Source: Polytrichum commune | Lineage: Eukaryota; Streptophyta; Polytrichopsida; Polytrichales; Polytrichaceae | Length of the DNA stretch: 64,000 nucleotides | Assembly (NCBI GenBank): GCA_950295325.1 | Contig: OX485807.1 | Location: 51,076,796 to 51,140,795, forward strand | Direction: 5' to 3' | Program-made: the position numbers and the translations under genes | Part shown: positions 1 through 64,000 of the stretch, piece by piece | Layout of the letters: each line of letters starts with the position of its first letter | Numbering within the stretch: the first letter of the stretch is position 1 | The notes under the pieces: model-generated | The model's input: only the letters and a program-made list of their open reading frames with translations | The model's database searches: none | Told to the model about the DNA's origin: nothing

Positions 1-1154
1 AAAAAAAATCATATATTTAGGTTTTTAATGCAATTATATGCTTCAAAATATATTCATTTCCTATATATAATTACATTTTTGGATTGCTTGTTAGAAGGGC
101 TGCAAGGGTTTCCTACATTAAAACAAATTGTATCACTCAATATTGGACTAGAACGCATTATAAGTGATTATAATCATGACCATATAATACGGGAGTTGCG
201 TACCCAGGTCTTGGATGCCCAAAATAAAAAATGTATATTCTCATTATCTAATTTTAATGTATATTGCCTAATCAATCCCTACCTTTCTCTTGCTTGGTAG
301 ATGTTAATGGTAATTTTTGTTGCAGGGTTGGTTCCTAGTTCCCAACCATGACTCCTACTCGTTTCCTCTATGGCCAATCTTGCATCCTCTAACTCCGATT
401 GCATTCTAATCCGACCCATATATTGGTTTCTTCCCAATCTCTTGCAAAGAACCCAACCCTAGCACCTAGTTAGGTCTAAACAAATTTCAACCAGGACTTG
501 GATTATCTGAATCTTTGTTATGAAAACCATGATTACATGATTGGATGACCAAATAATAAGGTACTCAACTACTTTCTCTTTGCTCATTCACCTTCACTTG
601 TTGAGTGTTTATAGATTTTCATACTCTTTGCATATGCAAAACTCGCATAGAAAGATTGAATGACCAACAAAAGAATTCATATCATGTTCATTAGGAGGAT
701 GGAAGTGATAGCAACAAAGCGCAACAATGACATGGTTGTGGATAACTCAGATTCAACAATCAACGCTCGATTCGTTGACTTGGAGAGCCGCATAGAACAT
801 GTCGCATCTGCAACCTTCACAAATCTACGGTGAATCATTGCTATCTATAAGTCTATTAACTGTACATTCACATATGTATGGCTCCAACTTTGGTTTCCAT
901 GTTGTGGTAGTTGAACATTGCACAATCAATGCATTTAATCGGTTTACAAAGTCTTCCACCTTTAAGAATGTTTGAACGTTGGAAAGCATCATTATGGTAT
1001 TGAAACTTGGCACAATACATGTTTGCATATGATGGTGGCAGTACAGTCTACTATTCAAATACCTGAAATCGAACATCCATCATTCTAATCAAGCAAAATA
1101 AATGGACTATATGAATGTCAACTTCTTGAATAAGATGTCTATATTTTCACATGT
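1..1154. other. Intergenic, no gene recognised
   Basis: AT-rich sequence. The only coding-like stretch is a 44-codon ORF at 699-833 on the plus strand. It may be an orphan exon of the predicted protein that follows, but no splice pair is convincing. Nothing else is supported. Confidence 0.5.
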
Positions 1155-2087
1155 ATGTTATTGGGTTGTTTTAGTGTTGGATTGGTTTTGGGGTCTATGA
1201 CACAAACTAAACCTCTAATCACAAAATATCGTGGTATTGTTGCAAACAGTCTACTAGATCACAAAGTAGAGCATGTGGCCGTGGGGGTGCAATCGGCACT
1301 CGAAGGAGCCACCATGGCTGAGGGCAAGTGTGGCGCTCTCGGAGCGGAACTAGTGAAGGTGTTTCGGATGCTGACATCTCGGAAGCAAAATGGAAGCTCA
1401 CGTAGAAAACACGACAATTGTAATAAAGGCTCCACTCCCTCCACCGCTAATGGTGATGGTGGACATGAAGCAAGAAATCATGACTCGTCTGTGATCCATA
1501 GCAATAATCTTGATCACCGCCATGACTCTTCCCAAAGTCAATTCTTTGGTTCCACTGGCATTGATCAAATTATGCCTACAAAATCGATTTCAGATCCAGG
1601 GCAAGCACAAGCTACAATGACACGGAATACAACAAGCTCTTCACATAAAAAGAGAGCACCAGGGCCCCATGGAAACAAGGTTGCAGTGGTTGCAAAAGAA
1701 ACATGTCAACCTATAACTTCCACTACACCTCAAAAGTCAGAGTCCAAAACGCCGCAATTGGAGAAAGATCGCAACAATGGAGTTGGCAGCTTTATTGTTG
1801 ACAATAATTTTAACGAAAGCAATGAAGGAGTTACTACCATGTCAAAAGAGTCCAAGTGGAGCCGCAACCGAAATATACCTCAAGAACACACTGAGTTGTG
1901 TATTTTAGAGGAACAGAAGAAAGGAGGTGAGCCTCGAGAAAAACGGCATGAAGGGCCTGCGAAAAATTGTCAGCGGACGAATATTCGATTAGAGGCTGGT
2001 CGGATACATGTAAATGTGAGCCACCGTTCGGCATTTGTGAACCATTCTGAGAAGCGGAGTGGAGATTTGATTGCGGTGCAATCTTGA
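1155..2087 (+). CDS. Hypothetical 310-aa protein, low-complexity
   Basis: Open frame of 310 codons starting at an ATG in otherwise AT-rich intergenic DNA, with a TGA stop. The product is hydrophilic and rich in Ser, Asn, Lys, Glu and His after a short hydrophobic start of about 20 residues. I recognise no domain, repeat or catalytic motif. Base composition is noticeably more GC-balanced than the flanks, which is the main argument for past coding use. It could be a single surviving exon of a larger gene, a fragment of a mobile-element protein, or a chance frame. No neighbouring gene gives context. Confidence 0.3.
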   Translation: MLLGCFSVGLVLGSMTQTKPLITKYRGIVANSLLDHKVEHVAVGVQSALEGATMAEGKCGALGAELVKVFRMLTSRKQNGSSRRKHDNCNKGSTPSTANGDGGHEARNHDSSVIHSNNLDHRHDSSQSQFFGSTGIDQIMPTKSISDPGQAQATMTRNTTSSSHKKRAPGPHGNKVAVVAKETCQPITSTTPQKSESKTPQLEKDRNNGVGSFIVDNNFNESNEGVTTMSKESKWSRNRNIPQEHTELCILEEQKKGGEPREKRHEGPAKNCQRTNIRLEAGRIHVNVSHRSAFVNHSEKRSGDLIAVQS

Positions 2088-5000
2088 TAAAGAATGATCA
2101 TTGTGTCATGAAATTCAAGCAAAATAGCCCATTATCAAAAGGCATTGATAGTAACATGTGGGTGAAAGTCTCTTCATTTATGCTTGTTTCATCAAGAAGC
2201 CAACGTTTCATCGAATTCTCTCATCGAGTCTAATGTATAAGACACACGACAAAATACTTTCTATCCAACAAGCGATTGACAAATACATGTTCATTTCATC
2301 ATGTAATTCTCCACCTTTACCTTGTCTTTTTGTTGTCTTTGGTTATTTTACACGATAAATTGTTTTGATAAATCATTATTAACATTAATTTGTCCTTTGA
2401 ATCTTGAGATTATTCCTCACATGTTTGCTTCATATCTTTATAGGAAACATGGTTTGGTACTAAAGGGAATCGCAAGGGTATTCACAATGACAACAACAAA
2501 TTTGATTGCAAAGGAAAATGGAAGTGTAAGCATTTCTAACTCATATCCAATCAATAGAAGATCAATATTCCTAGATCACTTACATAATATTGTTGACCAA
2601 GTGTGATTTTTCTCATATGGAAACAATGAAAAAAACATTTTTTTGAATGTGAAAGTACTTTTACCTTGCAAAAAATGTGGTTTATATTCTTCATATTTTA
2701 TTTCATCAATTACTTACTACAATTATGTTTATGGATATTTAGGTATAGGTGCTAAGAATGTATTTTGTACCCTCTAAAAGGTTGATCAATTTATCCTCAG
2801 ATGACATTCACATGCCTATCATTTCCAACCCATCCATGCACTTATGTTATATTGGCATTGAGCATCATTTATAGTGGATCAATCTTACTTATTTTGTTAT
2901 TTGGTAACGTTAATTTGGTTTAATTGTTCTAGAAGATTTATTTTGAGAATGTGGATAGAATTTTATACTTGTGAAGAAGGATAATAATAATAATAATATA
3001 ATAATATATATATTTTAAAAACAAATTAAATTTTAGATAGATTTATTTGCTGATAGTTGTAGACTTGACTAAAATTTATAAATATTTTCTTGGGATCAGT
3101 GAAATCAAATTCGATCTATTTCAAGAACAATGACTCGGACATGGTGTGCCTCAAATCATCATCAACTTGAGCATAATCCTAGGCAATGGCTGAGGTGCAC
3201 TATTTTATTAAAATTGTGCATGTGATATGAGGTATGTTATACAACAACTATGGTAGATCTGGATCTTTGCTATCTTAGTCAACTTAATAACCTTGGAGAT
3301 ATGGAATTTTAGCATGACAATATCAAAATGAGGTAGTTGAAGTTGCTCTTGAACTTCATGTTAAAAGAGCTCCAATTTGTTGTGTACATTTAGCAATCAA
3401 CACCTTCTTTGGTAAATTAGAATTACCACTCAAAGCCTTGATCACATAGTCATTTGTAAGTGTAGAGCATATTATGAAGGTTGACAATTAGAATCTAGTA
3501 TATTGTAAGTGTAGAGCATATCCTAAAGGTTGACAATTGAAGTCTAGTATTGTAGTCATATGAAATTTGTATCTACTTCTTTGACCTTCAATTTCTAGTA
3601 ATCTTCCTAAGTTTGTTGAAATATCTTTTACACACAAGGGGGGGGGGGGGGGCAAACCGGCTTTTCACTTGAAAATGTGATGCAATAAAGATAGGGTCCA
3701 ATTGAGTATTTAATAGTATTTGAAAAATTCACGGTATTAGACACTCATTTTGAGAATATATTTGATACATAAGAATACTCACCAAATGTGTGGAATATCC
3801 CATGAATATGCACATTATGTCATATGCCCCTTTAAAAACACCATGTTATTTTGCACATATTCATATCCCTACAAAGGAGTTAACCCCCCCCCCTCCCCCA
3901 ACATAGACATTGTATGACTTTCTATTGAAGGGCTTCCAAACTTATAGCCATTACAATGTTCTCCTTAGGGTTTATTATATGCTAAACCATTCGAGCACAT
4001 CTATTCTCCACATAAAGTATCCTTGACAAGATGTTCTAGTCAACCCTCTTGTTGGCAATAAATGGCCATGTTAAAAGCAACTTTGACTACAAGAAAATTC
4101 GAAGACCATGTTTCCAGGTTCCCTTTGAAAAGATAGCTTACACCCATTTGAAGCCTTTTCACCCAACACCATCTGGTTCACCTTTATGTTCATAAGAAAT
4201 TAGGCCACTCTTGCATTCCATCAAGTGCTCAGTCCATGTGGAAATGCATGTTTGAAGAGGGAGGGGGGACTACACGAGGATTGCATCAACATTGGTTGTA
4301 ACAAGCTTAACTTCAATTGCTCTATTGCATCATTATTTATATTTGTGTTGATTTATTCAATCACATTCAAATCTTTTCATTAGCACCTAATGGCAAAGGG
4401 TCTAAATTGTGTGTCTTTGCAATCTTCGTTGGTTTGTAGCAAGTTCATAGAAGGCATATGATGGTGACCTACTATATGGCAATTTTCACCCCAACAGGGA
4501 AAGTAATCATTGTGGGAGATCAAACATGGAATGCCTTAATTACACAAAATAATCAAAGCACATAATTATGAAGCATTGTCATGGATCACTTGTATCATAG
4601 CCCACAACAACATGCAGTGCGAGATGCACATTACTTGGAAAATCCTCATTATTAATAAAAAAAACTTTCCATGCAATTATTAAGCTCTGTTGTGGACACA
4701 AACTTGTTGGGATGTTTGAACGTTTTTTTGAGTAAAGTTTGCAACTTTGGCATTGTTGAGTTGAGCATGTAGAATTAAATATTGATTTCTTTAGTTATGA
4801 GAGGTTTTAATTTCATTATGTTACATGTCCAAAACATCTCTAGGTGGAGCATGGCGAGTTTGAAATTGACTAAAACAAAACAAAATGATATCAAAAAATC
4901 CAAGTGAAATTAAAGTTAATTGCATGAGTTGGATAGTTTAAGCTAAAGGAAACTACTTCACAAACATAATAATACTGGGCCTTGGACAACCTCTCCCTTT

Positions 5001-6100
5001 CTAAACCAGGAGAGGGCGGGTTGGGTGGCAAACCATAGATCCTTGACACTTGAGATGAAACATCAAACCCCACCATTGGGTTGGTGAGAAGACCCCCATG
5101 CCACCAAGCCTCCTTCTCACCTGGTGGATAGAACATAGGCATTGCGTCCATCCTTGGCTCAGACTGTTAGGTTGTCAACGAGGTATTGGCAGGTCATTAC
5201 CAACCTGGAAAAGGTTACAACCCTCTTTTGGCGATGGTGACCACAATTTCCTTGCACTACGTTATATCGGGATCTCAATTCGAGACTCAAAACATGTGCA
5301 GTCACATGCATTTTGCAAGAGCATGGCTTTTCATTGGACTTTCCCAAATTCGGCCTACAAGTTGTGGCTTGTGGAGGCAAAACTTGTTGGAATATATGTA
5401 AGTTTCGTTCTTCTTTCTCTTGCCACTTGAACTTTGTGTTTCCTCCTTGAAACCCTATTGACAAATCTAACCCTCATCATCCTTATAAGGTAGGACTCCC
5501 TTTACGCCTTGCAAATTTTCAGGCTCCCCCTTTACATGAATGCATTCAATTGTGGCCAAAGAGTAAAGCGGCTCCAAGCAAGGTGACTCTCATTCAAAAA
5601 TCCATTGGTTGTGACAATTTTATTTTGCTTTTGGGTCATCATTGCATTTATAGCTAAACCCTTCCCTATCAATAGTACGTTATGGAAGTTGCTACAAGGA
5701 CAAAACCCTTTATCATAGGTCAATTGCTTGTTGGTATGGCTAGGTGAGGGTGTATTTGTAATTTTGTAGTGCACAAGCTACAAGTCCTTAAGCTAATTTT
5801 GAACAAACCCCAAAATAATGGATGCATAATCCCTAGGTGATTACATGCCCCACGAAGCATCCTATATGGTTTGAGTAACGTTGTGAAATCACATACATGA
5901 TGCTTCAATGATTGACAAGCGTGCTTTGACAAATCAAAACGAAAAGCTTTATTGGGAAACTAGAAGATCAAGGAGATTGTTGCATAAACATGTCGCAAGA
6001 TGAATCATACTCTATAACATTTCGTATCCATCTACCTATTCATGCGCTTACAAAAGTGTTAAATAAGGTAATGTTAAAATAAAATTGTCAATTGAGATAA
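2088..6100. other. Intergenic, no gene recognised
   Basis: AT-rich, with no frame I can defend as coding. It contains a 15-base poly-G run at 3638-3652 and a 10-base poly-C run at 3884-3893. Short frames on both strands are not conserved-looking. Confidence 0.5.
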
Positions 6101-8720
6101 AGGTACAGTTTAAGGGGGAGGGGGTTATGGTTTTCCACTAGAAAAAGTGGTATGCAATGTCCGGGGAGAACCGGTAGTGTAATGGCGGCCGGTTGGTTTT
6201 GTGAAAAGTCCGGTTGAATTGGGAAAGTGGAAGATGTGAAACTGGTGTTTTAAATAAAATAAAACAACCAGAGCTAGCAACCATTTTGAGGAGGAGGATT
6301 TTTACTCGGATGAATTGTGAAATAGGCGGATTTCATCCGGTTTGATTCATCTAGGGCCGGATATCATCAGGTTCTAGGGTTTAGGTTATGTGTTCATTGT
6401 AAGTTTGTAGTGATTTGGCGAATGGCAGACAAGCGAAGCTTTTGCTTCATTATTGCATTTCATTGTTGATGGCTAGCGTTTAGAATGTATTATGAGTGTG
6501 TCTATGGAAGATCTTCGTGGTGATCTTGATAACATACTAATGGAAGCCATAGCTTTATGGAGGAACTCTACAAAGTTTAGAGGGTTGTTTTCACATCCAC
6601 AAAGATACCTTTCAAGGCGTTTTCCTCTTAAAGGTGAAGATGATATTGCTGATTTTGACTCTAACAGTTGATGAATTTCATTTTTGTATATAATATGGTA
6701 TGTTAGGTTACTCTTTTATATGAGGTTTTAAGACCTAGGTATGATAGAAGAGTAAATCCATGGCCATCAACCGGTTGATGGGTTATTTTAGGTTCAACTC
6801 CTGCTATGGATAAATTGTTGATCTTTGTTGTTGTTTCTTGTATTTAATGAATTGCTGATCATTGTTGTTGGATGTTGATATCATTACATATTATTGTTGT
6901 ATGTTGATATGTACTTTGGACGTTGTTGTTGAATGGTGTATGTTATTTGTAGATATACTTTTGCTACATTGGAAAACCGGCTTACTTATCAATGCCCAAG
7001 TTTTTCGCTAGTTGTCATTACAATAAAGAGGAAATTAGCCGGCACTTGAAAAAAAATATAGGATATTGGCCGGTCCAAATTAAAGGCAACAAGTTCGCAA
7101 CCGGTCAAATCCTGAAAAAACCAGTAAAAGTTGTGAAGGGGCGGATTTAACCTGGTTGAGGTCAAAAATCTCCCGAACCTTGGTGGTATGATAACATTTA
7201 GGATCATAATAAATGTCTTGAAGCAAAAAATATGTAGAAGTAAAATAGAAGAAATTGTCAAATGATGAATTGTAAGTATGTCCCACAAGCTTTAAATGAC
7301 AATGGACTCAACCTTATAAGCGGAAATAAATCACAAGAACCCGAAGAACTTCCCCTAATTTCTTGGGGTAATCAACCATTGTGTGGACTGTCTCTAGATC
7401 CATATCATTAGCTTCAATGTCGTGAAACTTTGAAATGACGAAAGGTTTTCATTGAAGAAAAGAAAGAAAAAGGAACACTACACTGATTATCTCAATTAGT
7501 GTGTGTGGTATCAATTCCCTAAACACGCACTACTTTGCCACGACTCAAAATTGGCGAGGGTTGAACTTTTCACTACATGATACTAAACTCTTGAATTCAT
7601 GTTTATTTATCATATATTTCAGGAAAATTAGTGCGTGCTCTAAAGTATTCGTAGAGTGATTAAAAAAATTATATGTAAAAGTGAATAGTGCCATGATTAA
7701 TAATGCCAATAGTTTCAATAAATAATGTTGTTATGAATAGTAATTTTAATGAGTCGTGCTGGGATGAACAGTGCTTCCTAGATTTTTTGGTAGCATTAAT
7801 TTCATAGGTTAAAGAAAGTTAGTATCACCTTCACTAATTTCCCACACTTATTATTAGCCCTCCCTCACTAATTGGGAATATTAGCCCTCCCTCACTGATA
7901 GCTTGGAAGTGTACTTCAATTTGGCCCAACACGTCAATAGGGTAAATAGGTGGTGGTGGGAGGGGGGGGGGGTCCTTGCTACGTTAAATATGTTATTTTT
8001 TGTCACTTACTCTTCGGAGTTACACATTGTTATATCTTTTTAATAATGATGTAATTTTGTACCAAGTAAATATTTTAATGTTCTATAATGTCCATACAAC
8101 CAATTCGACCTTTGTTGATAAACCAAAAATGAGATGTACAATAAAAAATTATAATGTTGCCTAATTCCAAATAGTAAGTGACACTAAATATCATATTAGT
8201 GTATATATACAACTACGCATGTTTGTTATCGGGTTCTATGACAACTTGTGTGATGGTTACGGAATGTTACTCATGTTTTAAAATTTTTAAAATTTTGTCA
8301 ATAAGGTTCTCTTCAAGTTTTTTCTCTAGTTCAAGTGGGATTGACATGCTTTTGTACCAGTTGGTTTTGGGAGTGGATTAGATTAATTGGGTCACAAAGT
8401 TGAGCACGAATGAGATGTCCACCACAATACATCATGTGCTAGACTATAACTTAATGTCAACTATAGCTTTTGTCATTTCTAGTCATGTCCCTCTAGAATT
8501 GGACTCTTAATAGAAATACACAATCTCTCATGTTTATGTGACCAAATTATGTCAAGTTTGAATAAAGTGTAACTTGTTCTCAAAGCTTTGAAGTATGTTG
8601 ACTATAAAATTAATTTTTTTTGATGAAGGGCTTTGGAAAAAGTAAAAAATTCACGTAAAGTATGGCTATTTTTGTGCCATTCAATTTGATATGCATTTTG
8701 AGGACTTCAACCTTTCGGAA
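6101..8720. other. Intergenic, diverged repeats
   Basis: No gene recognised. CCGG-containing words are dense at about 6150-6370 and 6970-7160. A sequence starting CACTACACTGATTATC at 7476 matches the left end of the element at 8721. The stretch 8010-8140 is a diverged copy of 8750-8890. These look like eroded non-autonomous DNA transposons whose second ends I could not find. Confidence 0.4.
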
Positions 8721-9434
8721 CACTACACTGATTATCCCAATTAGCATGTGTTATTATTCGGAGTTACACAATGTTATAACTATTTGATGAGAATGTAGGC
8801 TTTTACCAAGCAAAGTCATTTATGGTCTATAATATTGGAACAACCTATTGAACTTTTGTTCATAAAAATTCAACTCTTGAGTAAGATGTTATTGCATTGT
8901 GTAACTTCGAATAATAACACACACTATAGTAGAGGCGCCCATTACCGATTAGAACCTCATCAACAATCTATAAGGTGGCATAATTTTGATCAGGCTAGGA
9001 TTGTTTTTAGTAATTTTTTTTGTGGGTGGTTAAAATAAGGTTCGAGTTTTCGTGGTTTCTAAGGTTGCTTTCCATGTAGGCCGCTTCGCCCACCAAATTC
9101 TAGTGGAAATGTAGATCCCATCAAGTGGATCTCCATTTCCATTAGAATCTAGTGGGCAAAGCATCCTACATGAAAACTAACCCTAAGTCTAACATCTTTA
9201 GTTATGGTAGACTCTAGACATTGATAATGTGTTCGGACCAACTTTTGGCTTCAAAATTTCATTGCAAGTTCATTTAAAGGAATAAAAATACCAAAAAAAT
9301 TGCAATCCTCTTGAGTTCTATCTTCCTACACAGGAAAAATTGCACCACCTTATACTTCTCTATATTTGGCACATAACCTCTTAAGGTGATCGGTTGTGGG
9401 CGCCTCTACTCTAATTGGGATGATCAGTGTCGTG
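8721..9434. mobile_element. CACTA-like non-autonomous element (candidate)
   Basis: Left end CACTACACTGATTATCCCAA; the right end is its reverse complement with two mismatches in 24 bp, ending at 9434. Inside, an inverted pair (8746-8773 and 8894-8921) and a 120-bp hairpin are present. Terminal CACTA and size fit a MITE of the CACTA group. No matching 3-bp target duplication is seen (GAA versus CAC), so the boundaries may be composite. Confidence 0.4.
9062..9182. repeat. 120-bp near-perfect hairpin
   Basis: Two arms of about 55 bp are reverse complements with only a few mismatches around a very short loop near 9117-9124. The arms start GGTTGCTTTCCATGTAGG and GGTTAGTTTTCATGTAGG read inward. It may be a tiny foldback MITE, or could be transcribed into a small-RNA precursor. 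Confidence 0.6.
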
Positions 9435-12040
9435 CACCTCGGGCGGGTAACTGAGGGGTTGATCACACCGGCTAGTTCACACACCATCCGTTGGCATCCC
9501 CGTCTGTAATAATGTGAAAAATGATGGGCCAACATCTACTTCTCAACATAATCCCCAATAATTTCATAACTGGAACCGGATGAAAATTTTGGCGTGATCA
9601 GGGCATGAGAGGCTGGGGCAAACCAACCCGTACATTGGTTCCTTGGAGGCAAGGGTTTAGGCATCCAACAAGGAACGAGTGTATGGGTTCATTCGCCCAA
9701 ATCGGCATGAGACCGGGCAGTGATGGCGGCTACTCTCAGGTAGGATAACATGCAGTAAAAATAGATATTGTCTTGTAGTCTGAAGATGATGCTAGGCAAT
9801 CACTTATATTTGGATGTCAAGGACAATCCTCCCCTGAACCTGGGAATTGATTATTGGCAGCTGTGAATCTGTGGAGAATTATGGGATGGTATCCTGGCTG
9901 TTCTAAACTTCTTACTTGCAATATTGCAAATTTCCAAGTCTTTTCATTTGCTGCTTACCTTACTGCACCTCAAATCATAGGCTCGCCTATATTGAAACTT
10001 ATTGGTGGTCCACTATCCCAATCTCTAATTTAAGTAAAAGATTATATCACTTTTGCTCTAGCAAATGTAACCTTTGAAAGTGAGATACATTTTGGGTTGG
10101 AGTGTCCTCTCTACAACTCTGTTAAGAGACACAATTCCTTCCGTGTTTTCAAAGTGTAATACTAGGCAATCTCAATTGAATCATCAAGTTTATATTAGCT
10201 TTTATCTCACGGAGGTCATTGCACTTCATTATCCTAGGGAGATAATGTCAAGGGTGCTTAAACCAACACCCTAAGCTTTTGCACATACATTTGGTTATGT
10301 GGTTCATAATATATATATATATATATATATATATACTCATATTAGCCTTTGGGTTAAACATAGGTATAAAGAAAAAAAAAATAGCCTCAATTGATTATTT
10401 GATGAATACTCAAAGTCAGAATCACTAGCTTCTTTAAACCGATCCCTAGGCCCCGTGTATGATGGCCTTGCATATGATGAGGACCTTCACCTTCATTGCC
10501 TAGAAGGAACACAACATAGTTGGGTACTAGACCGAAGCTAGATCAAAGCCCAACATGGGCACCTCCATGATCCCACCTAGTTTAGTTGTAGAATTGTCCC
10601 CTTGCATCTTGAATACCGACCCCTTGTTACTCATAACCAACCCCCTTGGCCTTGTGAGCTTCAATTGTTCCCTCTTCATGAATAGAATGGCGCTAGAATA
10701 GGCATTGACAAGCCATCCTAAACCCACCTTGAATCGACTTCATATAAAGTGGATCTTGTTGCCTACCCTATATGGAGTGGAGGCTGGTATGCAACGGTGC
10801 CACTAATGGTACCTAAACCCGTCACTTTGTGGGCCTGGGCACTCCTTTCCATGGCAAATGGTTCAAGGTAGTAGAGTGTTGGTGATTGGGAGGCTTTTAT
10901 AAGTGTTGCTTTTGGGTGAGGTGTTGGTTTTAGCACCTTCTACCTTAGCCTCTTTGTCACCATCTCAATATAAGTCTACTAGTCCCATACGCCTTTTGTC
11001 TTTCAAGATTTCAAAATCAATCTCATTTCATTGGAGCAAAAATCGAGAAGGTTGATTTGTAAACATATTAGAGCACTTAAAAATGGGAGAAGGAAAATCA
11101 TAAGCAACTCCAAGTGAATTTATATGCAATGGAAGACGTGGTGGTGATGAGGATGCCATCGCCCCACTGTTCCCCACCATTATTGTCTAAATACTAGAAA
11201 GGTTTTCAAAGAAAAAGGGTTGAAGGTCAAGGATTCTTCCCCAAAACAAACATTTGACAAAAAGAAAGAGAAAGGAAATGTGGAAAGGTAAAGGGACTAC
11301 AAGTGCAAAAGGTGGATATGGTGGGGGAAACATAGGGGAGGTGACATGTATGGAGCCAAGGTGGCAACATAGCAAGGGCATGAGACATGGTGGCGGGTCA
11401 GGGGGAAGGGGGGGGGGACTTATGAACACGAGTATGGCCATGGTGGTTATGCACAAACATGGGAGAACATATGGACATGGGCATATAGTTGCATGGGTGT
11501 ATGGGGTTAGGTTGATCAATGATATCAATTCATATGCACAGGTTCAACATGCTAGAATGGCATGGGTCAAACTACACTGAATATTGTATTCGGTGTCACC
11601 AATTCTACTTGTCTTGCTCAAAAATACTTGTAAACCACCTACGTAATGTCACAAACACTAAATGTAAACCTAATGGTACTGTGGATTTACAATGTTCTAA
11701 TTGTTGCCACATACTAACTGATTTTTCATCCAAGTTTCAATTACCTATGACAATATCTCATCACAAAAATGTTAAGATGCAGAACATAACAAACTTCGTA
11801 AGTGCATATTTCATTACAGAAATGTAAGTGGGGATGACAGTACTTGTAAACTTTATTCACAAGAAGTGTCCTTAGGAAAGTTACCAAAGTAACATAGAAT
11901 ACCATATGACATAGTTCAAGCCCAGTCATTCCTGAATCTGCATCCGGCAACGAAGAGTGGCCTCCATGCAGGATGCAGACGCAAACCCACGTAAAACTGC
12001 CACTCATCCTGCATTGCCTTCCTTCAATACTAACTCTTGA
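9435..12040. other. Intergenic, no gene recognised
   Basis: AT-rich with an (AT)n microsatellite at about 10308-10335. A Gly/Lys-rich frame near 11254-11580 is low complexity and not credible as a gene. Confidence 0.5.
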
Positions 12041-12049
12041 ATCTCCTCT

Positions 12050-13190
12050 AAAATGATCCGTAATTTTTCTGAAGTCATATACTTCAACCAGTTATTTATC
12101 TCTCAAGCTCGTCCGGTTCATGTGTAACTAGGAATCTTCCTGAAAGTCTGAAACCTCAAATGGTTATTTCTCAAGCTCGTCCGGTTCATGTGTAACTAGT
12201 AATCTTCCTGAAAGTCTGAAACCTCAACCGGTTATTTCTCAAGCTCGTCCGGTTCATGTGTAACTAGTAATCTACCTGAAAGTCTGAAACCTCAACCGGT
12301 TATTTTTTAAGCTCGTCCGGTTCATGTGTAACTAGGAATCTTCCTGAAAGTCTGAAACCTCAACCGGTTATTTCTCAAGCTCGTCCGGTTCATGTGTAAC
12401 TAGTAGTCTTCCTGAAAGTCTGAAACCTTAACCGGTTATTTTATCAAGCTCGTCCGGTTCATGTGTAACTAGTAATCTTCCCGAATGTCTGAAACCTCAA
12501 CCAGTTATTTATCTCTCAAGCTCGTCCGGTTCATGTGTAACTAGTAGTCTTCCTGAAAGTCTGAAACCTCAACCGGTTATTTCTCAAGCTCGTCCGGTTC
12601 ATGTGTAACTAGTAGTCTTCCTGAAAGTCTGAAACCTTAACCGGTTATTTTATCAAGCTCGTCCGGTTCATGTGTAACTAGAAATCTTCCCGAATGTCTG
12701 AAACCTCAACCAGTTATTTATCTCTCAAGCTCGTCCGGTTCATGTGTAACTAGTAGTCTTCCTGAAAGTCTGAAACCTCAACCGGTTATTTCTCAAGCTC
12801 GTCCGGTTCATGTGTAACTAGTAGTCTTCCTGAAAGTCTGAAACCTCAACCGGTTATTTCTCAAGCTCGTCCGGTTCATGTGTAACTAGTAGTCTTCCTG
12901 AAAGTCTGAAACCTTAACCGGTTATTTTATCAAGCTCGTCCGGTTCATGTGTAACTAGTAATCTTCCTGAATGTCTGAAACCTCAACCAGTTATTTATCT
13001 CTTAAGCTCGTCCGGTTCATGTGTAACTAGTAGTCTTCCTGAAAGTCTGAAACCTCAACCAGTTATTTATCTCTCAAACTCGTCCTGTTCAATGTGTGAT
13101 GGGTAATTTTTCTGAAGTCATGAACTTCAACCGGCTATTTATTTCTCAAGCTCGTCCGGTTCATATGTGATGGGTAATTTTCCTGAAGTC
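12050..13190. repeat. 68-bp tandem satellite, about 16 units
   Basis: Head-to-tail units of about 68 bp, some expanded by 4-6 bp in the TTATTTATCTCTCAAGC segment. Each unit carries the palindrome AACCGGTT and a second CCGGTTCATGTGTAAC box. Inner units are nearly identical while the first and last are diverged, as expected for array edges. Longer and shorter unit variants recur in a higher-order pattern. Confidence 0.9.
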
Positions 13191-13387
13191 TCCTCCATAT
13201 ATCAACCACACCTCCATCTCCTCCATATACCGGCATGAGTGAATAAAATATTTAGTGCTATAGTGTTCGCAGGTACATAGTAGTCAGCAAGTTGCAAGTT
13301 GCGACAGATTAGAAATAGGATGTGGTGAGTATGCAAGAGTTGATTTCGCCTCACTCTGTGGAGCTCGCGAATGCGGGAAGTTGAAGG

Positions 13388-14341
13388 CGGACGTTACAGA
13401 CCCTCCACGAATGTTTGGGGGGGAAGAGGAAGATTTGGGCAGGGCAGCCATTCAGAAAGAAATCCAGATTTTTTGGACCCGACCGAAAACTTCTGCCCGC
13501 CCGCCCGATTTCAAAAAAATCATTGTCTTTGCATTTTTGAAGGCTTCATCCACAAATTCCATATTGAGTGCACTTCACCTTCAAAGTTCAAAATCCGATA
13601 CATATGTTCACTTTCATTGAGTAAATAAGCAATTGATTGATATTTCATTTTCGAAGTGAAACCGTCAATGAAGCATGTAATTAACTTGGAAGTCAAGAAT
13701 ATTACAAAACCCTCATTAGCACTATGGTTATAATTTTTATGACTTACCATTGAAACTTGGGTCTTTTTTGTTATTAAAATGAAACTAAATTTTATTTTTT
13801 TATTTTTAGTACGTTAAATATGATAGTCTAGTTAATACCTTCTACTTTCATATGTATTTTTACAATGCATATGAATACTTTGTGAAAGTAGAAGGTATTA
13901 ACTAGACTATCATATTTAACGTACTAAAAATAAAAAAATAAAATTTAGTTTCATTTTAAGAACTAAAAATACCCTTTTAGTGGTAAGTCATAAAAATTAT
14001 AACCATAGTGCTAACGAGGGTTTTGTAATATTCTTGACTTCCAAGTTAATTACATGTTTCATTGACGGTTTCACTTCGAAAATGAAATATCAGTCAATTG
14101 TTTATTTACTCAATGAAAGTGAACATATGTATCGGATTTTGAATATTGAAAATGAAGTGCACTCAATATGGGATTTGTGGATAAGTGGCCTTCAAAAATG
14201 CAAGGGCAATGGTTTTTCCGAAATCGGGCGGGCGAGCAGAAGTTTTCGGTCGGGTCCAGAAAATTTAGATTTCTTTCCGGGGCCTGCCCCTGCCCGAATC
14301 TACCTCCCCCGAAAAGTTCGTTGGGGTGTAAAACGTCAGCC
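13388..14341. mobile_element. Foldback element, ~460-bp inverted arms
   Basis: The arms 13388-13849 and 13882-14341 are reverse complements with a 32-bp spacer. Arms are highly similar near the centre and more diverged at the tips. No transposase is encoded; open frames across it are by-products of the inverted repeat. A 3-4 bp GAAG-like duplication may flank it but is imperfect. The class is uncertain (foldback or MULE-type MITE). Confidence 0.8.
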
Positions 14342-14349
14342 GAAGTGAA

Positions 14350-15190
14350 ACACTGCTCAAGCTTGGGCTGCCGATTGTCGTTGCTTATAATTAGGCGCTG
14401 AACCCGCTCTGCACTATAAATTGTCGTGAATAATCGGCTGGATGCGGGTGTAGTAGGTGACAGGTCTATTTCAATGGATCGACCAACCTGGGACATGCGA
14501 AAGACTGTGACTTTATATCGCATGGAAGCACCTCTCTCGATCCTGTTCATGGACGTGAATGGACTCAGGTTGATTCTGGACTGTGACTGTATGATCGTCC
14601 TGCAGGTCCGAAGATGCATTTCAGCTTCCGGAACGTCAGTGGCAGTTGACAGGTTGAATGAGGTTCTCGTAAAGGATTGAATGCGCCTTTCACGAATTCT
14701 CACTGCTGCAGAAAACTGAAACAAAGGAAATATGATGCATGGCAACTCATTAGAGGGGATTGAGATGGTGCAGTATAACTCTTCTTGGTGAGACTAGAAG
14801 GTATGTGTATATCTTGGGAGCGAAAATGGAACGTGGGAATGTTGACAGTCTCTTTTTTCCGATAAAGCTCCTGAAGCTTTAGTGCTTGAGGTTAACGTGA
14901 AGACTAAGTCGGAAGCGGAGTATGCGTATACCAACACTGCTGGTGAGCATCTGACATTAATTCCCTACATATTACCTTGCCACGCCCTCCTTTGATGTTT
15001 AATCTGCGTCAAGTGATGCGAAGTGGCTTTGTAGAGGAATATATACAGGAACTGCTCGCAACTGCGGATCTAACTTAGTATTAGGTTCTAACATGACGAA
15101 GAGCTAGAAAGCATTTAAGTAGGATCTGAGGAAACGGGATCACATCTTGTCCAGGCTCATGGAGCGGTGAGACTAATGCCGTGAGACTTA
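14350..15190. other. Unassigned, possible degraded coding DNA
   Basis: More GC-balanced than the surroundings. On the minus strand an open frame covers about 14390-14720, continuing beyond the foldback element, but I recognise no family. No RNA gene or repeat is evident. Confidence 0.35.
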
Positions 15191-15200
15191 ATACTTTCAC

Positions 15201-15303
15201 CATGTTCCAGGAGTGGCTTAAACCCAAAGCCTCACCCTGGATCCCATGAGAATTCCGAGGTTAAGCCGTCTAATGCCGGAATAGTACTCGGATGGGTGGT
15301 TAT
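15201..15303 (+). pseudogene. 5S rRNA-like sequence
   Basis: The core from about 15238 to 15301 follows the plant 5S rRNA gene closely: GGATCCCAT, AGAA-TCCG-GTTAAGC (box A region) and AGTAGTAC-like ATAGTACTCGGATGGGTG (box C region), in the right order and spacing. The first about 38 positions are strongly diverged and the 3' end does not match. This could be a dead 5S gene, a 5S-derived SINE, or the 5S-bearing LTR of a Cassandra-type TRIM retrotransposon. No second LTR copy is visible. Confidence 0.65.
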
Positions 15304-15941
15304 TATGTATGGTTCGCGCAATCGTAGTGAAGGTATCCAGATGAATCAGATATTCTGAATCAATCATGTAGGAATTCTAGGGGCTTGTCCTTAGAGGAGA
15401 TAGTTGTCAGCCGGATTGTCCGCGTCTGTTCAAGATGTTTCCTTCTTTGAAAGGAGGGGTTGAGACTTCGGGACCCCTAATTTTTGTAATGCCCATTACG
15501 GTATTAAATATAGGCTTAGACCTAAAAAATGAAGCAACAACATCATTCACGCAGGTGGTAACATTGGAATTTTTTAATTTTTTTAATTTTTTTAATTTTT
15601 TGGCTATTCTTTCTTTCTCACAATGTTCTAGTAGTAATCATCTGTCACGTCACGGACTTCAAAGCTCAAAATGGTTGCAAGTGCAGAACTAGGTAGCAGG
15701 TACGTTGTTAGGGGTGGGCAATTGCATGGAGGGAACTTAGAAAGGACTTATTTTAGGAATTGTGAACCTGCCCATCGATGGAGTTGATTGAGTAAATGCA
15801 CTTGAAAGGGGCCGGCAAAACAACGTTCCATCTTATACTTGTTATGTTGTTTGGGCATTGTTTCCTATTTAGTTTTATCTTAATCTCGGGGTTCTGGCTA
15901 TTGAGGTGCAGGACACTCAACCCACGGACTTTATAAAAACG

Positions 15942-18248
15942 ATGGCTCCTGATCAATACCGCAAGCGAGCTTGTTTAAAGACGACGTTGGAAGGTAGTAG
16001 CTTGGCAGCGCAATTGCTCCAGTCGACATTCCTTTGCTTCTTACTCAGCTGCTTCACCTTCGTGTGGTGCCAGGATACGAACTTCACATTTTCCAGATTC
16101 GATGCTGGTTCTGTAACACTTGTTGCGGATGCTAGATTTGTAGGCGGAAGTATTCGTGTGGCGAACATCTCTTCTGAATCTATCTACAGTCAATCAAACT
16201 CTGCTGGAAGGGCACTGTATCCGCAACAAGTACAGATCCGGAACACGACTACAAAAACTGTAGCCTCGTTCGAAACGTCATTTACATTCTCCATCAACAC
16301 TTACGTAGGGAATTATGGTCTTGGCCGGCCATCGGGTATCGCGTGGGGTTTTTTCCCTGACAAGACCAGTATCGGAGACTATGGAGAGTATCTCGGTCTT
16401 ATGAATGCAACAAATGACAACTTTCTGACCAACCACATATTCGCCATAGAAGTGGACACGGCGTTCTCCCAATTCCTTAACTACGTGGACATAAGTGGCT
16501 GCCATCTCGGTGTTGACATCACAACTCTGAACTCCAAACCTGTGTTCGATATGGCGAGTCCTCCTGGCAACAACAATAGCTTGTGCATCGAGAATAGAGG
16601 AGTGTATACGCTCAATGTAGCTTATAATGGGTTAAATAAGGTGCTTTCGGTGGAGCTGCTAGACTCTGGAAGTGTATCACAGGGACATATCAATGCTACA
16701 ATCGACCTTTACTCAACTTTGAGTGACACCATGTATGTTGGCTTTTCTGCCTCTGGGACCTACTATTACCCTCAAACGTACTCAATTTTCTCCTGGAATT
16801 TTTCTTCTACGTTTGCACAGCCAACTCTGCCTCCTGCTGCGCCAATCCCTTCTCCAGCCTTGTCTCCTCGACCTTCCTCTCCAGGACCCTCCTCTCCTGG
16901 ACCTTCCTTAATTCCTACAGCGTCGCCACCTTTTACCACTAATTCAGGGGATACACCAGGAATTGCACCTAGTACTGGAGGAAACTGCACGGGGAATTCG
17001 ACAACATGCTCGTCTGTGGCGAAAAGCAACATGATAATCATTTATGGTGCGGCTGCAGGTGGAGCGGGGGCCCTGCTGCTCTTGTTAGGGTTAGGGTTAG
17101 GATGCTTGTGTGTGAGGAGGAGCTCCAAGGGAACGAACAAACTTGACCAAGAAGGAGCTATTCCAGGAGGTGTTGCAGTAGTTGGACCTCGGAGATTCAC
17201 ATACAAGGAGCTAGGCTCGGCCACGAAGAATTTCAGTTCCTCAGAGCTTCTGGGAAAAGGGGGTTCAGGAAGTGTGTACCGAGGGGTGCTTCGTGATTCG
17301 GGGGCCATGGTGGCGGTGAAGGTGATTCAGGCTGAGAGGTCACGGGAAATGGCTGAAAAAGAATTTCAAGCGGAGGTATCCATCATCAACCAGATCCGGC
17401 ACCGGAATCTTGTGCAATTACAAGGTTGGTGCAACGAGAAGGGAATGCTGTGCTTGGTGTATGAATATCTTCCTAATGGAAGCCTGGACAGTCTTTTGCG
17501 GAAGGAGATGCAAGCCCCGAACACGGTTCTTCCTTGGGGCACAAGATTCAACATCTTGACTGGCGTCGCCGCGGCTTTGGCGTACCTCCATGAAGAAATT
17601 GGACAATGCATTTTGCACCGAGACTTGAAGCCCGGGAATATATTGCTCGATACGAATTACAATGCATGTCTAGCGGATTTTGGACTTGCAAGGCTAATTG
17701 ACCATGATCAAGTTGCACCAACCACAATGCTGGCTGGGACAATGGGGTACATGGCACCGGAACTGCCACACACAGGGAGGGCCACCACACAAACGGATGC
17801 CTACAGCTTTGGTGTTCTAGTTGTTGAAATGATCTGCGGGAGGAGACCCACGGATATCGATAGGGAGACGCAAATGCCTCTTCTTGACTGTGTTTGGACT
17901 GCCCATGCTGGAGATGACATTCTCTGTATTGTGGATCCTAAAATCAGGGATGATCCTAAGCAATATGAAATCGAAAGGACTCTGCTGCTTGGCCTTCTGT
18001 GTTGTCACCCTGACCCACAGTGGAGGCCCAGCATGCGCAATGTGCGCCAAATCCTGACTGGAGATAGCCCTCTCCCTCCTGTTCCCTTCGAGAAGCCCAC
18101 TGTCAAGTACTCATCCTACTCACAGTATGGTCCCTATGCAGAGCTTGACATTGCTGACGACGATGATGAGCCGCTCACTACCTCCAGCAGCAAATATAGC
18201 ACCAAAGATTGTAGCTTCTCAGCTGAATCTAAATCAATTCTAAATTGA
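15942..18248 (+). CDS. L-type lectin receptor-like kinase
   Basis: Intronless 768-aa membrane receptor kinase of plant cell-surface signalling. Residues 1-26 precede a hydrophobic signal segment (about 27-43). A legume-lectin domain spans about 46-292, then a Ser/Pro-rich linker (about 296-345), a transmembrane helix (about 364-391) and a Ser/Thr kinase domain (about 430-708). The kinase looks active: GKGGSGSV loop at 438-445, Lys460, HRDLKPGN at 559-566, DFG at 579-581 and APE at 605-607. In the lectin metal site E170, D172, D183 and H188 are kept, but the usual Asn is Ser176 and the NHVG-like motif reads CHLG. I chose ATG 15942; the frame is open 12 codons further up but without an ATG. A 5'-UTR acceptor-like TGCAG lies at about 15910. 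Confidence 0.96.
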   Translation: MAPDQYRKRACLKTTLEGSSLAAQLLQSTFLCFLLSCFTFVWCQDTNFTFSRFDAGSVTLVADARFVGGSIRVANISSESIYSQSNSAGRALYPQQVQIRNTTTKTVASFETSFTFSINTYVGNYGLGRPSGIAWGFFPDKTSIGDYGEYLGLMNATNDNFLTNHIFAIEVDTAFSQFLNYVDISGCHLGVDITTLNSKPVFDMASPPGNNNSLCIENRGVYTLNVAYNGLNKVLSVELLDSGSVSQGHINATIDLYSTLSDTMYVGFSASGTYYYPQTYSIFSWNFSSTFAQPTLPPAAPIPSPALSPRPSSPGPSSPGPSLIPTASPPFTTNSGDTPGIAPSTGGNCTGNSTTCSSVAKSNMIIIYGAAAGGAGALLLLLGLGLGCLCVRRSSKGTNKLDQEGAIPGGVAVVGPRRFTYKELGSATKNFSSSELLGKGGSGSVYRGVLRDSGAMVAVKVIQAERSREMAEKEFQAEVSIINQIRHRNLVQLQGWCNEKGMLCLVYEYLPNGSLDSLLRKEMQAPNTVLPWGTRFNILTGVAAALAYLHEEIGQCILHRDLKPGNILLDTNYNACLADFGLARLIDHDQVAPTTMLAGTMGYMAPELPHTGRATTQTDAYSFGVLVVEMICGRRPTDIDRETQMPLLDCVWTAHAGDDILCIVDPKIRDDPKQYEIERTLLLGLLCCHPDPQWRPSMRNVRQILTGDSPLPPVPFEKPTVKYSSYSQYGPYAELDIADDDDEPLTTSSSKYSTKDCSFSAESKSILN

Positions 18249-18983
18249 AACGGTGATCATTTCGATGTCATAATTAAAAGGAGTTCGACGACATCGTGCA
18301 GAAGTGAAACGACTTTCACGTCGGCAATCTGTAGACTACACCAATCATCATCGAGGGTTGCCCTTCGCTTGGTGGCTTGACCATATGGTCGGCTCTTTTG
18401 GTTTTTGTTGGCTCTTTCTTTACGTGGCGGTATGGCACGCTTGAGGGGCTCCGCCTCCCCTCCAAGTGGGTGTGTCTTCCTTTCTTCGATTCATGCTTGA
18501 CAGAAGGTTATTCGCCTTCTGTCTCAGACAAAAGGAAAAGAAAAGACAACCATGGGATGACTCTGGAGGTCTGGTGTCAGGTGCTTCTCGACTTGCTATT
18601 ACTTCCAGAGGATAGATAAATTGATTTTCTTGGACAAATCAACATCAAACAATTTAAAAGTGATGTACCTATTTAGACAGAAGTTCCAGCATAATCTGTT
18701 GACTCTGGTGGTTGCACTTTCCCAGGTTGAAAATATAGATAATTAGTTTCTGAATACATGGTCAAGAATGATCTCTTGATCTCCTGATCTCCTGATTGCT
18801 GATAAGAAAGACACCAGACATGTGTCCTAGTGATGTTATCCCATTCGCTTCTTAAGAACATCACCACACGCAATCATATACCTTTTGAAGCTCTCTTGTC
18901 TCCTACTGCCCAGTTGCAGTGAAGTGTCCTCCCACACGAAGAAAATATTTGCTAACTGTTTGTATCCAGCTAGATCAGTAGAA

Positions 18984-19035
<52 letters not shown>

Positions 19036-19240
19036 GCACATGTCTGTTGAATCTTAGACCTCTGCGAGGTGCATTCTCTCAAAGGAAAACCCTACATGTT
19101 TAACGATTGGAGATTATGTCCTAACCCATAGGTCCAATGACGGTTTTGTCTTTCAAAAGAATAGACCGAACCACCAACTTAAGAAATTTGCAGAACAAGA
19201 TTTAGAAACAAAGTTATGTTTCTTCTCTGGAGCAGGTGCT
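18249..19240. other. Intergenic with CA/TA microsatellite
   Basis: 3' flank of the lectin kinase. No gene recognised. It contains a compound (CA)n(TA)n microsatellite described separately. Confidence 0.6.
18985..19035. repeat. (CA)15(TA)10 compound microsatellite
   Basis: About 30 bp of CA repeats run directly into about 21 bp of TA repeats. Confidence 0.95.
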
Positions 19241-19249
19241 ACAATACCA

Positions 19250-19760
19250 CCCCGATAATTGGAGTCCCATCAGAATTGTTTCCTTCACAGGAGACAATTT
19301 CAAGAGAAAGCGAGCGGGAGACATGGCAAAATCACCCGCGCTTCACTTAAAGGACATCGGGTTTCGGGTTCTGGACCTCACTGGAATGAAATGTTTAATT
19401 ACATTGGAATAATCCAAAATATCCGCAAAAAAAAATCAAGCCTCAAACATCCAAGACGGTGGTTTTGGAAGCCAGCATTGAAATATGCCAAGTTGGTTGA
19501 CTGTGCATATAATTGGGGTGGTACAGCACTAAGGATTAAAGATTGCCCACAACGTCAAGAGGTGATACTTTACAGATGCGCCAACGTGAAGTTTGTATTA
19601 TTTTTTCAGGGAGTGAGATATCATGGCTCGCATAAGCTGTTAATCAAAGATTGTCCACATGTTGTTGATATTTCTGATCGAAAGAATGAAGAGTGTTTCC
19701 GAGCTTAAAAAACTACAAGTCATAAATTGTCCAGTGTGGAATCAGGGAGAGGTTTAGCCA
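19250..19760 (+). pseudogene. NB-LRR leucine-rich-repeat remnant
   Basis: Fragments of leucine-rich repeats appear in different plus-strand frames. One frame near 19340-19400 reads LKDIGFRVLDLTGMKCL. The frame 19259-19708 contains LRIKDCP and LLIKDCPHVVDIS, and a shifted frame after 19690 reads LKKLQVINCP. Such L.I.DCP steps are typical of the C-terminal LRR of plant NB-LRR immune receptors. Frame switches and stops show it is broken. No NB-ARC motif is found nearby. Family assignment rests on short motifs only. Confidence 0.5.
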
Positions 19761-20747
19761 TGATGATAAGAACATCACTGTCTTGCATTTGCTAGGCATT
19801 TCAATACCATGACCGCACATCGCACTTCAAGGATTAAATGGGCTGTTTGTCGAGATGAGGGCAGCTTGAATGCCAATATTACATGAAACCATGGGAATGC
19901 AAGTTTGGACTCACCTGCAGATACCATCACCCCAAAGGGCTACTCCCTCACCAACTTGTTATTTAAGCCCCATTGGTCCCCCGTTGCGACCAATAAGTCC
20001 TCAAAGCTTGTCTGCTTCCATTACTGGCTTACGAATTGCAGTCAGTTCTTGGTTAGGACGCTTATTATGGCTCTCTATTTCTTTCATCTATGTCGTTGCC
20101 TGCAATGTATCCTGACCTTAACTTCGTGCATTTCAAGGTTCATCAGAACCCTGCGCACACAGCAACACACCGTCTTAATGATTTTGGTCGGGCTCTTCAT
20201 CGAATTGGCGTTAAAACGTGGTGTTAAAAAGGCTAAAATCCGGAGCCAACCAACAAGCGGCTTCACCCACATCGGAAGATTTCAGTTGGAAAGCTTTTGC
20301 TACCTGTGAATTGCTGTCCAGAGCTGACCTTGTTTGTAAAGCGCACTTCTCTCTTCACTTGACCTCTGCCTCACTTCTCTACTTTCCTGTGATCAAATCT
20401 CTCTAATCAATCTCTCTCGCCGCATTTTATACTAATGAAAAGGGGCTGCCATTCTCTTGGGACGCGATTTTAACATCAATGAAGAAAACACCATCCAAAG
20501 GTCGGGTGAGGTCAAAGAAAGATGAAATCTAAGTCTCTTTGAGATTTCCTCATCTCGTGTTGATGAACCTCCGTGAGTCTTACGCGGTGGGAAATTTTAA
20601 ATTTTTAAAATTCCTGTCCCACATTTCATAACCATAATGTAACCACTTATCCTACAACTTGTACCTATCAAGAAACTTGTCATAGGTACAGTTTCTACTA
20701 CTTGCACAAGTATGGGTCACAGTTACTAATTAAAGCATGAAGAGGCC
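19761..20747. other. Intergenic, no gene recognised
   Basis: No credible coding frame. A weak foldback (about 20610-20720) involving ACTTGTACCTATC / GATAGGTACA-like words is visible. Confidence 0.45.
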
Positions 20748-21197
20748 TTAAGTTTGAGCTCTACTATGAAACGAGTGCAGCTTTTCGGAGGACGATCCCC
20801 CAGGCGCCATGGCATCGTGCAGTGTGACGCTCACAGCCTTCACATTGTTTCGCAAGGCAATGCCTCCCTCATCTTGAAATAAAAGCTTGACAGCTCCCTC
20901 CACCTGCTCCTTCTCTACCACCCCAGATTCTCCACCCTTTGCAGACTCCCACAGCAACATTAATTGAGAACGTCGACGAAAGAAGTCCGGTTCATCATCT
21001 GCTCGGCTTGCAAGGGCCAGGCAATCATGGGTACACTCATACACATGGCTCTCCATGGCGGAGATCCACCCAACGTGAGACGAAAATACCTCCAACAGCA
21101 GGGTGAGCTCAAATTTCGAGCTGCGGAGCTCAACTGGACTTGAGCTCAAGTTCCTTGAGTACTGTGGAAGGCCCGGGGCGGCAACTCTTCTTTCCAA
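20748..21197 (-). pseudogene. UDP-glycosyltransferase C-terminal remnant
   Basis: The minus-strand frame resembles the C-terminal part of plant UGTs. LERRVAAPGL recalls the segment before the PSPG box. FSSHVGWISAMES matches the PSPG core normally read as HCGWNS-ES. VVEKEQVEGAVKLL and a terminal GGSSSEKL match the helices after the box. The N-terminal acceptor domain is absent, the PSPG region is shortened, and sugar-binding residues (Cys of HCGW, Asn) are replaced, so it cannot be a working enzyme. Confidence 0.6.
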
Positions 21198-23200
21198 AAC
21201 AGCTCCTTATTCCCTTCTAATGCATCTAAGAGTTTACAAATTTTTATTGTGTAAAGACAAACAACAGGTGCACAAAGAGGACATTGAGAGGAATCTAACG
21301 ACATCATAAACATTCAAATCAGAAAAAAATTGGGCTTCCAAAAATGAATTTTAGAACTTACCATAAGTAGTTTTTCCTTATGTAGGGATCATCGTTCAGA
21401 CCCCCCAATTTTATGTTTTCTTTATTAAAAAATATTAAAAAGAATCGAATTCTTTTGATTTTTTTTTTGAAGAGCAACTTCTAGGGGGACTTAGGGTACG
21501 GTTGAGGGTGTAGGGTCTGAGGGCCACAATGGGGCTTGGGCTTGCAGTAGTGTTGGTGTTGGTGACCTGTGTGTGAGCGGGGAATGTGCAACTGCTTGAG
21601 TAATAGATTATGTCCCTAATGAGTCTAGATTATGTAGCAATAGATGAGTCCATGATTGAAGCATGAACAACCACGACAATGCACCTTTTGCCTAAATCAA
21701 CTCATGAAGCGAACATGAGATCTTTTAAGCTCTCATGATTCATTACCTCTAAACATGATGTAGTTGTTCCCGAGCCGTTTCTCTTGTAAAACTTTAGAGT
21801 TGACTTCACAAGTGTATCTTCTTATGTACCTTCACAATTCATGTTCGTCAATCTATTTCTCTTCATTTAGGTTTAAGTGTCTTGCAAGTCTTAGTTAAGC
21901 CAACCTTCACATATAAACATTAAATCATATTGTAGGTGATTATGATGTCTCTAGCTCATCTGTACTCTTCATATTGGTATAAAGGAGGTTGGAGATGACG
22001 ATCTAATCTCACCAATCTGCAATTGCATGTCTATTCCATTTCATATATTACATAAAAATTAGTTTGTACCTTTGGATTTGCAAATGAATATCAAATGCAT
22101 TTCCACTCTTGACCAACGTTGTAATAATCCATCAAACTCCAATGCTTGATAATGTCGAAGTCCAAACTTTATGTCTATTCTACCTACTAGTTGAATGATT
22201 ATAGATGTATATTGAACTCCCATAAAACTTAGGTAATAACTTCAAATGGTTTGTGCTTGTCTAAGTTTCAAGTTGTTCTCATGATGAGCAATTTCTCATT
22301 TATAACTTATTACAGTTAACATGTGTAGCTCTTTACTTCAAATATCTTATTATGACTATAAATTTTTGTACTCTAAATTTAAGCTTCGATTCCTCTTCTT
22401 GAACTGGTGACCCTGCTCCTTATACAGGTGTTTGCCACCCCGAGGTGGAAGGCGGCGTTGCCTCGGATCCAAAGGCGATGGAGAGAACGGAGGAGATGGA
22501 CTGGAAAATCGACTTTTAGATGCAGTCGTAGTGCTGCTGGTTTGAGTGTGGTTGCTGTTTAATCTTCAGTACCGCGGTCGAGTCTTTGATGCCTTCCAGA
22601 AAAATTGGGCCCACTGTTAAGATCCGGCGCACCTGCAAGAAGCGGCCACCAAAGTTTTGAACTTTAGGTTCAGATTCTACATGAAAGGTGTGAAATTTTG
22701 AGATGCCTTCCTTCCGATCTGCCTAATGATAATATCCCTTGCAGCAACTCATCTTGTCAATGTGTGCAATAAAAGTTATCATCTAACCCGTGTTTTTCCG
22801 CAGAAATCAGTGTTGGCCATACGTATTACTACCGAGTGTCAAAAGAAAAGGACAAGTATGGCTGAGGACCTATAATAGAATTTGAAAGTATGCAACGGTA
22901 GCAAGTCTTATCACAACAATACCTAGTCTGCCGCCATGATTGTCCTATTGCCACATTACAAAACCCATCCCTAAGTATCTATTACCGAGTCTGGTTGTTT
23001 TTGTTTCAAAATTCCCAGTCCAGATAGTAGCCGGTCGCATCGCAGTAACACTGGGCTTAGCTGATTGACTGAACAGCTTGAACCACATATCAATTGTCCA
23101 AAAATCATGCACGACGAAGCTGAAATCAACCGAATTCAATCCGTATACAACCCCGCAAGATACAAAAGGGAGATAGGAGAATGAAGGTCGACATTGAGGT
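21198..23200. other. Intergenic, no gene recognised
   Basis: AT-rich except for a more GC-rich patch at about 22420-22560, which has a short Arg/Trp-rich open frame of unknown origin. Confidence 0.45.
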
Positions 23201-23202
23201 AG

Positions 23203-23552
23203 ATATTAGAGTAATCCTTCAATCCAACCAAAGATTTGGTCAGACTTGGTTGTTTTGGGTACAAAACTTTCCATGTTACGATAAGTTTTTGTGCAATGCT
23301 TGGAGTCAGTGTGAAGGCAGGAACAAAGAACAAGCTCTATCAGTTCTTTGGGGGACCAAACTCATTTTTTAACCTCTTGGCAAACCAAAATGTGTTTGGC
23401 CCTCAATAAACCAACATGGAAAGTTCTTCAATCCAACCTCCACACCGACTCCAAGCATGAACCAAACACTTCTAGAAAATGAGAGGTTTTGTATCCAAAA
23501 CAACCAACTCCAAACCAAAACCAGGGTTGAGTTAACCAATATTAACTCTATT
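23203..23552. mobile_element. Inverted-repeat MITE candidate, ~350 bp
   Basis: Arms such as CTTGGTTGTTTTGGGTACAA near 23247 and its reverse complement near 23495 pair over most of the element, with an inner pair around TTGGAGTCAGTGTG / CACACCGACTCCAA. Outer arms continue with lower identity. No target duplication could be fixed. Confidence 0.6.
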
Positions 23553-26335
23553 AGGCCTACTCTAAGCCAACGGGAGTTTTCCACATCATCAACAAAGTCG
23601 TCCAAAAATCATAAACAACCTCTCCACATCAATAACAAAGAAGTCCAAAAATCAATAATAAACTTTGCGGTGATAGAAGATAGGTCTTGACCTACATACT
23701 CTTAGCATTCATGGCAAGTAGGTCCCGTAAGCCTTTAATTATTGCAGCTTCAAACTCATAAGCACTATTTACAGGAATCCCAGCCATAACATTATTCGGC
23801 CGTGGGCTAGGTTGGGTAGGGCCAGAAATATGTCATGTATCTATATTTATACATTACGGATGCTTGTCTGTAAGTAGATTCAACTTGAGAAACGATTGAG
23901 ATTTGGGTGAAGCACTATCGACACTAATGCATTTTGACAACGTTAATGTCAACTTATTGAACACAACAATGCCACAAATATGACACTTTCTTTTAGTGAA
24001 AACTAAGAATGTCACAAAGTTGACAAACGAATATGACATTAAATCCATTGGATTCTAGTAACGCATCATTGAATATTATTAAAATGGAACGGCTGAATAA
24101 TTTGTATGGCACCTTCACACAAACGTCGTGAGTTAGCAAGCCACTCATGGATTGCTAACCCTGGCATGACAAAAGGTTTTTCATTCACTTGGACCAGAAT
24201 TCGACCTTCCACATACATAGGATTGAGGCATGAGGTAAGTCATCGAAAGATGTGAAGAAACCGTATTGGGGTTTTTGATACTTTGCTCCGCTCGTGCCTG
24301 CCTTAACCCACAATGCATGGTCATGACAATCCCTCTCAATTGATTCATTAGCTCTAATAGTACCATTCCCATGCCAAGATGATTTAGCCAAATGAGGGGG
24401 GTTAATAATTTGAAAGGGATCCATATTGGGACAAAAGTGAAGTATTCCCTGACCACATGGCTCAAGTGCAGCCTAGTAATTGTACAAGTGCAAAGGAAAA
24501 GTCCCCTTGAAGAAGGTTGCTCTCTTATATGTAACCGCTTTTCATTTTTTCCTACGTGTAACATGTAGTGAGAAAGATTTTCTTAAATTTGCAATGAGGT
24601 GTATGACATGTAAAAGTAGCATTTTGAGGATAGATGCTCAAAATAAGAGGCGAAGACCTATGTAAAATGTTACATGCCTTCCAAGGCTGACTGTCCTACC
24701 TAAACATTTCAATGGAAATTATCATAAAAGGCAATTTCTTACAACTAAAATTAATTTGGAATATTCTGCAAAAACAATTATATTCAAGTTTGTCTAAGCA
24801 TATTTTTGGCAATCTTAGATTTGAAACAACCCAAGAAATATGGCAATACATATGTTGTATTGCCATATTAGCATCCCTCCTTGTCTTACATACCTACTCA
24901 AAGTGGGAATTAAAATCAATCTAGAACTTCTTGTGAGGAACTAAATAGAACTATCATGTGGAATTTAAGGTAACTATGTGGATGCAGTGTGAAAGCATCT
25001 ATCCACCCAAAAGACTCAGTACCCATATTAAAAGAGTATTGCACCTTTGCAGTGGAGAATTTTTTTGAATTTCAACTCGATCCTCCATGGATTGTCCGTT
25101 TACCGAGGATGCCATGTGATCTCTGGAATTGGGTCGAGTTTTAGGATTTGCTAGAATGGACAAGCTTCCCAAGAAGGGTTTGCAAGAGGAGGAATTTTCT
25201 AAGACGAACGTACAAAAGATGGCCCAACAATGATAAACTACAGACGGTACACTTTGCAACACATTGAAGGGACGATCAATGAACTGGTTAGAGGTCAGTA
25301 GATAAGAATACGTGGAGTCAACCTAAATGAGACAAGTATGTCAAGTTTTTTCTGAGACTTCATTCCTAAATACATCCTCTACCAGGCCATGGCTTGCAAC
25401 CATGGCCAACATCCGCTAATAAAAAACAAGGTCTTTCCCACACAACCCATCTTACATAATTTCACATAGGACCCATCAAAAAGATCACATTTTGACACAA
25501 AATGTGTGTCAAATCAACTATCGAGCATTTTGGCACAAAATGTGATGTTTTAGACAGGTCCGAGATGATAGCTCGTATCCCGAATGGGTTGCTTCAATAA
25601 GACTCGTCAAAGAATTAATTCCAGAGCCGGAACCATGAAATCTTCGAGCTCCAGAGGGGAGAGGGTTCCAACTCGGGGGGTGCACTGTACTAAACATGTA
25701 CGAGTATACGTGAGTGCACAGGAGGGGTATTGATTTGGACCTTGCCATATTACGTATACATATGGTATACATGTTATAATTTATAGTTACGTACATATAT
25801 GGAAGGCCTTTAAAAAGTATACAATAATTGTACTTGTATGGTATTGTTACTATACTACATATCATAAGTTTTCATATTGGATGCGGAGGAAGTTTTGTAA
25901 TCGTTGGGTGGAGTATAGGGATCCAATGACTTGATGGACCGTCCATCAAACGTGGAGATTGGTTTATGTTGGTATCAAAAAGGGGCTAACAACAAGTGGA
26001 CATATGATCTTACTGATCATTTGATGATAGACTTAGAGACAATAATTGCATTGGCTACAATGACATATATTGGTGAATCAAATGTTTATGAGTTACATCC
26101 GGGAGATGAAAAAAATTTCAACGACTTTGCTGATGAAAGCTAGGATATTTTGCTATACATATTATAGGGGTTGATTATTGTTCAAAAGTATATTTGTATA
26201 CTTATGTTAATGACTATATATGAATGGATGTTTTTTTGTGTATACATATATTGTCACTTGTATATTTATTGTTGCAATTGTATGTGTATTACTTCATTTC
26301 ACAAAAAATAACTTGTATATAGGGGGTTTTTAGAG
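23553..26335. other. Intergenic, no gene recognised
   Basis: Short open frames (for example 24181-24564 minus and 25931-26143 plus) have no family signature. A small palindrome with TTTTGACACAAAATGTG lies at about 25490-25550. Confidence 0.45.
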
Positions 26336-26337
26336 TA

Positions 26338-27531
26338 CAGTCTAACCTTGATAATGTCACCCTTGTTAATGGGACACCTTGATACTGTCACCTAAAAGTT
26401 TGAAACCGATTTTCTTAGTGTAAAACTCCCTCGTTATTATCCCTATCACCCTTGTTAATGTCACTATTTTTTTCCAAAATCCGTAGTGTAAATGTGATAA
26501 TATCAAATATGGATGGATTGTATGTGATGGTTGGATGGACATATTGTAGTAGCCAAAAGGGTCATGAGCCACCCCTGTGATAAATGCAATGTTATTCAAA
26601 GGGTCATGAGCCGCCTCTGTGCACCAACCCTGCTGTCTATACACGGCACTCAAAGGTGTTGTCTTTGACGGCGCTGCCAAGACTTCTTGGCCTCTATGCA
26701 CCCCACCTTCCGTCACATGTGTTCACCTATGTGTCTTTGAGGGTTTCAGCTTGTGTGAAGTAATTTAGGATGTTAAGTTCTACGGTTTAGCTGAGCTGGT
26801 ACAGAGTAGTGTCGACTTAAGCTAAATTAGTTCAATTGGTTTGCAATGTAGAAATCTCAAGATATGTGGCACGGTCTTCACTGTTTCTATAGTCAATAGT
26901 CGCATAGGAGAATCTAGTAAGATCATAAGTGTTAGCCGCTCATCCTAAGTGGGCATTCAATTAGGAACAATCTTCTAGATTAGTTAGTCAAGCTCATAAG
27001 TAGAAACAATCTTCTAGGTAGGTTAGTCAAGCTCATAAGTAGAAACAATCTTCTAGGTAGGTTAGTCAAGCTCATAAGTAGAAACAGTCTCCTAGGTAGG
27101 TTAGTCAAGCTCATGGTTGAGCTCACTTGTATATAATGAACCATTGTTCATTTGGAATTTAAATGCACACTTTCTATCATAGGCTTGTGTTTCTTCATGC
27201 AGTGCAGGTGTTCTTCGTTGTGTTGTTGTTTTTGTTGTTGTTGCTACATTGGAAGCTAGTGATTGGCTGATCTCAATGACACATTGTGATGTGCTCATGT
27301 TGTTATTCACAATTTTGAATTATATTTTACATTCAAAAACATTGAAGTCTTGTGTTTGTTTTTTTTTTTTTTTTTACATTGTAATTTCATTTTGATTTTC
27401 TACCTTTTTTTTTTTGATAATATCACATTATGCACAAATCTTCAAAATGTGACATTATCAAATATGTCACACCTTGTTTATATCACACTTTATGGTGAAA
27501 CGGATGGTGTGATATTATCAAGGTTAGACTG
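26338..27531. mobile_element. Tc1/mariner, pogo-like element, non-autonomous
   Basis: Ends CAGTCTAACCTTGATAAT and its reverse complement form terminal inverted repeats of about 24 bp with one mismatch, flanked by TA at 26336-26337 and 27532-27533. A CAGT-CCT-type start and TA duplication are typical of pogo-like Tc1/mariner elements. Length is 1,194 bp. No DDE transposase is recognisable inside, so it would depend on a relative elsewhere. Subterminal copies of GTGATATTATCA-like words occur near both ends. Confidence 0.8.
26964..27113. repeat. 39-bp tandem repeat, about 4 units
   Basis: Units read AGAAACAATCTTCTAGGTAG followed by GTTAGTCAAGCTCATAAGT, nearly identical, inside the pogo-like element. 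Confidence 0.9.
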
Positions 27532-27533
27532 TA

Positions 27534-28013
27534 TGCAGTGAACGCACGTGATTCTAGGTTTTAATGAAAGGTGCACCCCCCGAGGGTTCCAAAAATGAAT
27601 CTACTCATGGTCAAGTGCAAGACAATTCACTTGAACTGCAACAAATATTTGATTTTTATATTCAAGGTGGAAGCAACATCTTCTCAACAAAAACAATAAT
27701 AAAAATAAAAAATAAAAAATAAAAATAAAAATTCCTTTACGGTTTCTGCAGAGCTGAGGCTCTAATTCATCCATACCCCAATTGGAGCGAAATCAGGCTT
27801 GAAGACATGGGCCTGCTTGGGAGCTTCTGTTCAGTTAGTGCAAAACCCACAGCTAGTGAAGGAAAGAAAAGGTCATAAGCAACAAAAAAAAGTTAATTAG
27901 AAGATGACATATGGCCAAATTAAGTAAGGTGCTTGAGATTTGTGGGTCATCAACTTCTTTAGCATCTCTCATTAACATGTGTACCTTAATTGGTACTCCA
28001 AACACTGGAAGGC
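27534..28013. other. Intergenic with A-rich microsatellite
   Basis: No gene. An (AAAAT)n-type tract lies at about 27690-27735. Confidence 0.6.
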
Positions 28014-28016
28014 TAA

Positions 28017-28572
28017 GGGGCTGTTTACACCATGGACCGTGAAGTCGTTCGTCCCCAGGCTCGGTAAAATTTGTGATGATTGGTTGTCGAACTCGTCCCG
28101 GGACCAGTTCGATTTACACCAAGGGGAAAAAATGTCGAAGTGATCGTGGAGTTCAAGGTCCCCAAAAGACATGTTTGAAGGCCTAGTACATTATCCAATG
28201 GCATGGTCCAACAGGTTTTGCAGTGGGAGAGGCAAAAGAGGTGCTCTGGTATAATAAGGCAGGTGCCCATGGTAGAGAAATGTTGTTCTTTAAAAAAAAT
28301 GGATTTTAATTGGAGGAAGAAAAGATGAAGACAAGAGAAGACAAGAGAATGGTCCAAACCGGATTTTTTTCCTTTTCAAAATTGCCCTTTTTGGGCATAT
28401 ATTAAAAAAAAAATCATCACATTCATTTTTTTGTTTCACATTCGGTTTACACCTAGTAAGGGGCCCAAAGGCTTTGTAAATTGTTTTCTTTAAGAATTGG
28501 GCCATCAAGTCGGACCATGAAAAAAGGTCTCATCCCCCATGGTCCAACTTGGTCCATGGTGTACACCGGCCC
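28017..28572. mobile_element. PIF/Harbinger Tourist-type MITE, 556 bp
   Basis: Ends GGGGCTGTTTACACCATGGA and (reverse complement) GGGCCGGTGTACACCATGGA, flanked by TAA at 28014-28016 and 28573-28575. A G-rich terminus with a TAA/TTA target duplication is the hallmark of Tourist MITEs. No coding capacity. Confidence 0.85.
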
Positions 28573-28691
28573 TAAGCCTCTTGAGGGAAATTGGCCTTAA
28601 GGCTACCAATTACGAGACAAGTAGCATCATTGGGCAACTTGTGCAACTTAATTATGTCATAATGGTCGTCAGTGACGCCTTACTCGAACAA

Positions 28692-29020
28692 GTACACTAA
28701 ATAGGATATTTCGTGTTTGATACACTAAATACGAACGCATACACTAAATTCCAATAACCCATGTAAGCAAGCAATATGAAATGTAAACTCAAACACTAAT
28801 TATGAACTACCGTAATATGTGGAAGTCACATATTTGAATTTAGTGTTAGTAAAGATATGAAAAAAGAGAATATAATAAGGGAGGTGCCAGTATGGAAGGT
28901 TGCAACACATTTATGTCTAACACTAATTGTCAAGGAATTGAAAATTAGTGTTGAGCAGGGTAGGGTGATTACAACACTAAATGTAATCAAACACTAAATA
29001 TCCTACTTAGTGTAGTGTGT
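28692..29020. mobile_element. Inverted-repeat MITE, ~330 bp
   Basis: Left tip TACACTAAATAGGATATTTC pairs with the right tip, whose reverse complement begins CACTACACTAAGTAGGATAT, over about 40 bp. Inner TTAGTGTT words repeat. The CACTACA-like right tip suggests a CACTA relation, but no target duplication is visible. Confidence 0.55.
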
Positions 29021-29300
29021 TTGGGTGAGCATTGGCCACGTTGGTTAAATTTACGGGGCCTAAATTGTGGTTGGCCCGTCGGGTCCCCAAAAAATGTTCA
29101 CCGTTTAAACCACCATGGAAATGGGTCTAGGTGGCATGGCACCGAGTGCCAGCTGGGTTTAGGGGCCATTTGTCGGGCTAATATGTTACCAAATGGGGGA
29201 ACGGTTATCACTGCTAACGGGAACGGTAAGTGGTGTATGAGTTTCCTTATGGTACACAATATTTTTAGATTTGGAGTACTTTGATGCTTGAGTAGGTTGT

Positions 29301-29308
29301 GGGCGTTG
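29301..29308 (+). repeat. hAT target-site duplication, left
   Basis: GGGCGTTG directly precedes the left end of the giant element and recurs at 63876-63883 after its right end. Confidence 0.9.
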
Positions 29309-29359
29309 CAAGGTTGTCTATCGCGACGTCATGACGGTGTCGTGCCGTCATGTCAGGTC

Positions 29360-29389
29360 GTGTCGTGACGGACCCCTCCGTCACGACAC
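29360..29389. repeat. Subterminal hairpin with hAT motif
   Basis: A perfect 13-bp stem, GTGTCGTGACGGA and its complement, around a CCCC loop, 50 bp inside the left end. The TGTCGTGACGG word recurs at the right end and is a candidate transposase-binding site. Confidence 0.75.
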
Positions 29390-29577
29390 AATAGGGTCCA
29401 CGTAGGGTCAACATAGGGGGAATGGACTAGGGTGGGTAAAATACTTACCTTCTTGCCAAGGTGGCGTCCTATGTGGCAGAAAACACCGACGTGGATGTGC
29501 ATATTTCCCTTGCCAAGTAAACCATTTTGCCATTGTGTTTAGGGTTCTGTTAAAATCAAAGTAGAAAAATATGACTA

Positions 29578-30530
29578 AGGAGGGTGTGGGGCGGACGGGA
29601 GAGGGGGGTGGTGCGGACGGCGGAGGGGGGTGGTGCGGACGGCGGAGGGGGGTGGTGCGGACGGCGGAGGGGGGTGGAGCGGACGGACGGGGGGTGGTGC
29701 GGACGGGGGAGGGGGGTGGTGCGGACGGGGGAGGGGGGTGGTGCGGACGGACGGGGGGTGGAGCGGACGGGGGAGGGGGGTGGTGCGGACGGACGGGGGG
29801 TGGAGCGGACGGGGGTGGGGCGGACGGAGGGGGGTGGAGCGGACGGGGGAGGGGGGTGGAGCGGACGGGGGTGGGGCGGACGGAGGGGGGTGGAGCGGAT
29901 GGGGGAGGGGGTGGAGCGGACGGGGGTGGAGCGGACGGGGGAGGGGGTGGAGCGGACGGGGGTGGGGCGGAAGGGGGTTGGGAACGGGGGGGAGAACGCT
30001 GGAGCGGACGGGGGAACGCGGGGGCGGACGGGGGGAACGCGGAGGGCTCCGTCCGCCCCAAGTTCCCTCACGTCCGCCCCACGTTCCCCCGCCGTGCATT
30101 CACGTTCCCACACGTTTCCTAACGTCCGCACCCGTTCCCTACCGCGTTCCCCCCAGTCCGCACCCGTTCCCTCCCGTCCACGCCCGTTCCCCCCCAGTCC
30201 GCACCCGTTCCCTTCCCGTCCGCCCCGCGTTCCCTTCCCGTCCCTTCCCGTCCGCCCCACGTTCCCTCCCGTCCGCCCCATGTTCCCTCCCGTCCGCGCT
30301 ACGTTCCCCTCCCGTCCGCCCGCGTTCCCCTCCAGTCCGCCCCACGTTCCCCTCCTGTCCGCCCCATGTTCCCGTACGTTCCCTCCCGTCCACGCTCCGT
30401 TCCCTTCCGTCCGCCCGAGTTCCCCTACGTCCGCCCCATGTTCCCGTACGTTCCCTCCCGTCCGCGCTCCGTTCCCTTCCGTCCGCCCCCTCGTTCCCTC
30501 CGTCCGCCCCCGCGTTCCCACGTTCCCCAT
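29578..30530. repeat. GC-rich VNTR with strand switch (kinase promoter array)
   Basis: Units of roughly 18-22 bp built on GCGGACGGGGGAGG run from 29578 to about 30044 with G on the plus strand. From about 30045 to 30530 the array is inverted (CCGTCCGCCCC with CGTTCCC). The result is two back-to-back arrays of about 470 bp. Long Pro/Ser/Gly-rich frames across it are translations of the repeat, not genes. It is CpG-dense and has G-quadruplex potential. Confidence 0.9.
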
Positions 30531-30595
30531 ACGTCCTTTTCGTGCCCCATGTCAAATCCGACCGGGATCCCATAATGATTGTGCTCCCCTTTGCC

Positions 30596-30603
30596 TATAT
30601 AAA
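30596..30603 (+). promoter_or_regulatory. TATA box of kinase-like gene
   Basis: TATATAAA lies 66 bp after the VNTR ends and 226 bp before the ATG at 30829. The leader between them is pyrimidine-rich and carries TTCACTCACT repeats. Confidence 0.75.
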
Positions 30604-30828
30604 GCCGTGGGGTTTTAGTTCCCCTCACTTTCCTCTCCTCCCACCACAAAGGGACCCGAGACCTTGTTGCCGTCCCAAGGACAGCGGCACCGCGCGGGTC
30701 TCAGGGGGTTTGGGAGGGCAGGGCAAATTGTGGGGGAACCCTCGCAATTTTTTTTCCAGATTCACGCACTCATTTCTACATTCACTCACTCCTTTTTACA
30801 TTCACTCACTCACGCGGTTTTTTTCACG

Positions 30829-32745
30829 ATGGAGGGGGAGGACATTGCTCCTTACCAAGACGAGGATACGAGGCTGCACCGTGCTTGGCTCCAAAGCACT
30901 CCACTTGCGCATACTGGAGAGGGTACGGGAAGCGAGGCCGGAAGTGGAAGCACTGCAGCACGTCCCCCACGTCCAGATCCTTTTCGGTTTGACGAAGAGT
31001 TCTTTGCAGTTGGCCATTCAGGAGGCAACCAAACACGTGGAAGCCGTGGAACACGTGGGAGTCGGGGAAACAGTGGACATAGAGGGAGAACAGGAAGGGG
31101 ACCAAGCTCAGGCAGTTCCACCGATATAAATGCAGCCACTCATGGAGAGTCCGTGCCACCACGATCTCCGACACGGCGGACATCAAGACCGGAGAGCCCT
31201 GCACGTGATGTACCTCAGGGTTCGGAGCATGGTGAAAGACGGGGACAAAAACGCCCAGCAATTTCGGAAGGGACGGAGGAGGGGTCCGGGGTTTCAGGTT
31301 CGCAATCGAGGAAAAGGAAAAATAGAGGCAAACGCGACCCGCGGATCGATGAGGCTCGAAACCATTGTAGGGTCGTGCTGTTGGAGTGGTTTAGAAATAA
31401 CAGCATGGTTTATTTGGAAAAAAAATACCTCAATGATGGTACAAAGGGGTTGGATTTGGTGAGGAACGATTTGATTCTTATTCTCACGGAAGCCACGGCT
31501 GGAGCGGAGTTTGAAGATGCTAGGGGCATGAGCGATTGGGGCACCTGGATTGAACAACAAACCGTGGAAGCAATCTACAATCCAACAATGGCATATGATG
31601 TTGTGCATCCTAGCGAGGGAAGTAGTAGTGGCAGGAAGTCCGAGCTGTACATGAAGCTAGAGAATTGGAAAAGAGGCGTAATAGCAGCAAAAGGAACATC
31701 CGCCCGCAACCTTCCCATTTTTATTGACAGGCAGATGGCAGACAACATTGCCACTCAGGGCCGGCAGGGTGTCATATGGTTGCCTAGGAATGCGGAGATC
31801 AAAGCCTTGGATAAGGAAATCTTCCAAGGGACCTTCGGAGTGGTGCGGAGAGTCGCAATTCATGGAGCATCATTCATCCCTAGCTGGATAGAGTGGGCTG
31901 GGAAGACCATGAAGGCCACGAATAGTTTGGAGAATCGAAAGGAACGTTCAGTTGAAGCATTGGCGTGTCCAGTAGATCATCCTGGGGTAATCAAGCTACA
32001 ATACCTCAATATGAAAACATACGAATCCTATTCGATGTGGTGGAATGGAGGCTCCTTGAAAAACATGAGGATCTATGACTTCAGCGTTCCGGAAACCCAC
32101 GAGCGCACAATCCTTCACATGCCTGGGGCAGACTTTGAAGCACGGAAACGGTTGGTTGTATATCGAAGGCATCGAGCTTATTTGGCATGGGCTCTAATGT
32201 GCATTGTGGATGTAGTGCACAAGCATGACGTGTTGCACAATGACCTTAATCCCAACAATGTCATGCTGCATTTCCCACAAGATCGTGAGAACACGGTTTA
32301 CATTGGTGTGTGTGATTGGGGCATGGCATCCTGGGGAGGTGAAGACGCACCCTCCAACTATGGAAAAGATTCAGTGGATGAGATAAACAAGCACAAAGCA
32401 AAATACAACTGTGCTGGTCCAGAATTATTCCATGTACGAGGGCAGCGTGGAACATCCACCTCTCCGGTGAGGATGGCTCGGAAACATAGGCACACATTTC
32501 TATCGGAGTCCTTCTCAGTGGGTGCTTTGGCAAAGAAGATTTATGCCAGGGATGCGACTTCCCCCTTGTTTCAGCTAAACAGTGATCCAAATGGCTTGAA
32601 TATGCGGTTTGAGTTAGCATTGGATTCATTGACAAAGACCAATCCAGCGGAAAGGTCAACCATCACACACGTAGTGAACATTTTGAAGTCCCCTCCATAC
32701 AACATGGTTAACCCGACAATGTGCTTCCGTGACACTGCAAAATAG
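30829..32745 (+). CDS. Non-canonical protein kinase-like protein of hAT element
   Basis: 638 aa, uninterrupted. Residues 1-170 are low-complexity Gly/Ser/Arg with a nuclear-localisation-like RKRKNRGKR at 161-169. Residues about 171-300 form a region I do not recognise. Residues about 320-625 fit a protein kinase fold: GTFGVV loop at 334-339, candidate Lys359 (AGKTMK), Glu376, catalytic loop HNDLNPNNV at 470-478, metal motif DWG at 496-498 (usually DFG), and GPE at 530-532 in place of APE. The catalytic Asp472, Asn477 and Asp496 remain, so activity is plausible. The first ATG is at 30829; the frame is open further up but without ATG. It is driven by the VNTR/TATA block near the left hAT end. 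The substrate is unknown. Confidence 0.85.
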   Translation: MEGEDIAPYQDEDTRLHRAWLQSTPLAHTGEGTGSEAGSGSTAARPPRPDPFRFDEEFFAVGHSGGNQTRGSRGTRGSRGNSGHRGRTGRGPSSGSSTDINAATHGESVPPRSPTRRTSRPESPARDVPQGSEHGERRGQKRPAISEGTEEGSGVSGSQSRKRKNRGKRDPRIDEARNHCRVVLLEWFRNNSMVYLEKKYLNDGTKGLDLVRNDLILILTEATAGAEFEDARGMSDWGTWIEQQTVEAIYNPTMAYDVVHPSEGSSSGRKSELYMKLENWKRGVIAAKGTSARNLPIFIDRQMADNIATQGRQGVIWLPRNAEIKALDKEIFQGTFGVVRRVAIHGASFIPSWIEWAGKTMKATNSLENRKERSVEALACPVDHPGVIKLQYLNMKTYESYSMWWNGGSLKNMRIYDFSVPETHERTILHMPGADFEARKRLVVYRRHRAYLAWALMCIVDVVHKHDVLHNDLNPNNVMLHFPQDRENTVYIGVCDWGMASWGGEDAPSNYGKDSVDEINKHKAKYNCAGPELFHVRGQRGTSTSPVRMARKHRHTFLSESFSVGALAKKIYARDATSPLFQLNSDPNGLNMRFELALDSLTKTNPAERSTITHVVNILKSPPYNMVNPTMCFRDTAK

Positions 32746-33372
32746 TTTTTTTTTGTTTTTTTTGCAACAATTTTGAATCATACCAATTTTGTAACCGTTG
32801 GAGATGTAAATAAAACCATCATTTTTTCATACAAAACTTGTATATTGTATGAGGTTTATGGATCTTAGTGCAATGTTCATACTATTCCATGAGGCCTTTG
32901 CTCCATAATCGAGAAGAAGTCTATGGGAGGCTAACCAAGGTTCTCGCCTCTCGTGAGGCCACATCCTTCTTTCATATCGTTGTTATCACATCCATGTGCT
33001 AAGTTCAAGTTAACTATAGTTGTTTGTGATATGTCTTGAAAAAATGCAGTTACCTATATTTATTCTAATTTTGGTATGCCACAAAATGTAGTAAACTATA
33101 GTTATATCTAATTAACTAAAGTTGAGCACAATATTGCAATAGTTATATCGGTTGTACACGTGATCCAAAACATCTCTAAATGTTATCTTTCTTCTACTCC
33201 CCACATATTGCACACTATAAATGTTAAACGTGTTAACAGTTAACAAAATGGTACTCCCTTCTTTGTAAATCTGACTCTATAAACGTTAACGGATGAAATA
33301 CAACCATAATATGGATGATAAAAACTACACATCCAGTTACATTGATTCATATTCACTCGTGATTTGTAAACT
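32746..33372. other. 3' flank of kinase-like gene
   Basis: AT-rich sequence up to the CACTA insertion. No gene. Confidence 0.6.
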
Positions 33373-33375
33373 TGA
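33373..33375 (+). repeat. CACTA target-site duplication TGA, left
   Basis: TGA here and at 49033-49035 flank the CACTA element exactly. Confidence 0.9.
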
Positions 33376-33404
33376 CACTACAACAGATTGGGTATTTTGT
33401 GACT
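33376..33404 (+). repeat. CACTA left terminal inverted repeat
   Basis: 29 bp, identical to the reverse complement of 49004-49032. Confidence 0.97.
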
Positions 33405-34031
33405 AGGGAAATATGACTGGGGATGACTGGTGACTACATGCAGTCACATTTTGGCAGGCCTCGACCTTTGTTGGGTACGAAATTCAAAAATATGACTCGC
33501 AGTCATATTTTTGTGTCGTATTCGGCAAATGTACTGTATACGGCGTATGGGAACGACGAGTGTCTTTATAGGGAACGACGGGGAACGTCTATGGTGGACG
33601 CCCAGTCATGTGTGGCAGTCACATTTTTCTGCGAGTCATATTCTTCAGTCACATTCTGACTAGGACCATTTTTTTCCTTCTTTTGGGCAGCCCTTGATAA
33701 TTCAGGCTGCCCTAGATGGGCCTCTTGTGTTTTTGCCCCGTGACTCATTATCTAGTATTATGGTGTGGAGTATTTATTTAATAATGACAGATATTGGTCA
33801 AAATTAAGTACTTTGTGTGTTATAGTATGAACGGCAATGAGAATTGGGAATGTCCCATGTTTATTTATTGAATAATTAATTGATTGATGTTTTAGGGAGT
33901 ATAGGGGGGAAATTGGGGAGGAAGTTTGATTTTTACTATTGCCAAGAGACTAATTGAACATGTATATAATTGAAATTAAATATATAAAAAACCTAAGTTT
34001 CATTTATACAACTTCTTGCACGAACGGGAAG

Positions 34032-34928
34032 TCAATCGCCGTCCGATACGCAGTGCTCGGAGTCATCTACCGATGCGTCATCCGGTCCCTCTAGACATTC
34101 TAGTGCCTTGGCAACCACTCCTGGCCCTACTTCCACTGCATCGCCCAATATGGGTGTTTTCGGTACAATATCGTCCTGAAACGCCGTCACTTGTAATCCG
34201 GGAAAATCAGAAGTCCTACCTAGTGCTATGCACTGTACTTCATCCGTTCTTTGTTGTTTGGAGAATACCCGAACCCCTCTCGGTTCCTTGCGCAAAACAA
34301 CTTCCCATCCACACTTCGCTACATCAGGTGCAAAAAAAACTTGTTCGATGTGGAGAGGAAATGCAAATGATTGTGCTGAGAACGGGATCAATCTGTCAAA
34401 GTTTACACTGGTGAAACCATAGTCGTCGCGCTTCATCGTCGCCCCATCTCCCTTAATGTTTGCAACGATCCAATTGCAATAGAGGACCACCACCTCGAAG
34501 AATCCATAGTCCACAGATAGGATTTCCTCCACCCAACCCACATACTCCAACTCCGCTGCCTTTGGATTTGTGTCCTTCAGGCCCAAGCGACATACTTGTC
34601 GAAATGTTGCGGCCACCCCAGAGTCCATCGTTGTCAATTGCGCCTGTGCGCTTCGGACACGGATGTGGTTTCCAAACGCATACATGGATCGATACGACTT
34701 CGCTGCATCCGATGGAGGTAACATCAAGGCCCTAACGTCTTCGTGTACCTCCTCCGTGCCTTCTTCTATGGTGCGCATCACTGCTTTTGGAAACCAAATG
34801 TGGAAATCCTCGTCGCGCAGCTCCGCTGGGTACATTACCCGCGCCTTCCGCTTCTTGCGCCTGTATTCGTGCCGCTCACATTCCCGCCGTGACATGTCAT
34901 CCTCGTGTTTCTTGCATTTTGGATACAA
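34032..34928 (-). CDS. CACTA transposase C-terminal part (DUF4216)
   Basis: 298-codon minus-strand frame following the DUF4218 exon. It begins with a basic helix-like region and FHIWFPKAV, typical of the segment after DUF4218 in plant CACTA transposases. About residues 140-235 match DUF4216: VLYCNWI, YGFTSVNF, QVFFAPD and GWEVVLRKEPRGV. It is the last exon(s) of the TNP2 gene or a separate small gene. The acceptor cannot be fixed: the only AG in frame (ATGCAAG) is weak, and the strong donor GAG/GTGAGT upstream at about 35203 does not give the right phase. The tail is acidic. Confidence 0.75.
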   Translation of the reverse strand: MYPKCKKHEDDMSRRECERHEYRRKKRKARVMYPAELRDEDFHIWFPKAVMRTIEEGTEEVHEDVRALMLPPSDAAKSYRSMYAFGNHIRVRSAQAQLTTMDSGVAATFRQVCRLGLKDTNPKAAELEYVGWVEEILSVDYGFFEVVVLYCNWIVANIKGDGATMKRDDYGFTSVNFDRLIPFSAQSFAFPLHIEQVFFAPDVAKCGWEVVLRKEPRGVRVFSKQQRTDEVQCIALGRTSDFPGLQVTAFQDDIVPKTPILGDAVEVGPGVVAKALECLEGPDDASVDDSEHCVSDGD

Positions 34929-35244
34929 CCCAACACATCATTACCCGTGACTTGCTGAAATCACTAAGGGTAGTCATATTTGCATACAACAGTAGTCGTA
35001 CTGTGTCGCGATAACTACAACGAAATGCATATTTTACGACTATATTTTGTGATTGTACTCAGTCATAAATCCCAAAATATGATTGACTGCAGTCATATTT
35101 TTTTGTCACAAAAGATGTGTTTTGTTATAGTTCGTATGGTCTGCACTGTTGTTCTAAGAGAGGTGGTGCATTTAAGGTTCTTCCACTAAAATGTGAACTC
35201 ACCTCCTCCACTCCTCCAGTGGTGCCGCATTGTTCACCACGAAC

Positions 35245-36105
35245 TCATGTATCCATTGTCGAAGGTCGGATGGGAGATGACGCGCGCGCCTGCCCGCCAC
35301 CTTCGAGGATCTCATCATACATTAATGGGTCTTCTTTGTCATCCCACACTCTTCGAGTGGTGACTGTATATTCTTGTATATACTCCGTACAGAATCCCAA
35401 TGCCTCTACTATGGCGTAGCCTTCAGCCATGCAACCCTCTGGGCGAGTACGGTTTCGGACATACCCTTTTAGAGTCTTCAGGTACCTCTCAATATGATAC
35501 ATCCAACGTGTATGTACGGGTCCACAAATTTCCACTTCCTCCACGAGATGCAGGACCAAATGGCTCATGATGTCAAAAAATGATGGCGGGAATTCTTTTT
35601 CCAACATGCATAGTGCTATGGCCGCTTCACACCTCATCTCTTGTATTGTTGCAGGATCAATGTACTTAGCACACACCCTCCTGAATATACGGCTCAACAT
35701 TATTATTGATGTCCGCACTTCCTTTTCCATTGTGCAGCGCACACATAGTGCCAACACTTGCTGCATGAGGACATGGTAGTCGTGGGATTTCAGGCCTTTA
35801 ATTTGTCCATCCACGTTTACGCGCTTCTTCAACTGTCCCACATAGTGAGTGGGGGTTCGCAGTGCACGAACTTGCTCCACAAAGACTTCACGCTCTTCTT
35901 TCGTCATAACGTACGAGGATCGAGGTAGAATCACGCTACCGGGTTTTGTTCCTGCTACGGGCCAAAGATGCGGGCGTATACCCGCCTCCTTCATGTCCAG
36001 ACGAACTCCAAGTGTATCCTTCTCTCCAAATATGGTTTTCATCACATTCTCAGCGATGTTTTTCTCACAGTGCATAACATCCAACGTGTGTCGAATTAGA
36101 AGATC
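35245..36105 (-). CDS. CACTA transposase exon 3 (TNP2 end, DUF4218)
   Basis: Starts at a strong acceptor ATTGTGCAG/GAT and continues the transposase frame as DLLIRHTLDVMHCEKNI, the highly conserved TNP2 end. DUF4218 follows with FPPSFFDIMSHL, VHTRWMYHIERYLKTLKGYV and RPEGCMAEGY. The frame then stops soon after EILEGGGQARA, while the +1 frame continues naturally as RHLPSDLRQWIHEFVVNN and reaches a good donor at about 35203. A one-base slip in the run GCGCGCGCG near 35280 is the likely cause: a real mutation or an assembly error. Confidence 0.9.
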   Translation of the reverse strand, partial: DLLIRHTLDVMHCEKNIAENVMKTIFGEKDTLGVRLDMKEAGIRPHLWPVAGTKPGSVILPRSSYVMTKEEREVFVEQVRALRTPTHYVGQLKKRVNVDGQIKGLKSHDYHVLMQQVLALCVRCTMEKEVRTSIIMLSRIFRRVCAKYIDPATIQEMRCEAAIALCMLEKEFPPSFFDIMSHLVLHLVEEVEICGPVHTRWMYHIERYLKTLKGYVRNRTRPEGCMAEGYAIVEALGFCTEYIQEYTVTTRRVWDDKEDPLMYDEILEGGGQARASSPIRPSTMDT

Positions 36106-36281
36106 CTGCACAATGACTCGACCCAGTGAGAAATGCTCCGGAGCGAATCACAATATCACTACGTGCAATCATGTGACTGTACATGACTACGTCCACTCAC
36201 ATAATACTCATAAACAATATTACTATATGCAATCATGTGACTACGTCCACTCCCTTAATTCTCATAATAAGAAACACGTAC

Positions 36282-37835
36282 TTTCCAGTATGGAAGGTCA
36301 TATAGACATGTCCTCCTCTTCACTCCATGTTCGTGTACGGGGTCTGTCGTCTGCCCAGTTTGGTTTCTGTAGTGTTTTTTCGTCCACTCTTCTCGCTCGT
36401 TCGCATATCGTAATTGCTCTCGACCACTCATCCTTCTTGGCGGTGGTCTCATCTCCGGCTGCCCGTCAAAATTGGACCTTTGTCGTCTCCATTGGTGGGT
36501 CATTGGCAGTTGTCGTCTATGCCCAAGGTAAACATTTTTTTTCAGCGCTTTGGAACGCCGTGTTGCCACGTTGGGGCCACACACGGGGCAAGCCCTATGT
36601 CCTTTTGTTACTTGCCCCGAAATCAAACCGTACGCCAGGAAGTCATTCACCGTCCACAAAAGCATGCCATGTAGCTTAAATGTTTTCTCTTTGGGGTTTC
36701 CTTGCGATCCGTCCAAGCAATCGATCCCTTTCCAAAGCTCTTGGAGCTCCTCAATCAACGGTGCCATGTACACATCCACGTTCCTGTCCCTTACACTCTC
36801 TTTTCCTGGTATGATTAGCGCAAGCATCATGAAGAAGTTTTTGGTCACTAACCAAGGGGGGAGATTGTAGTTTAGCATGACCACGGGCCAAGTAGAGTGG
36901 CTGAGACTTTGGTTCCTAAATGGATTTACGCCATCCAGTGCAAGGCCAAGCCTAACGTTCCGTTCATCTTCCGCAAACCATGGCCACCTATTATTTACGT
37001 GGTCCCAAGCCTTCGAGTCCACCACGGACCTCATCACCTTGTCCTTACTTTTCCCACCTACATGCCACTTCATTAGGCCCGCGATCCGTGTGCAGCTATA
37101 CATCCTTCGCAAACGAGGAATCAAGGGAAAATGTCTCAAAACTTTGACTGGAATTGTACCGGAGTTCTCTACAAAGCGCGATTTGTGGCATGTTGGGCAC
37201 TCCGTTGCATTCTCCAATTCTTTCCGAAACAAACAACATCCATCTCTACACACATGTATTGAGTTGTAGGACAACCCCAACTTCATCAACAAGCCTTTCG
37301 CCTCGTTAAATGATTTCGGTATTGTATTGTCCTTGGGTAAAATTGTCTCCTTCAACAACTTCAACAACTCATCCACAAAGTTGTTTGGTACAGCGAATGT
37401 GGTGCAACACAATAGTATCAAGAGTGTCGATGTGAGACGGTTCGAGGGGCTTCCCTCATACAGTGGAGTTCCAGCTTCGCATAAGAGCTTCTGGTGGTCT
37501 ACCCAAGTGGGGTCCTCACTGTTCATCGTACTCCCTCTTGTTTCCATGGGGTCATTCGTTTCTTCCCTTTCCCCCTCGCTACCTTCACTGTCCTTCGTTG
37601 TGAAACCATCCTCCCCTTCATCGTCTTCAACCAATGCATCCCCGAGTCCCTCATGTATGGTGGCTTCGGTTTCATGTCCATCAAATTTGAGGTCATCGTA
37701 CTTGCCAAAGCACTCTGCCACCATACGTAGAACCTCAACTTCTCCTTCTTGTCCATCGTTTGTGTTAGGGTATGTCTGGTTTCTTTGCCCAATCCGGGGT
37801 GCATGGGAGAACAAGTCAATCGGGTTGTACTCGTC
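36282..37835 (-). CDS. CACTA transposase exon 2 (TNP2 domain)
   Basis: 518 codons between acceptor TATCTGCAG/GAC and donor AAA/GTACGT, both in phase 0. After an acidic N-terminal region (about 110 residues) come HVCRDGCCLFRKEL and CPTCHKSRF (zinc-binding-like), then the TNP2 core: RLGLALDGVNPFRNQS, WPVVMLNYNLPPWL, LLWTVNDFLAYG and CPVCG, ending with YLGHRRQLPMTHQWR and CLYDLPYWK. This is the DDE-type transposase that acts on CACTA ends. The DG and ND motifs thought to include catalytic acids are present. No stop interrupts the exon. Confidence 0.95.
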
Positions 37836-38365
37836 CTGCAGATAGTGATAAATTTGTTCGCACGTTATATATTTTCGCTTTGGCAGAAACATACGACAAG
37901 GACTCATAACAATGACGATCATAGAACACGGATTGTATATAACGTGCACATATTATATACAAATGTATAAAAACGACAAGGAGCAATCACAAGTAACATT
38001 GTATCACATGGATGAGTCATAAATTTGTGACTTCTGTGTTACATGATTCTGTCATAAAATGAACAATGTATCTACGAGGGGCAATCATGAAACGCCGAAT
38101 ATAACATGAACTTGTAACATGCGTGGGGGGGGGGGGATGTTCATCGATTATGAAGACAAGAGTGTGTTAGGTAAAAGAAATTTCATGCATCATACAAATA
38201 CAAGCATTGGATGTAAAAAATTGGTCATGTTCCACGTACACATGTATACCGTGGTCTGGACATGTATACAAAATTTTGTCAAAACAAAATATGACTTCGT
38301 GTAGTCATGTTAGTGAACACATGGCACACTTTAGTCATTCCGAATGTGGACTAATGGGTGTCAGC

Positions 38366-38851
38366 CTACAATGTGGTGTGCGGGTTCAAAGAATAATGTG
38401 CATACAACTCTTCTCCGACCATAATGTCCTTTGTGGCCATGGTGATTACATACCCCCATTCCTGTTTGTTCCAGGGTTTTGGCAACATGCGAAATTCCCA
38501 CACCACATTTCCTATTTCTTTGCGTCCTATGGAACTATTTATGAAGCCTGCGACATTCCCTTTCATTACATCTCCATCGATGTACAAGTCCGGCTCAACT
38601 TGCATCGCATATGACTTCACTCGAGGATGTGCCTTCTTCAAGGCACTGTATTCTCCCTTGGTGTATTGTGGTCCTACGAATGGAAGCAGTTCCTCTCCCT
38701 CTTTGGCGGGTTGAAGTGCAAAGAGACCCCAACCCATGAATGGGAAGTTGGACACCCTTACTTCCCATTCTCTATTCCAGTATGAAAACTTTATAAGTTT
38801 TGGGATGGGCCCGTCACACCACTGTCCGTCATACACGTTTGACCCCCATGA
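38366..38851 (-). CDS. SET-domain ORF inside CACTA transposase gene
   Basis: 161 codons after an acceptor-like CCTTGTAG, in phase 0 with the donor of the upstream exon at 39067. Signature residues of the SET lysine methyltransferase fold occur in order: GWGLFA, GEELLPFVG, LYIDGD, GNVAGFINSS (normally NHS; His replaced by Ser), GNVVW, and DIMVGEELYAHYS just before the stop. So SAM-binding and GEEL-Y motifs look preserved. Pre-SET and post-SET cysteines are not seen. No ATG lies at the start (the first codon downstream of the acceptor that could start is GTG), which favours expression as a spliced exon, for example Transpos_assoc-SET. Alternatively it is an independent captured gene lacking its first exon. 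Confidence 0.75.
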   Translation of the reverse strand, partial: SWGSNVYDGQWCDGPIPKLIKFSYWNREWEVRVSNFPFMGWGLFALQPAKEGEELLPFVGPQYTKGEYSALKKAHPRVKSYAMQVEPDLYIDGDVMKGNVAGFINSSIGRKEIGNVVWEFRMLPKPWNKQEWGYVITMATKDIMVGEELYAHYSLNPHTTL

Positions 38852-39066
38852 CTACAAGGCTCGTACTCTTGCAGACGCAGTGTTTGGCATTGACTGTGAA
38901 GGCATTTCGTGTCCTCCTAGAAACTTTCTCAGGGATGTCTTGCAAGCAGCTTTTACAATGGGTCTCCATCGGGCCTACAAAATTCATGTACACAAAGATG
39001 AAAACTCGCTCAAAGCAGGACCACCCGCTGACGCTCATTCACAAGTCGTTTCATGGAATGACTCAC

Positions 39067-39264
39067 CAAGATAGAGGTTGTAAACACGGGGTCCCTTTTT
39101 TTGCTGCGAAGATGCTTTCGAATTGTGGCTCGATCGAGGACTTTCCCTCCTGCACACTCCATGCAGGGGCATGGGTACTTGGATAGCCGCATTGCATCTG
39201 CTTGGACCTCTTCTTCTTGCCATAACTGTAGATGCTTCAAGCTTTCGACCTCCCCTCCTGCCAT
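39067..39264 (-). CDS. CACTA transposase exon 1 (Transpos_assoc domain)
   Basis: 66 codons from ATG at 39264 to a strong donor TTG/GTGAGT. It contains KYPCPCMECAGGKVL and DRATIRKHLRSKKRD, the CPC..C and IxxHL pattern of the N-terminal transposase-associated domain (PF13963) of plant CACTA proteins. Phase 0 allows joining either to the TNP2 exon at 37835 or to the SET exon at 38851. A 69-codon frame between them (38829-39038) with several Cys pairs may be another exon. Confidence 0.75.
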
Positions 39265-39380
39265 CCTGTGGTGTGCATGGCATACGCGCTGGGTCAATTT
39301 GTGATATGGGAATACCTTACAAGGAGGAAGTGCTCGTATGCACGCAGTCACCTATCTATGTGGCTTAATACGGTCTAAGG

Positions 39381-39612
39381 GAAGTCAAATATATCGAGGC
39401 AGTCATATAACACAGGGGAGTCATATAAGACATGACAGTCATATGACACAGGGTAGTCATATGACTGGCTGTCATAGAACACACGGGGGTCATATAACAC
39501 ATGTCAGTCATATAAGACATGACAGTCATATGACACAAGGTAGTCATATGACTGGTTGTCATAGAACACACGGGGGTCATATAACACATGTCAGTCATAT
39601 AAGACATGACAG
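39381..39612. repeat. AGTCATAT/ATGACT array upstream of transposase
   Basis: Two near-identical units of about 101 bp full of AGTCATATAAGACATGACAG-like words, 120 bp upstream of transposase exon 1. These are likely TnpA-type binding motifs. Confidence 0.85.
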
Positions 39613-41051
39613 TCATCAGCCCATGACTAGAAGGCGTGAAAATACTCTAACCGAAGCCGTGAAGCAACTTGAAGGAATATTATGAAACATCATGAACCCA
39701 ATCCACTTTGTATGAATCTTCTTTTACAACATTCATGAACGTGTTTGATAAATCGTGGCATATGATTGTATGATATGACCATTGTGCACAATATGTATCT
39801 TCTTGGTCATTGAGTGTACACAATTATATATGGGAGCTCACACATAGTGAGCTAAAGTTTCCTATTTTCAAAGCCGAGCAAACACCAAGCATTACTTTCA
39901 TTTGATTTAATTATAGTCATGAGAAATGCATAACATTTGTTGATTTCTTAACTAAATACGCGGGTTCTCCCAATTGTGTTCATTGTTCAATGTAGAGTAG
40001 TTCTTTGAATTTTGAAGACGTATTCCAATCTTTTCTAAACATATTTCTTTATGATATTTTCTTTTTGATGATCCTCACCGAACCAATTATCAATCATATC
40101 TAGGGGTCCGATTAAAGAAGGGAGCCACTTAAGCCCATCTACCTTACATACTTAGAAAAGGTGGTACCAAGGGACCATTTCAACATCAACAGTTCTTTTC
40201 GCTCCTAAATGAAAACTCGTCCTAGAAGTGCAAAGCAGACTCAATGAACACCGACCTGAAGGATGGGTTTCATTTGTTAACAAAACACTTGAATATTAAG
40301 AAGGTACCAAATACAATCTCAAAGGGTGAATAGGTATTATATTAAGCAATAATTGACCACTATTATGTCCGTATAATGTCAAGTGATCCAATGTGGATGA
40401 AGGGGATTTAGTTTAAAAAAGGTCCCCGTTAAGGTTGAGGGTCGATTTATTCCAACTAGACTCCATAAGATTAATTTAGGGACTTTGATGTGTAATTTGA
40501 TGTCAATTTCATAATGGATGAGTTTACATAGACACCACGAATCCCTCGTCAAGTTCATGCCTTATAAAGTAAATTAGGGAGAAGAGCTAGAATCCCCTTA
40601 CAAAAAATGAATATTTGACCTACTGGACAATTCTTCATTTGATAGAGATAAACTTATATTGGTATAAAAGATCACATGGATAAGTGTGGACCTATGATAT
40701 ATACCGTAAATATATCGTAATCGATTCCAGGGGAGTCATATACCCCGGTTATAAGTAAGTGTCATGAAGCCCATATATACTTTTTTGGTAAAAGTAATTT
40801 CGAATGTTGAGAATGTAAAAGTAATTTCAAATGTTGAGAATGTAAAAGTAATTTCAAATGTTGAGGATGTAAAAGTAAAGAGAATGTTGGGCTTTAATTT
40901 GGTTGATGGATGAACTCATCCATCCACGACAATGTTTGATGACTTTTTCATAGCCCAATAATTGTTACTATAAAAAAATGTAAAATTTCACTATTTACGT
41001 GCAAATCAAAGTTGCTGATCTATTTTAAAGAGGTCTATTTTTATAATTTAC

Positions 41052-41052
<1 letters not shown>

Positions 41053-41082
<30 letters not shown>

Positions 41083-41420
41083 CCTCCCTCTCTCTCCCTC
41101 CCTCCCTCCCCCTCTCTCTCTCTCTCTCTCTCTCCCTCCCTCTCTCTCCCTCCCTCCCTCCCCCTCTCTCTCTCTCTCTCTCTCCCTCCCTCTCTCTCCC
41201 TCCCTCCCTCCCCCTCCCCCTCTCTCTCTCTCTCTCTCTCTCCCTCCTTCCCTCTCTCTCTGTCCCTCCCCCCCTCCCTGTCCCTGCCTCGCCCTCCTCG
41301 TCCCCTCCCCCGCAAGCGCTCCCTCGGCCGCAGTCCCTCACTCGTGCCTCCTACCCTCCCCCGCCCTCCCTCCCTCCCCCGCCCTCCATCCCCTCGCTCT
41401 CCTCCTCCCTCATCTGTCAC
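41053..41420. repeat. (CT)n / CCCT pyrimidine-rich tract
   Basis: About 210 bp of CT and CCCT repeats, then C-rich sequence. GAGA-type tracts of this kind are common in plant core promoters. Frames across it are repeat artefacts. Confidence 0.9.
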
Positions 41421-41614
41421 AACTTTGAGGATTCAGATTTAATTTATAGCTGATTCAGGTGAGAGGCAGATTCAGTGTCGAAGACATGGTTTAGGGATCG
41501 CGAAATTTGATGTGGTTTAGGGTGGCAGACTCTTTGGATTTCGGTGGCAGACTCGAAGGATTCGGCACCTGCCTCGAAATCTCCGCAGCCTCGATACATT
41601 TGGCTCATTCAGGT

Positions 41615-41755
41615 GAGGTGGTGGGTGATAGGGTTTTGTGAGAGTTGTGTTGGGTGAGGTGGTGGGTGGTGGGTGGTGGGTGGTGGGTGAGAGTGCATGT
41701 ATCTAGAGAGCTGGTTGTGTGAGGTGGTGGGTGGTGGGTGGTGGGTGCCGAGAGG
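41615..41755. repeat. GGTGGTGGGT repeat tract
   Basis: Two clusters of TGGGTGG units separated by about 40 bp. Possible G-quadruplex. Confidence 0.85.
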
Positions 41756-42498
41756 GAGTGGGTTTCGAGAGAGGGAGTGGATTTTGCGGCAGCAGGTGGG
41801 TTTCGGGAGACAGGTATACATTGGCCATTTCTGAGTTTAAATCGACACCAGATTCGGTGTCGGAGCTGCTGGCTGGTGGGTGCAGCTTCCTCCACCCCCC
41901 GACTTCGGTGGTGGGTGCACCTCGGCACCACATTTGAATTTATTTCGGGAGGTAACGTGGCAGCAGGGTTTTCAGAGGCAGACCTCTCTCCTAAACTTTT
42001 CAGGGTTTTCCCTCTCTCCACCACTTCCACTCACCCTCCAAGGTTGTGCACTCTCCCATCTCCAAGGAGAGTAATTTTAGTTTAAATATTTCATAATACT
42101 TCAAAAACTTCAAAACTTGTGCTTTGAAAGACGACATCTAAATTGAAAAATGATGAACCCTATTTCGGACACAAAATCGGGTCTCTATGTATTATTCTAC
42201 ATGTCACGAATGAAAGTTATTCTAATCCGGTCACTTATCTTAGTCAAACACCTAAATATCATGCTAAAACCCCGCATACACAATCGAATACCTGTGGAGA
42301 AAGTTGACCTCACCTATATTCGCAACTCCCTTGGCATTTGTTGAGTAGGAGCTGGTTGTTCAATCCCTTATCCGCTAACCTGTAGCATCCACAAAACATC
42401 GATGAGGACTGGTAGGGAATACAAAACAAACATCAAAAATGTAAACAACCTGTTTGTATTCTAGTGAACACTAATGTGGATTATGGTTTTGCAGAATC

Positions 42499-42626
42499 AT
42501 GGAGGAAGAAATTCCGGAGTATGAGAGGATACGGAAGAAAAACATCGAGGCCAACAACCAGAAGCTGAGGGAACTCGGTCTGACACCAATTGGGACCTCT
42601 CATTTCAAGAGGCCTGAGGACCCCGG
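42499..42626 (+). CDS. TnpA-like gene, exon 1
   Basis: Begins at ATG just after acceptor GCAG and ends at donor CCCGG/GTATGT (phase 2). It encodes EYERIRKKNIEANNQKLREL GL, matching the short basic R-x-x-N-x-x-LxxLGL helix that starts many plant CACTA-associated TnpA-type proteins. The phase fits the exon starting at 43591. Confidence 0.65.
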
Positions 42627-43259
42627 GTATGTAACCCCAAACCCTAATACAACGGACCTGCTACCGCTAGCTTTGCTTATGAAGTTTGAATCTTTTATGA
42701 ATCTTTGTAGTCATAAATTGCATACAACTTGCTGAAGACATGATTGTTTGCAGTCATAGTTCATAGTATTATGACTCCCTGCAGTCATACTTTAAGGTCT
42801 GTATGACACAGTCCAGTCACATTTTTGTGAGTGTGAGTCTTCCCAGTCCTAAACATATTGTAACTTCTTCGAACATCCATGTTGTTGTGCATCATATGTG
42901 GCTTCTATTGGTTGTCTATGATCGTGCATTTATGATCATGTGTATGAACAATGTTTTTGTTTGACATCACATAATGAATGAATAATTCCATACTACCCAA
43001 CAGTCCAGAGTTACCAAATTTGAAAGGGAATTGAAACCATAATGCATAGGCTAAATATTTCGGATGTCATATTGAGTAACAATGTAGTGAGGGCTAACTA
43101 AGCTGCCCACATGCATGATTGGTTGGTGCCCGTGATGATAATGAAAGTTTGAATCATTGGAACTCAATTATTGCTAGCTAGAGCACGTGTATGTGTTTGT
43201 TACATATTCCTTTCGTAAGATGAATTCACAAAGGTTCAAACTCAATTTTATGTGTTGAC

Positions 43260-43375
43260 AATGTGTATGTGTACGTGTATGTGTTGTGTATGTGTATGTG
43301 TATGTGTATGTGTTGACAACATGTATGTGTGGTGTATGTGTTGTGTATGTGTTGACAATGTGTATGTGTTGTCAA
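43260..43375. repeat. (GTATGT)n microsatellite in TnpA intron
   Basis: Imperfect GTATGTGT repeats with interspersed TTGACAA words. Confidence 0.85.
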
Positions 43376-43590
43376 CTCTGCAATAGATTCATAACATTCA
43401 ATTTCAATTTTTATTTTCAACCATCCTCAATCCATGTTGTGAACAATTTCATGATTATGACTCCTCCCAGTCAAAAAAATGTGGAGACCACATGACTCAT
43501 TTGAGTCATGTTTCAGCATTGGCAGTCGTTTACCTTACAATTTTTGTGGGATGTAATGTCCGTCTAATAACTCACGCTCGTACTGAACAG

Positions 43591-43958
43591 TGTGGTTCCC
43601 GCGACTTCCACCAAAAATGCCGAAATGAACAATGTACTTGTCAATTTGATAACAAAAATAGCTAATCTGCCTGATGGCATGCAAGTGGAAGTTTTTCGCA
43701 CAATTGCTAGTTTCCCGGCAATTACATTGCCGGTTTTGGAAATGACTTCGAATGAGGTTGCGCGTGTTTTTGAGAGCAGCCGTGGCATGCCTGTGGGAGA
43801 GCCGGGCCCATCTGTAGAGCAGGGTGGTGGCTGGGGTGTGACCACTAGAGCGAAAGGAAAAAAAACAACTTCCTGAAACGGACCTCGATGATGACGAGGA
43901 CGAAGAGGACGAAGAGGAGACTTCCGAGGACGAGCGGCCCAGACCAAGGAGGCGGAAG
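43591..43958 (+). CDS. TnpA-like gene, exon 2 (frameshifted)
   Basis: Acceptor ACTGAACAG and phase 2 connect it to exon 1. The frame reads VVPATSTKNAEMNNVLVNLI and stops after KGKKTTS. The -1 frame continues as QLPETDLDDDEDEEDEEE to a donor AAG/GTAAAA. The switch falls exactly at an eight-A run (about 43859-43866); one A fewer restores the frame. No domain recognised; an acidic linker is encoded. The join to exon 3 is not settled. Confidence 0.55.
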
Positions 43959-44114
43959 GTAAAAACATAAATCTCCGTAGTTTCTTGCACTTGGAAACGC
44001 ATTTAGTCGTTCGCGTTACTTGGGTCTCATTCCAAACACATATAGAAAAAATGTTGATAACATATGTCCGTATATGCATATCACTCCAGGAGGTCATAAT
44101 CTGACCCCGAACAT

Positions 44115-44275
44115 GATACTTAGTGCAGTCATGTAATATGACTATAGGTAGTCATATGACTTTGTCCAGTCATATTATACAATAATATCCTTCCACTCGG
44201 CCATGTAGTGTGACTCGATGCAATCATGTAACTTACTACAGTCATGTAGGGTGACTCCACGGTTTCATATAGCAT
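44115..44275. repeat. AGTCATATGACT motif cluster, TnpA intron 2
   Basis: Several AGTCATATGACTTTG and CAGTCATGTA words in the intron before exon 3. Confidence 0.75.
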
Positions 44276-44318
44276 ACTGTACGACTGGGTGTGTAGGGTA
44301 ATGCAAATGAACCCAGGT

Positions 44319-45145
44319 CATGGCCGTTGCAATCTAGCAGAAAGAAGGGCAAGGCGGTCGAGGATGAGGATATCCTGCTGTCCCAAGACATGCAAGATAC
44401 TCTCCGGGCTTGTGAGATGGACGCCGACGAAGCATCGGCGGACAGCGAGGAGGCAGACATAGGCGTAGGGTATCGTAACGAGCTCCTTGACGAGCTGGAG
44501 CTCCGGGAAGTAAGCATTTTGCGGCGTATGGCTCAAAAAGGAGCCGATCCGACGGAACTTCGGGAGAAGGTGCGTTGCCTTGGCCGGACGGCAGAGGTTG
44601 AAGGCGGCGACGGAAGTGCGCGGCTTCGACAGTCGAAGTTGAAGAACCTTAGGCAGTCCTTGAAGAAGAGTGACGAGCTGCACAGTTCCAGTGGTGGTCA
44701 GCGTTTGTGGGTCGAGGTCGACGAGGCCGGGTGCCCGACAGGGATACACAGGCCTGACTGGCTGACGCGACTACGCGGGTACTCTCGCGACCTCGACTGG
44801 AGCGTCGACAACTTCAGGGCACACCCACGGCCCTTGTTGTTGGCAATTAAAGACAAGATGGCCGCACAGTTCGAGTACCGTGGTGGACTCGGAGACGTGC
44901 CTGAAGCTATTTTTTTCCAGATTTTGCGGCAGCAGATGCGCACTCGCAGGTCGAATATGAAGAAACTCATAGAGAGTTGTGGCCCGCTCCCACCGTATGT
45001 GAAGAAGGCGCACATCGACAACTTCAAGAGGTTAATTGCCTGGACGGACAAAATCGCGGAAGCCACGCGCATGAAAGCCGCACGGCAGACCGTGCAGACC
45101 TTGTCGTATTCTGGAAGGTCCGAAGGGGAGGTGCGCTCTAGACTG
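44319..45145 (+). CDS. TnpA-like gene, exon 3 (Transposase_24-like)
   Basis: The largest exon of the gene, ending at a perfect donor CTG/GTAAGT in phase 0; its start is uncertain among three AG sites at 44316-44343. The product is charged and helical. WVEVDEAGCPTGIHRPDW followed by RAHPRPLLLAIKDKMAAQF resembles the central region of plant En/Spm TnpA-type proteins (PF03004 group). RQQMRTRRSNMKKLIESC fits the basic R-rRR helix of that group. Likely role: binding of the subterminal motifs. Assignment is by pattern only. Confidence 0.6.
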
Positions 45146-45179
45146 GTAAGTGATTTTGTGTGCAAGTCATTCAAACATA

Positions 45180-45485
45180 AATATGTGACAACCTGCAGTC
45201 ATATAATTCAGTCATATAATGAATGATATCACTTTACATAGTCACACCGGAAGTCCATAGATAGTCACACGCTGCCTGAATATGACTTCACATAGTCATA
45301 TTTAGAGACATATGACTTCACCTAGTCATTTGTTGAGTAATATGACTTCACCTAGTCATTTGTTGAGTAATATGACTTCACCTAGTCATATTGTGAGTCA
45401 TATGACTTCACCTAGCCATACGTTGAGTAATATGACTTCAGCTAGTCATATTCTAAGTAATATGACTTTCCATAGTCATATTTAG
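45180..45485. repeat. TATGACTTCACCTAGTCAT array, TnpA intron 3
   Basis: At least eight units of about 30-35 bp of the form ATATGACTTCACCTAGTCAT fill the whole intron. Confidence 0.9.
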
Positions 45486-45530
45486 TATGTTTACGTATTT
45501 TTCATGGATCCACAGTTGCTCCTTTCACAG

Positions 45531-45830
45531 GCCGCAGATTTAGAGCGGCCCCCCACGCAGCTGGAGGTGGAAACCGAGCTAGCAACACCCGGGAAATCAG
45601 GACGGGGCCGGTCATCGTCATCCAGAGGGCCACTCCCAAATGCAAGAGCGGGAGATAGAGCCCTCTTTGTTACGCGGACAGAGCTGCACGACTTCCAGGA
45701 TAGCATGAAGGGGGAGATGGAAGATGTGAAGGCTATGATGAAGCAGCTTCTGCTGGAGGTGCAGAAGCGAATGACGGCCACGGACATGGAACCGCCAGCC
45801 ACGGCGGAAGCGGGAGTCGACGTGATCCAA
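45531..45830 (+). CDS. TnpA-like gene, exon 4
   Basis: Acceptor CTCCTTTCACAG and donor CAA/GTAACC, phase 0 at both ends, 100 codons. It encodes an acidic/basic linker and a helical stretch ELHDFQDSMKGEMEDVKAMM with heptad character, probably a coiled coil. It joins exon 3 in frame. Confidence 0.65.
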
Positions 45831-45976
45831 GTAACCGCCGAAAAGGTTGCGTCTGTATACCCTCTAGTACTCCAGTCGAATACATGTATGGAACACCTTT
45901 GCTTCAGCAATGTTGTATGTCTTGCATTAGGATCGTTCACTAATACACGCCTCATGTGGATCATTAGAACATGCAG

Positions 45977-46180
45977 GCAACTGGGAGGTCGGCGGAATCC
46001 GGGCATACTGGGTCGACCGCGGCATCGGAGCCCCTGCGTAACACCCTAGCAGATATGGGTTGCCAACCCATCATTGAAAAGAAGAAACCCATAGCCAAGA
46101 AGAGGAAGGGCGAAGCGGAGAAGCTATTGGCGGAACACGATGCACGGCCTACCCGGCGTGCAATGGCTCGACAGAAAGAG
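45977..46180 (+). CDS. TnpA-like gene, exon 5
   Basis: Acceptor ACATGCAG and a weak donor GAG/GTTGGC, 68 codons, phase 0 at both ends. It is basic, with IIEKKKPIAKKRKGEAEKLL, a probable nuclear-localisation signal. It overlaps no other frame of interest. Confidence 0.55.
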
Positions 46181-46261
46181 GTTGGCATTCATGTCATATG
46201 CACATTATACTTGTCCGATAGTTATACTTACGTGTAAGCTTTGTGTCTTTGATGTGGCCTC

Positions 46262-46440
46262 AACATTGGACAGTCATATGATTATGTCACATGATATGAC
46301 TGAAGGCAGTCATATCACATGACTCTAGGCAGTCATGTTATACGCCTATAGGCGGTCATAGTATATGACTCAATGCAGTCATAAACATGACAAGTGGCAG
46401 TCATATAACATGACATGAGGTTATCACAAGCAGTCGTGTA
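46262..46440. repeat. CAGTCATATGACT cluster, TnpA intron 5
   Basis: About ten GGCAGTCATAT / CATGACT words, densest at 46270-46420. Confidence 0.85.
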
Positions 46441-46496
46441 TGACAGGGCCGAATCATACTCTAACGCTAGAGTGTTATTGGGTCGTGGCCTCCCAG

Positions 46497-47293
46497 GTTA
46501 TGACGGTTGGAGCGAGTGAAGATCAACCCGTGGACTTGCAAGAGGACGAGGACCATGAGGCGCCTGCGACGAAGAGGCCGGCAAAACGGGCACATAAAGG
46601 AGGCAGTCCACAGAAGAAGAAGAAGAAGAAGAAGGCGGCAATGCTCCGAAGATTCAGCCGTTACCCCCGAAGGTCCCCTCGGTAAGAGTGTCGGACTCCG
46701 GGCGTAGGAAAATTATAGTGTTGAATGTTGTAGGACTTCTTTGCGATATCAGACCTCTGCACGATAAGAGAGAGTGGGGCCCGGATCTAGTCATCCACCA
46801 CGCAAAGGACCTGAATGTAAAAATTTAAAAAAAAACCGACTGCGACAAGTTTTTGTCGATGTTGTTCTCTAATTTTGATGTCGGGATATGGTCCCCCGTA
46901 GAGCAGAACGTACTAGAGGTTGTAGGCGCATTTCTTGCATCGGGAACGACAGCTCAATGGAGCTTTCTGTGGGGGAGGACTTACCCCCTCCAGAACCCAA
47001 TAAGAGACCTCCGCAATCTATTTGATATGATTCCGGACCCCACGCACGGCTCAACACGGTGTCTCCAAATCGATTGGGATACAACGGCGACGGCGCGTTC
47101 CCCCCCCTCAAATGTCCTAAACTTTCCGCGCTGGGATCCCCTAAACCCCAACGATGACTTCCTGGGCAGAATCTGCGGGCCATTCGAAGGATTGGCCCGC
47201 AAGCAATCCGACATTGAATATTGCTTGGCGTATCTGACTAAGGAGGTCCATCTAGCGTTGGTACCTGCGAACCTGGTAGGTTCATCGACACAG
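46497..47293 (+). CDS. TnpA-like exon 6 with FCP1/NIF-type HAD domain
   Basis: Acceptor GGCCTCCCAG and donor ACACAG/GTAAGC, both in phase 0. After a Lys-rich linker the third frame reads GRRKIIVLNVVGLLCDI, then (past an in-frame TAA at about 46826) CDKFLSMLFSNFDVGIWS, WSFLWG, LQIDWDTTATA and DDFLGRICGPFEGLA. This order is that of plant NLI-interacting-factor/FCP1-like HAD phosphatases. The nucleophile motif, normally LD-x-N/D-GLL, is LNVVGLL, and the usual IDDSP is IDWDT, so catalysis is probably lost. Frame switches occur in the AAG run at 46617-46634, and the TAA sits next to a nine-A run. Domain call by motif only. Confidence 0.65.
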
Positions 47294-47439
47294 GTAAGCT
47301 GCTCTTGGATATTTTTTGTTTCTATTTGGTTCTAACTCCAATCGCAAACAAGGAAAATGCTGATAACACATGTCCGCATAGGTATGTCACTCCACGAAGC
47401 AATATGAGGACCTTAGGCGAATGTGTTACTTTTTGTGGT

Positions 47440-47660
47440 CATTCTAATATGACTATGTCCAGTCATATGACTATGGTCAGTTATAGGCAATATGACTATG
47501 TCCAGTCATATGACTATGGTCAGTCATAGGCAATATGACTATGTCCAATCATATGACTATGGTCAGTCATAGGCAATATGACTATGTTCAGTCACATGAA
47601 TATGGCTAGTCATGGGTTATATGACTATGTCCAGTCATATGACTATGTTCAGTTATAGGT
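47440..47660. repeat. TATGACTATGTCCAGTCATA array, TnpA intron 6
   Basis: About five units of roughly 46 bp: ATATGACTATGTCCAGTCAT, then ATGACTATGGTCAGTCATAGGCA. Confidence 0.9.
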
Positions 47661-47832
47661 CACAATTATATTACTCATTGTTGTCATATCTGATGACTGC
47701 GGTACGGTATATGAGTATATCCTATCATATTATGCAATCATGGCCTATTGTGAGGTCATATATTGAGTATTGAAGCTCCAGTAACTCCACGCGGATTGTT
47801 TTGATTGTTGATAATTACTTTTTCTGCTGCAG

Positions 47833-48213
47833 ACACAAGCAGAAGAGGTCACCGCCGTATTGTCGGAGACGGCTAATGCGATGGTGGAGGACGCACCCTT
47901 GCCGTTGGCCACGGGGTCCAATGTCGCATTGTTTGACCTGGACGAGGAGAACAAGGCCAAGGCGAACGTAGTGGCGCAAGGCATCATCGTGAGCCTTGCA
48001 GGAGGCTCACTCCACGGGCGCCTCATTGAGGAGGGCAACGTATCAGTTAGCGTGTCCTCGATCGAGCCGGGAGCAGAGTCCGTGTTGCTGTACGAGGGCA
48101 ACAACGACGACGATCCTCCGATGTTGCGTCTGGGCGATGCACTGAAGTCCATCACCAAGTGGCCAGTGGAAGCACTGAAGGCTATCCCGCTGGAACCTCA
48201 ACAAGCCACTTAG
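47833..48213 (+). CDS. TnpA-like gene, last exon (DUF8039-like)
   Basis: Strong acceptor TTTTTCTGCTGCAG, phase 0, stop at 48211-48213; 126 codons. VVAQGIIVSLAGGSLHGRLI, then VSVSV and LGDALKSITKWPVEALKAI match the terminal domain found at the end of many plant CACTA TnpA-type proteins (VAxG, HG, and a final I-WP). This supports reading the plus-strand exons as one TnpA gene with the FCP1-like part inserted before this domain. Confidence 0.7.
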   Translation, partial: TQAEEVTAVLSETANAMVEDAPLPLATGSNVALFDLDEENKAKANVVAQGIIVSLAGGSLHGRLIEEGNVSVSVSSIEPGAESVLLYEGNNDDDPPMLRLGDALKSITKWPVEALKAIPLEPQQAT

Positions 48214-49003
48214 ATTTCGGTAGTTTACGCATTTAGGGGTCATGTAGGAAAGATGAACACATTTGGATATGCTTGGAGACATGGACTACATAAAGTCGTT
48301 CAAGTTATTGAAATTTATGTACTCAATTTGTGTGCTCAATTTCTTACTTGGCTCAGTCATGTAGCGCATGACTTGAATATGTCGTCATTGCTTGGGATGT
48401 GGCACGAAATGTGACTGACAATCAGAATTACAAGTAATACGAATCTAACTCAATACAGTTATCACAACGCACAAAGAACTACGCAATGTGACTCTCCATC
48501 TACGCGAATATCACTCCATCATGTCACATTGTGCAGAACATGTTACTAAGAATATGACTACAGAACGTTATATAACAATGTCATCCCCGCAGAAAATGTG
48601 ACTAACGCCCCAAAAAACATGACTACAAGCAGTCAAAAAACTAGCAGTCACATTCCACGTGGCTTGCCACGTCGGCAAAATTATGACACATGGAAGTCAT
48701 ATTACACGTCAGCAGAGAACATGATCACATGGAGTCACATTCCACGTCGGTTTGGTATTTTTTCTGCCCGGGCAGGTCAAAAAAGGGCACTGACTCCAAG
48801 GCTAGTCAAGGTATGTCCCACGTGCAGTGGGGATCGTAGAAACTGTCCTTTTATACGCCTCCACAACCGTATATATTCATATGACTCATGTCCGAAGCGA
48901 CTCGTCGGTAATGACTAGACCCAGTCACCGCGCGCGTCATCCTCATCCGGAGCCTTGTCAGTCATATTTTGGGATTTTATGACTTAAGGCAGTCATAAAT
49001 TTC
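48214..49003. other. CACTA right subterminal region
   Basis: No gene. Many GTCACATT, AGTCATAT and TGTGACT words of the type used as TnpA-binding sites. Confidence 0.7.
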
Positions 49004-49032
49004 AGTCACAAAATACCCAATCTGTTGTAGTG
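49004..49032 (-). repeat. CACTA right terminal inverted repeat
   Basis: Exact reverse complement of 33376-33404, followed by TGA at 49033-49035. Confidence 0.97.
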
Positions 49033-49035
49033 TGA

Positions 49036-50778
49036 TATTGAATAAAGTTTTGATTGGGTGTGCAATTTTATGAATGGTATTCTCTCACAAGGAATCTTCA
49101 CAATTGCTTATATTTATATTTATATAATTCACAATCATTTTTTTTTGGAAGTTTGGACATATTCTTGGCCGTCCAAGTTGAGAGGCCGTGCGATTGAGTG
49201 GCCCAACTTTGTTGATAGTCCAAAGAAATGAACTGAAAATAGCCAAGAAAATATAGTAAGGGTAGCCTTAGTTGGGCATAGTGTGAAGCCTCCAAAGGCC
49301 AAGCGCAAAGTCCAAACCTTTGGCCATGAACTCCCACGGCCTCTCGGCTTGGATGGCCCAAGTGTGAAGCCTCCAAAGGCCAATCCCAAAGTCCAAACTC
49401 AAAGGAGCATGCCACTTTATTCCTTGCTCAAAATAACCCCTCCAATCTAACGGCCAAGATCTTGTCAATGATTGATTATTTTAATGGAAAAAAAGTTCGG
49501 CCTGTCGACGGAAGTTTGGGTTGAGCATTTTGCTATATCCAATCTTTGCTCGAGAGGCCGAACTCTTGGCGCCATAACTTCCTAAAAGTGTTGCCACCTA
49601 GGCTCTTTTGGAGGCCACGTCCTTTGGACTTCGGCCTCTAGTGTGAAGGCCGAGAGGACGGACTTTGGGCATTTCAGCATTTTCATTGGTCCAAATGTTG
49701 AACCTCTTAAAGTTTGGCCATATTGTGAACCGGCCCTTATATTTGCAATACATGTCTTATTCTTTTTTTGGCACAAATTGAAAATACAACCAACCCAGCC
49801 GAAACAGCGCAGCCTAAGTGGAAATCTAGAAATAATGCTCATTTGAGGCCTATCTTTCCAAGTAGGGACTAAGTTGCTACGGGTCACAATAAGACCTTTG
49901 ACCCCCCAAATCAAATCAAATTTGTTAAGAATGTCATGGTAGGCCACGTCCGGGGCTTTTTCCAAGTCCCTAAGCATTTGTTTCCATTCAATCCTCCCAT
50001 ACTCTGATTTGTAATACATGTCATAAAAGCTAATGCAATTATTGTTTTGAAGTCTACCATCAAATGATATGTAAGATCGTATGTTCACTTGTGGTTGGTT
50101 CTTTTTATGTACCAGTTTAAGCCAATACTAAAATAAAATAAACCTTATTCTATAAAATCTAATGACACTACCATACAAGTTAGTAGAGATGTTGTATATT
50201 TTTTTAAATTATTTTATATATTTACATAACTACAACTTATAATTTTGTGAAGAATAATACATAATACAACAAAGTTCAAATCAATACCTCTTTTGTGCAC
50301 TCACATATACTCATACGGATTTAGTATAGTGCACCCCCCCCAAATGATCACTAATGTGGGCCACATTAAATTTAAGCCCACACCAAATCCCTAGTTTAAT
50401 ATCAATGTGGACCATATTAATTTGCTTTTCTAGAATGTTCTAATTTGTGTAAGGTGTTGGTAAGATATCTTTATGAAGCCTATAGGAACTCGGGGGATGC
50501 ACTCTACATTATGTTTGAGAATCACGTGCGTTCATGACCCCTTCTAAAAACCCCAATGTATACCATAAGTTATATGTCTAAGTAGAGATTGTGCCAACTT
50601 GAAGTAGTCCTCGCGATTTGCGAACGTTTAACTTTCGTTGTACTAGGCATCGTAAAAAAAAGCGGGTGGGTTCGTTGGAAAGCTGGGAACCTAAACCCTC
50701 AAACCATGTATGGAAACACTTCTACATGAGTGAGAGAACAAAACAACGGCACATATGTGGTAGCAATTTGGAATGACG
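49036..50778. other. hAT spacer right of CACTA, no gene recognised
   Basis: Contains a short tandem duplication (GTGTGAAGCCTCCAAAGGCC at 49281 and about 49364) and GGCC-rich words at 49150-49740, perhaps an eroded element. The rest is AT-rich. Confidence 0.5.
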
Positions 50779-50816
50779 TAGGGTTTAGGGTTTAGGGGTT
50801 TAGGGTTTAGGGTTTA
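50779..50816. repeat. Interstitial telomere-like TTTAGGG repeats
   Basis: About five TTTAGGG units, one with an extra G. Plant-type telomere sequence within the hAT element. Confidence 0.9.
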
Positions 50817-51119
50817 TGAACCACAAAGGTTGAAGCACAAATATGTGAATTGTCGAATGAAAGGGCAAGGGGATGCGTGTGGGTTGTGAAACCATACGAA
50901 CCACTAAGGTTGAAGCTCAAATATGTGAATTGTTGAATGAAGATGGCATTCAGATGCCTAATATGCGTTGTGAAACCATATGGACCACAAAGGTTGAAGC
51001 ACAAATATGTACTTTGTTGAATTAATATGACATTCGAATGCGTGTGGGTTGTGAAACTATACGAACCACTAAGGTTGAAGCTCAAATATGTGAATTGTTG
51101 AATGAAAGGACAACCCATC
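50817..51119. repeat. ~82-bp tandem repeat, 3.6 units
   Basis: Each unit starts GAACCAC-AAGGTTGAAG. Units alternate between two variants (CACAAAGG..GCAC and CACTAAGG..GCTC), showing a higher-order dimer. Confidence 0.85.
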
Positions 51120-51362
51120 AAATATAGAAGCTTCAAAGAGGTTTCCAATGCAGGTGTCGGGGGACTTTTTTAAAAAGTGCAACTAACTTTTTGACTTCAC
51201 CAACTTTCTTTTTATTCCTATTGTGTTGTCTTTATCCTACCAACGAGAATTGGATCCTCTACATCTTGGATTACATCAAATATTGTATATTTCATAAAGT
51301 CTTTTGAGCTCAATATATAAGTAGAGCATTTAGACTCATACATATAACGAGGGTAGAGTATC

Positions 51363-51833
51363 ATGGATAGGATGGGAGAGAAGAGAGACATGTTTGAGGG
51401 TCTAAGATGTGATGAGGAGATAGAAAATTTAGGTAAACCCGATATTCCATTCAATCCATCAACCGAGTGTGAGAAAGATGAGAGATGTGCTAGGGATCGA
51501 TTTCGTGATGAGTATGTCATGACTCCCTTCTCACAATCTACACAAGCTTGGAAGATGAGGGCGGAGGAGGACCAACGACGATATGCGGACAACTTTGAGA
51601 TCGATGCGGTGGAGAATGACAACACACAATGCGTGGGTGGAGATCTAAATGATCTGATTGATTTGTGTGCGGATATTTTGGAGAAGCCCGGGGATGTGGA
51701 TGTGGAGGAGACTTCAATCGACATTGAAGATGTCAAGGTAGCGGAAGAATTTTCAAGGACTTTGCATTTTCGTAAGAAGAGGAGAGGATTATCGCCTCAT
51801 CGGCTACCATTGAAGGAACGGATGAAAGACTGA
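51363..51833 (+). CDS. Unrecognised 156-aa acidic protein in hAT element
   Basis: Uninterrupted ATG-to-stop frame in the hAT spacer. Very hydrophilic, Asp/Glu-rich (DLNDLIDLCADILEKPGDVD) with a basic tail FRKKRRGLSPHRLP. No signal peptide, membrane segment or known motif. GC content is higher than the flanks, which supports coding. It may be the last exon of a longer gene, since no TATA or VNTR block lies just upstream. Function unknown. Confidence 0.45.
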   Translation: MDRMGEKRDMFEGLRCDEEIENLGKPDIPFNPSTECEKDERCARDRFRDEYVMTPFSQSTQAWKMRAEEDQRRYADNFEIDAVENDNTQCVGGDLNDLIDLCADILEKPGDVDVEETSIDIEDVKVAEEFSRTLHFRKKRRGLSPHRLPLKERMKD

Positions 51834-52029
51834 ACGATTAGCTATGTTGATTTACTTCGACCGAATCCTCTCCCAAAAATGGACCTCGACGGAAGTCACA
51901 AGCATCTACGAGGTTGCCATGACGGAAGTCAAGTTGACGGAATGAAGTGGAATATTAAATCGTGCATGGTTTGTTCATGTATGTGATTTATAAAGGGCAT
52001 TTGTACCGTCGTTGCAATAATAAAGTCAT

Positions 52030-52502
52030 TACTTGTACATCGTTGTCTCCATAGGGGTGATAATTTGTTGGTCATCATACTACATTGGTTACTTTGTTGC
52101 TTGAGGGATCCTTCATTAGTTTTGTGTGGATAAGTACACCGGTAATGATATTTATTGTCACATATATTATTTGCAAAGGGCCTAAGTTAGATGGGGTGCG
52201 GATGGGGGACGCGGGAATGTGCAGTAGAAATATTATTGCATATTCATGTAGAGGACTTCATTACCTATCCATGGATACCAAGAAATCATTTTTTGGACTT
52301 CATATGAATTTTTGAGAGCCAAAAAACCGAGACTATGTCCAAACTTCCAAAAAAAATTAAAAAGTGCAGATTCAAAGGAACTCGGGAGCGGACGTATGGG
52401 AACGCTAAAGCGGACGCAGGGGAACTCTAAAGCGGACGTAGGGGAACATGGGGCGGACTTATAGGAACGTTGGAGCGGACGTAAGGGAACATGGAGCGGA
52501 CG
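52030..52502. repeat. 473-bp direct repeat, copy 1
   Basis: Matches 55204-55677 with only one base change and one extra G in the second copy. It ends in a short GCGGACGTA-type array. Confidence 0.95.
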
Positions 52503-55203
52503 TAAGGTGAGTGTCAAAGTTCAATGTCCTAAGGTGAATTTACCCTCTAATGTTTTAATGAGCTACTCGGTTATAGGTTCCTTTTAAGTTCTTAGCAAAT
52601 CCCCAAAAAGGTTGAGGACGTACCTTCGCCGCGCTCCTTCCTCAAAAATGAATTTGCGTAATTGACAATGCAATTCATTCCAAGGAATAGTTGAAATACA
52701 ATGAATTCAAATGTAACCCAAAGAGAGAATACTTACCGAGTTTCGGGTGCTCCTTCCCTTCTCTCAAGTTTGTGTCTCCAATTTTTCCTAGTTGCCTCCA
52801 AGTCTCCTAGTCGCCTCCAAGTCTTGTAACTACCTTCCGCTTCGCTCCCGGCGGACGCACCAATTATGTGAGGCCAAACCCCCCACCCTTAAGCGTCCGT
52901 AGTCCGAGTAGTGGGTTTGGGCTCACATTCCTCCGCGGTATTGGATTTGGACTTGGATGAGTCCATAGTGCAAGGTTCACCCTTCAAGTGGTCTTGGATT
53001 TAACTGGAATTTCACTTTTAACAACTCAATGTACGATTTCAATACGTATGTGGAGAATGCACAAGTTAACTATGTTATTTTAACCTCCTTATGCTCGGGT
53101 GCTATTTTGTCTTTGTTTGCTTCTAACGTCCATCCGGCTGCTTTAGCTACACAAGCCCTTAAGGATATCCCTCTCCTAAATGGAGTCCGTGCCGTTGACT
53201 CTATACTACCACTTGAACTATCACTTGTGTATTCCGTATCGCTACTATAAGAGGTCTCACTTGGTGTCTCCGTACCGTACATAAGCCTTTAAGTATTAAG
53301 AAATACTTATGTGACTTATGTCAATCTCTCCCTCGCACCTTTGGTCTTTGCTTCCTTTGTCTTGCCATCGCGAGAGTGCTCCACATTCTCCATTAAGTTG
53401 TGTACGTGGTTTATTTTTAAAGAGAGGATGCAAGTGTTAAAAAAAACACTATTATCTATAGTCAATCTCAAATACATTTACTTGTGAAAGCCACACATAA
53501 CACTAACTAGCATAATGTAACTAACTACTTGTCTATGAGCTAATTAGGTAGGCTATCTACTAAGCTCCTTCATGAACCCATCTCTTTACTTTCTAATTAC
53601 ATAAACCTAGCTCCTTCATAAACCCAGCTCCTTCATAAACCCAGCTTCTTAGCTTCTAACTAAACAAACCCAGCTCCTTCATAAACCCAGCTCCTTCATG
53701 AACCCAGCTCCTTAGCTTCTAACTAAACAAACCCAGGTCCTTCATAAACCTAGCTCTTTACTTTCTAACTAAACAAACCCAGCTCCTTCATAAACCCAGC
53801 TCCTTCATGAACCCAACTTCTTAGCTTCTAACTAAACAAACCCAGCTCCTTCATAAACCCAGCTCCTTCATGAACCCAGCTCCTTAGCTTCTAACTAAAC
53901 AAACCCAGGTCCTTCATAAACCCAGCTCTTTACTTTCTAACTAAACAAACCCAGCTCCTTCATAAACCCAGCTCCTTCATGAACCCACAACTTTGTAGTT
54001 GTAATCCCCAACTACCTCACTAATTATTCAAGCCCTTAACTAATCTTCCTACCTAATTTCCCTAATTCTACTAACAACCCCTTTCTAATCACACAATTCT
54101 TCTCTAATCCTAAAATCCTAAAATCCTAGAGAGGAGAGGGGGAGAGAGAATTTCCTAACTTCACTAAGACTAACTAATCCACACAAGTATATTTTTGCAC
54201 TCATCACAACATCAAGTGCTCAACTCTTAAACATGGAACTTGCAACCACGTGTATTCAAAACATGAACTTAAAGTACCACAAATTGGAATCATGAATTAA
54301 CTTTAAAATCCTTCACGTCAACACTAATTCTACCAAGAGGTCAAGCCCTCTTCAAGGCTAACAAGCCTTGGCTCTCAAACTAAAAACTAAGCACACACAT
54401 GTGCTCCAATATGGCTTCCCACACCCACACTTATAACTCGTGGGGTGCCTTGGAGCACAAAGGAAAGAGAGGATGAGTGAGGGAAGAATGAGGGATTATA
54501 TAGTAAGCTTGAGGGGGTGAGCACCCTCAAGGCTCACGATAAGCCCTTGAGATTTCCTCCTACTTAGTAGGCGCCAATCCTATCTTCTAAGCCTTCCTCC
54601 CTCAAATGATCAACAAGGATCCTAATTCGAGCATTTAACTAGCCTTGGCTTTCTACCTACCACACTTTACCAAACTTGGGATGCTTCAACCCAAACTTAG
54701 CCTCCTTCGCTTTCCGCCGCCATAACTTTCTCCCCTTACTTTCCCAAATCGTCGCTCACCACTTAATTCAAACCACGATGCTTAACTCGTGATTTGATTG
54801 GTGCTTTGAGAATTTGCTTATCCTCCACCTTGCATTCTTCCTTGGGCCTTCCCCATTAAGTGGCCATGATGAGGTGGTCCACTTGTGCGCTCCATGTGAT
54901 CCTCCATTCATCCCAATTCGAATGCACTTGCCTCTTGAGTCACTTTGGTTGTCTCCATCTATTTGTACTAGCCTACTCACTAACTACTCAATCCAAGTTC
55001 TCCTTACCTATCCTCATTCACTCAAATCCTTCCGAAGGTAAAAACACAATAACAACTCACATCCTAGCCTCTTACAACATGGTACTTCTAAGACTAACAT
55101 TTCACTCTTTTTATATTTTTGTGAAGTAACATGCTACTTCAAAGTGCATCAACTAACGTTTCAAGGGTCTAAGACTAAATGTGGGCACCCTTTTGGGCTC
55201 ACA
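52503..55203. other. 2.7-kb segment between direct repeats
   Basis: No coding frame recognised. It contains the tandem repeat listed separately and an inverted pair TGTGAGGCCAAACCC / GGGTTTGGGCTCACA at about 52867-52926. It is absent from the second copy's right side, so it looks like an insertion or duplication by-product. Confidence 0.5.
53575..53990. repeat. CCCAGCTCCTTCATAAA tandem repeat
   Basis: Short units CCCAGCTCCTTCAT(A/G)AA alternate with CTTCTAACTAAACAAA in a higher-order repeat of about 65-130 bp. Confidence 0.9.
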
Positions 55204-55677
55204 TACTTGTACATCGTTGTCTCCATAGGGGTGATAATTTGTTGGTCATCATACTACATTGGTTACTTTGTTGCTTGAGGGGTCCTTCATTAGTTTTGTG
55301 TGGATAAGTACACCGGTAATGATATTTATTGTCACATATATTATTTGCAAAGGGCCTAAGTTAGATGGGGTGCGGATGGGGGGACGCGGGAATGTGCAGT
55401 AGAAATATTATTGCATATTCATGTAGAGGACTTCATTACCTATCCATGGATACCAAGAAATCATTTTTTGGACTTCATATGAATTTTTGAGAGCCAAAAA
55501 ACCGAGACTATGTCCAAACTTCCAAAAAAAATTAAAAAGTGCAGATTCAAAGGAACTCGGGAGCGGACGTATGGGAACGCTAAAGCGGACGCAGGGGAAC
55601 TCTAAAGCGGACGTAGGGGAACATGGGGCGGACTTATAGGAACGTTGGAGCGGACGTAAGGGAACATGGAGCGGACG
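55204..55677. repeat. 473-bp direct repeat, copy 2
   Basis: Second copy, running directly into the long GC-rich VNTR. Confidence 0.95.
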
Positions 55678-56386
55678 GGGGGGAGCGGACGGGGGGGAGC
55701 GGAAGGGGGGGGGGGGGGGGTTGGAGCGGACGGGGGGAACGCGGGAGCGGACTGAGGGGAGCGGACGTAGGGAACGAGGGGGCGGACGTTTGGGAACGGG
55801 CGGGAACGGGTGCGGACTGGGGGGAACGGGAGCGGACGGGAGGGAACGGGTGCGGACTGGGGGGAACGCGGGGGGCGGACGTAGGGGACGTTTGGGAACG
55901 GATGCGGACGTTTGGGAACGGGTGCGGACTGGGGGGAACGCGGGGGGCGGACGTAGGGGAACGGGTGCGGACTGGGGGGGAACGGGCACGGACGGGAGGG
56001 AACGGGTGCGGACTGGGGGGAACGCGGGGGGCGGACATAGGGGAACGGGTGCGGACTGGCAGGGAACGGGCGCGGACGGGAGGGAACAGGTGCGGACTGG
56101 GGGAACGCGGGCGTGGACTGGTAGGGAACGGGTGCGGACTGGAGGGGAACGCGGGGGGCGGACGGGGGCGGGAACGGGTGCGGACTGGGAGGGGAACGGG
56201 CGCGGACTGGGAGGGGAACGCGGGGGGCGGACGTAGGGGAACGAGTGCGGACGTAGGGGAACGAGTGCGGACGGGGGTGGGAACGGGTGCGGACTGGGAG
56301 GGGAACGGGTGCGGACTGGGAGGGGAACGGGCGCGGACGGGAGGGAACGGGTGCGAACAGGGTGGGAACGGGGAGCGGATGGAGGG
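55560..56386. repeat. GC-rich VNTR upstream of RING gene
   Basis: G on the plus strand. The first 120 bp has units of about 23 bp with GCGGACGTAGGGGAAC; the main part has about 21-bp units GGAACGGGTGCGGACTGGGG. It ends 2 bp before a TATA box. The 337- and 284-codon frames across it are repeat artefacts. Confidence 0.9.
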
Positions 56387-56387
56387 G

Positions 56388-56395
56388 TATATAAG
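56388..56395 (+). promoter_or_regulatory. TATA box of RING gene
   Basis: TATATAAG directly after the VNTR and about 470 bp before the first ATG of the gene. A 5'-UTR intron is possible. Confidence 0.7.
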
Positions 56396-56862
56396 TGGAG
56401 GGGACCACTTACATACCCCACTCCACTCCTTGTGGGCGCCCGGACGACCCTCCTCTACTACAGAGTGCGGGGTTTAGTGGGGTGCTCGGAGGAGTTAAGG
56501 ATCCCTTTTTTGGGATCCTTTTATATTTTTTTTACTGACCTGTTTGTGGGTGTGATCCACGTGGACCCGTTCCCTTGTGACGTGGCATATTGCCTTTTTG
56601 GCATATTCCTTGTGACGCGCCCAGTCAACTGGCCTCTGCGTGAGCGCTGGTAGTGGGGTGCTCGAAGGGTGTGCTGAATTTTTGTACTTTAATTTTTAAC
56701 GACATTTTTGAACTAATTCCACAGCAACACTATTTTGAAGTGTATGCTTGGATGTTTTGTAGCACTATTATGAAGTGCAATTAGTAATTTAAAAATTAGA
56801 GTTCTAGATTAAAATTTGAAACTACAATTTGGGTGGATCCGGCAAGTGAAGGATTTCCAGAC

Positions 56863-59135
56863 ATGGCAAGTGGAGGATCTGGAGACATGGCAAGTGGGGG
56901 ATCAGGTTGCCACAGATCACATGTACGCAAGGCCGCTGGGTTGGAGTGGGATGTTTATGATGACAACACTCAAAAAGCCAGGGCAGGTTGGGAGAATGTA
57001 CCACAACCGTGGTCAGTGAAGACTGCAATGCAGTACGTGGGCTTCCCTCACTTTGATCGGTTGTGGCCAAGACCTTGTCACGAGCGACACTGCAAGGCCA
57101 TCAGTGCGAGTTATATGCAGCTTGATGACGTGGAGGCAAAATGGAGATTCCTAACGATACTTAGAAGTATCTCCAATTTGGATAGATGGCCCAAGAGTGC
57201 AATTCCAAAGTCGGTGGCGTGTATGATGTATGCGGAGCACGTGTTGCGAGTTAGGGTGGATTGGTCAAGTTTGGCTACCCTGCATGGTCAAAAATTTGGG
57301 GGTATTGGAATTGCATTCACTAAATGCACAGTTCCAGATATTCCATACACTCCCGTTCCGGAGTGGTTCAGGAGGAATCCTCGACTAGTGGACGAGCCTG
57401 GGGCCCCAATTCCAGAGGGTCGGGAACCAAAAAAACCACGTAATCGTAAACGACCAGCCAATGACGTGGAGATGGCCATCGAGGAGGCGTTTGAGCATAT
57501 GGATGAGGGCATGGAGGCAAATGTCGAGGTCAACAACCTGATCAACGACGTGGTTAACGAGGTCCTAGACGAGATAAACCTTGGTGAACATGGAGTGGAC
57601 CCGACGGAGAGCAGAATGGAGGAATTGCGTAAGCAACATGCGTTGGAAATTCGTGAGTATAAAACGATGATTTTCGAGTTGGAAAATCGAGTTGCAACAC
57701 TTACGATGGGGGAGGCTAGCAGTTCAAGTAGTACACCAATTAACCTTCAGTCTTTGGAAGCAGAGAGGGACGCAGCTTTACAGGAGGCCAAGATTGCAAA
57801 GTCACAAGCTCTGGAGGTATGTATGAGGAATGAAGTAATGCGAGGAAGATGGAGGCTTTGCAAAAGGAGGTGGTGGACATGCAACAACAACTTCAAGTGG
57901 TCAATGAAGTGGTTGTTGATCACGAAGCCAAGATTGGCGGACTGGAGGAGCAGAATGCAAGGTTGAAGAAATTTCTGTTGGATGCGATTGTGGAGCGCAA
58001 AAATATGAGGACAAGCACATTGCTTGCTATGGCCAAGGCTCATCAATTTGAAGCTGAGTTTGAGAGCATCCAGAAAGAATGGAACCGCAATCAGAGAATG
58101 CGGAATATGATGCTCACGTCATGGCCAGAAGATGAGCAAATGTACCCTAGTAGGTGGGATAGGGATAATGAGTGGACATTGCCAAGCGGGAGCATCGATT
58201 GGCGTCAAGTGACCGACCCAGATCACCATTGGGATGTGACCCAAGTGCATGAATATCCATTCCGCATGAGGGGTGAGTTGTTATGGCCAAATCCACATAC
58301 AATGGTCTTCGACGGAACCGCATGTGCGATTTGCCAATGTCCATTTGGCCCAGAGGAATGTTATCAAGTTGGATCATATGGGGTCCAATTCCATCCACAA
58401 TGTCTAATAGGGAATATGATCAAGAAACGCCAATGTCCTCATTGCAGATCACCCTTCCACCCTCGTTTGTACCTCCAATTTGGCCTTCGGGATTACATGC
58501 CTAACGACTGGGTATTAAAGCCATGGGACTTTCCCTTCAATCTTCAAGAGTTTGATGGGGAGAATGTTGAGTGGAGTTGGTTATACAATTGTGCCAAGGT
58601 TGAGCTATGGCACGAGAACAGAGATGTCGACTGGACACGGAATGCACGTCAAATTTTGTATGTTGCAGACGAGTTGTATCCCAACAAGCCCTCCGATCAT
58701 GGCTTGAAAAGATTTTTGTACCCAACTCTTGAATGGCATTAGGATTCAACCAACAGACAATTAAAGAGAGGCATTCATCCTCCTTGGTACAATGCAGCAG
58801 GTCTCGAATCAGTATCGGAGCATGATTTGGAAGAAAATGCAGATGACATGCCTACGGAATGGGATCCGAGATATGAATTGCAGTTAGAGGTGGGGTACCA
58901 CAAGAACAGGCTGCAGTTGGCTGCAATTGATGCACTCTTGCATAGAGTTGCGGATGATGTGGTATTGAGATGGCTAAATGGTGGGCCTAGACCACGTAAT
59001 GCCGTTCCATTGTCTCCTGGTAGTCGTCCATACCTCACCCGTGGAACAACGCGAAGTATGGAAGCGGGGGAATCATCACGAGCACGACGAGGATCTACTT
59101 CAGCTAGAATAGACCTCGATTCAGAGTCGGATTAG
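56863..59135 (+). pseudogene. Coiled-coil RING-finger protein gene of hAT element, broken
   Basis: The first frame (ATG 56863 to about 57840) gives an unrecognised globular region with HFDRLWPRPCHERHC, then an acidic helix and a coiled coil. The frame then shifts by one (about 57820-57850). The next frame continues the coiled coil (MEALQKEVVDMQQQLQ) and encodes a RING-like zinc site at about 58323-58446: CAIC, EEC, FHPQC and CPHC. A TAG at 58740 interrupts; the same frame stays open for 130 more codons to 59135 (RGIHPPWYNAAG, then IDLDSESD). A GTATGT donor-like site at 57817 exists, but an intron of 33-51 bp would be too short. RING proteins usually act as ubiquitin ligases; here that is inferred only. 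Confidence 0.7.
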
Positions 59136-59834
59136 GCATTTTTGTACCATGTTTAGGAAGTTGTATAGGAACGGATGAAGACTTTGGACACAATGAATAT
59201 ATTTCATGTTCAAAGTATATGTAATATAAAGAGGATTTACCGACAAGTTGTCATTTCTAAGATCGTGTAAAAGATAATATATGGATGCCACATGTTTTAA
59301 TGTTATTTGAAACTTTTAAAAACTTACTTGAATATTAGTAATTCATATGATAGTCTAACCAAAAGTACTATTGACTACATAGTCAATATTGAATACCACA
59401 TAAAGATATAATTATATAAAACGGATAGAAAGGTCCTCAAAAAGAGGATGTCACCAACGAAGCATGTACAATCGAGCAATAGGGGATTGCAATATTTATA
59501 AAAGCATATTCTTTAAGAAGCTCAATAAATAAACATAAAACTCCATTCACAGTAAGAATTATACAAAATAGTAATTAATAAAGGCATAACATGTTATTGG
59601 AGATTAATTGCAATGCTAAGTTGACAACCATATTGTATTTTCAAAATTTTAAAAAACATGCAATAAATAATTTTATTACTATAATAAAATATTACAACTT
59701 CGAAGGTAACGTTCGCTTTGTGGTCTAAATATCTTACCGAAGGCCCTAAGGTTGTAACTTGTATCAATTTTGACGTAAGTAATAAATTATGGGAGTACGT
59801 GGGAGCACCGAAATACCACATTTGTGCAAAACCA
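59136..59834. other. Convergent 3' region, AT-rich
   Basis: Between the ends of the RING gene and the transposase gene. Only AT-rich 3'-UTR-like sequence. Confidence 0.6.
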
Positions 59835-62800
59835 TTACGTTCGAATCCGTACTGTGGGATCATTTGCTTCGACACATCTTGGGTCCTCTTCAGACTCGTC
59901 TGTGCTGCAATCATCATCCGTTTGGGGAGTCGCGCTCCGAAGATGCAACTCTCGGTCACGTTGTGAGAAAATTATCTTCTTGGTCGGCCGGGAGCCCTCT
60001 GCATCCTGTATGCCATTTTCATCTAGATGTGGTCTACCCTCATCTTCATTGTAGTCTTCAGCAGTAAACGGAAGCGATCTTCCCTGATACCTCTTCCTAG
60101 TACGTCTGACACCTCTCGTAGTTCTCTGACGCCCTCCATCCGTACCACGACTTGAGTGCACTTCATCTCTACTTCCATCTATAAAAACATCCCCCGTTGT
60201 ACTTCCGCCTCCAACTCCAAGGCCACATGTTCCATTGGATTGACTGTGTGGAAGTGAAACTGATGCGGATGGAATTGCAATTGGTATGTTCTCAACAACA
60301 TGTCGACGAACAGAATGACGACGTGGCGCCTCTGTAGTAACATTTCTTGAAACATTGTGTATAGCAACCAAAGTAGCACCCACCGCAGTTGCACGTGAAA
60401 CACCCAATCTAGAAGTATTGGCAATACTTCGAGTGAGAGGACGACGTTGACCTTGTGCATGCACTTGCACCGTAGAGGTTGATGCAGTTCTTTGAAGAGC
60501 ACGGAATCGAGTTGTAGGTATTTCAGGAACATTGGGCATTTGATCTTCTATACGATGGTTGGATATGAGGGAGGCGTCCATGGATTCAGAATGTACTCGG
60601 GCTGGAAATGGATCCTGTTGAACGTGCGTTGGCTCATTTGCGGGTAGTACATTGTCACCTTCACCAAAAGAAAGATAATCGCTCCGAGGTTGCAAGGAAT
60701 CTACTTCAATTCCTACATTCTCACTTGCCCCCATAGCAACATTATGGGCAGGGCGAAACCCTTGTCCAATGTGGAGAGTTTCAAAAGGCGGTCCTCCAAT
60801 AGATCCCTCATGATCGTCATGCATTCCGTCGTTATGTTGGGGGACATCCGGTTCATCAAAATCAAACACCCCAAGGTTTCCATCACTACCATTGCCATCC
60901 TCATCTTCTGAATCATGATTCTCGGAATCGAGGTCATCCAAATCAAAGTCGATGTCATCAACATTGTTGTCAGCATCATTTCCGGCACTATCATTTGGAT
61001 CCACGTCATCTTCGTTGTCATCTTCTTCGTTGTCATCTTCTTCGTCAAGGTCATCGTCAGAATGGACCTCATTCAATTCGTACCATTGCGCAAGTCTTGG
61101 GCCCCTCCGATGTCGAATGAGCCTACTATTGGTATATATGTAGACGAGGTCCTCGGCACGACTATGCTTCAAGCGATTGCGACTCTTGTTGTGAACATAT
61201 GAGTACATACTCCAATTGCGTTCACATGCGGATGCGGAACATACTTGTGCAAGGATACGTCTTGCTATTGTTTGGAAGGCTTTAGCTCCACCTCCCATTG
61301 CATCCCACCATTCATGGAGAGGTGCGGCATGCACGCTCGGGTCAGTAGAATCAGCAAAAGGCCCTCGATTTTCAAGGAAATCTTGGTACTGGTGGAGGAT
61401 TTGGACATAAGTGTCCTCATCTTGAGCAAGCCTGCGAAGAACTCGATTTAGGATTGTCCTCGAATTCTCATCCTCATGGAGTGGGGCCCAACCACGTAGA
61501 AGCGGATTTAACATCGCTCCAGCCCAATGTAGATCATTCAACATCAACCTCCATCTATTTTGAAACGTTAGCATAGCATTTGCAGCAAGCTCAGGGCTTA
61601 AGCGAAATGGAGGTTTACTGAATCCACGAATATGGGTTTGTAAATCATGCATGACCCTCCAAGCCATTCCCATTGCAGGCGCCTTGCCATCAAATACACG
61701 AAGAGCTTTAACAACCGGGATCACCATATACAAGAAATTTTCGCACGTGTTCCAGAATCCATCAGAACGTATAAAGCTTCGCACAGCAGAGCCCTTCATG
61801 TAAGAGGTGCGAGATCTCCTCCTCATATCACGCATTAGAGTAGGCCAATCCTCATCAACCACCATTCTTTCCAAAGCATTGCGTACTTGAAGAAGACGAT
61901 CTATCATGATGAAGTTCGTTGCAAAACGGGTCTCTACAGGTAGGCGGAGTGAGAGATTTGGTGACAACCTCCGGAATATAGCTTGAAAAGCATGATGGTT
62001 TTTGATAAAAACACAAATATGGCGCGCCTTTTTTACCAACTTTTTCACCCATTCCTCCTTCCCCCAATCTTCTAAGAGGAGATCTAGGCAATGCGCAGCA
62101 CATCCTTGAAAATATAGATCGGGATTTGCTTGAATCAAGTCGCGAGCAGCGGAGGCCATAACTGGGGCATTGTCGGTGCAAATCTGGACCACATTATGTC
62201 GACCAACCTTTTCCACAAATGGTTGAATTTGAGCAGCAACGTATACATGATCCTTGTGATTTCCCGTGGTATCAATGGTACCCAAGAAAACATCTCCCTT
62301 TGTGCCGCATTGGAGAACGTTTAGGAGAGGTCGGTTTTGCACGTTGTCCCATCCATCACAACATATTGTAACACCGTATTTTTCAACGGAATTCCCCATC
62401 TTCTCCTTCACTTGCCTATCTAGGTCAACCTTTTTATCAGTTAACAACTTCGTACGGATGGCATTGTACGATGGTGGTGTGTAGGCTGGCATTCGATGAC
62501 GGGCAGTTTCACGCACAGCATGAACAAATGCAGGATGTCTCACAATGTTGAAAGGAATGTTAGCTTCATAAAAAGTCGTTGCCCATGCTCTATCAAGGAG
62601 TTGTTTTGTTGACACATTGAACCCCTCCGTTATGTTGAGTTGACGTAGTTCACGAGGAGGTGTGCCATATATCACAACATCAGAATGTTGAGTGGATTGG
62701 GACATAAGCAAAGGCTCTGTTTCACTAATTACGGAGTCCGCTATAATAGGCTCCAGAGGTACAATATCTGGCACCGGAGAGTCCTCATTTACAATGCCTA

Positions 62801-63047
62801 CATGTAAGGGCACAATGCCTCCGCAATGTTCAAACAAGACCCTAATATGCGGGGGTACCATCCTACATGTGGAAACATCACAAGCACCCCCTACAGGAGG
62901 TCTATAACCAAGGTGGGCCAACATTCTATTTCCTCGGTAAGATATGACGAACGGGCAAAACCTACATTTAACCTGCCTTTGTGATTTACCGGGAACCATC
63001 CCCTTATCCTCGTACCAATGATCCCATGCATCATTTCGGCGTGGCAT
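59835..63047 (-). CDS. hAT transposase
   Basis: 1,070 aa, uninterrupted. BED-type zinc finger at about 1-70 (C28, C31, H45, C56/C61). DUF659 plus RNase-H-like core at about 190-345 with CCDGWDN (D231) and ICTDNAP (D292). The hAT C-terminal dimerisation region at about 580-645 has SACERNWS (E609 as third catalytic acid) and NRLKHSRAEDLVYIY. All three DDE residues are present, so it may be active. An unusual 425-residue tail follows: a very acidic stretch (about 662-740) and a basic Ser/Arg-rich end. I start at ATG 63047, just behind a good acceptor TTTGTATTTGCAG at 63062, implying a 5'-UTR intron; the frame is open 10 codons further up. It lies next to the right hAT end, transcribed inward. 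Confidence 0.95.
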   Translation of the reverse strand: MPRRNDAWDHWYEDKGMVPGKSQRQVKCRFCPFVISYRGNRMLAHLGYRPPVGGACDVSTCRMVPPHIRVLFEHCGGIVPLHVGIVNEDSPVPDIVPLEPIIADSVISETEPLLMSQSTQHSDVVIYGTPPRELRQLNITEGFNVSTKQLLDRAWATTFYEANIPFNIVRHPAFVHAVRETARHRMPAYTPPSYNAIRTKLLTDKKVDLDRQVKEKMGNSVEKYGVTICCDGWDNVQNRPLLNVLQCGTKGDVFLGTIDTTGNHKDHVYVAAQIQPFVEKVGRHNVVQICTDNAPVMASAARDLIQANPDLYFQGCAAHCLDLLLEDWGKEEWVKKLVKKARHICVFIKNHHAFQAIFRRLSPNLSLRLPVETRFATNFIMIDRLLQVRNALERMVVDEDWPTLMRDMRRRSRTSYMKGSAVRSFIRSDGFWNTCENFLYMVIPVVKALRVFDGKAPAMGMAWRVMHDLQTHIRGFSKPPFRLSPELAANAMLTFQNRWRLMLNDLHWAGAMLNPLLRGWAPLHEDENSRTILNRVLRRLAQDEDTYVQILHQYQDFLENRGPFADSTDPSVHAAPLHEWWDAMGGGAKAFQTIARRILAQVCSASACERNWSMYSYVHNKSRNRLKHSRAEDLVYIYTNSRLIRHRRGPRLAQWYELNEVHSDDDLDEEDDNEEDDNEDDVDPNDSAGNDADNNVDDIDFDLDDLDSENHDSEDEDGNGSDGNLGVFDFDEPDVPQHNDGMHDDHEGSIGGPPFETLHIGQGFRPAHNVAMGASENVGIEVDSLQPRSDYLSFGEGDNVLPANEPTHVQQDPFPARVHSESMDASLISNHRIEDQMPNVPEIPTTRFRALQRTASTSTVQVHAQGQRRPLTRSIANTSRLGVSRATAVGATLVAIHNVSRNVTTEAPRRHSVRRHVVENIPIAIPSASVSLPHSQSNGTCGLGVGGGSTTGDVFIDGSRDEVHSSRGTDGGRQRTTRGVRRTRKRYQGRSLPFTAEDYNEDEGRPHLDENGIQDAEGSRPTKKIIFSQRDRELHLRSATPQTDDDCSTDESEEDPRCVEANDPTVRIRT

Positions 63048-63277
63048 GACTTCAACAAAACCTGCAAATACAAACAAGTTAGAGCAAGTAACTTTGATCG
63101 CATACTAGGTCCTGTTCAAGAGTGCCACAAGGGCAACCCTAATTCACAGTCACTAGATTGGACAAAGTATCCTCTGCATTTGGGTCTCATGCATTCAATC
63201 CTCACTCCTCAAAGGAGAATCAAAAGACTTGAGACACACTATGTCAGTGGAGGCAAAAATGGCACCTTGAACCCTCA

Positions 63278-63285
63278 ATTTATAG
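63278..63285 (-). promoter_or_regulatory. TATA box of hAT transposase gene
   Basis: TATAAATT on the minus strand, 10 bp downstream (in gene direction) of the right VNTR and 230 bp before the ATG. Confidence 0.6.
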
Positions 63286-63295
63286 TATTCGAATC

Positions 63296-63642
63296 GGACG
63301 GGGGAGCGGACGGAAGGGGGGGGGGGAGCGGACGGGGAGCGGACGGAGGGGGGGGGAAGCGGACAAGGGAGCGGACGGGGGAGCGGACGGACGGGGGGGA
63401 GCGGACGGGGGGGCGGACGGGGAAGCGGACGGAGGGGGGGGGGAGCGGACAAGGGAGCGGGCGGGGGAGCGGACGGACGGGGGGGGGGGGGGGGGCGAAC
63501 GGGAGAGGGGGGAGCGGACGGGGTTGGGAACGGGAGCGGACGGGGGGGAACGGTGGCGAACGGGGATTGTGAACGGGAGCGGACGGGGGGGAACGGGGGC
63601 GAACGGGGGTTGGGAACCGAGGCGGACGGGGGGGCGGACAGG
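63296..63642. repeat. GC-rich VNTR upstream of hAT transposase
   Basis: GAGCGGACGGGGG units with expanded G runs on the plus strand. Same family as the arrays at 29.6-30.5 kb and 55.6-56.4 kb. Confidence 0.9.
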
Positions 63643-63875
63643 CTCTAGTAAATTTTTCCCCACTTTACCTTTACTTTGCTGACATGTCATCACACGTGGA
63701 CATTGTAAATCATACGTGTCAGAAATGGGTTAATGTAATTACACAAAAAAATCGGTAAAATTCAAGTCCGTCAGGATAAAGACAGCATCCGGCATAATGT
63801 CGTGACGGATACGTGTTGTGACGGCACGACATTATGTCGGGATTACCCTCCGTCACGACACAATAGACAACCCTG

Positions 63876-63883
63876 GGGCGTTG
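63876..63883 (+). repeat. hAT target-site duplication, right
   Basis: GGGCGTTG, identical to 29301-29308. Confidence 0.9.
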
Positions 63884-64000
63884 CTTTCTTTTGGGTGCGA
63901 GGTGCTTTTTGTGTGTGTTTTGTGATGCTTGAAATGACTTCTTAACCTTTCCTAAATTCGTGTTTTTGAAACAAAGTTGGTTTCCTATGCTACAGTTGAC

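Follow-up and report, generated by a model that had tools for sequence, protein, structure and literature searches.

A large hAT transposon family in the moss Polytrichum commune that carries kinase-like and RING-finger genes besides its transposase

Why should a cut-and-paste transposon carry genes other than the one that moves it? Plant hATs are usually regarded as small one-gene selfish DNA, and ordinary autonomous members span a few kb and encode a transposase alone. The window analyzed here, a 64-kb stretch of Polytrichum commune DNA, contains a 34,567-bp unit with hAT-type TIRs at its ends and exact 8-bp duplications (TSDs), which a sequence-only reading had interpreted as a giant hAT lineage mobilizing a kinase-like gene, a RING gene and an acidic ORF. 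The main inference was largely right, and the interpretation as a whole is partly supported. With a probability of about 0.73, the unit belongs to a recently active, large hAT family (15.8 kb when uninterrupted) that encodes three proteins, namely a DUF659-type transposase, a kinase-like protein and a RING-finger protein, and the two extra genes would work for the element and not for the host.

The left TIR, CAAGGTTGTCTAT (29309-29321, + strand), is identical at 12/13 positions to the right TIR, which reads CAGGGTTGTCTAT on the - strand (63863-63875). Among the other 21 elements read, 20 carry CAGGGTTGTCTAT at the left end as well, and the remaining one shows one further change. Both repeats are short and start with CA(G/A)GG, as is characteristic of hATs. 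The TSD GGGCGTTG has just two matches across the window, both flanking the element (29301-29308 on the left and 63876-63883 on the right); in a shuffle control, 26 of 100 shuffles also gave at least two matches, so that the 8-bp match is weak by itself. A paralogous empty site lies ~28 kb away (C5:51168487-51168494), where the flanks are joined around a single 8-bp target that differs from the left TSD by one C/T difference and lacks the element. Additionally, perfect 8-bp TSDs were found in 19 of 20 further end pairs examined, the exception being the pair C3:37995923-38011867, and in 21/22 of the long elements read at both ends when the window copy and a copy at C1:27817462-27833267 are included. 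The perfect TSDs of these further pairs, the copy on C1 and the empty site make the boundaries certain, and the element transposes as a single unit, generating 8-bp duplications. The earlier description of the TIRs, the exact duplication and a hAT transposase inside them is confirmed by the 12/13 TIR match, the TSDs and an open reading frame with hAT domains, and a search for other copies sharing both ends found them.

Two insertions contribute to the length of the window copy. One is a nested CACTA element of 15,657 bp (33376-49032), which has 16/16 matching terminal bases, a TGA TSD and a Pfam Transposase_21 match (7.6e-72); it is a later insertion, not the hAT's own sequence, and is missing from C1:27817462-27833267, a colinear and uninterrupted copy of 15,806 bp. 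The earlier estimate of ~18.9 kb without the CACTA was too large because the window copy also contains a second insert of 2,701 bp (52503-55203), flanked by 474-bp direct copies of the element's own sequence (52030-52502 and 55204-55677) that share 99.6% identity.

The transposase gene lies on the - strand (59835-63047; ORF 59838-63104) and is open over 1,070 codons from a checked ATG, plus the stop. Its product matches DUF659 (3e-35) and Dimer_Tnp_hAT (4.3e-9) in Pfam, and a sequence search against the PDB gave no matches up to E 0.1. The 43 copies scored, from 321 candidates, are full length and 96-100% identical, and 31/43 are free of stops. The motifs CCDGWDN, CTDN and CSASACERNWS, which we take to hold the catalytic acidic residues of hATs (D, D, E), are kept in 14/14 aligned copies; at the N-terminus, where a BED zinc finger would be expected of a hAT, a C..C motif is present in 13 of these 14 and falls in a gap in the remaining one, with no zf-BED match reported.

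The kinase-like gene (KIN; 30829-32745, + strand) has 638 codons from the ATG plus a stop and is open in the window copy; of 69 copies scored among 253 candidates, 42 are free of stops. Its Pkinase match (4.2e-6 in the window copy) falls under the Pfam gathering cut-off, with E-values of 2.7e-7 to 9.1e-6 in the three copies scanned (25.7-30.7 bits against a cut-off of 31.7), and a sequence search of the PDB returned weak generic kinase matches only (best E 0.013). K, HND and DWG motifs, presumably marking the catalytic residues (K, HxD and DxG positions), are kept in 19/19 aligned copies. A viral origin of the kinase was considered and rejected after a single scan of a viral collection, in which no relative of the kinase domain was found. 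The RING-finger gene (56800-59132, + strand) is disrupted in the window copy by one frameshift near 57849 and one premature stop at 58740; some other copies contain a 788-codon open frame. In one such open copy (L010) the product matches zf-RING_2 at 2.9e-5 (24.7 bits against a cut-off of 27.3), and the first Cys pair motif of the RING is intact in 35/37 aligned copies.

Genome-wide, there are 1,077 exact TIR matches and 10 matches to the reversed pattern, and RING copies form 103 joined loci. A RING copy occurs within 8 kb of 41 of the 43 listed transposases (0.17 expected at random points). Three subfamilies share the same gene set (kinase-like, RING and hAT transposase), and a divergent one has all three genes in a changed order. 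The kinase-like, RING and transposase genes are part of the element and recur in subfamilies of differing gene order. Together with the 21/22 bounded copies and the empty site, these observations support the proposed giant hAT lineage that mobilizes kinase-like and RING genes. At least one bounded element with a perfect TSD (C6:36405670-36413761, 8.1 kb) is too short to hold the kinase gene, and many short elements have these TIRs (25/37 adjacent pairs span <2.5 kb among the first 100 listed places), the short gene-less ones having likewise transposed. Because such elements have moved, transposition does not require the cargo in cis.

A separate GC-rich tandem array precedes each of the three genes, and a TATA box lies in the stretch that separates the two. 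The array 5' of KIN (29591-30527) consists of a G-rich half followed by a C-rich half adjoining the gene, and TATATAA lies 68 bp beyond its edge. The array 5' of the RING gene (55563-56370) is G-rich on the coding strand, with TATATAA 17 bp beyond its edge, and a partial copy of it (52388-52502) is found inside the duplicated 474 bp. The array 5' of the transposase gene (63306-63640) is C-rich on the coding strand, with TATAAAT 22 bp beyond its edge. Arrays lie upstream of the gene in 9/9 gene/architecture combinations, their strand is fixed per gene, and the TATA box was present in 12/12 cases read.

Comparison of changes shared between copies with singleton changes moderately supports purifying selection on all three genes, as seen on the older, shared changes. 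The nonsense/synonymous odds ratio of shared versus singleton changes is 0.36 for RING (p=7e-4), 0.11 for KIN (p=0.004) and 0.13 for the transposase (p=0.024), and in a six-frame control the true frame gave the lowest nonsense ratio in each of the three genes. The evidence is moderate rather than strong because of noise in the wrong-frame controls: of their 15 nonsense ratios, 9 are <1, and two of these have p<0.05, namely RING antisense frame 2 (0.38, close to the 0.36 of the true frame) and KIN frame +1 (0.27). For missense changes, the ratio in antisense frame 1 is below that of the true frame for KIN and the transposase. When changes shared across subfamilies are removed, the missense contrast is no longer significant (p 0.12, 0.16 and 0.09), while the nonsense contrast stays. 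No gene, the transposase among them, reached significance in a McDonald-Kreitman-style test, and for KIN the comparison of the main with the inverted subfamily gives pairwise dN/dS values of 0.77 and 0.95, whose intervals include 1.

Several of these results would also be expected if the kinase-like and RING genes were neutral passengers, taken from the host long ago by an ordinary hAT and carried through its burst ('Pack-hAT'). The noisy wrong-frame controls, the McDonald-Kreitman-style result, a kinase dN/dS against the inverted subfamily that is indistinguishable from 1, the weak Pfam matches of both proteins and the perfect TSD of the 8.1-kb element, which is too short for the kinase, all agree with such a passive capture. 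Nevertheless, we consider it unlikely: among shared changes, nonsense ones are depleted not just in the transposase but also in the two cargo genes, both of these genes outlast the rearrangement of gene order, and each gene has a promoter-like array of its own. Considerably less probable still is that the cargo is of use to the host or serves as a payload of horizontal transfer, like ToxA in the ToxhAT of wheat-pathogenic fungi; the large multi-ORF hAT-type element is a known format (PMC6737239), but ~100 RING loci and shared promoter-like arrays would better fit a selfish role, and the viral-collection scan with no kinase-domain relative also speaks against it. That the two ends come from separate small hATs, the span being a chance or nested composite, is hardly credible despite the abundance of short same-TIR elements and the 1/20 pairs without a TSD, as it is contradicted by the matching 8-bp TSDs of 21/22 long elements and the empty site, along with the colinear 15.8-kb copy.

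The apparent maintenance of the kinase-like and RING genes by selection suggests, in line with the reading that we favor, that the transposon uses both for itself. As the most likely mechanism, the kinase and the RING protein, the latter in the role of an E3-type adaptor, would disarm or alter a silencing or repair factor of the host, and the GC-rich arrays would form a shared promoter and regulatory platform for continued expression of the element's genes, comparable to VANC and its tandem-repeat targets in Arabidopsis VANDAL. By this analogy, the extra proteins probably help against host silencing. The more specific proposal of a dedicated counter-defence cassette, in which an element-encoded kinase and RING-type ubiquitin ligase with shared GC-rich repeat promoters would disable or re-target host silencing or repair, is tentative and has a less than even chance of being correct. 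If true, the VANC system would have a counterpart that works by protein modification. If the kinase and RING genes have indeed been kept, with array promoters of their own, cut-and-paste transposons can build multi-gene programmes, and the family would offer a testable system for possible manipulation of host phosphorylation and ubiquitination by a transposon evading silencing. With its many near-identical copies and an empty site, the family's activity lends itself to direct testing.

The element shares its 8-bp TSD, short TIRs, DUF659 and hAT dimerisation domain with the hAT superfamily (Ac, Tam3, hobo and Hermes), but differs in its uninterrupted length of 15.8 kb and in two extra genes apparently under selection. 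VANDAL elements are Mutator-like rather than hAT, and VANC is neither a kinase nor a RING protein; the moss element encodes hAT domains instead of a Mutator-like transposase. Its likeness to VANDAL lies in an extra element gene beside the transposase and in tandem repeats within non-coding regions; VANDAL elements have the anti-silencing gene VANC and rapidly diverging non-coding tandem repeats (PMC5735166, PMC10398659). Whereas the arrays are present in the moss element, any binding of these repeats or removal of silencing marks would follow by analogy only. ToxhAT resembles the moss element in being hAT-type and large (~14 kb) and in having TIRs as well as eight ORFs, a nested transposon included, but it is fungal, carries an effector gene and is annotated mostly as short fragments rather than as a large family of long copies (PMC6737239). 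The giant Starship transposons are likewise large elements with cargo genes, but are mobilized by a tyrosine recombinase in Pezizomycotina fungi (PMC12134995) and are not hATs. A literature search covering open-access articles turned up no plant hAT that carries a kinase gene together with a RING gene.

The acidic ORF (51363-51830, + strand), previously counted as a third cargo gene, is unsupported as such: no coding selection was seen in a weak test over ~150 codons (dN/dS 0.82-1.33 between subfamilies, with intervals of ~0.5-3.5), and it has no Pfam match and no array of its own upstream. Stops interrupt it in the inverted copy and in the old one, but both of these have stops in the RING and transposase genes as well. 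The sequence itself is present in all three subfamilies.

The hAT element at 29309..63875 is bounded by GGGCGTTG at 29301-29308 and 63876-63883, an octamer with no third match in the whole window, and the TIRs adjoining both copies are identical at 12 of 13 positions. Since an 8-bp repeat alone is weak evidence (at least two matches in 26 of 100 shuffles), the unit was tested genome-wide, in the 407.8-Mb assembly containing the window (64 contigs, of which C1-C7, 42-78 Mb each, make up 406 Mb), the one genome on which the whole analysis rests. When both flanks were joined at one target site and used as a query, the full 306 bases aligned to C5:51168306-51168611 with 97% identity. There, the left flank (389 bp at 99.5%) overlaps the right flank (125 bp at 92.8%) by exactly 8 bases, GGGTGTTG, which differ from the window duplication by one C/T. 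This is a paralogous empty site ~28 kb from the window element, showing that 34.6 kb inserted between these flanks at a single 8-bp target, and it bears out the sequence-only reading, in which the exact duplication and the TIRs bound one unit. The surrounding locus (L116, C5:51168106-51168811) represents a duplication of the element's flanks, ~28 kb downstream, at a site without the element.

In the genome, the TIR pattern CARGGTTGTCTAT occurs 526 times in forward and 551 times in reverse orientation, compared with 3 and 7 times, respectively, for its backward reading. DNA searches with the element ends scored 40 of 605 candidates for the left end and 40 of 596 for the right, from which 20 left/right pairs lying 8.1 to 31.7 kb apart were picked and both flanks fetched for each. 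Identical 8-bp TSDs were found in 19 of these pairs, the sole exception being C3:37995923-38011867. With the window element and C1:27817462-27833267 (15,806 bp; TSD GCTGCTGG) included, perfect TSDs flank 21 of 22 bounded elements, which answers the earlier proposal to seek other copies with the same ends. Nine of the 22 measure 15.0-16.3 kb, and the remainder span 8.1 to 34.6 kb. Among 100 TIR places listed, 37 adjacent pairs are less than 60 kb apart, 25 of them 0.5-1.8 kb and 12 of them 10.8-35.8 kb; two of the 25 short elements (L001 and L007), read whole, both have perfect TSDs, so derivatives that lack genes also transpose.

The 15.8-kb copy C1:27817462 and the window element share one colinear layout, the differences being the nested CACTA at 33376-49032 (TSD TGA; terminal bases 16/16) and a 2,701-bp insert in the window, the lengths of the arrays, and ~230 bp found in the 15.8-kb copy only. 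Flanking the insert are two 474-bp copies of a stretch of the element itself (52030-55677 in all; copies 99.6% identical). Four further copies are 17.9-18.4 kb long, and a sub-lineage may have the 2.7-kb insert in common. In the window, the frames of the hAT transposase (DUF659 3e-35; Dimer_Tnp_hAT 4.3e-9) and of the kinase-like gene (Pkinase 4.2e-6, just under the curated cut-off) are open, and that of the RING gene is broken by a frameshift and a premature stop. A single 788-codon RING frame is present in some other copies (L010, L011 and L025; zf-RING_2 2.9e-5 on L010, just under the curated cut-off) and absent from C1:27817462. All 19 aligned kinase copies retain the motifs K, HND and DWG, and all 14 aligned transposase copies the acidic motifs; these are taken to hold the catalytic residues.

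The three genes are also linked across the genome. A RING search gave 133 matches, or 103 loci once pieces within 4 kb were joined; 69 of 253 kinase candidates were scored (42 stop-free), as were the best 43 of 321 transposase candidates, all full length at 96-100% identity and 31 stop-free. Of the 43 scored transposases, at least 41 lie within 8 kb of a RING copy, compared with an expectation of 0.17 for random points; at least 30 have a kinase no more than 30 kb away and at least 28 have both, these counts being lower bounds drawn from best matches only. Among the 22 bounded elements, at least 13 hold all three genes and at least 17 hold kinase and RING; at least one, the 8.1-kb element C6:36405670-36413761, combines transposase with RING and is too short to accommodate the kinase. 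Together with the TSDs, this linkage supports the proposal that a hAT lineage mobilises kinase-like and RING genes.

Two further architectures were found. In C1:21919342-21935158 (perfect TSD CCAAAAAG) the kinase, 93% identical, is inverted, and C1:46383500-46398092, of an old subfamily, differs in gene order and orientation and has a TSD with one mismatch. Protein identity to the latter is 83% for the kinase, 80% for the transposase and 70% for RING, at synonymous distances of 0.19, 0.11 and 0.26, respectively; such unequal distances suggest that lineages may have swapped modules. Three inverted-kinase copies at C1:21.86-21.97 Mb, near-identically spaced and flanked by short TIR pairs, are probably a tandem or segmental amplification.

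Between the window type and the old subfamily, NG86 dN/dS is 0.48 for the transposase, 0.51 for the kinase and 0.60 for RING, with all intervals below 1. Compared with the inverted subfamily, the ratio is 0.47 for the transposase and 0.35 for RING; the kinase gives 0.77 and 0.95, and its intervals span 1. Because dN/dS is biased by mutation spectrum and decay, changes shared by several copies were contrasted with singletons in 36 RING, 19 kinase and 14 transposase copies, most of them among the highest-scoring matches; the broken RING of the window (L009) and a segmental duplicate, L013, were excluded. Shared changes are depleted of nonsense relative to synonymous ones (odds ratios: RING 0.36, p=7e-4; kinase 0.11, p=0.004; transposase 0.13, p=0.024) and of missense (0.67, 0.60 and 0.65; all p<0.05). 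When cross-subfamily shared changes are removed, the nonsense depletion persists (p 0.0011, 0.0011 and 0.013) and the missense contrast is no longer significant (p 0.12, 0.16 and 0.09). In 15 wrong-frame controls, the nonsense ratio spans 0.27-4.87 and is below 1 in nine, with significant depletion in two (RING antisense 2, 0.38; kinase frame +1, 0.27) and significant excess in one; the true frame has the lowest ratio of six in every gene, by a slim margin for RING. For missense, the wrong frames give ratios close to 1 or higher, save for antisense frame 1 (RING 0.77, kinase 0.53, transposase 0.58), which falls below the true frame for kinase and transposase; its third positions line up with those of the coding frame, which in our view explains the low values. 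An MK-style test on subfamily-fixed differences was significant for no gene, the transposase included. Collectively, these patterns lend moderate support to the view that selection has preserved kinase and RING to about the same degree as the transposase.

In all nine combinations of three genes and three architectures, the gene has a GC-rich tandem array upstream, and the strand of the array is fixed per gene: C-rich adjoining kinase and transposase, G-rich adjoining RING. Two stretches of array are not directly beside a gene: a short array close to the left terminus of the inverted-kinase copy and, in the main type, the outer, G-rich half of the kinase array. A TATA box stands between array and gene in 12/12 cases, the window copy included, although not all 12 are independent, the window and C1:27817462 copies being closely related; its distance from the array edge is 16-77 bp, with the old-subfamily kinase (225 bp) as the exception. 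Gene plus array thus looks like a module with its own predicted promoter. The acidic ORF (51363..51830, +), which the sequence-only reading counted as a cargo gene, lacks such an upstream array, and its NG86 dN/dS between window type and old subfamily is 1.33 (0.65-3.45); neither result favors that status.

The data show that the element moves as a unit, that its genes form modules with their arrays and that the gene set is conserved; the kinase and RING proteins probably act on the element's behalf, by analogy with VANDAL elements. These encode VANC, which binds non-coding regions and removes silencing marks, and its targets form tandem repeats in VANDAL non-coding regions (PMC5735166, PMC10398659). 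Literature searches of partial coverage turned up no plant hAT that carries both a kinase and a RING gene; the window element can be likened to ToxhAT, a fungal hAT-type element of 14 kb that also bears cargo (PMC6737239).

Beside its TNP2 transposase, the nested CACTA encodes a SET-domain protein (SET ORF 38369-38851, minus strand; Pfam SET 6.8e-10). This ORF has at least 121 genome matches (150 scored of 203 candidates), three of them 100% identical besides the window's own, which may point to a CACTA family that carries a chromatin-type gene of its own. Tandem repeats like GTCATATGAC lie between the CACTA ORFs (39378-39616, 45279-45483, 46286-46383 and 47446-47659), reminiscent of the arrays ahead of the hAT element's genes. 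Elsewhere, the window holds an L-type lectin receptor kinase in a single open frame (15873-18245, +; Lectin_legB 5.7e-43, Pkinase 3.6e-51), a gene that points to a land-plant host, and, at 12084-13191, an array of ~16 copies of a 68-bp tandem repeat.
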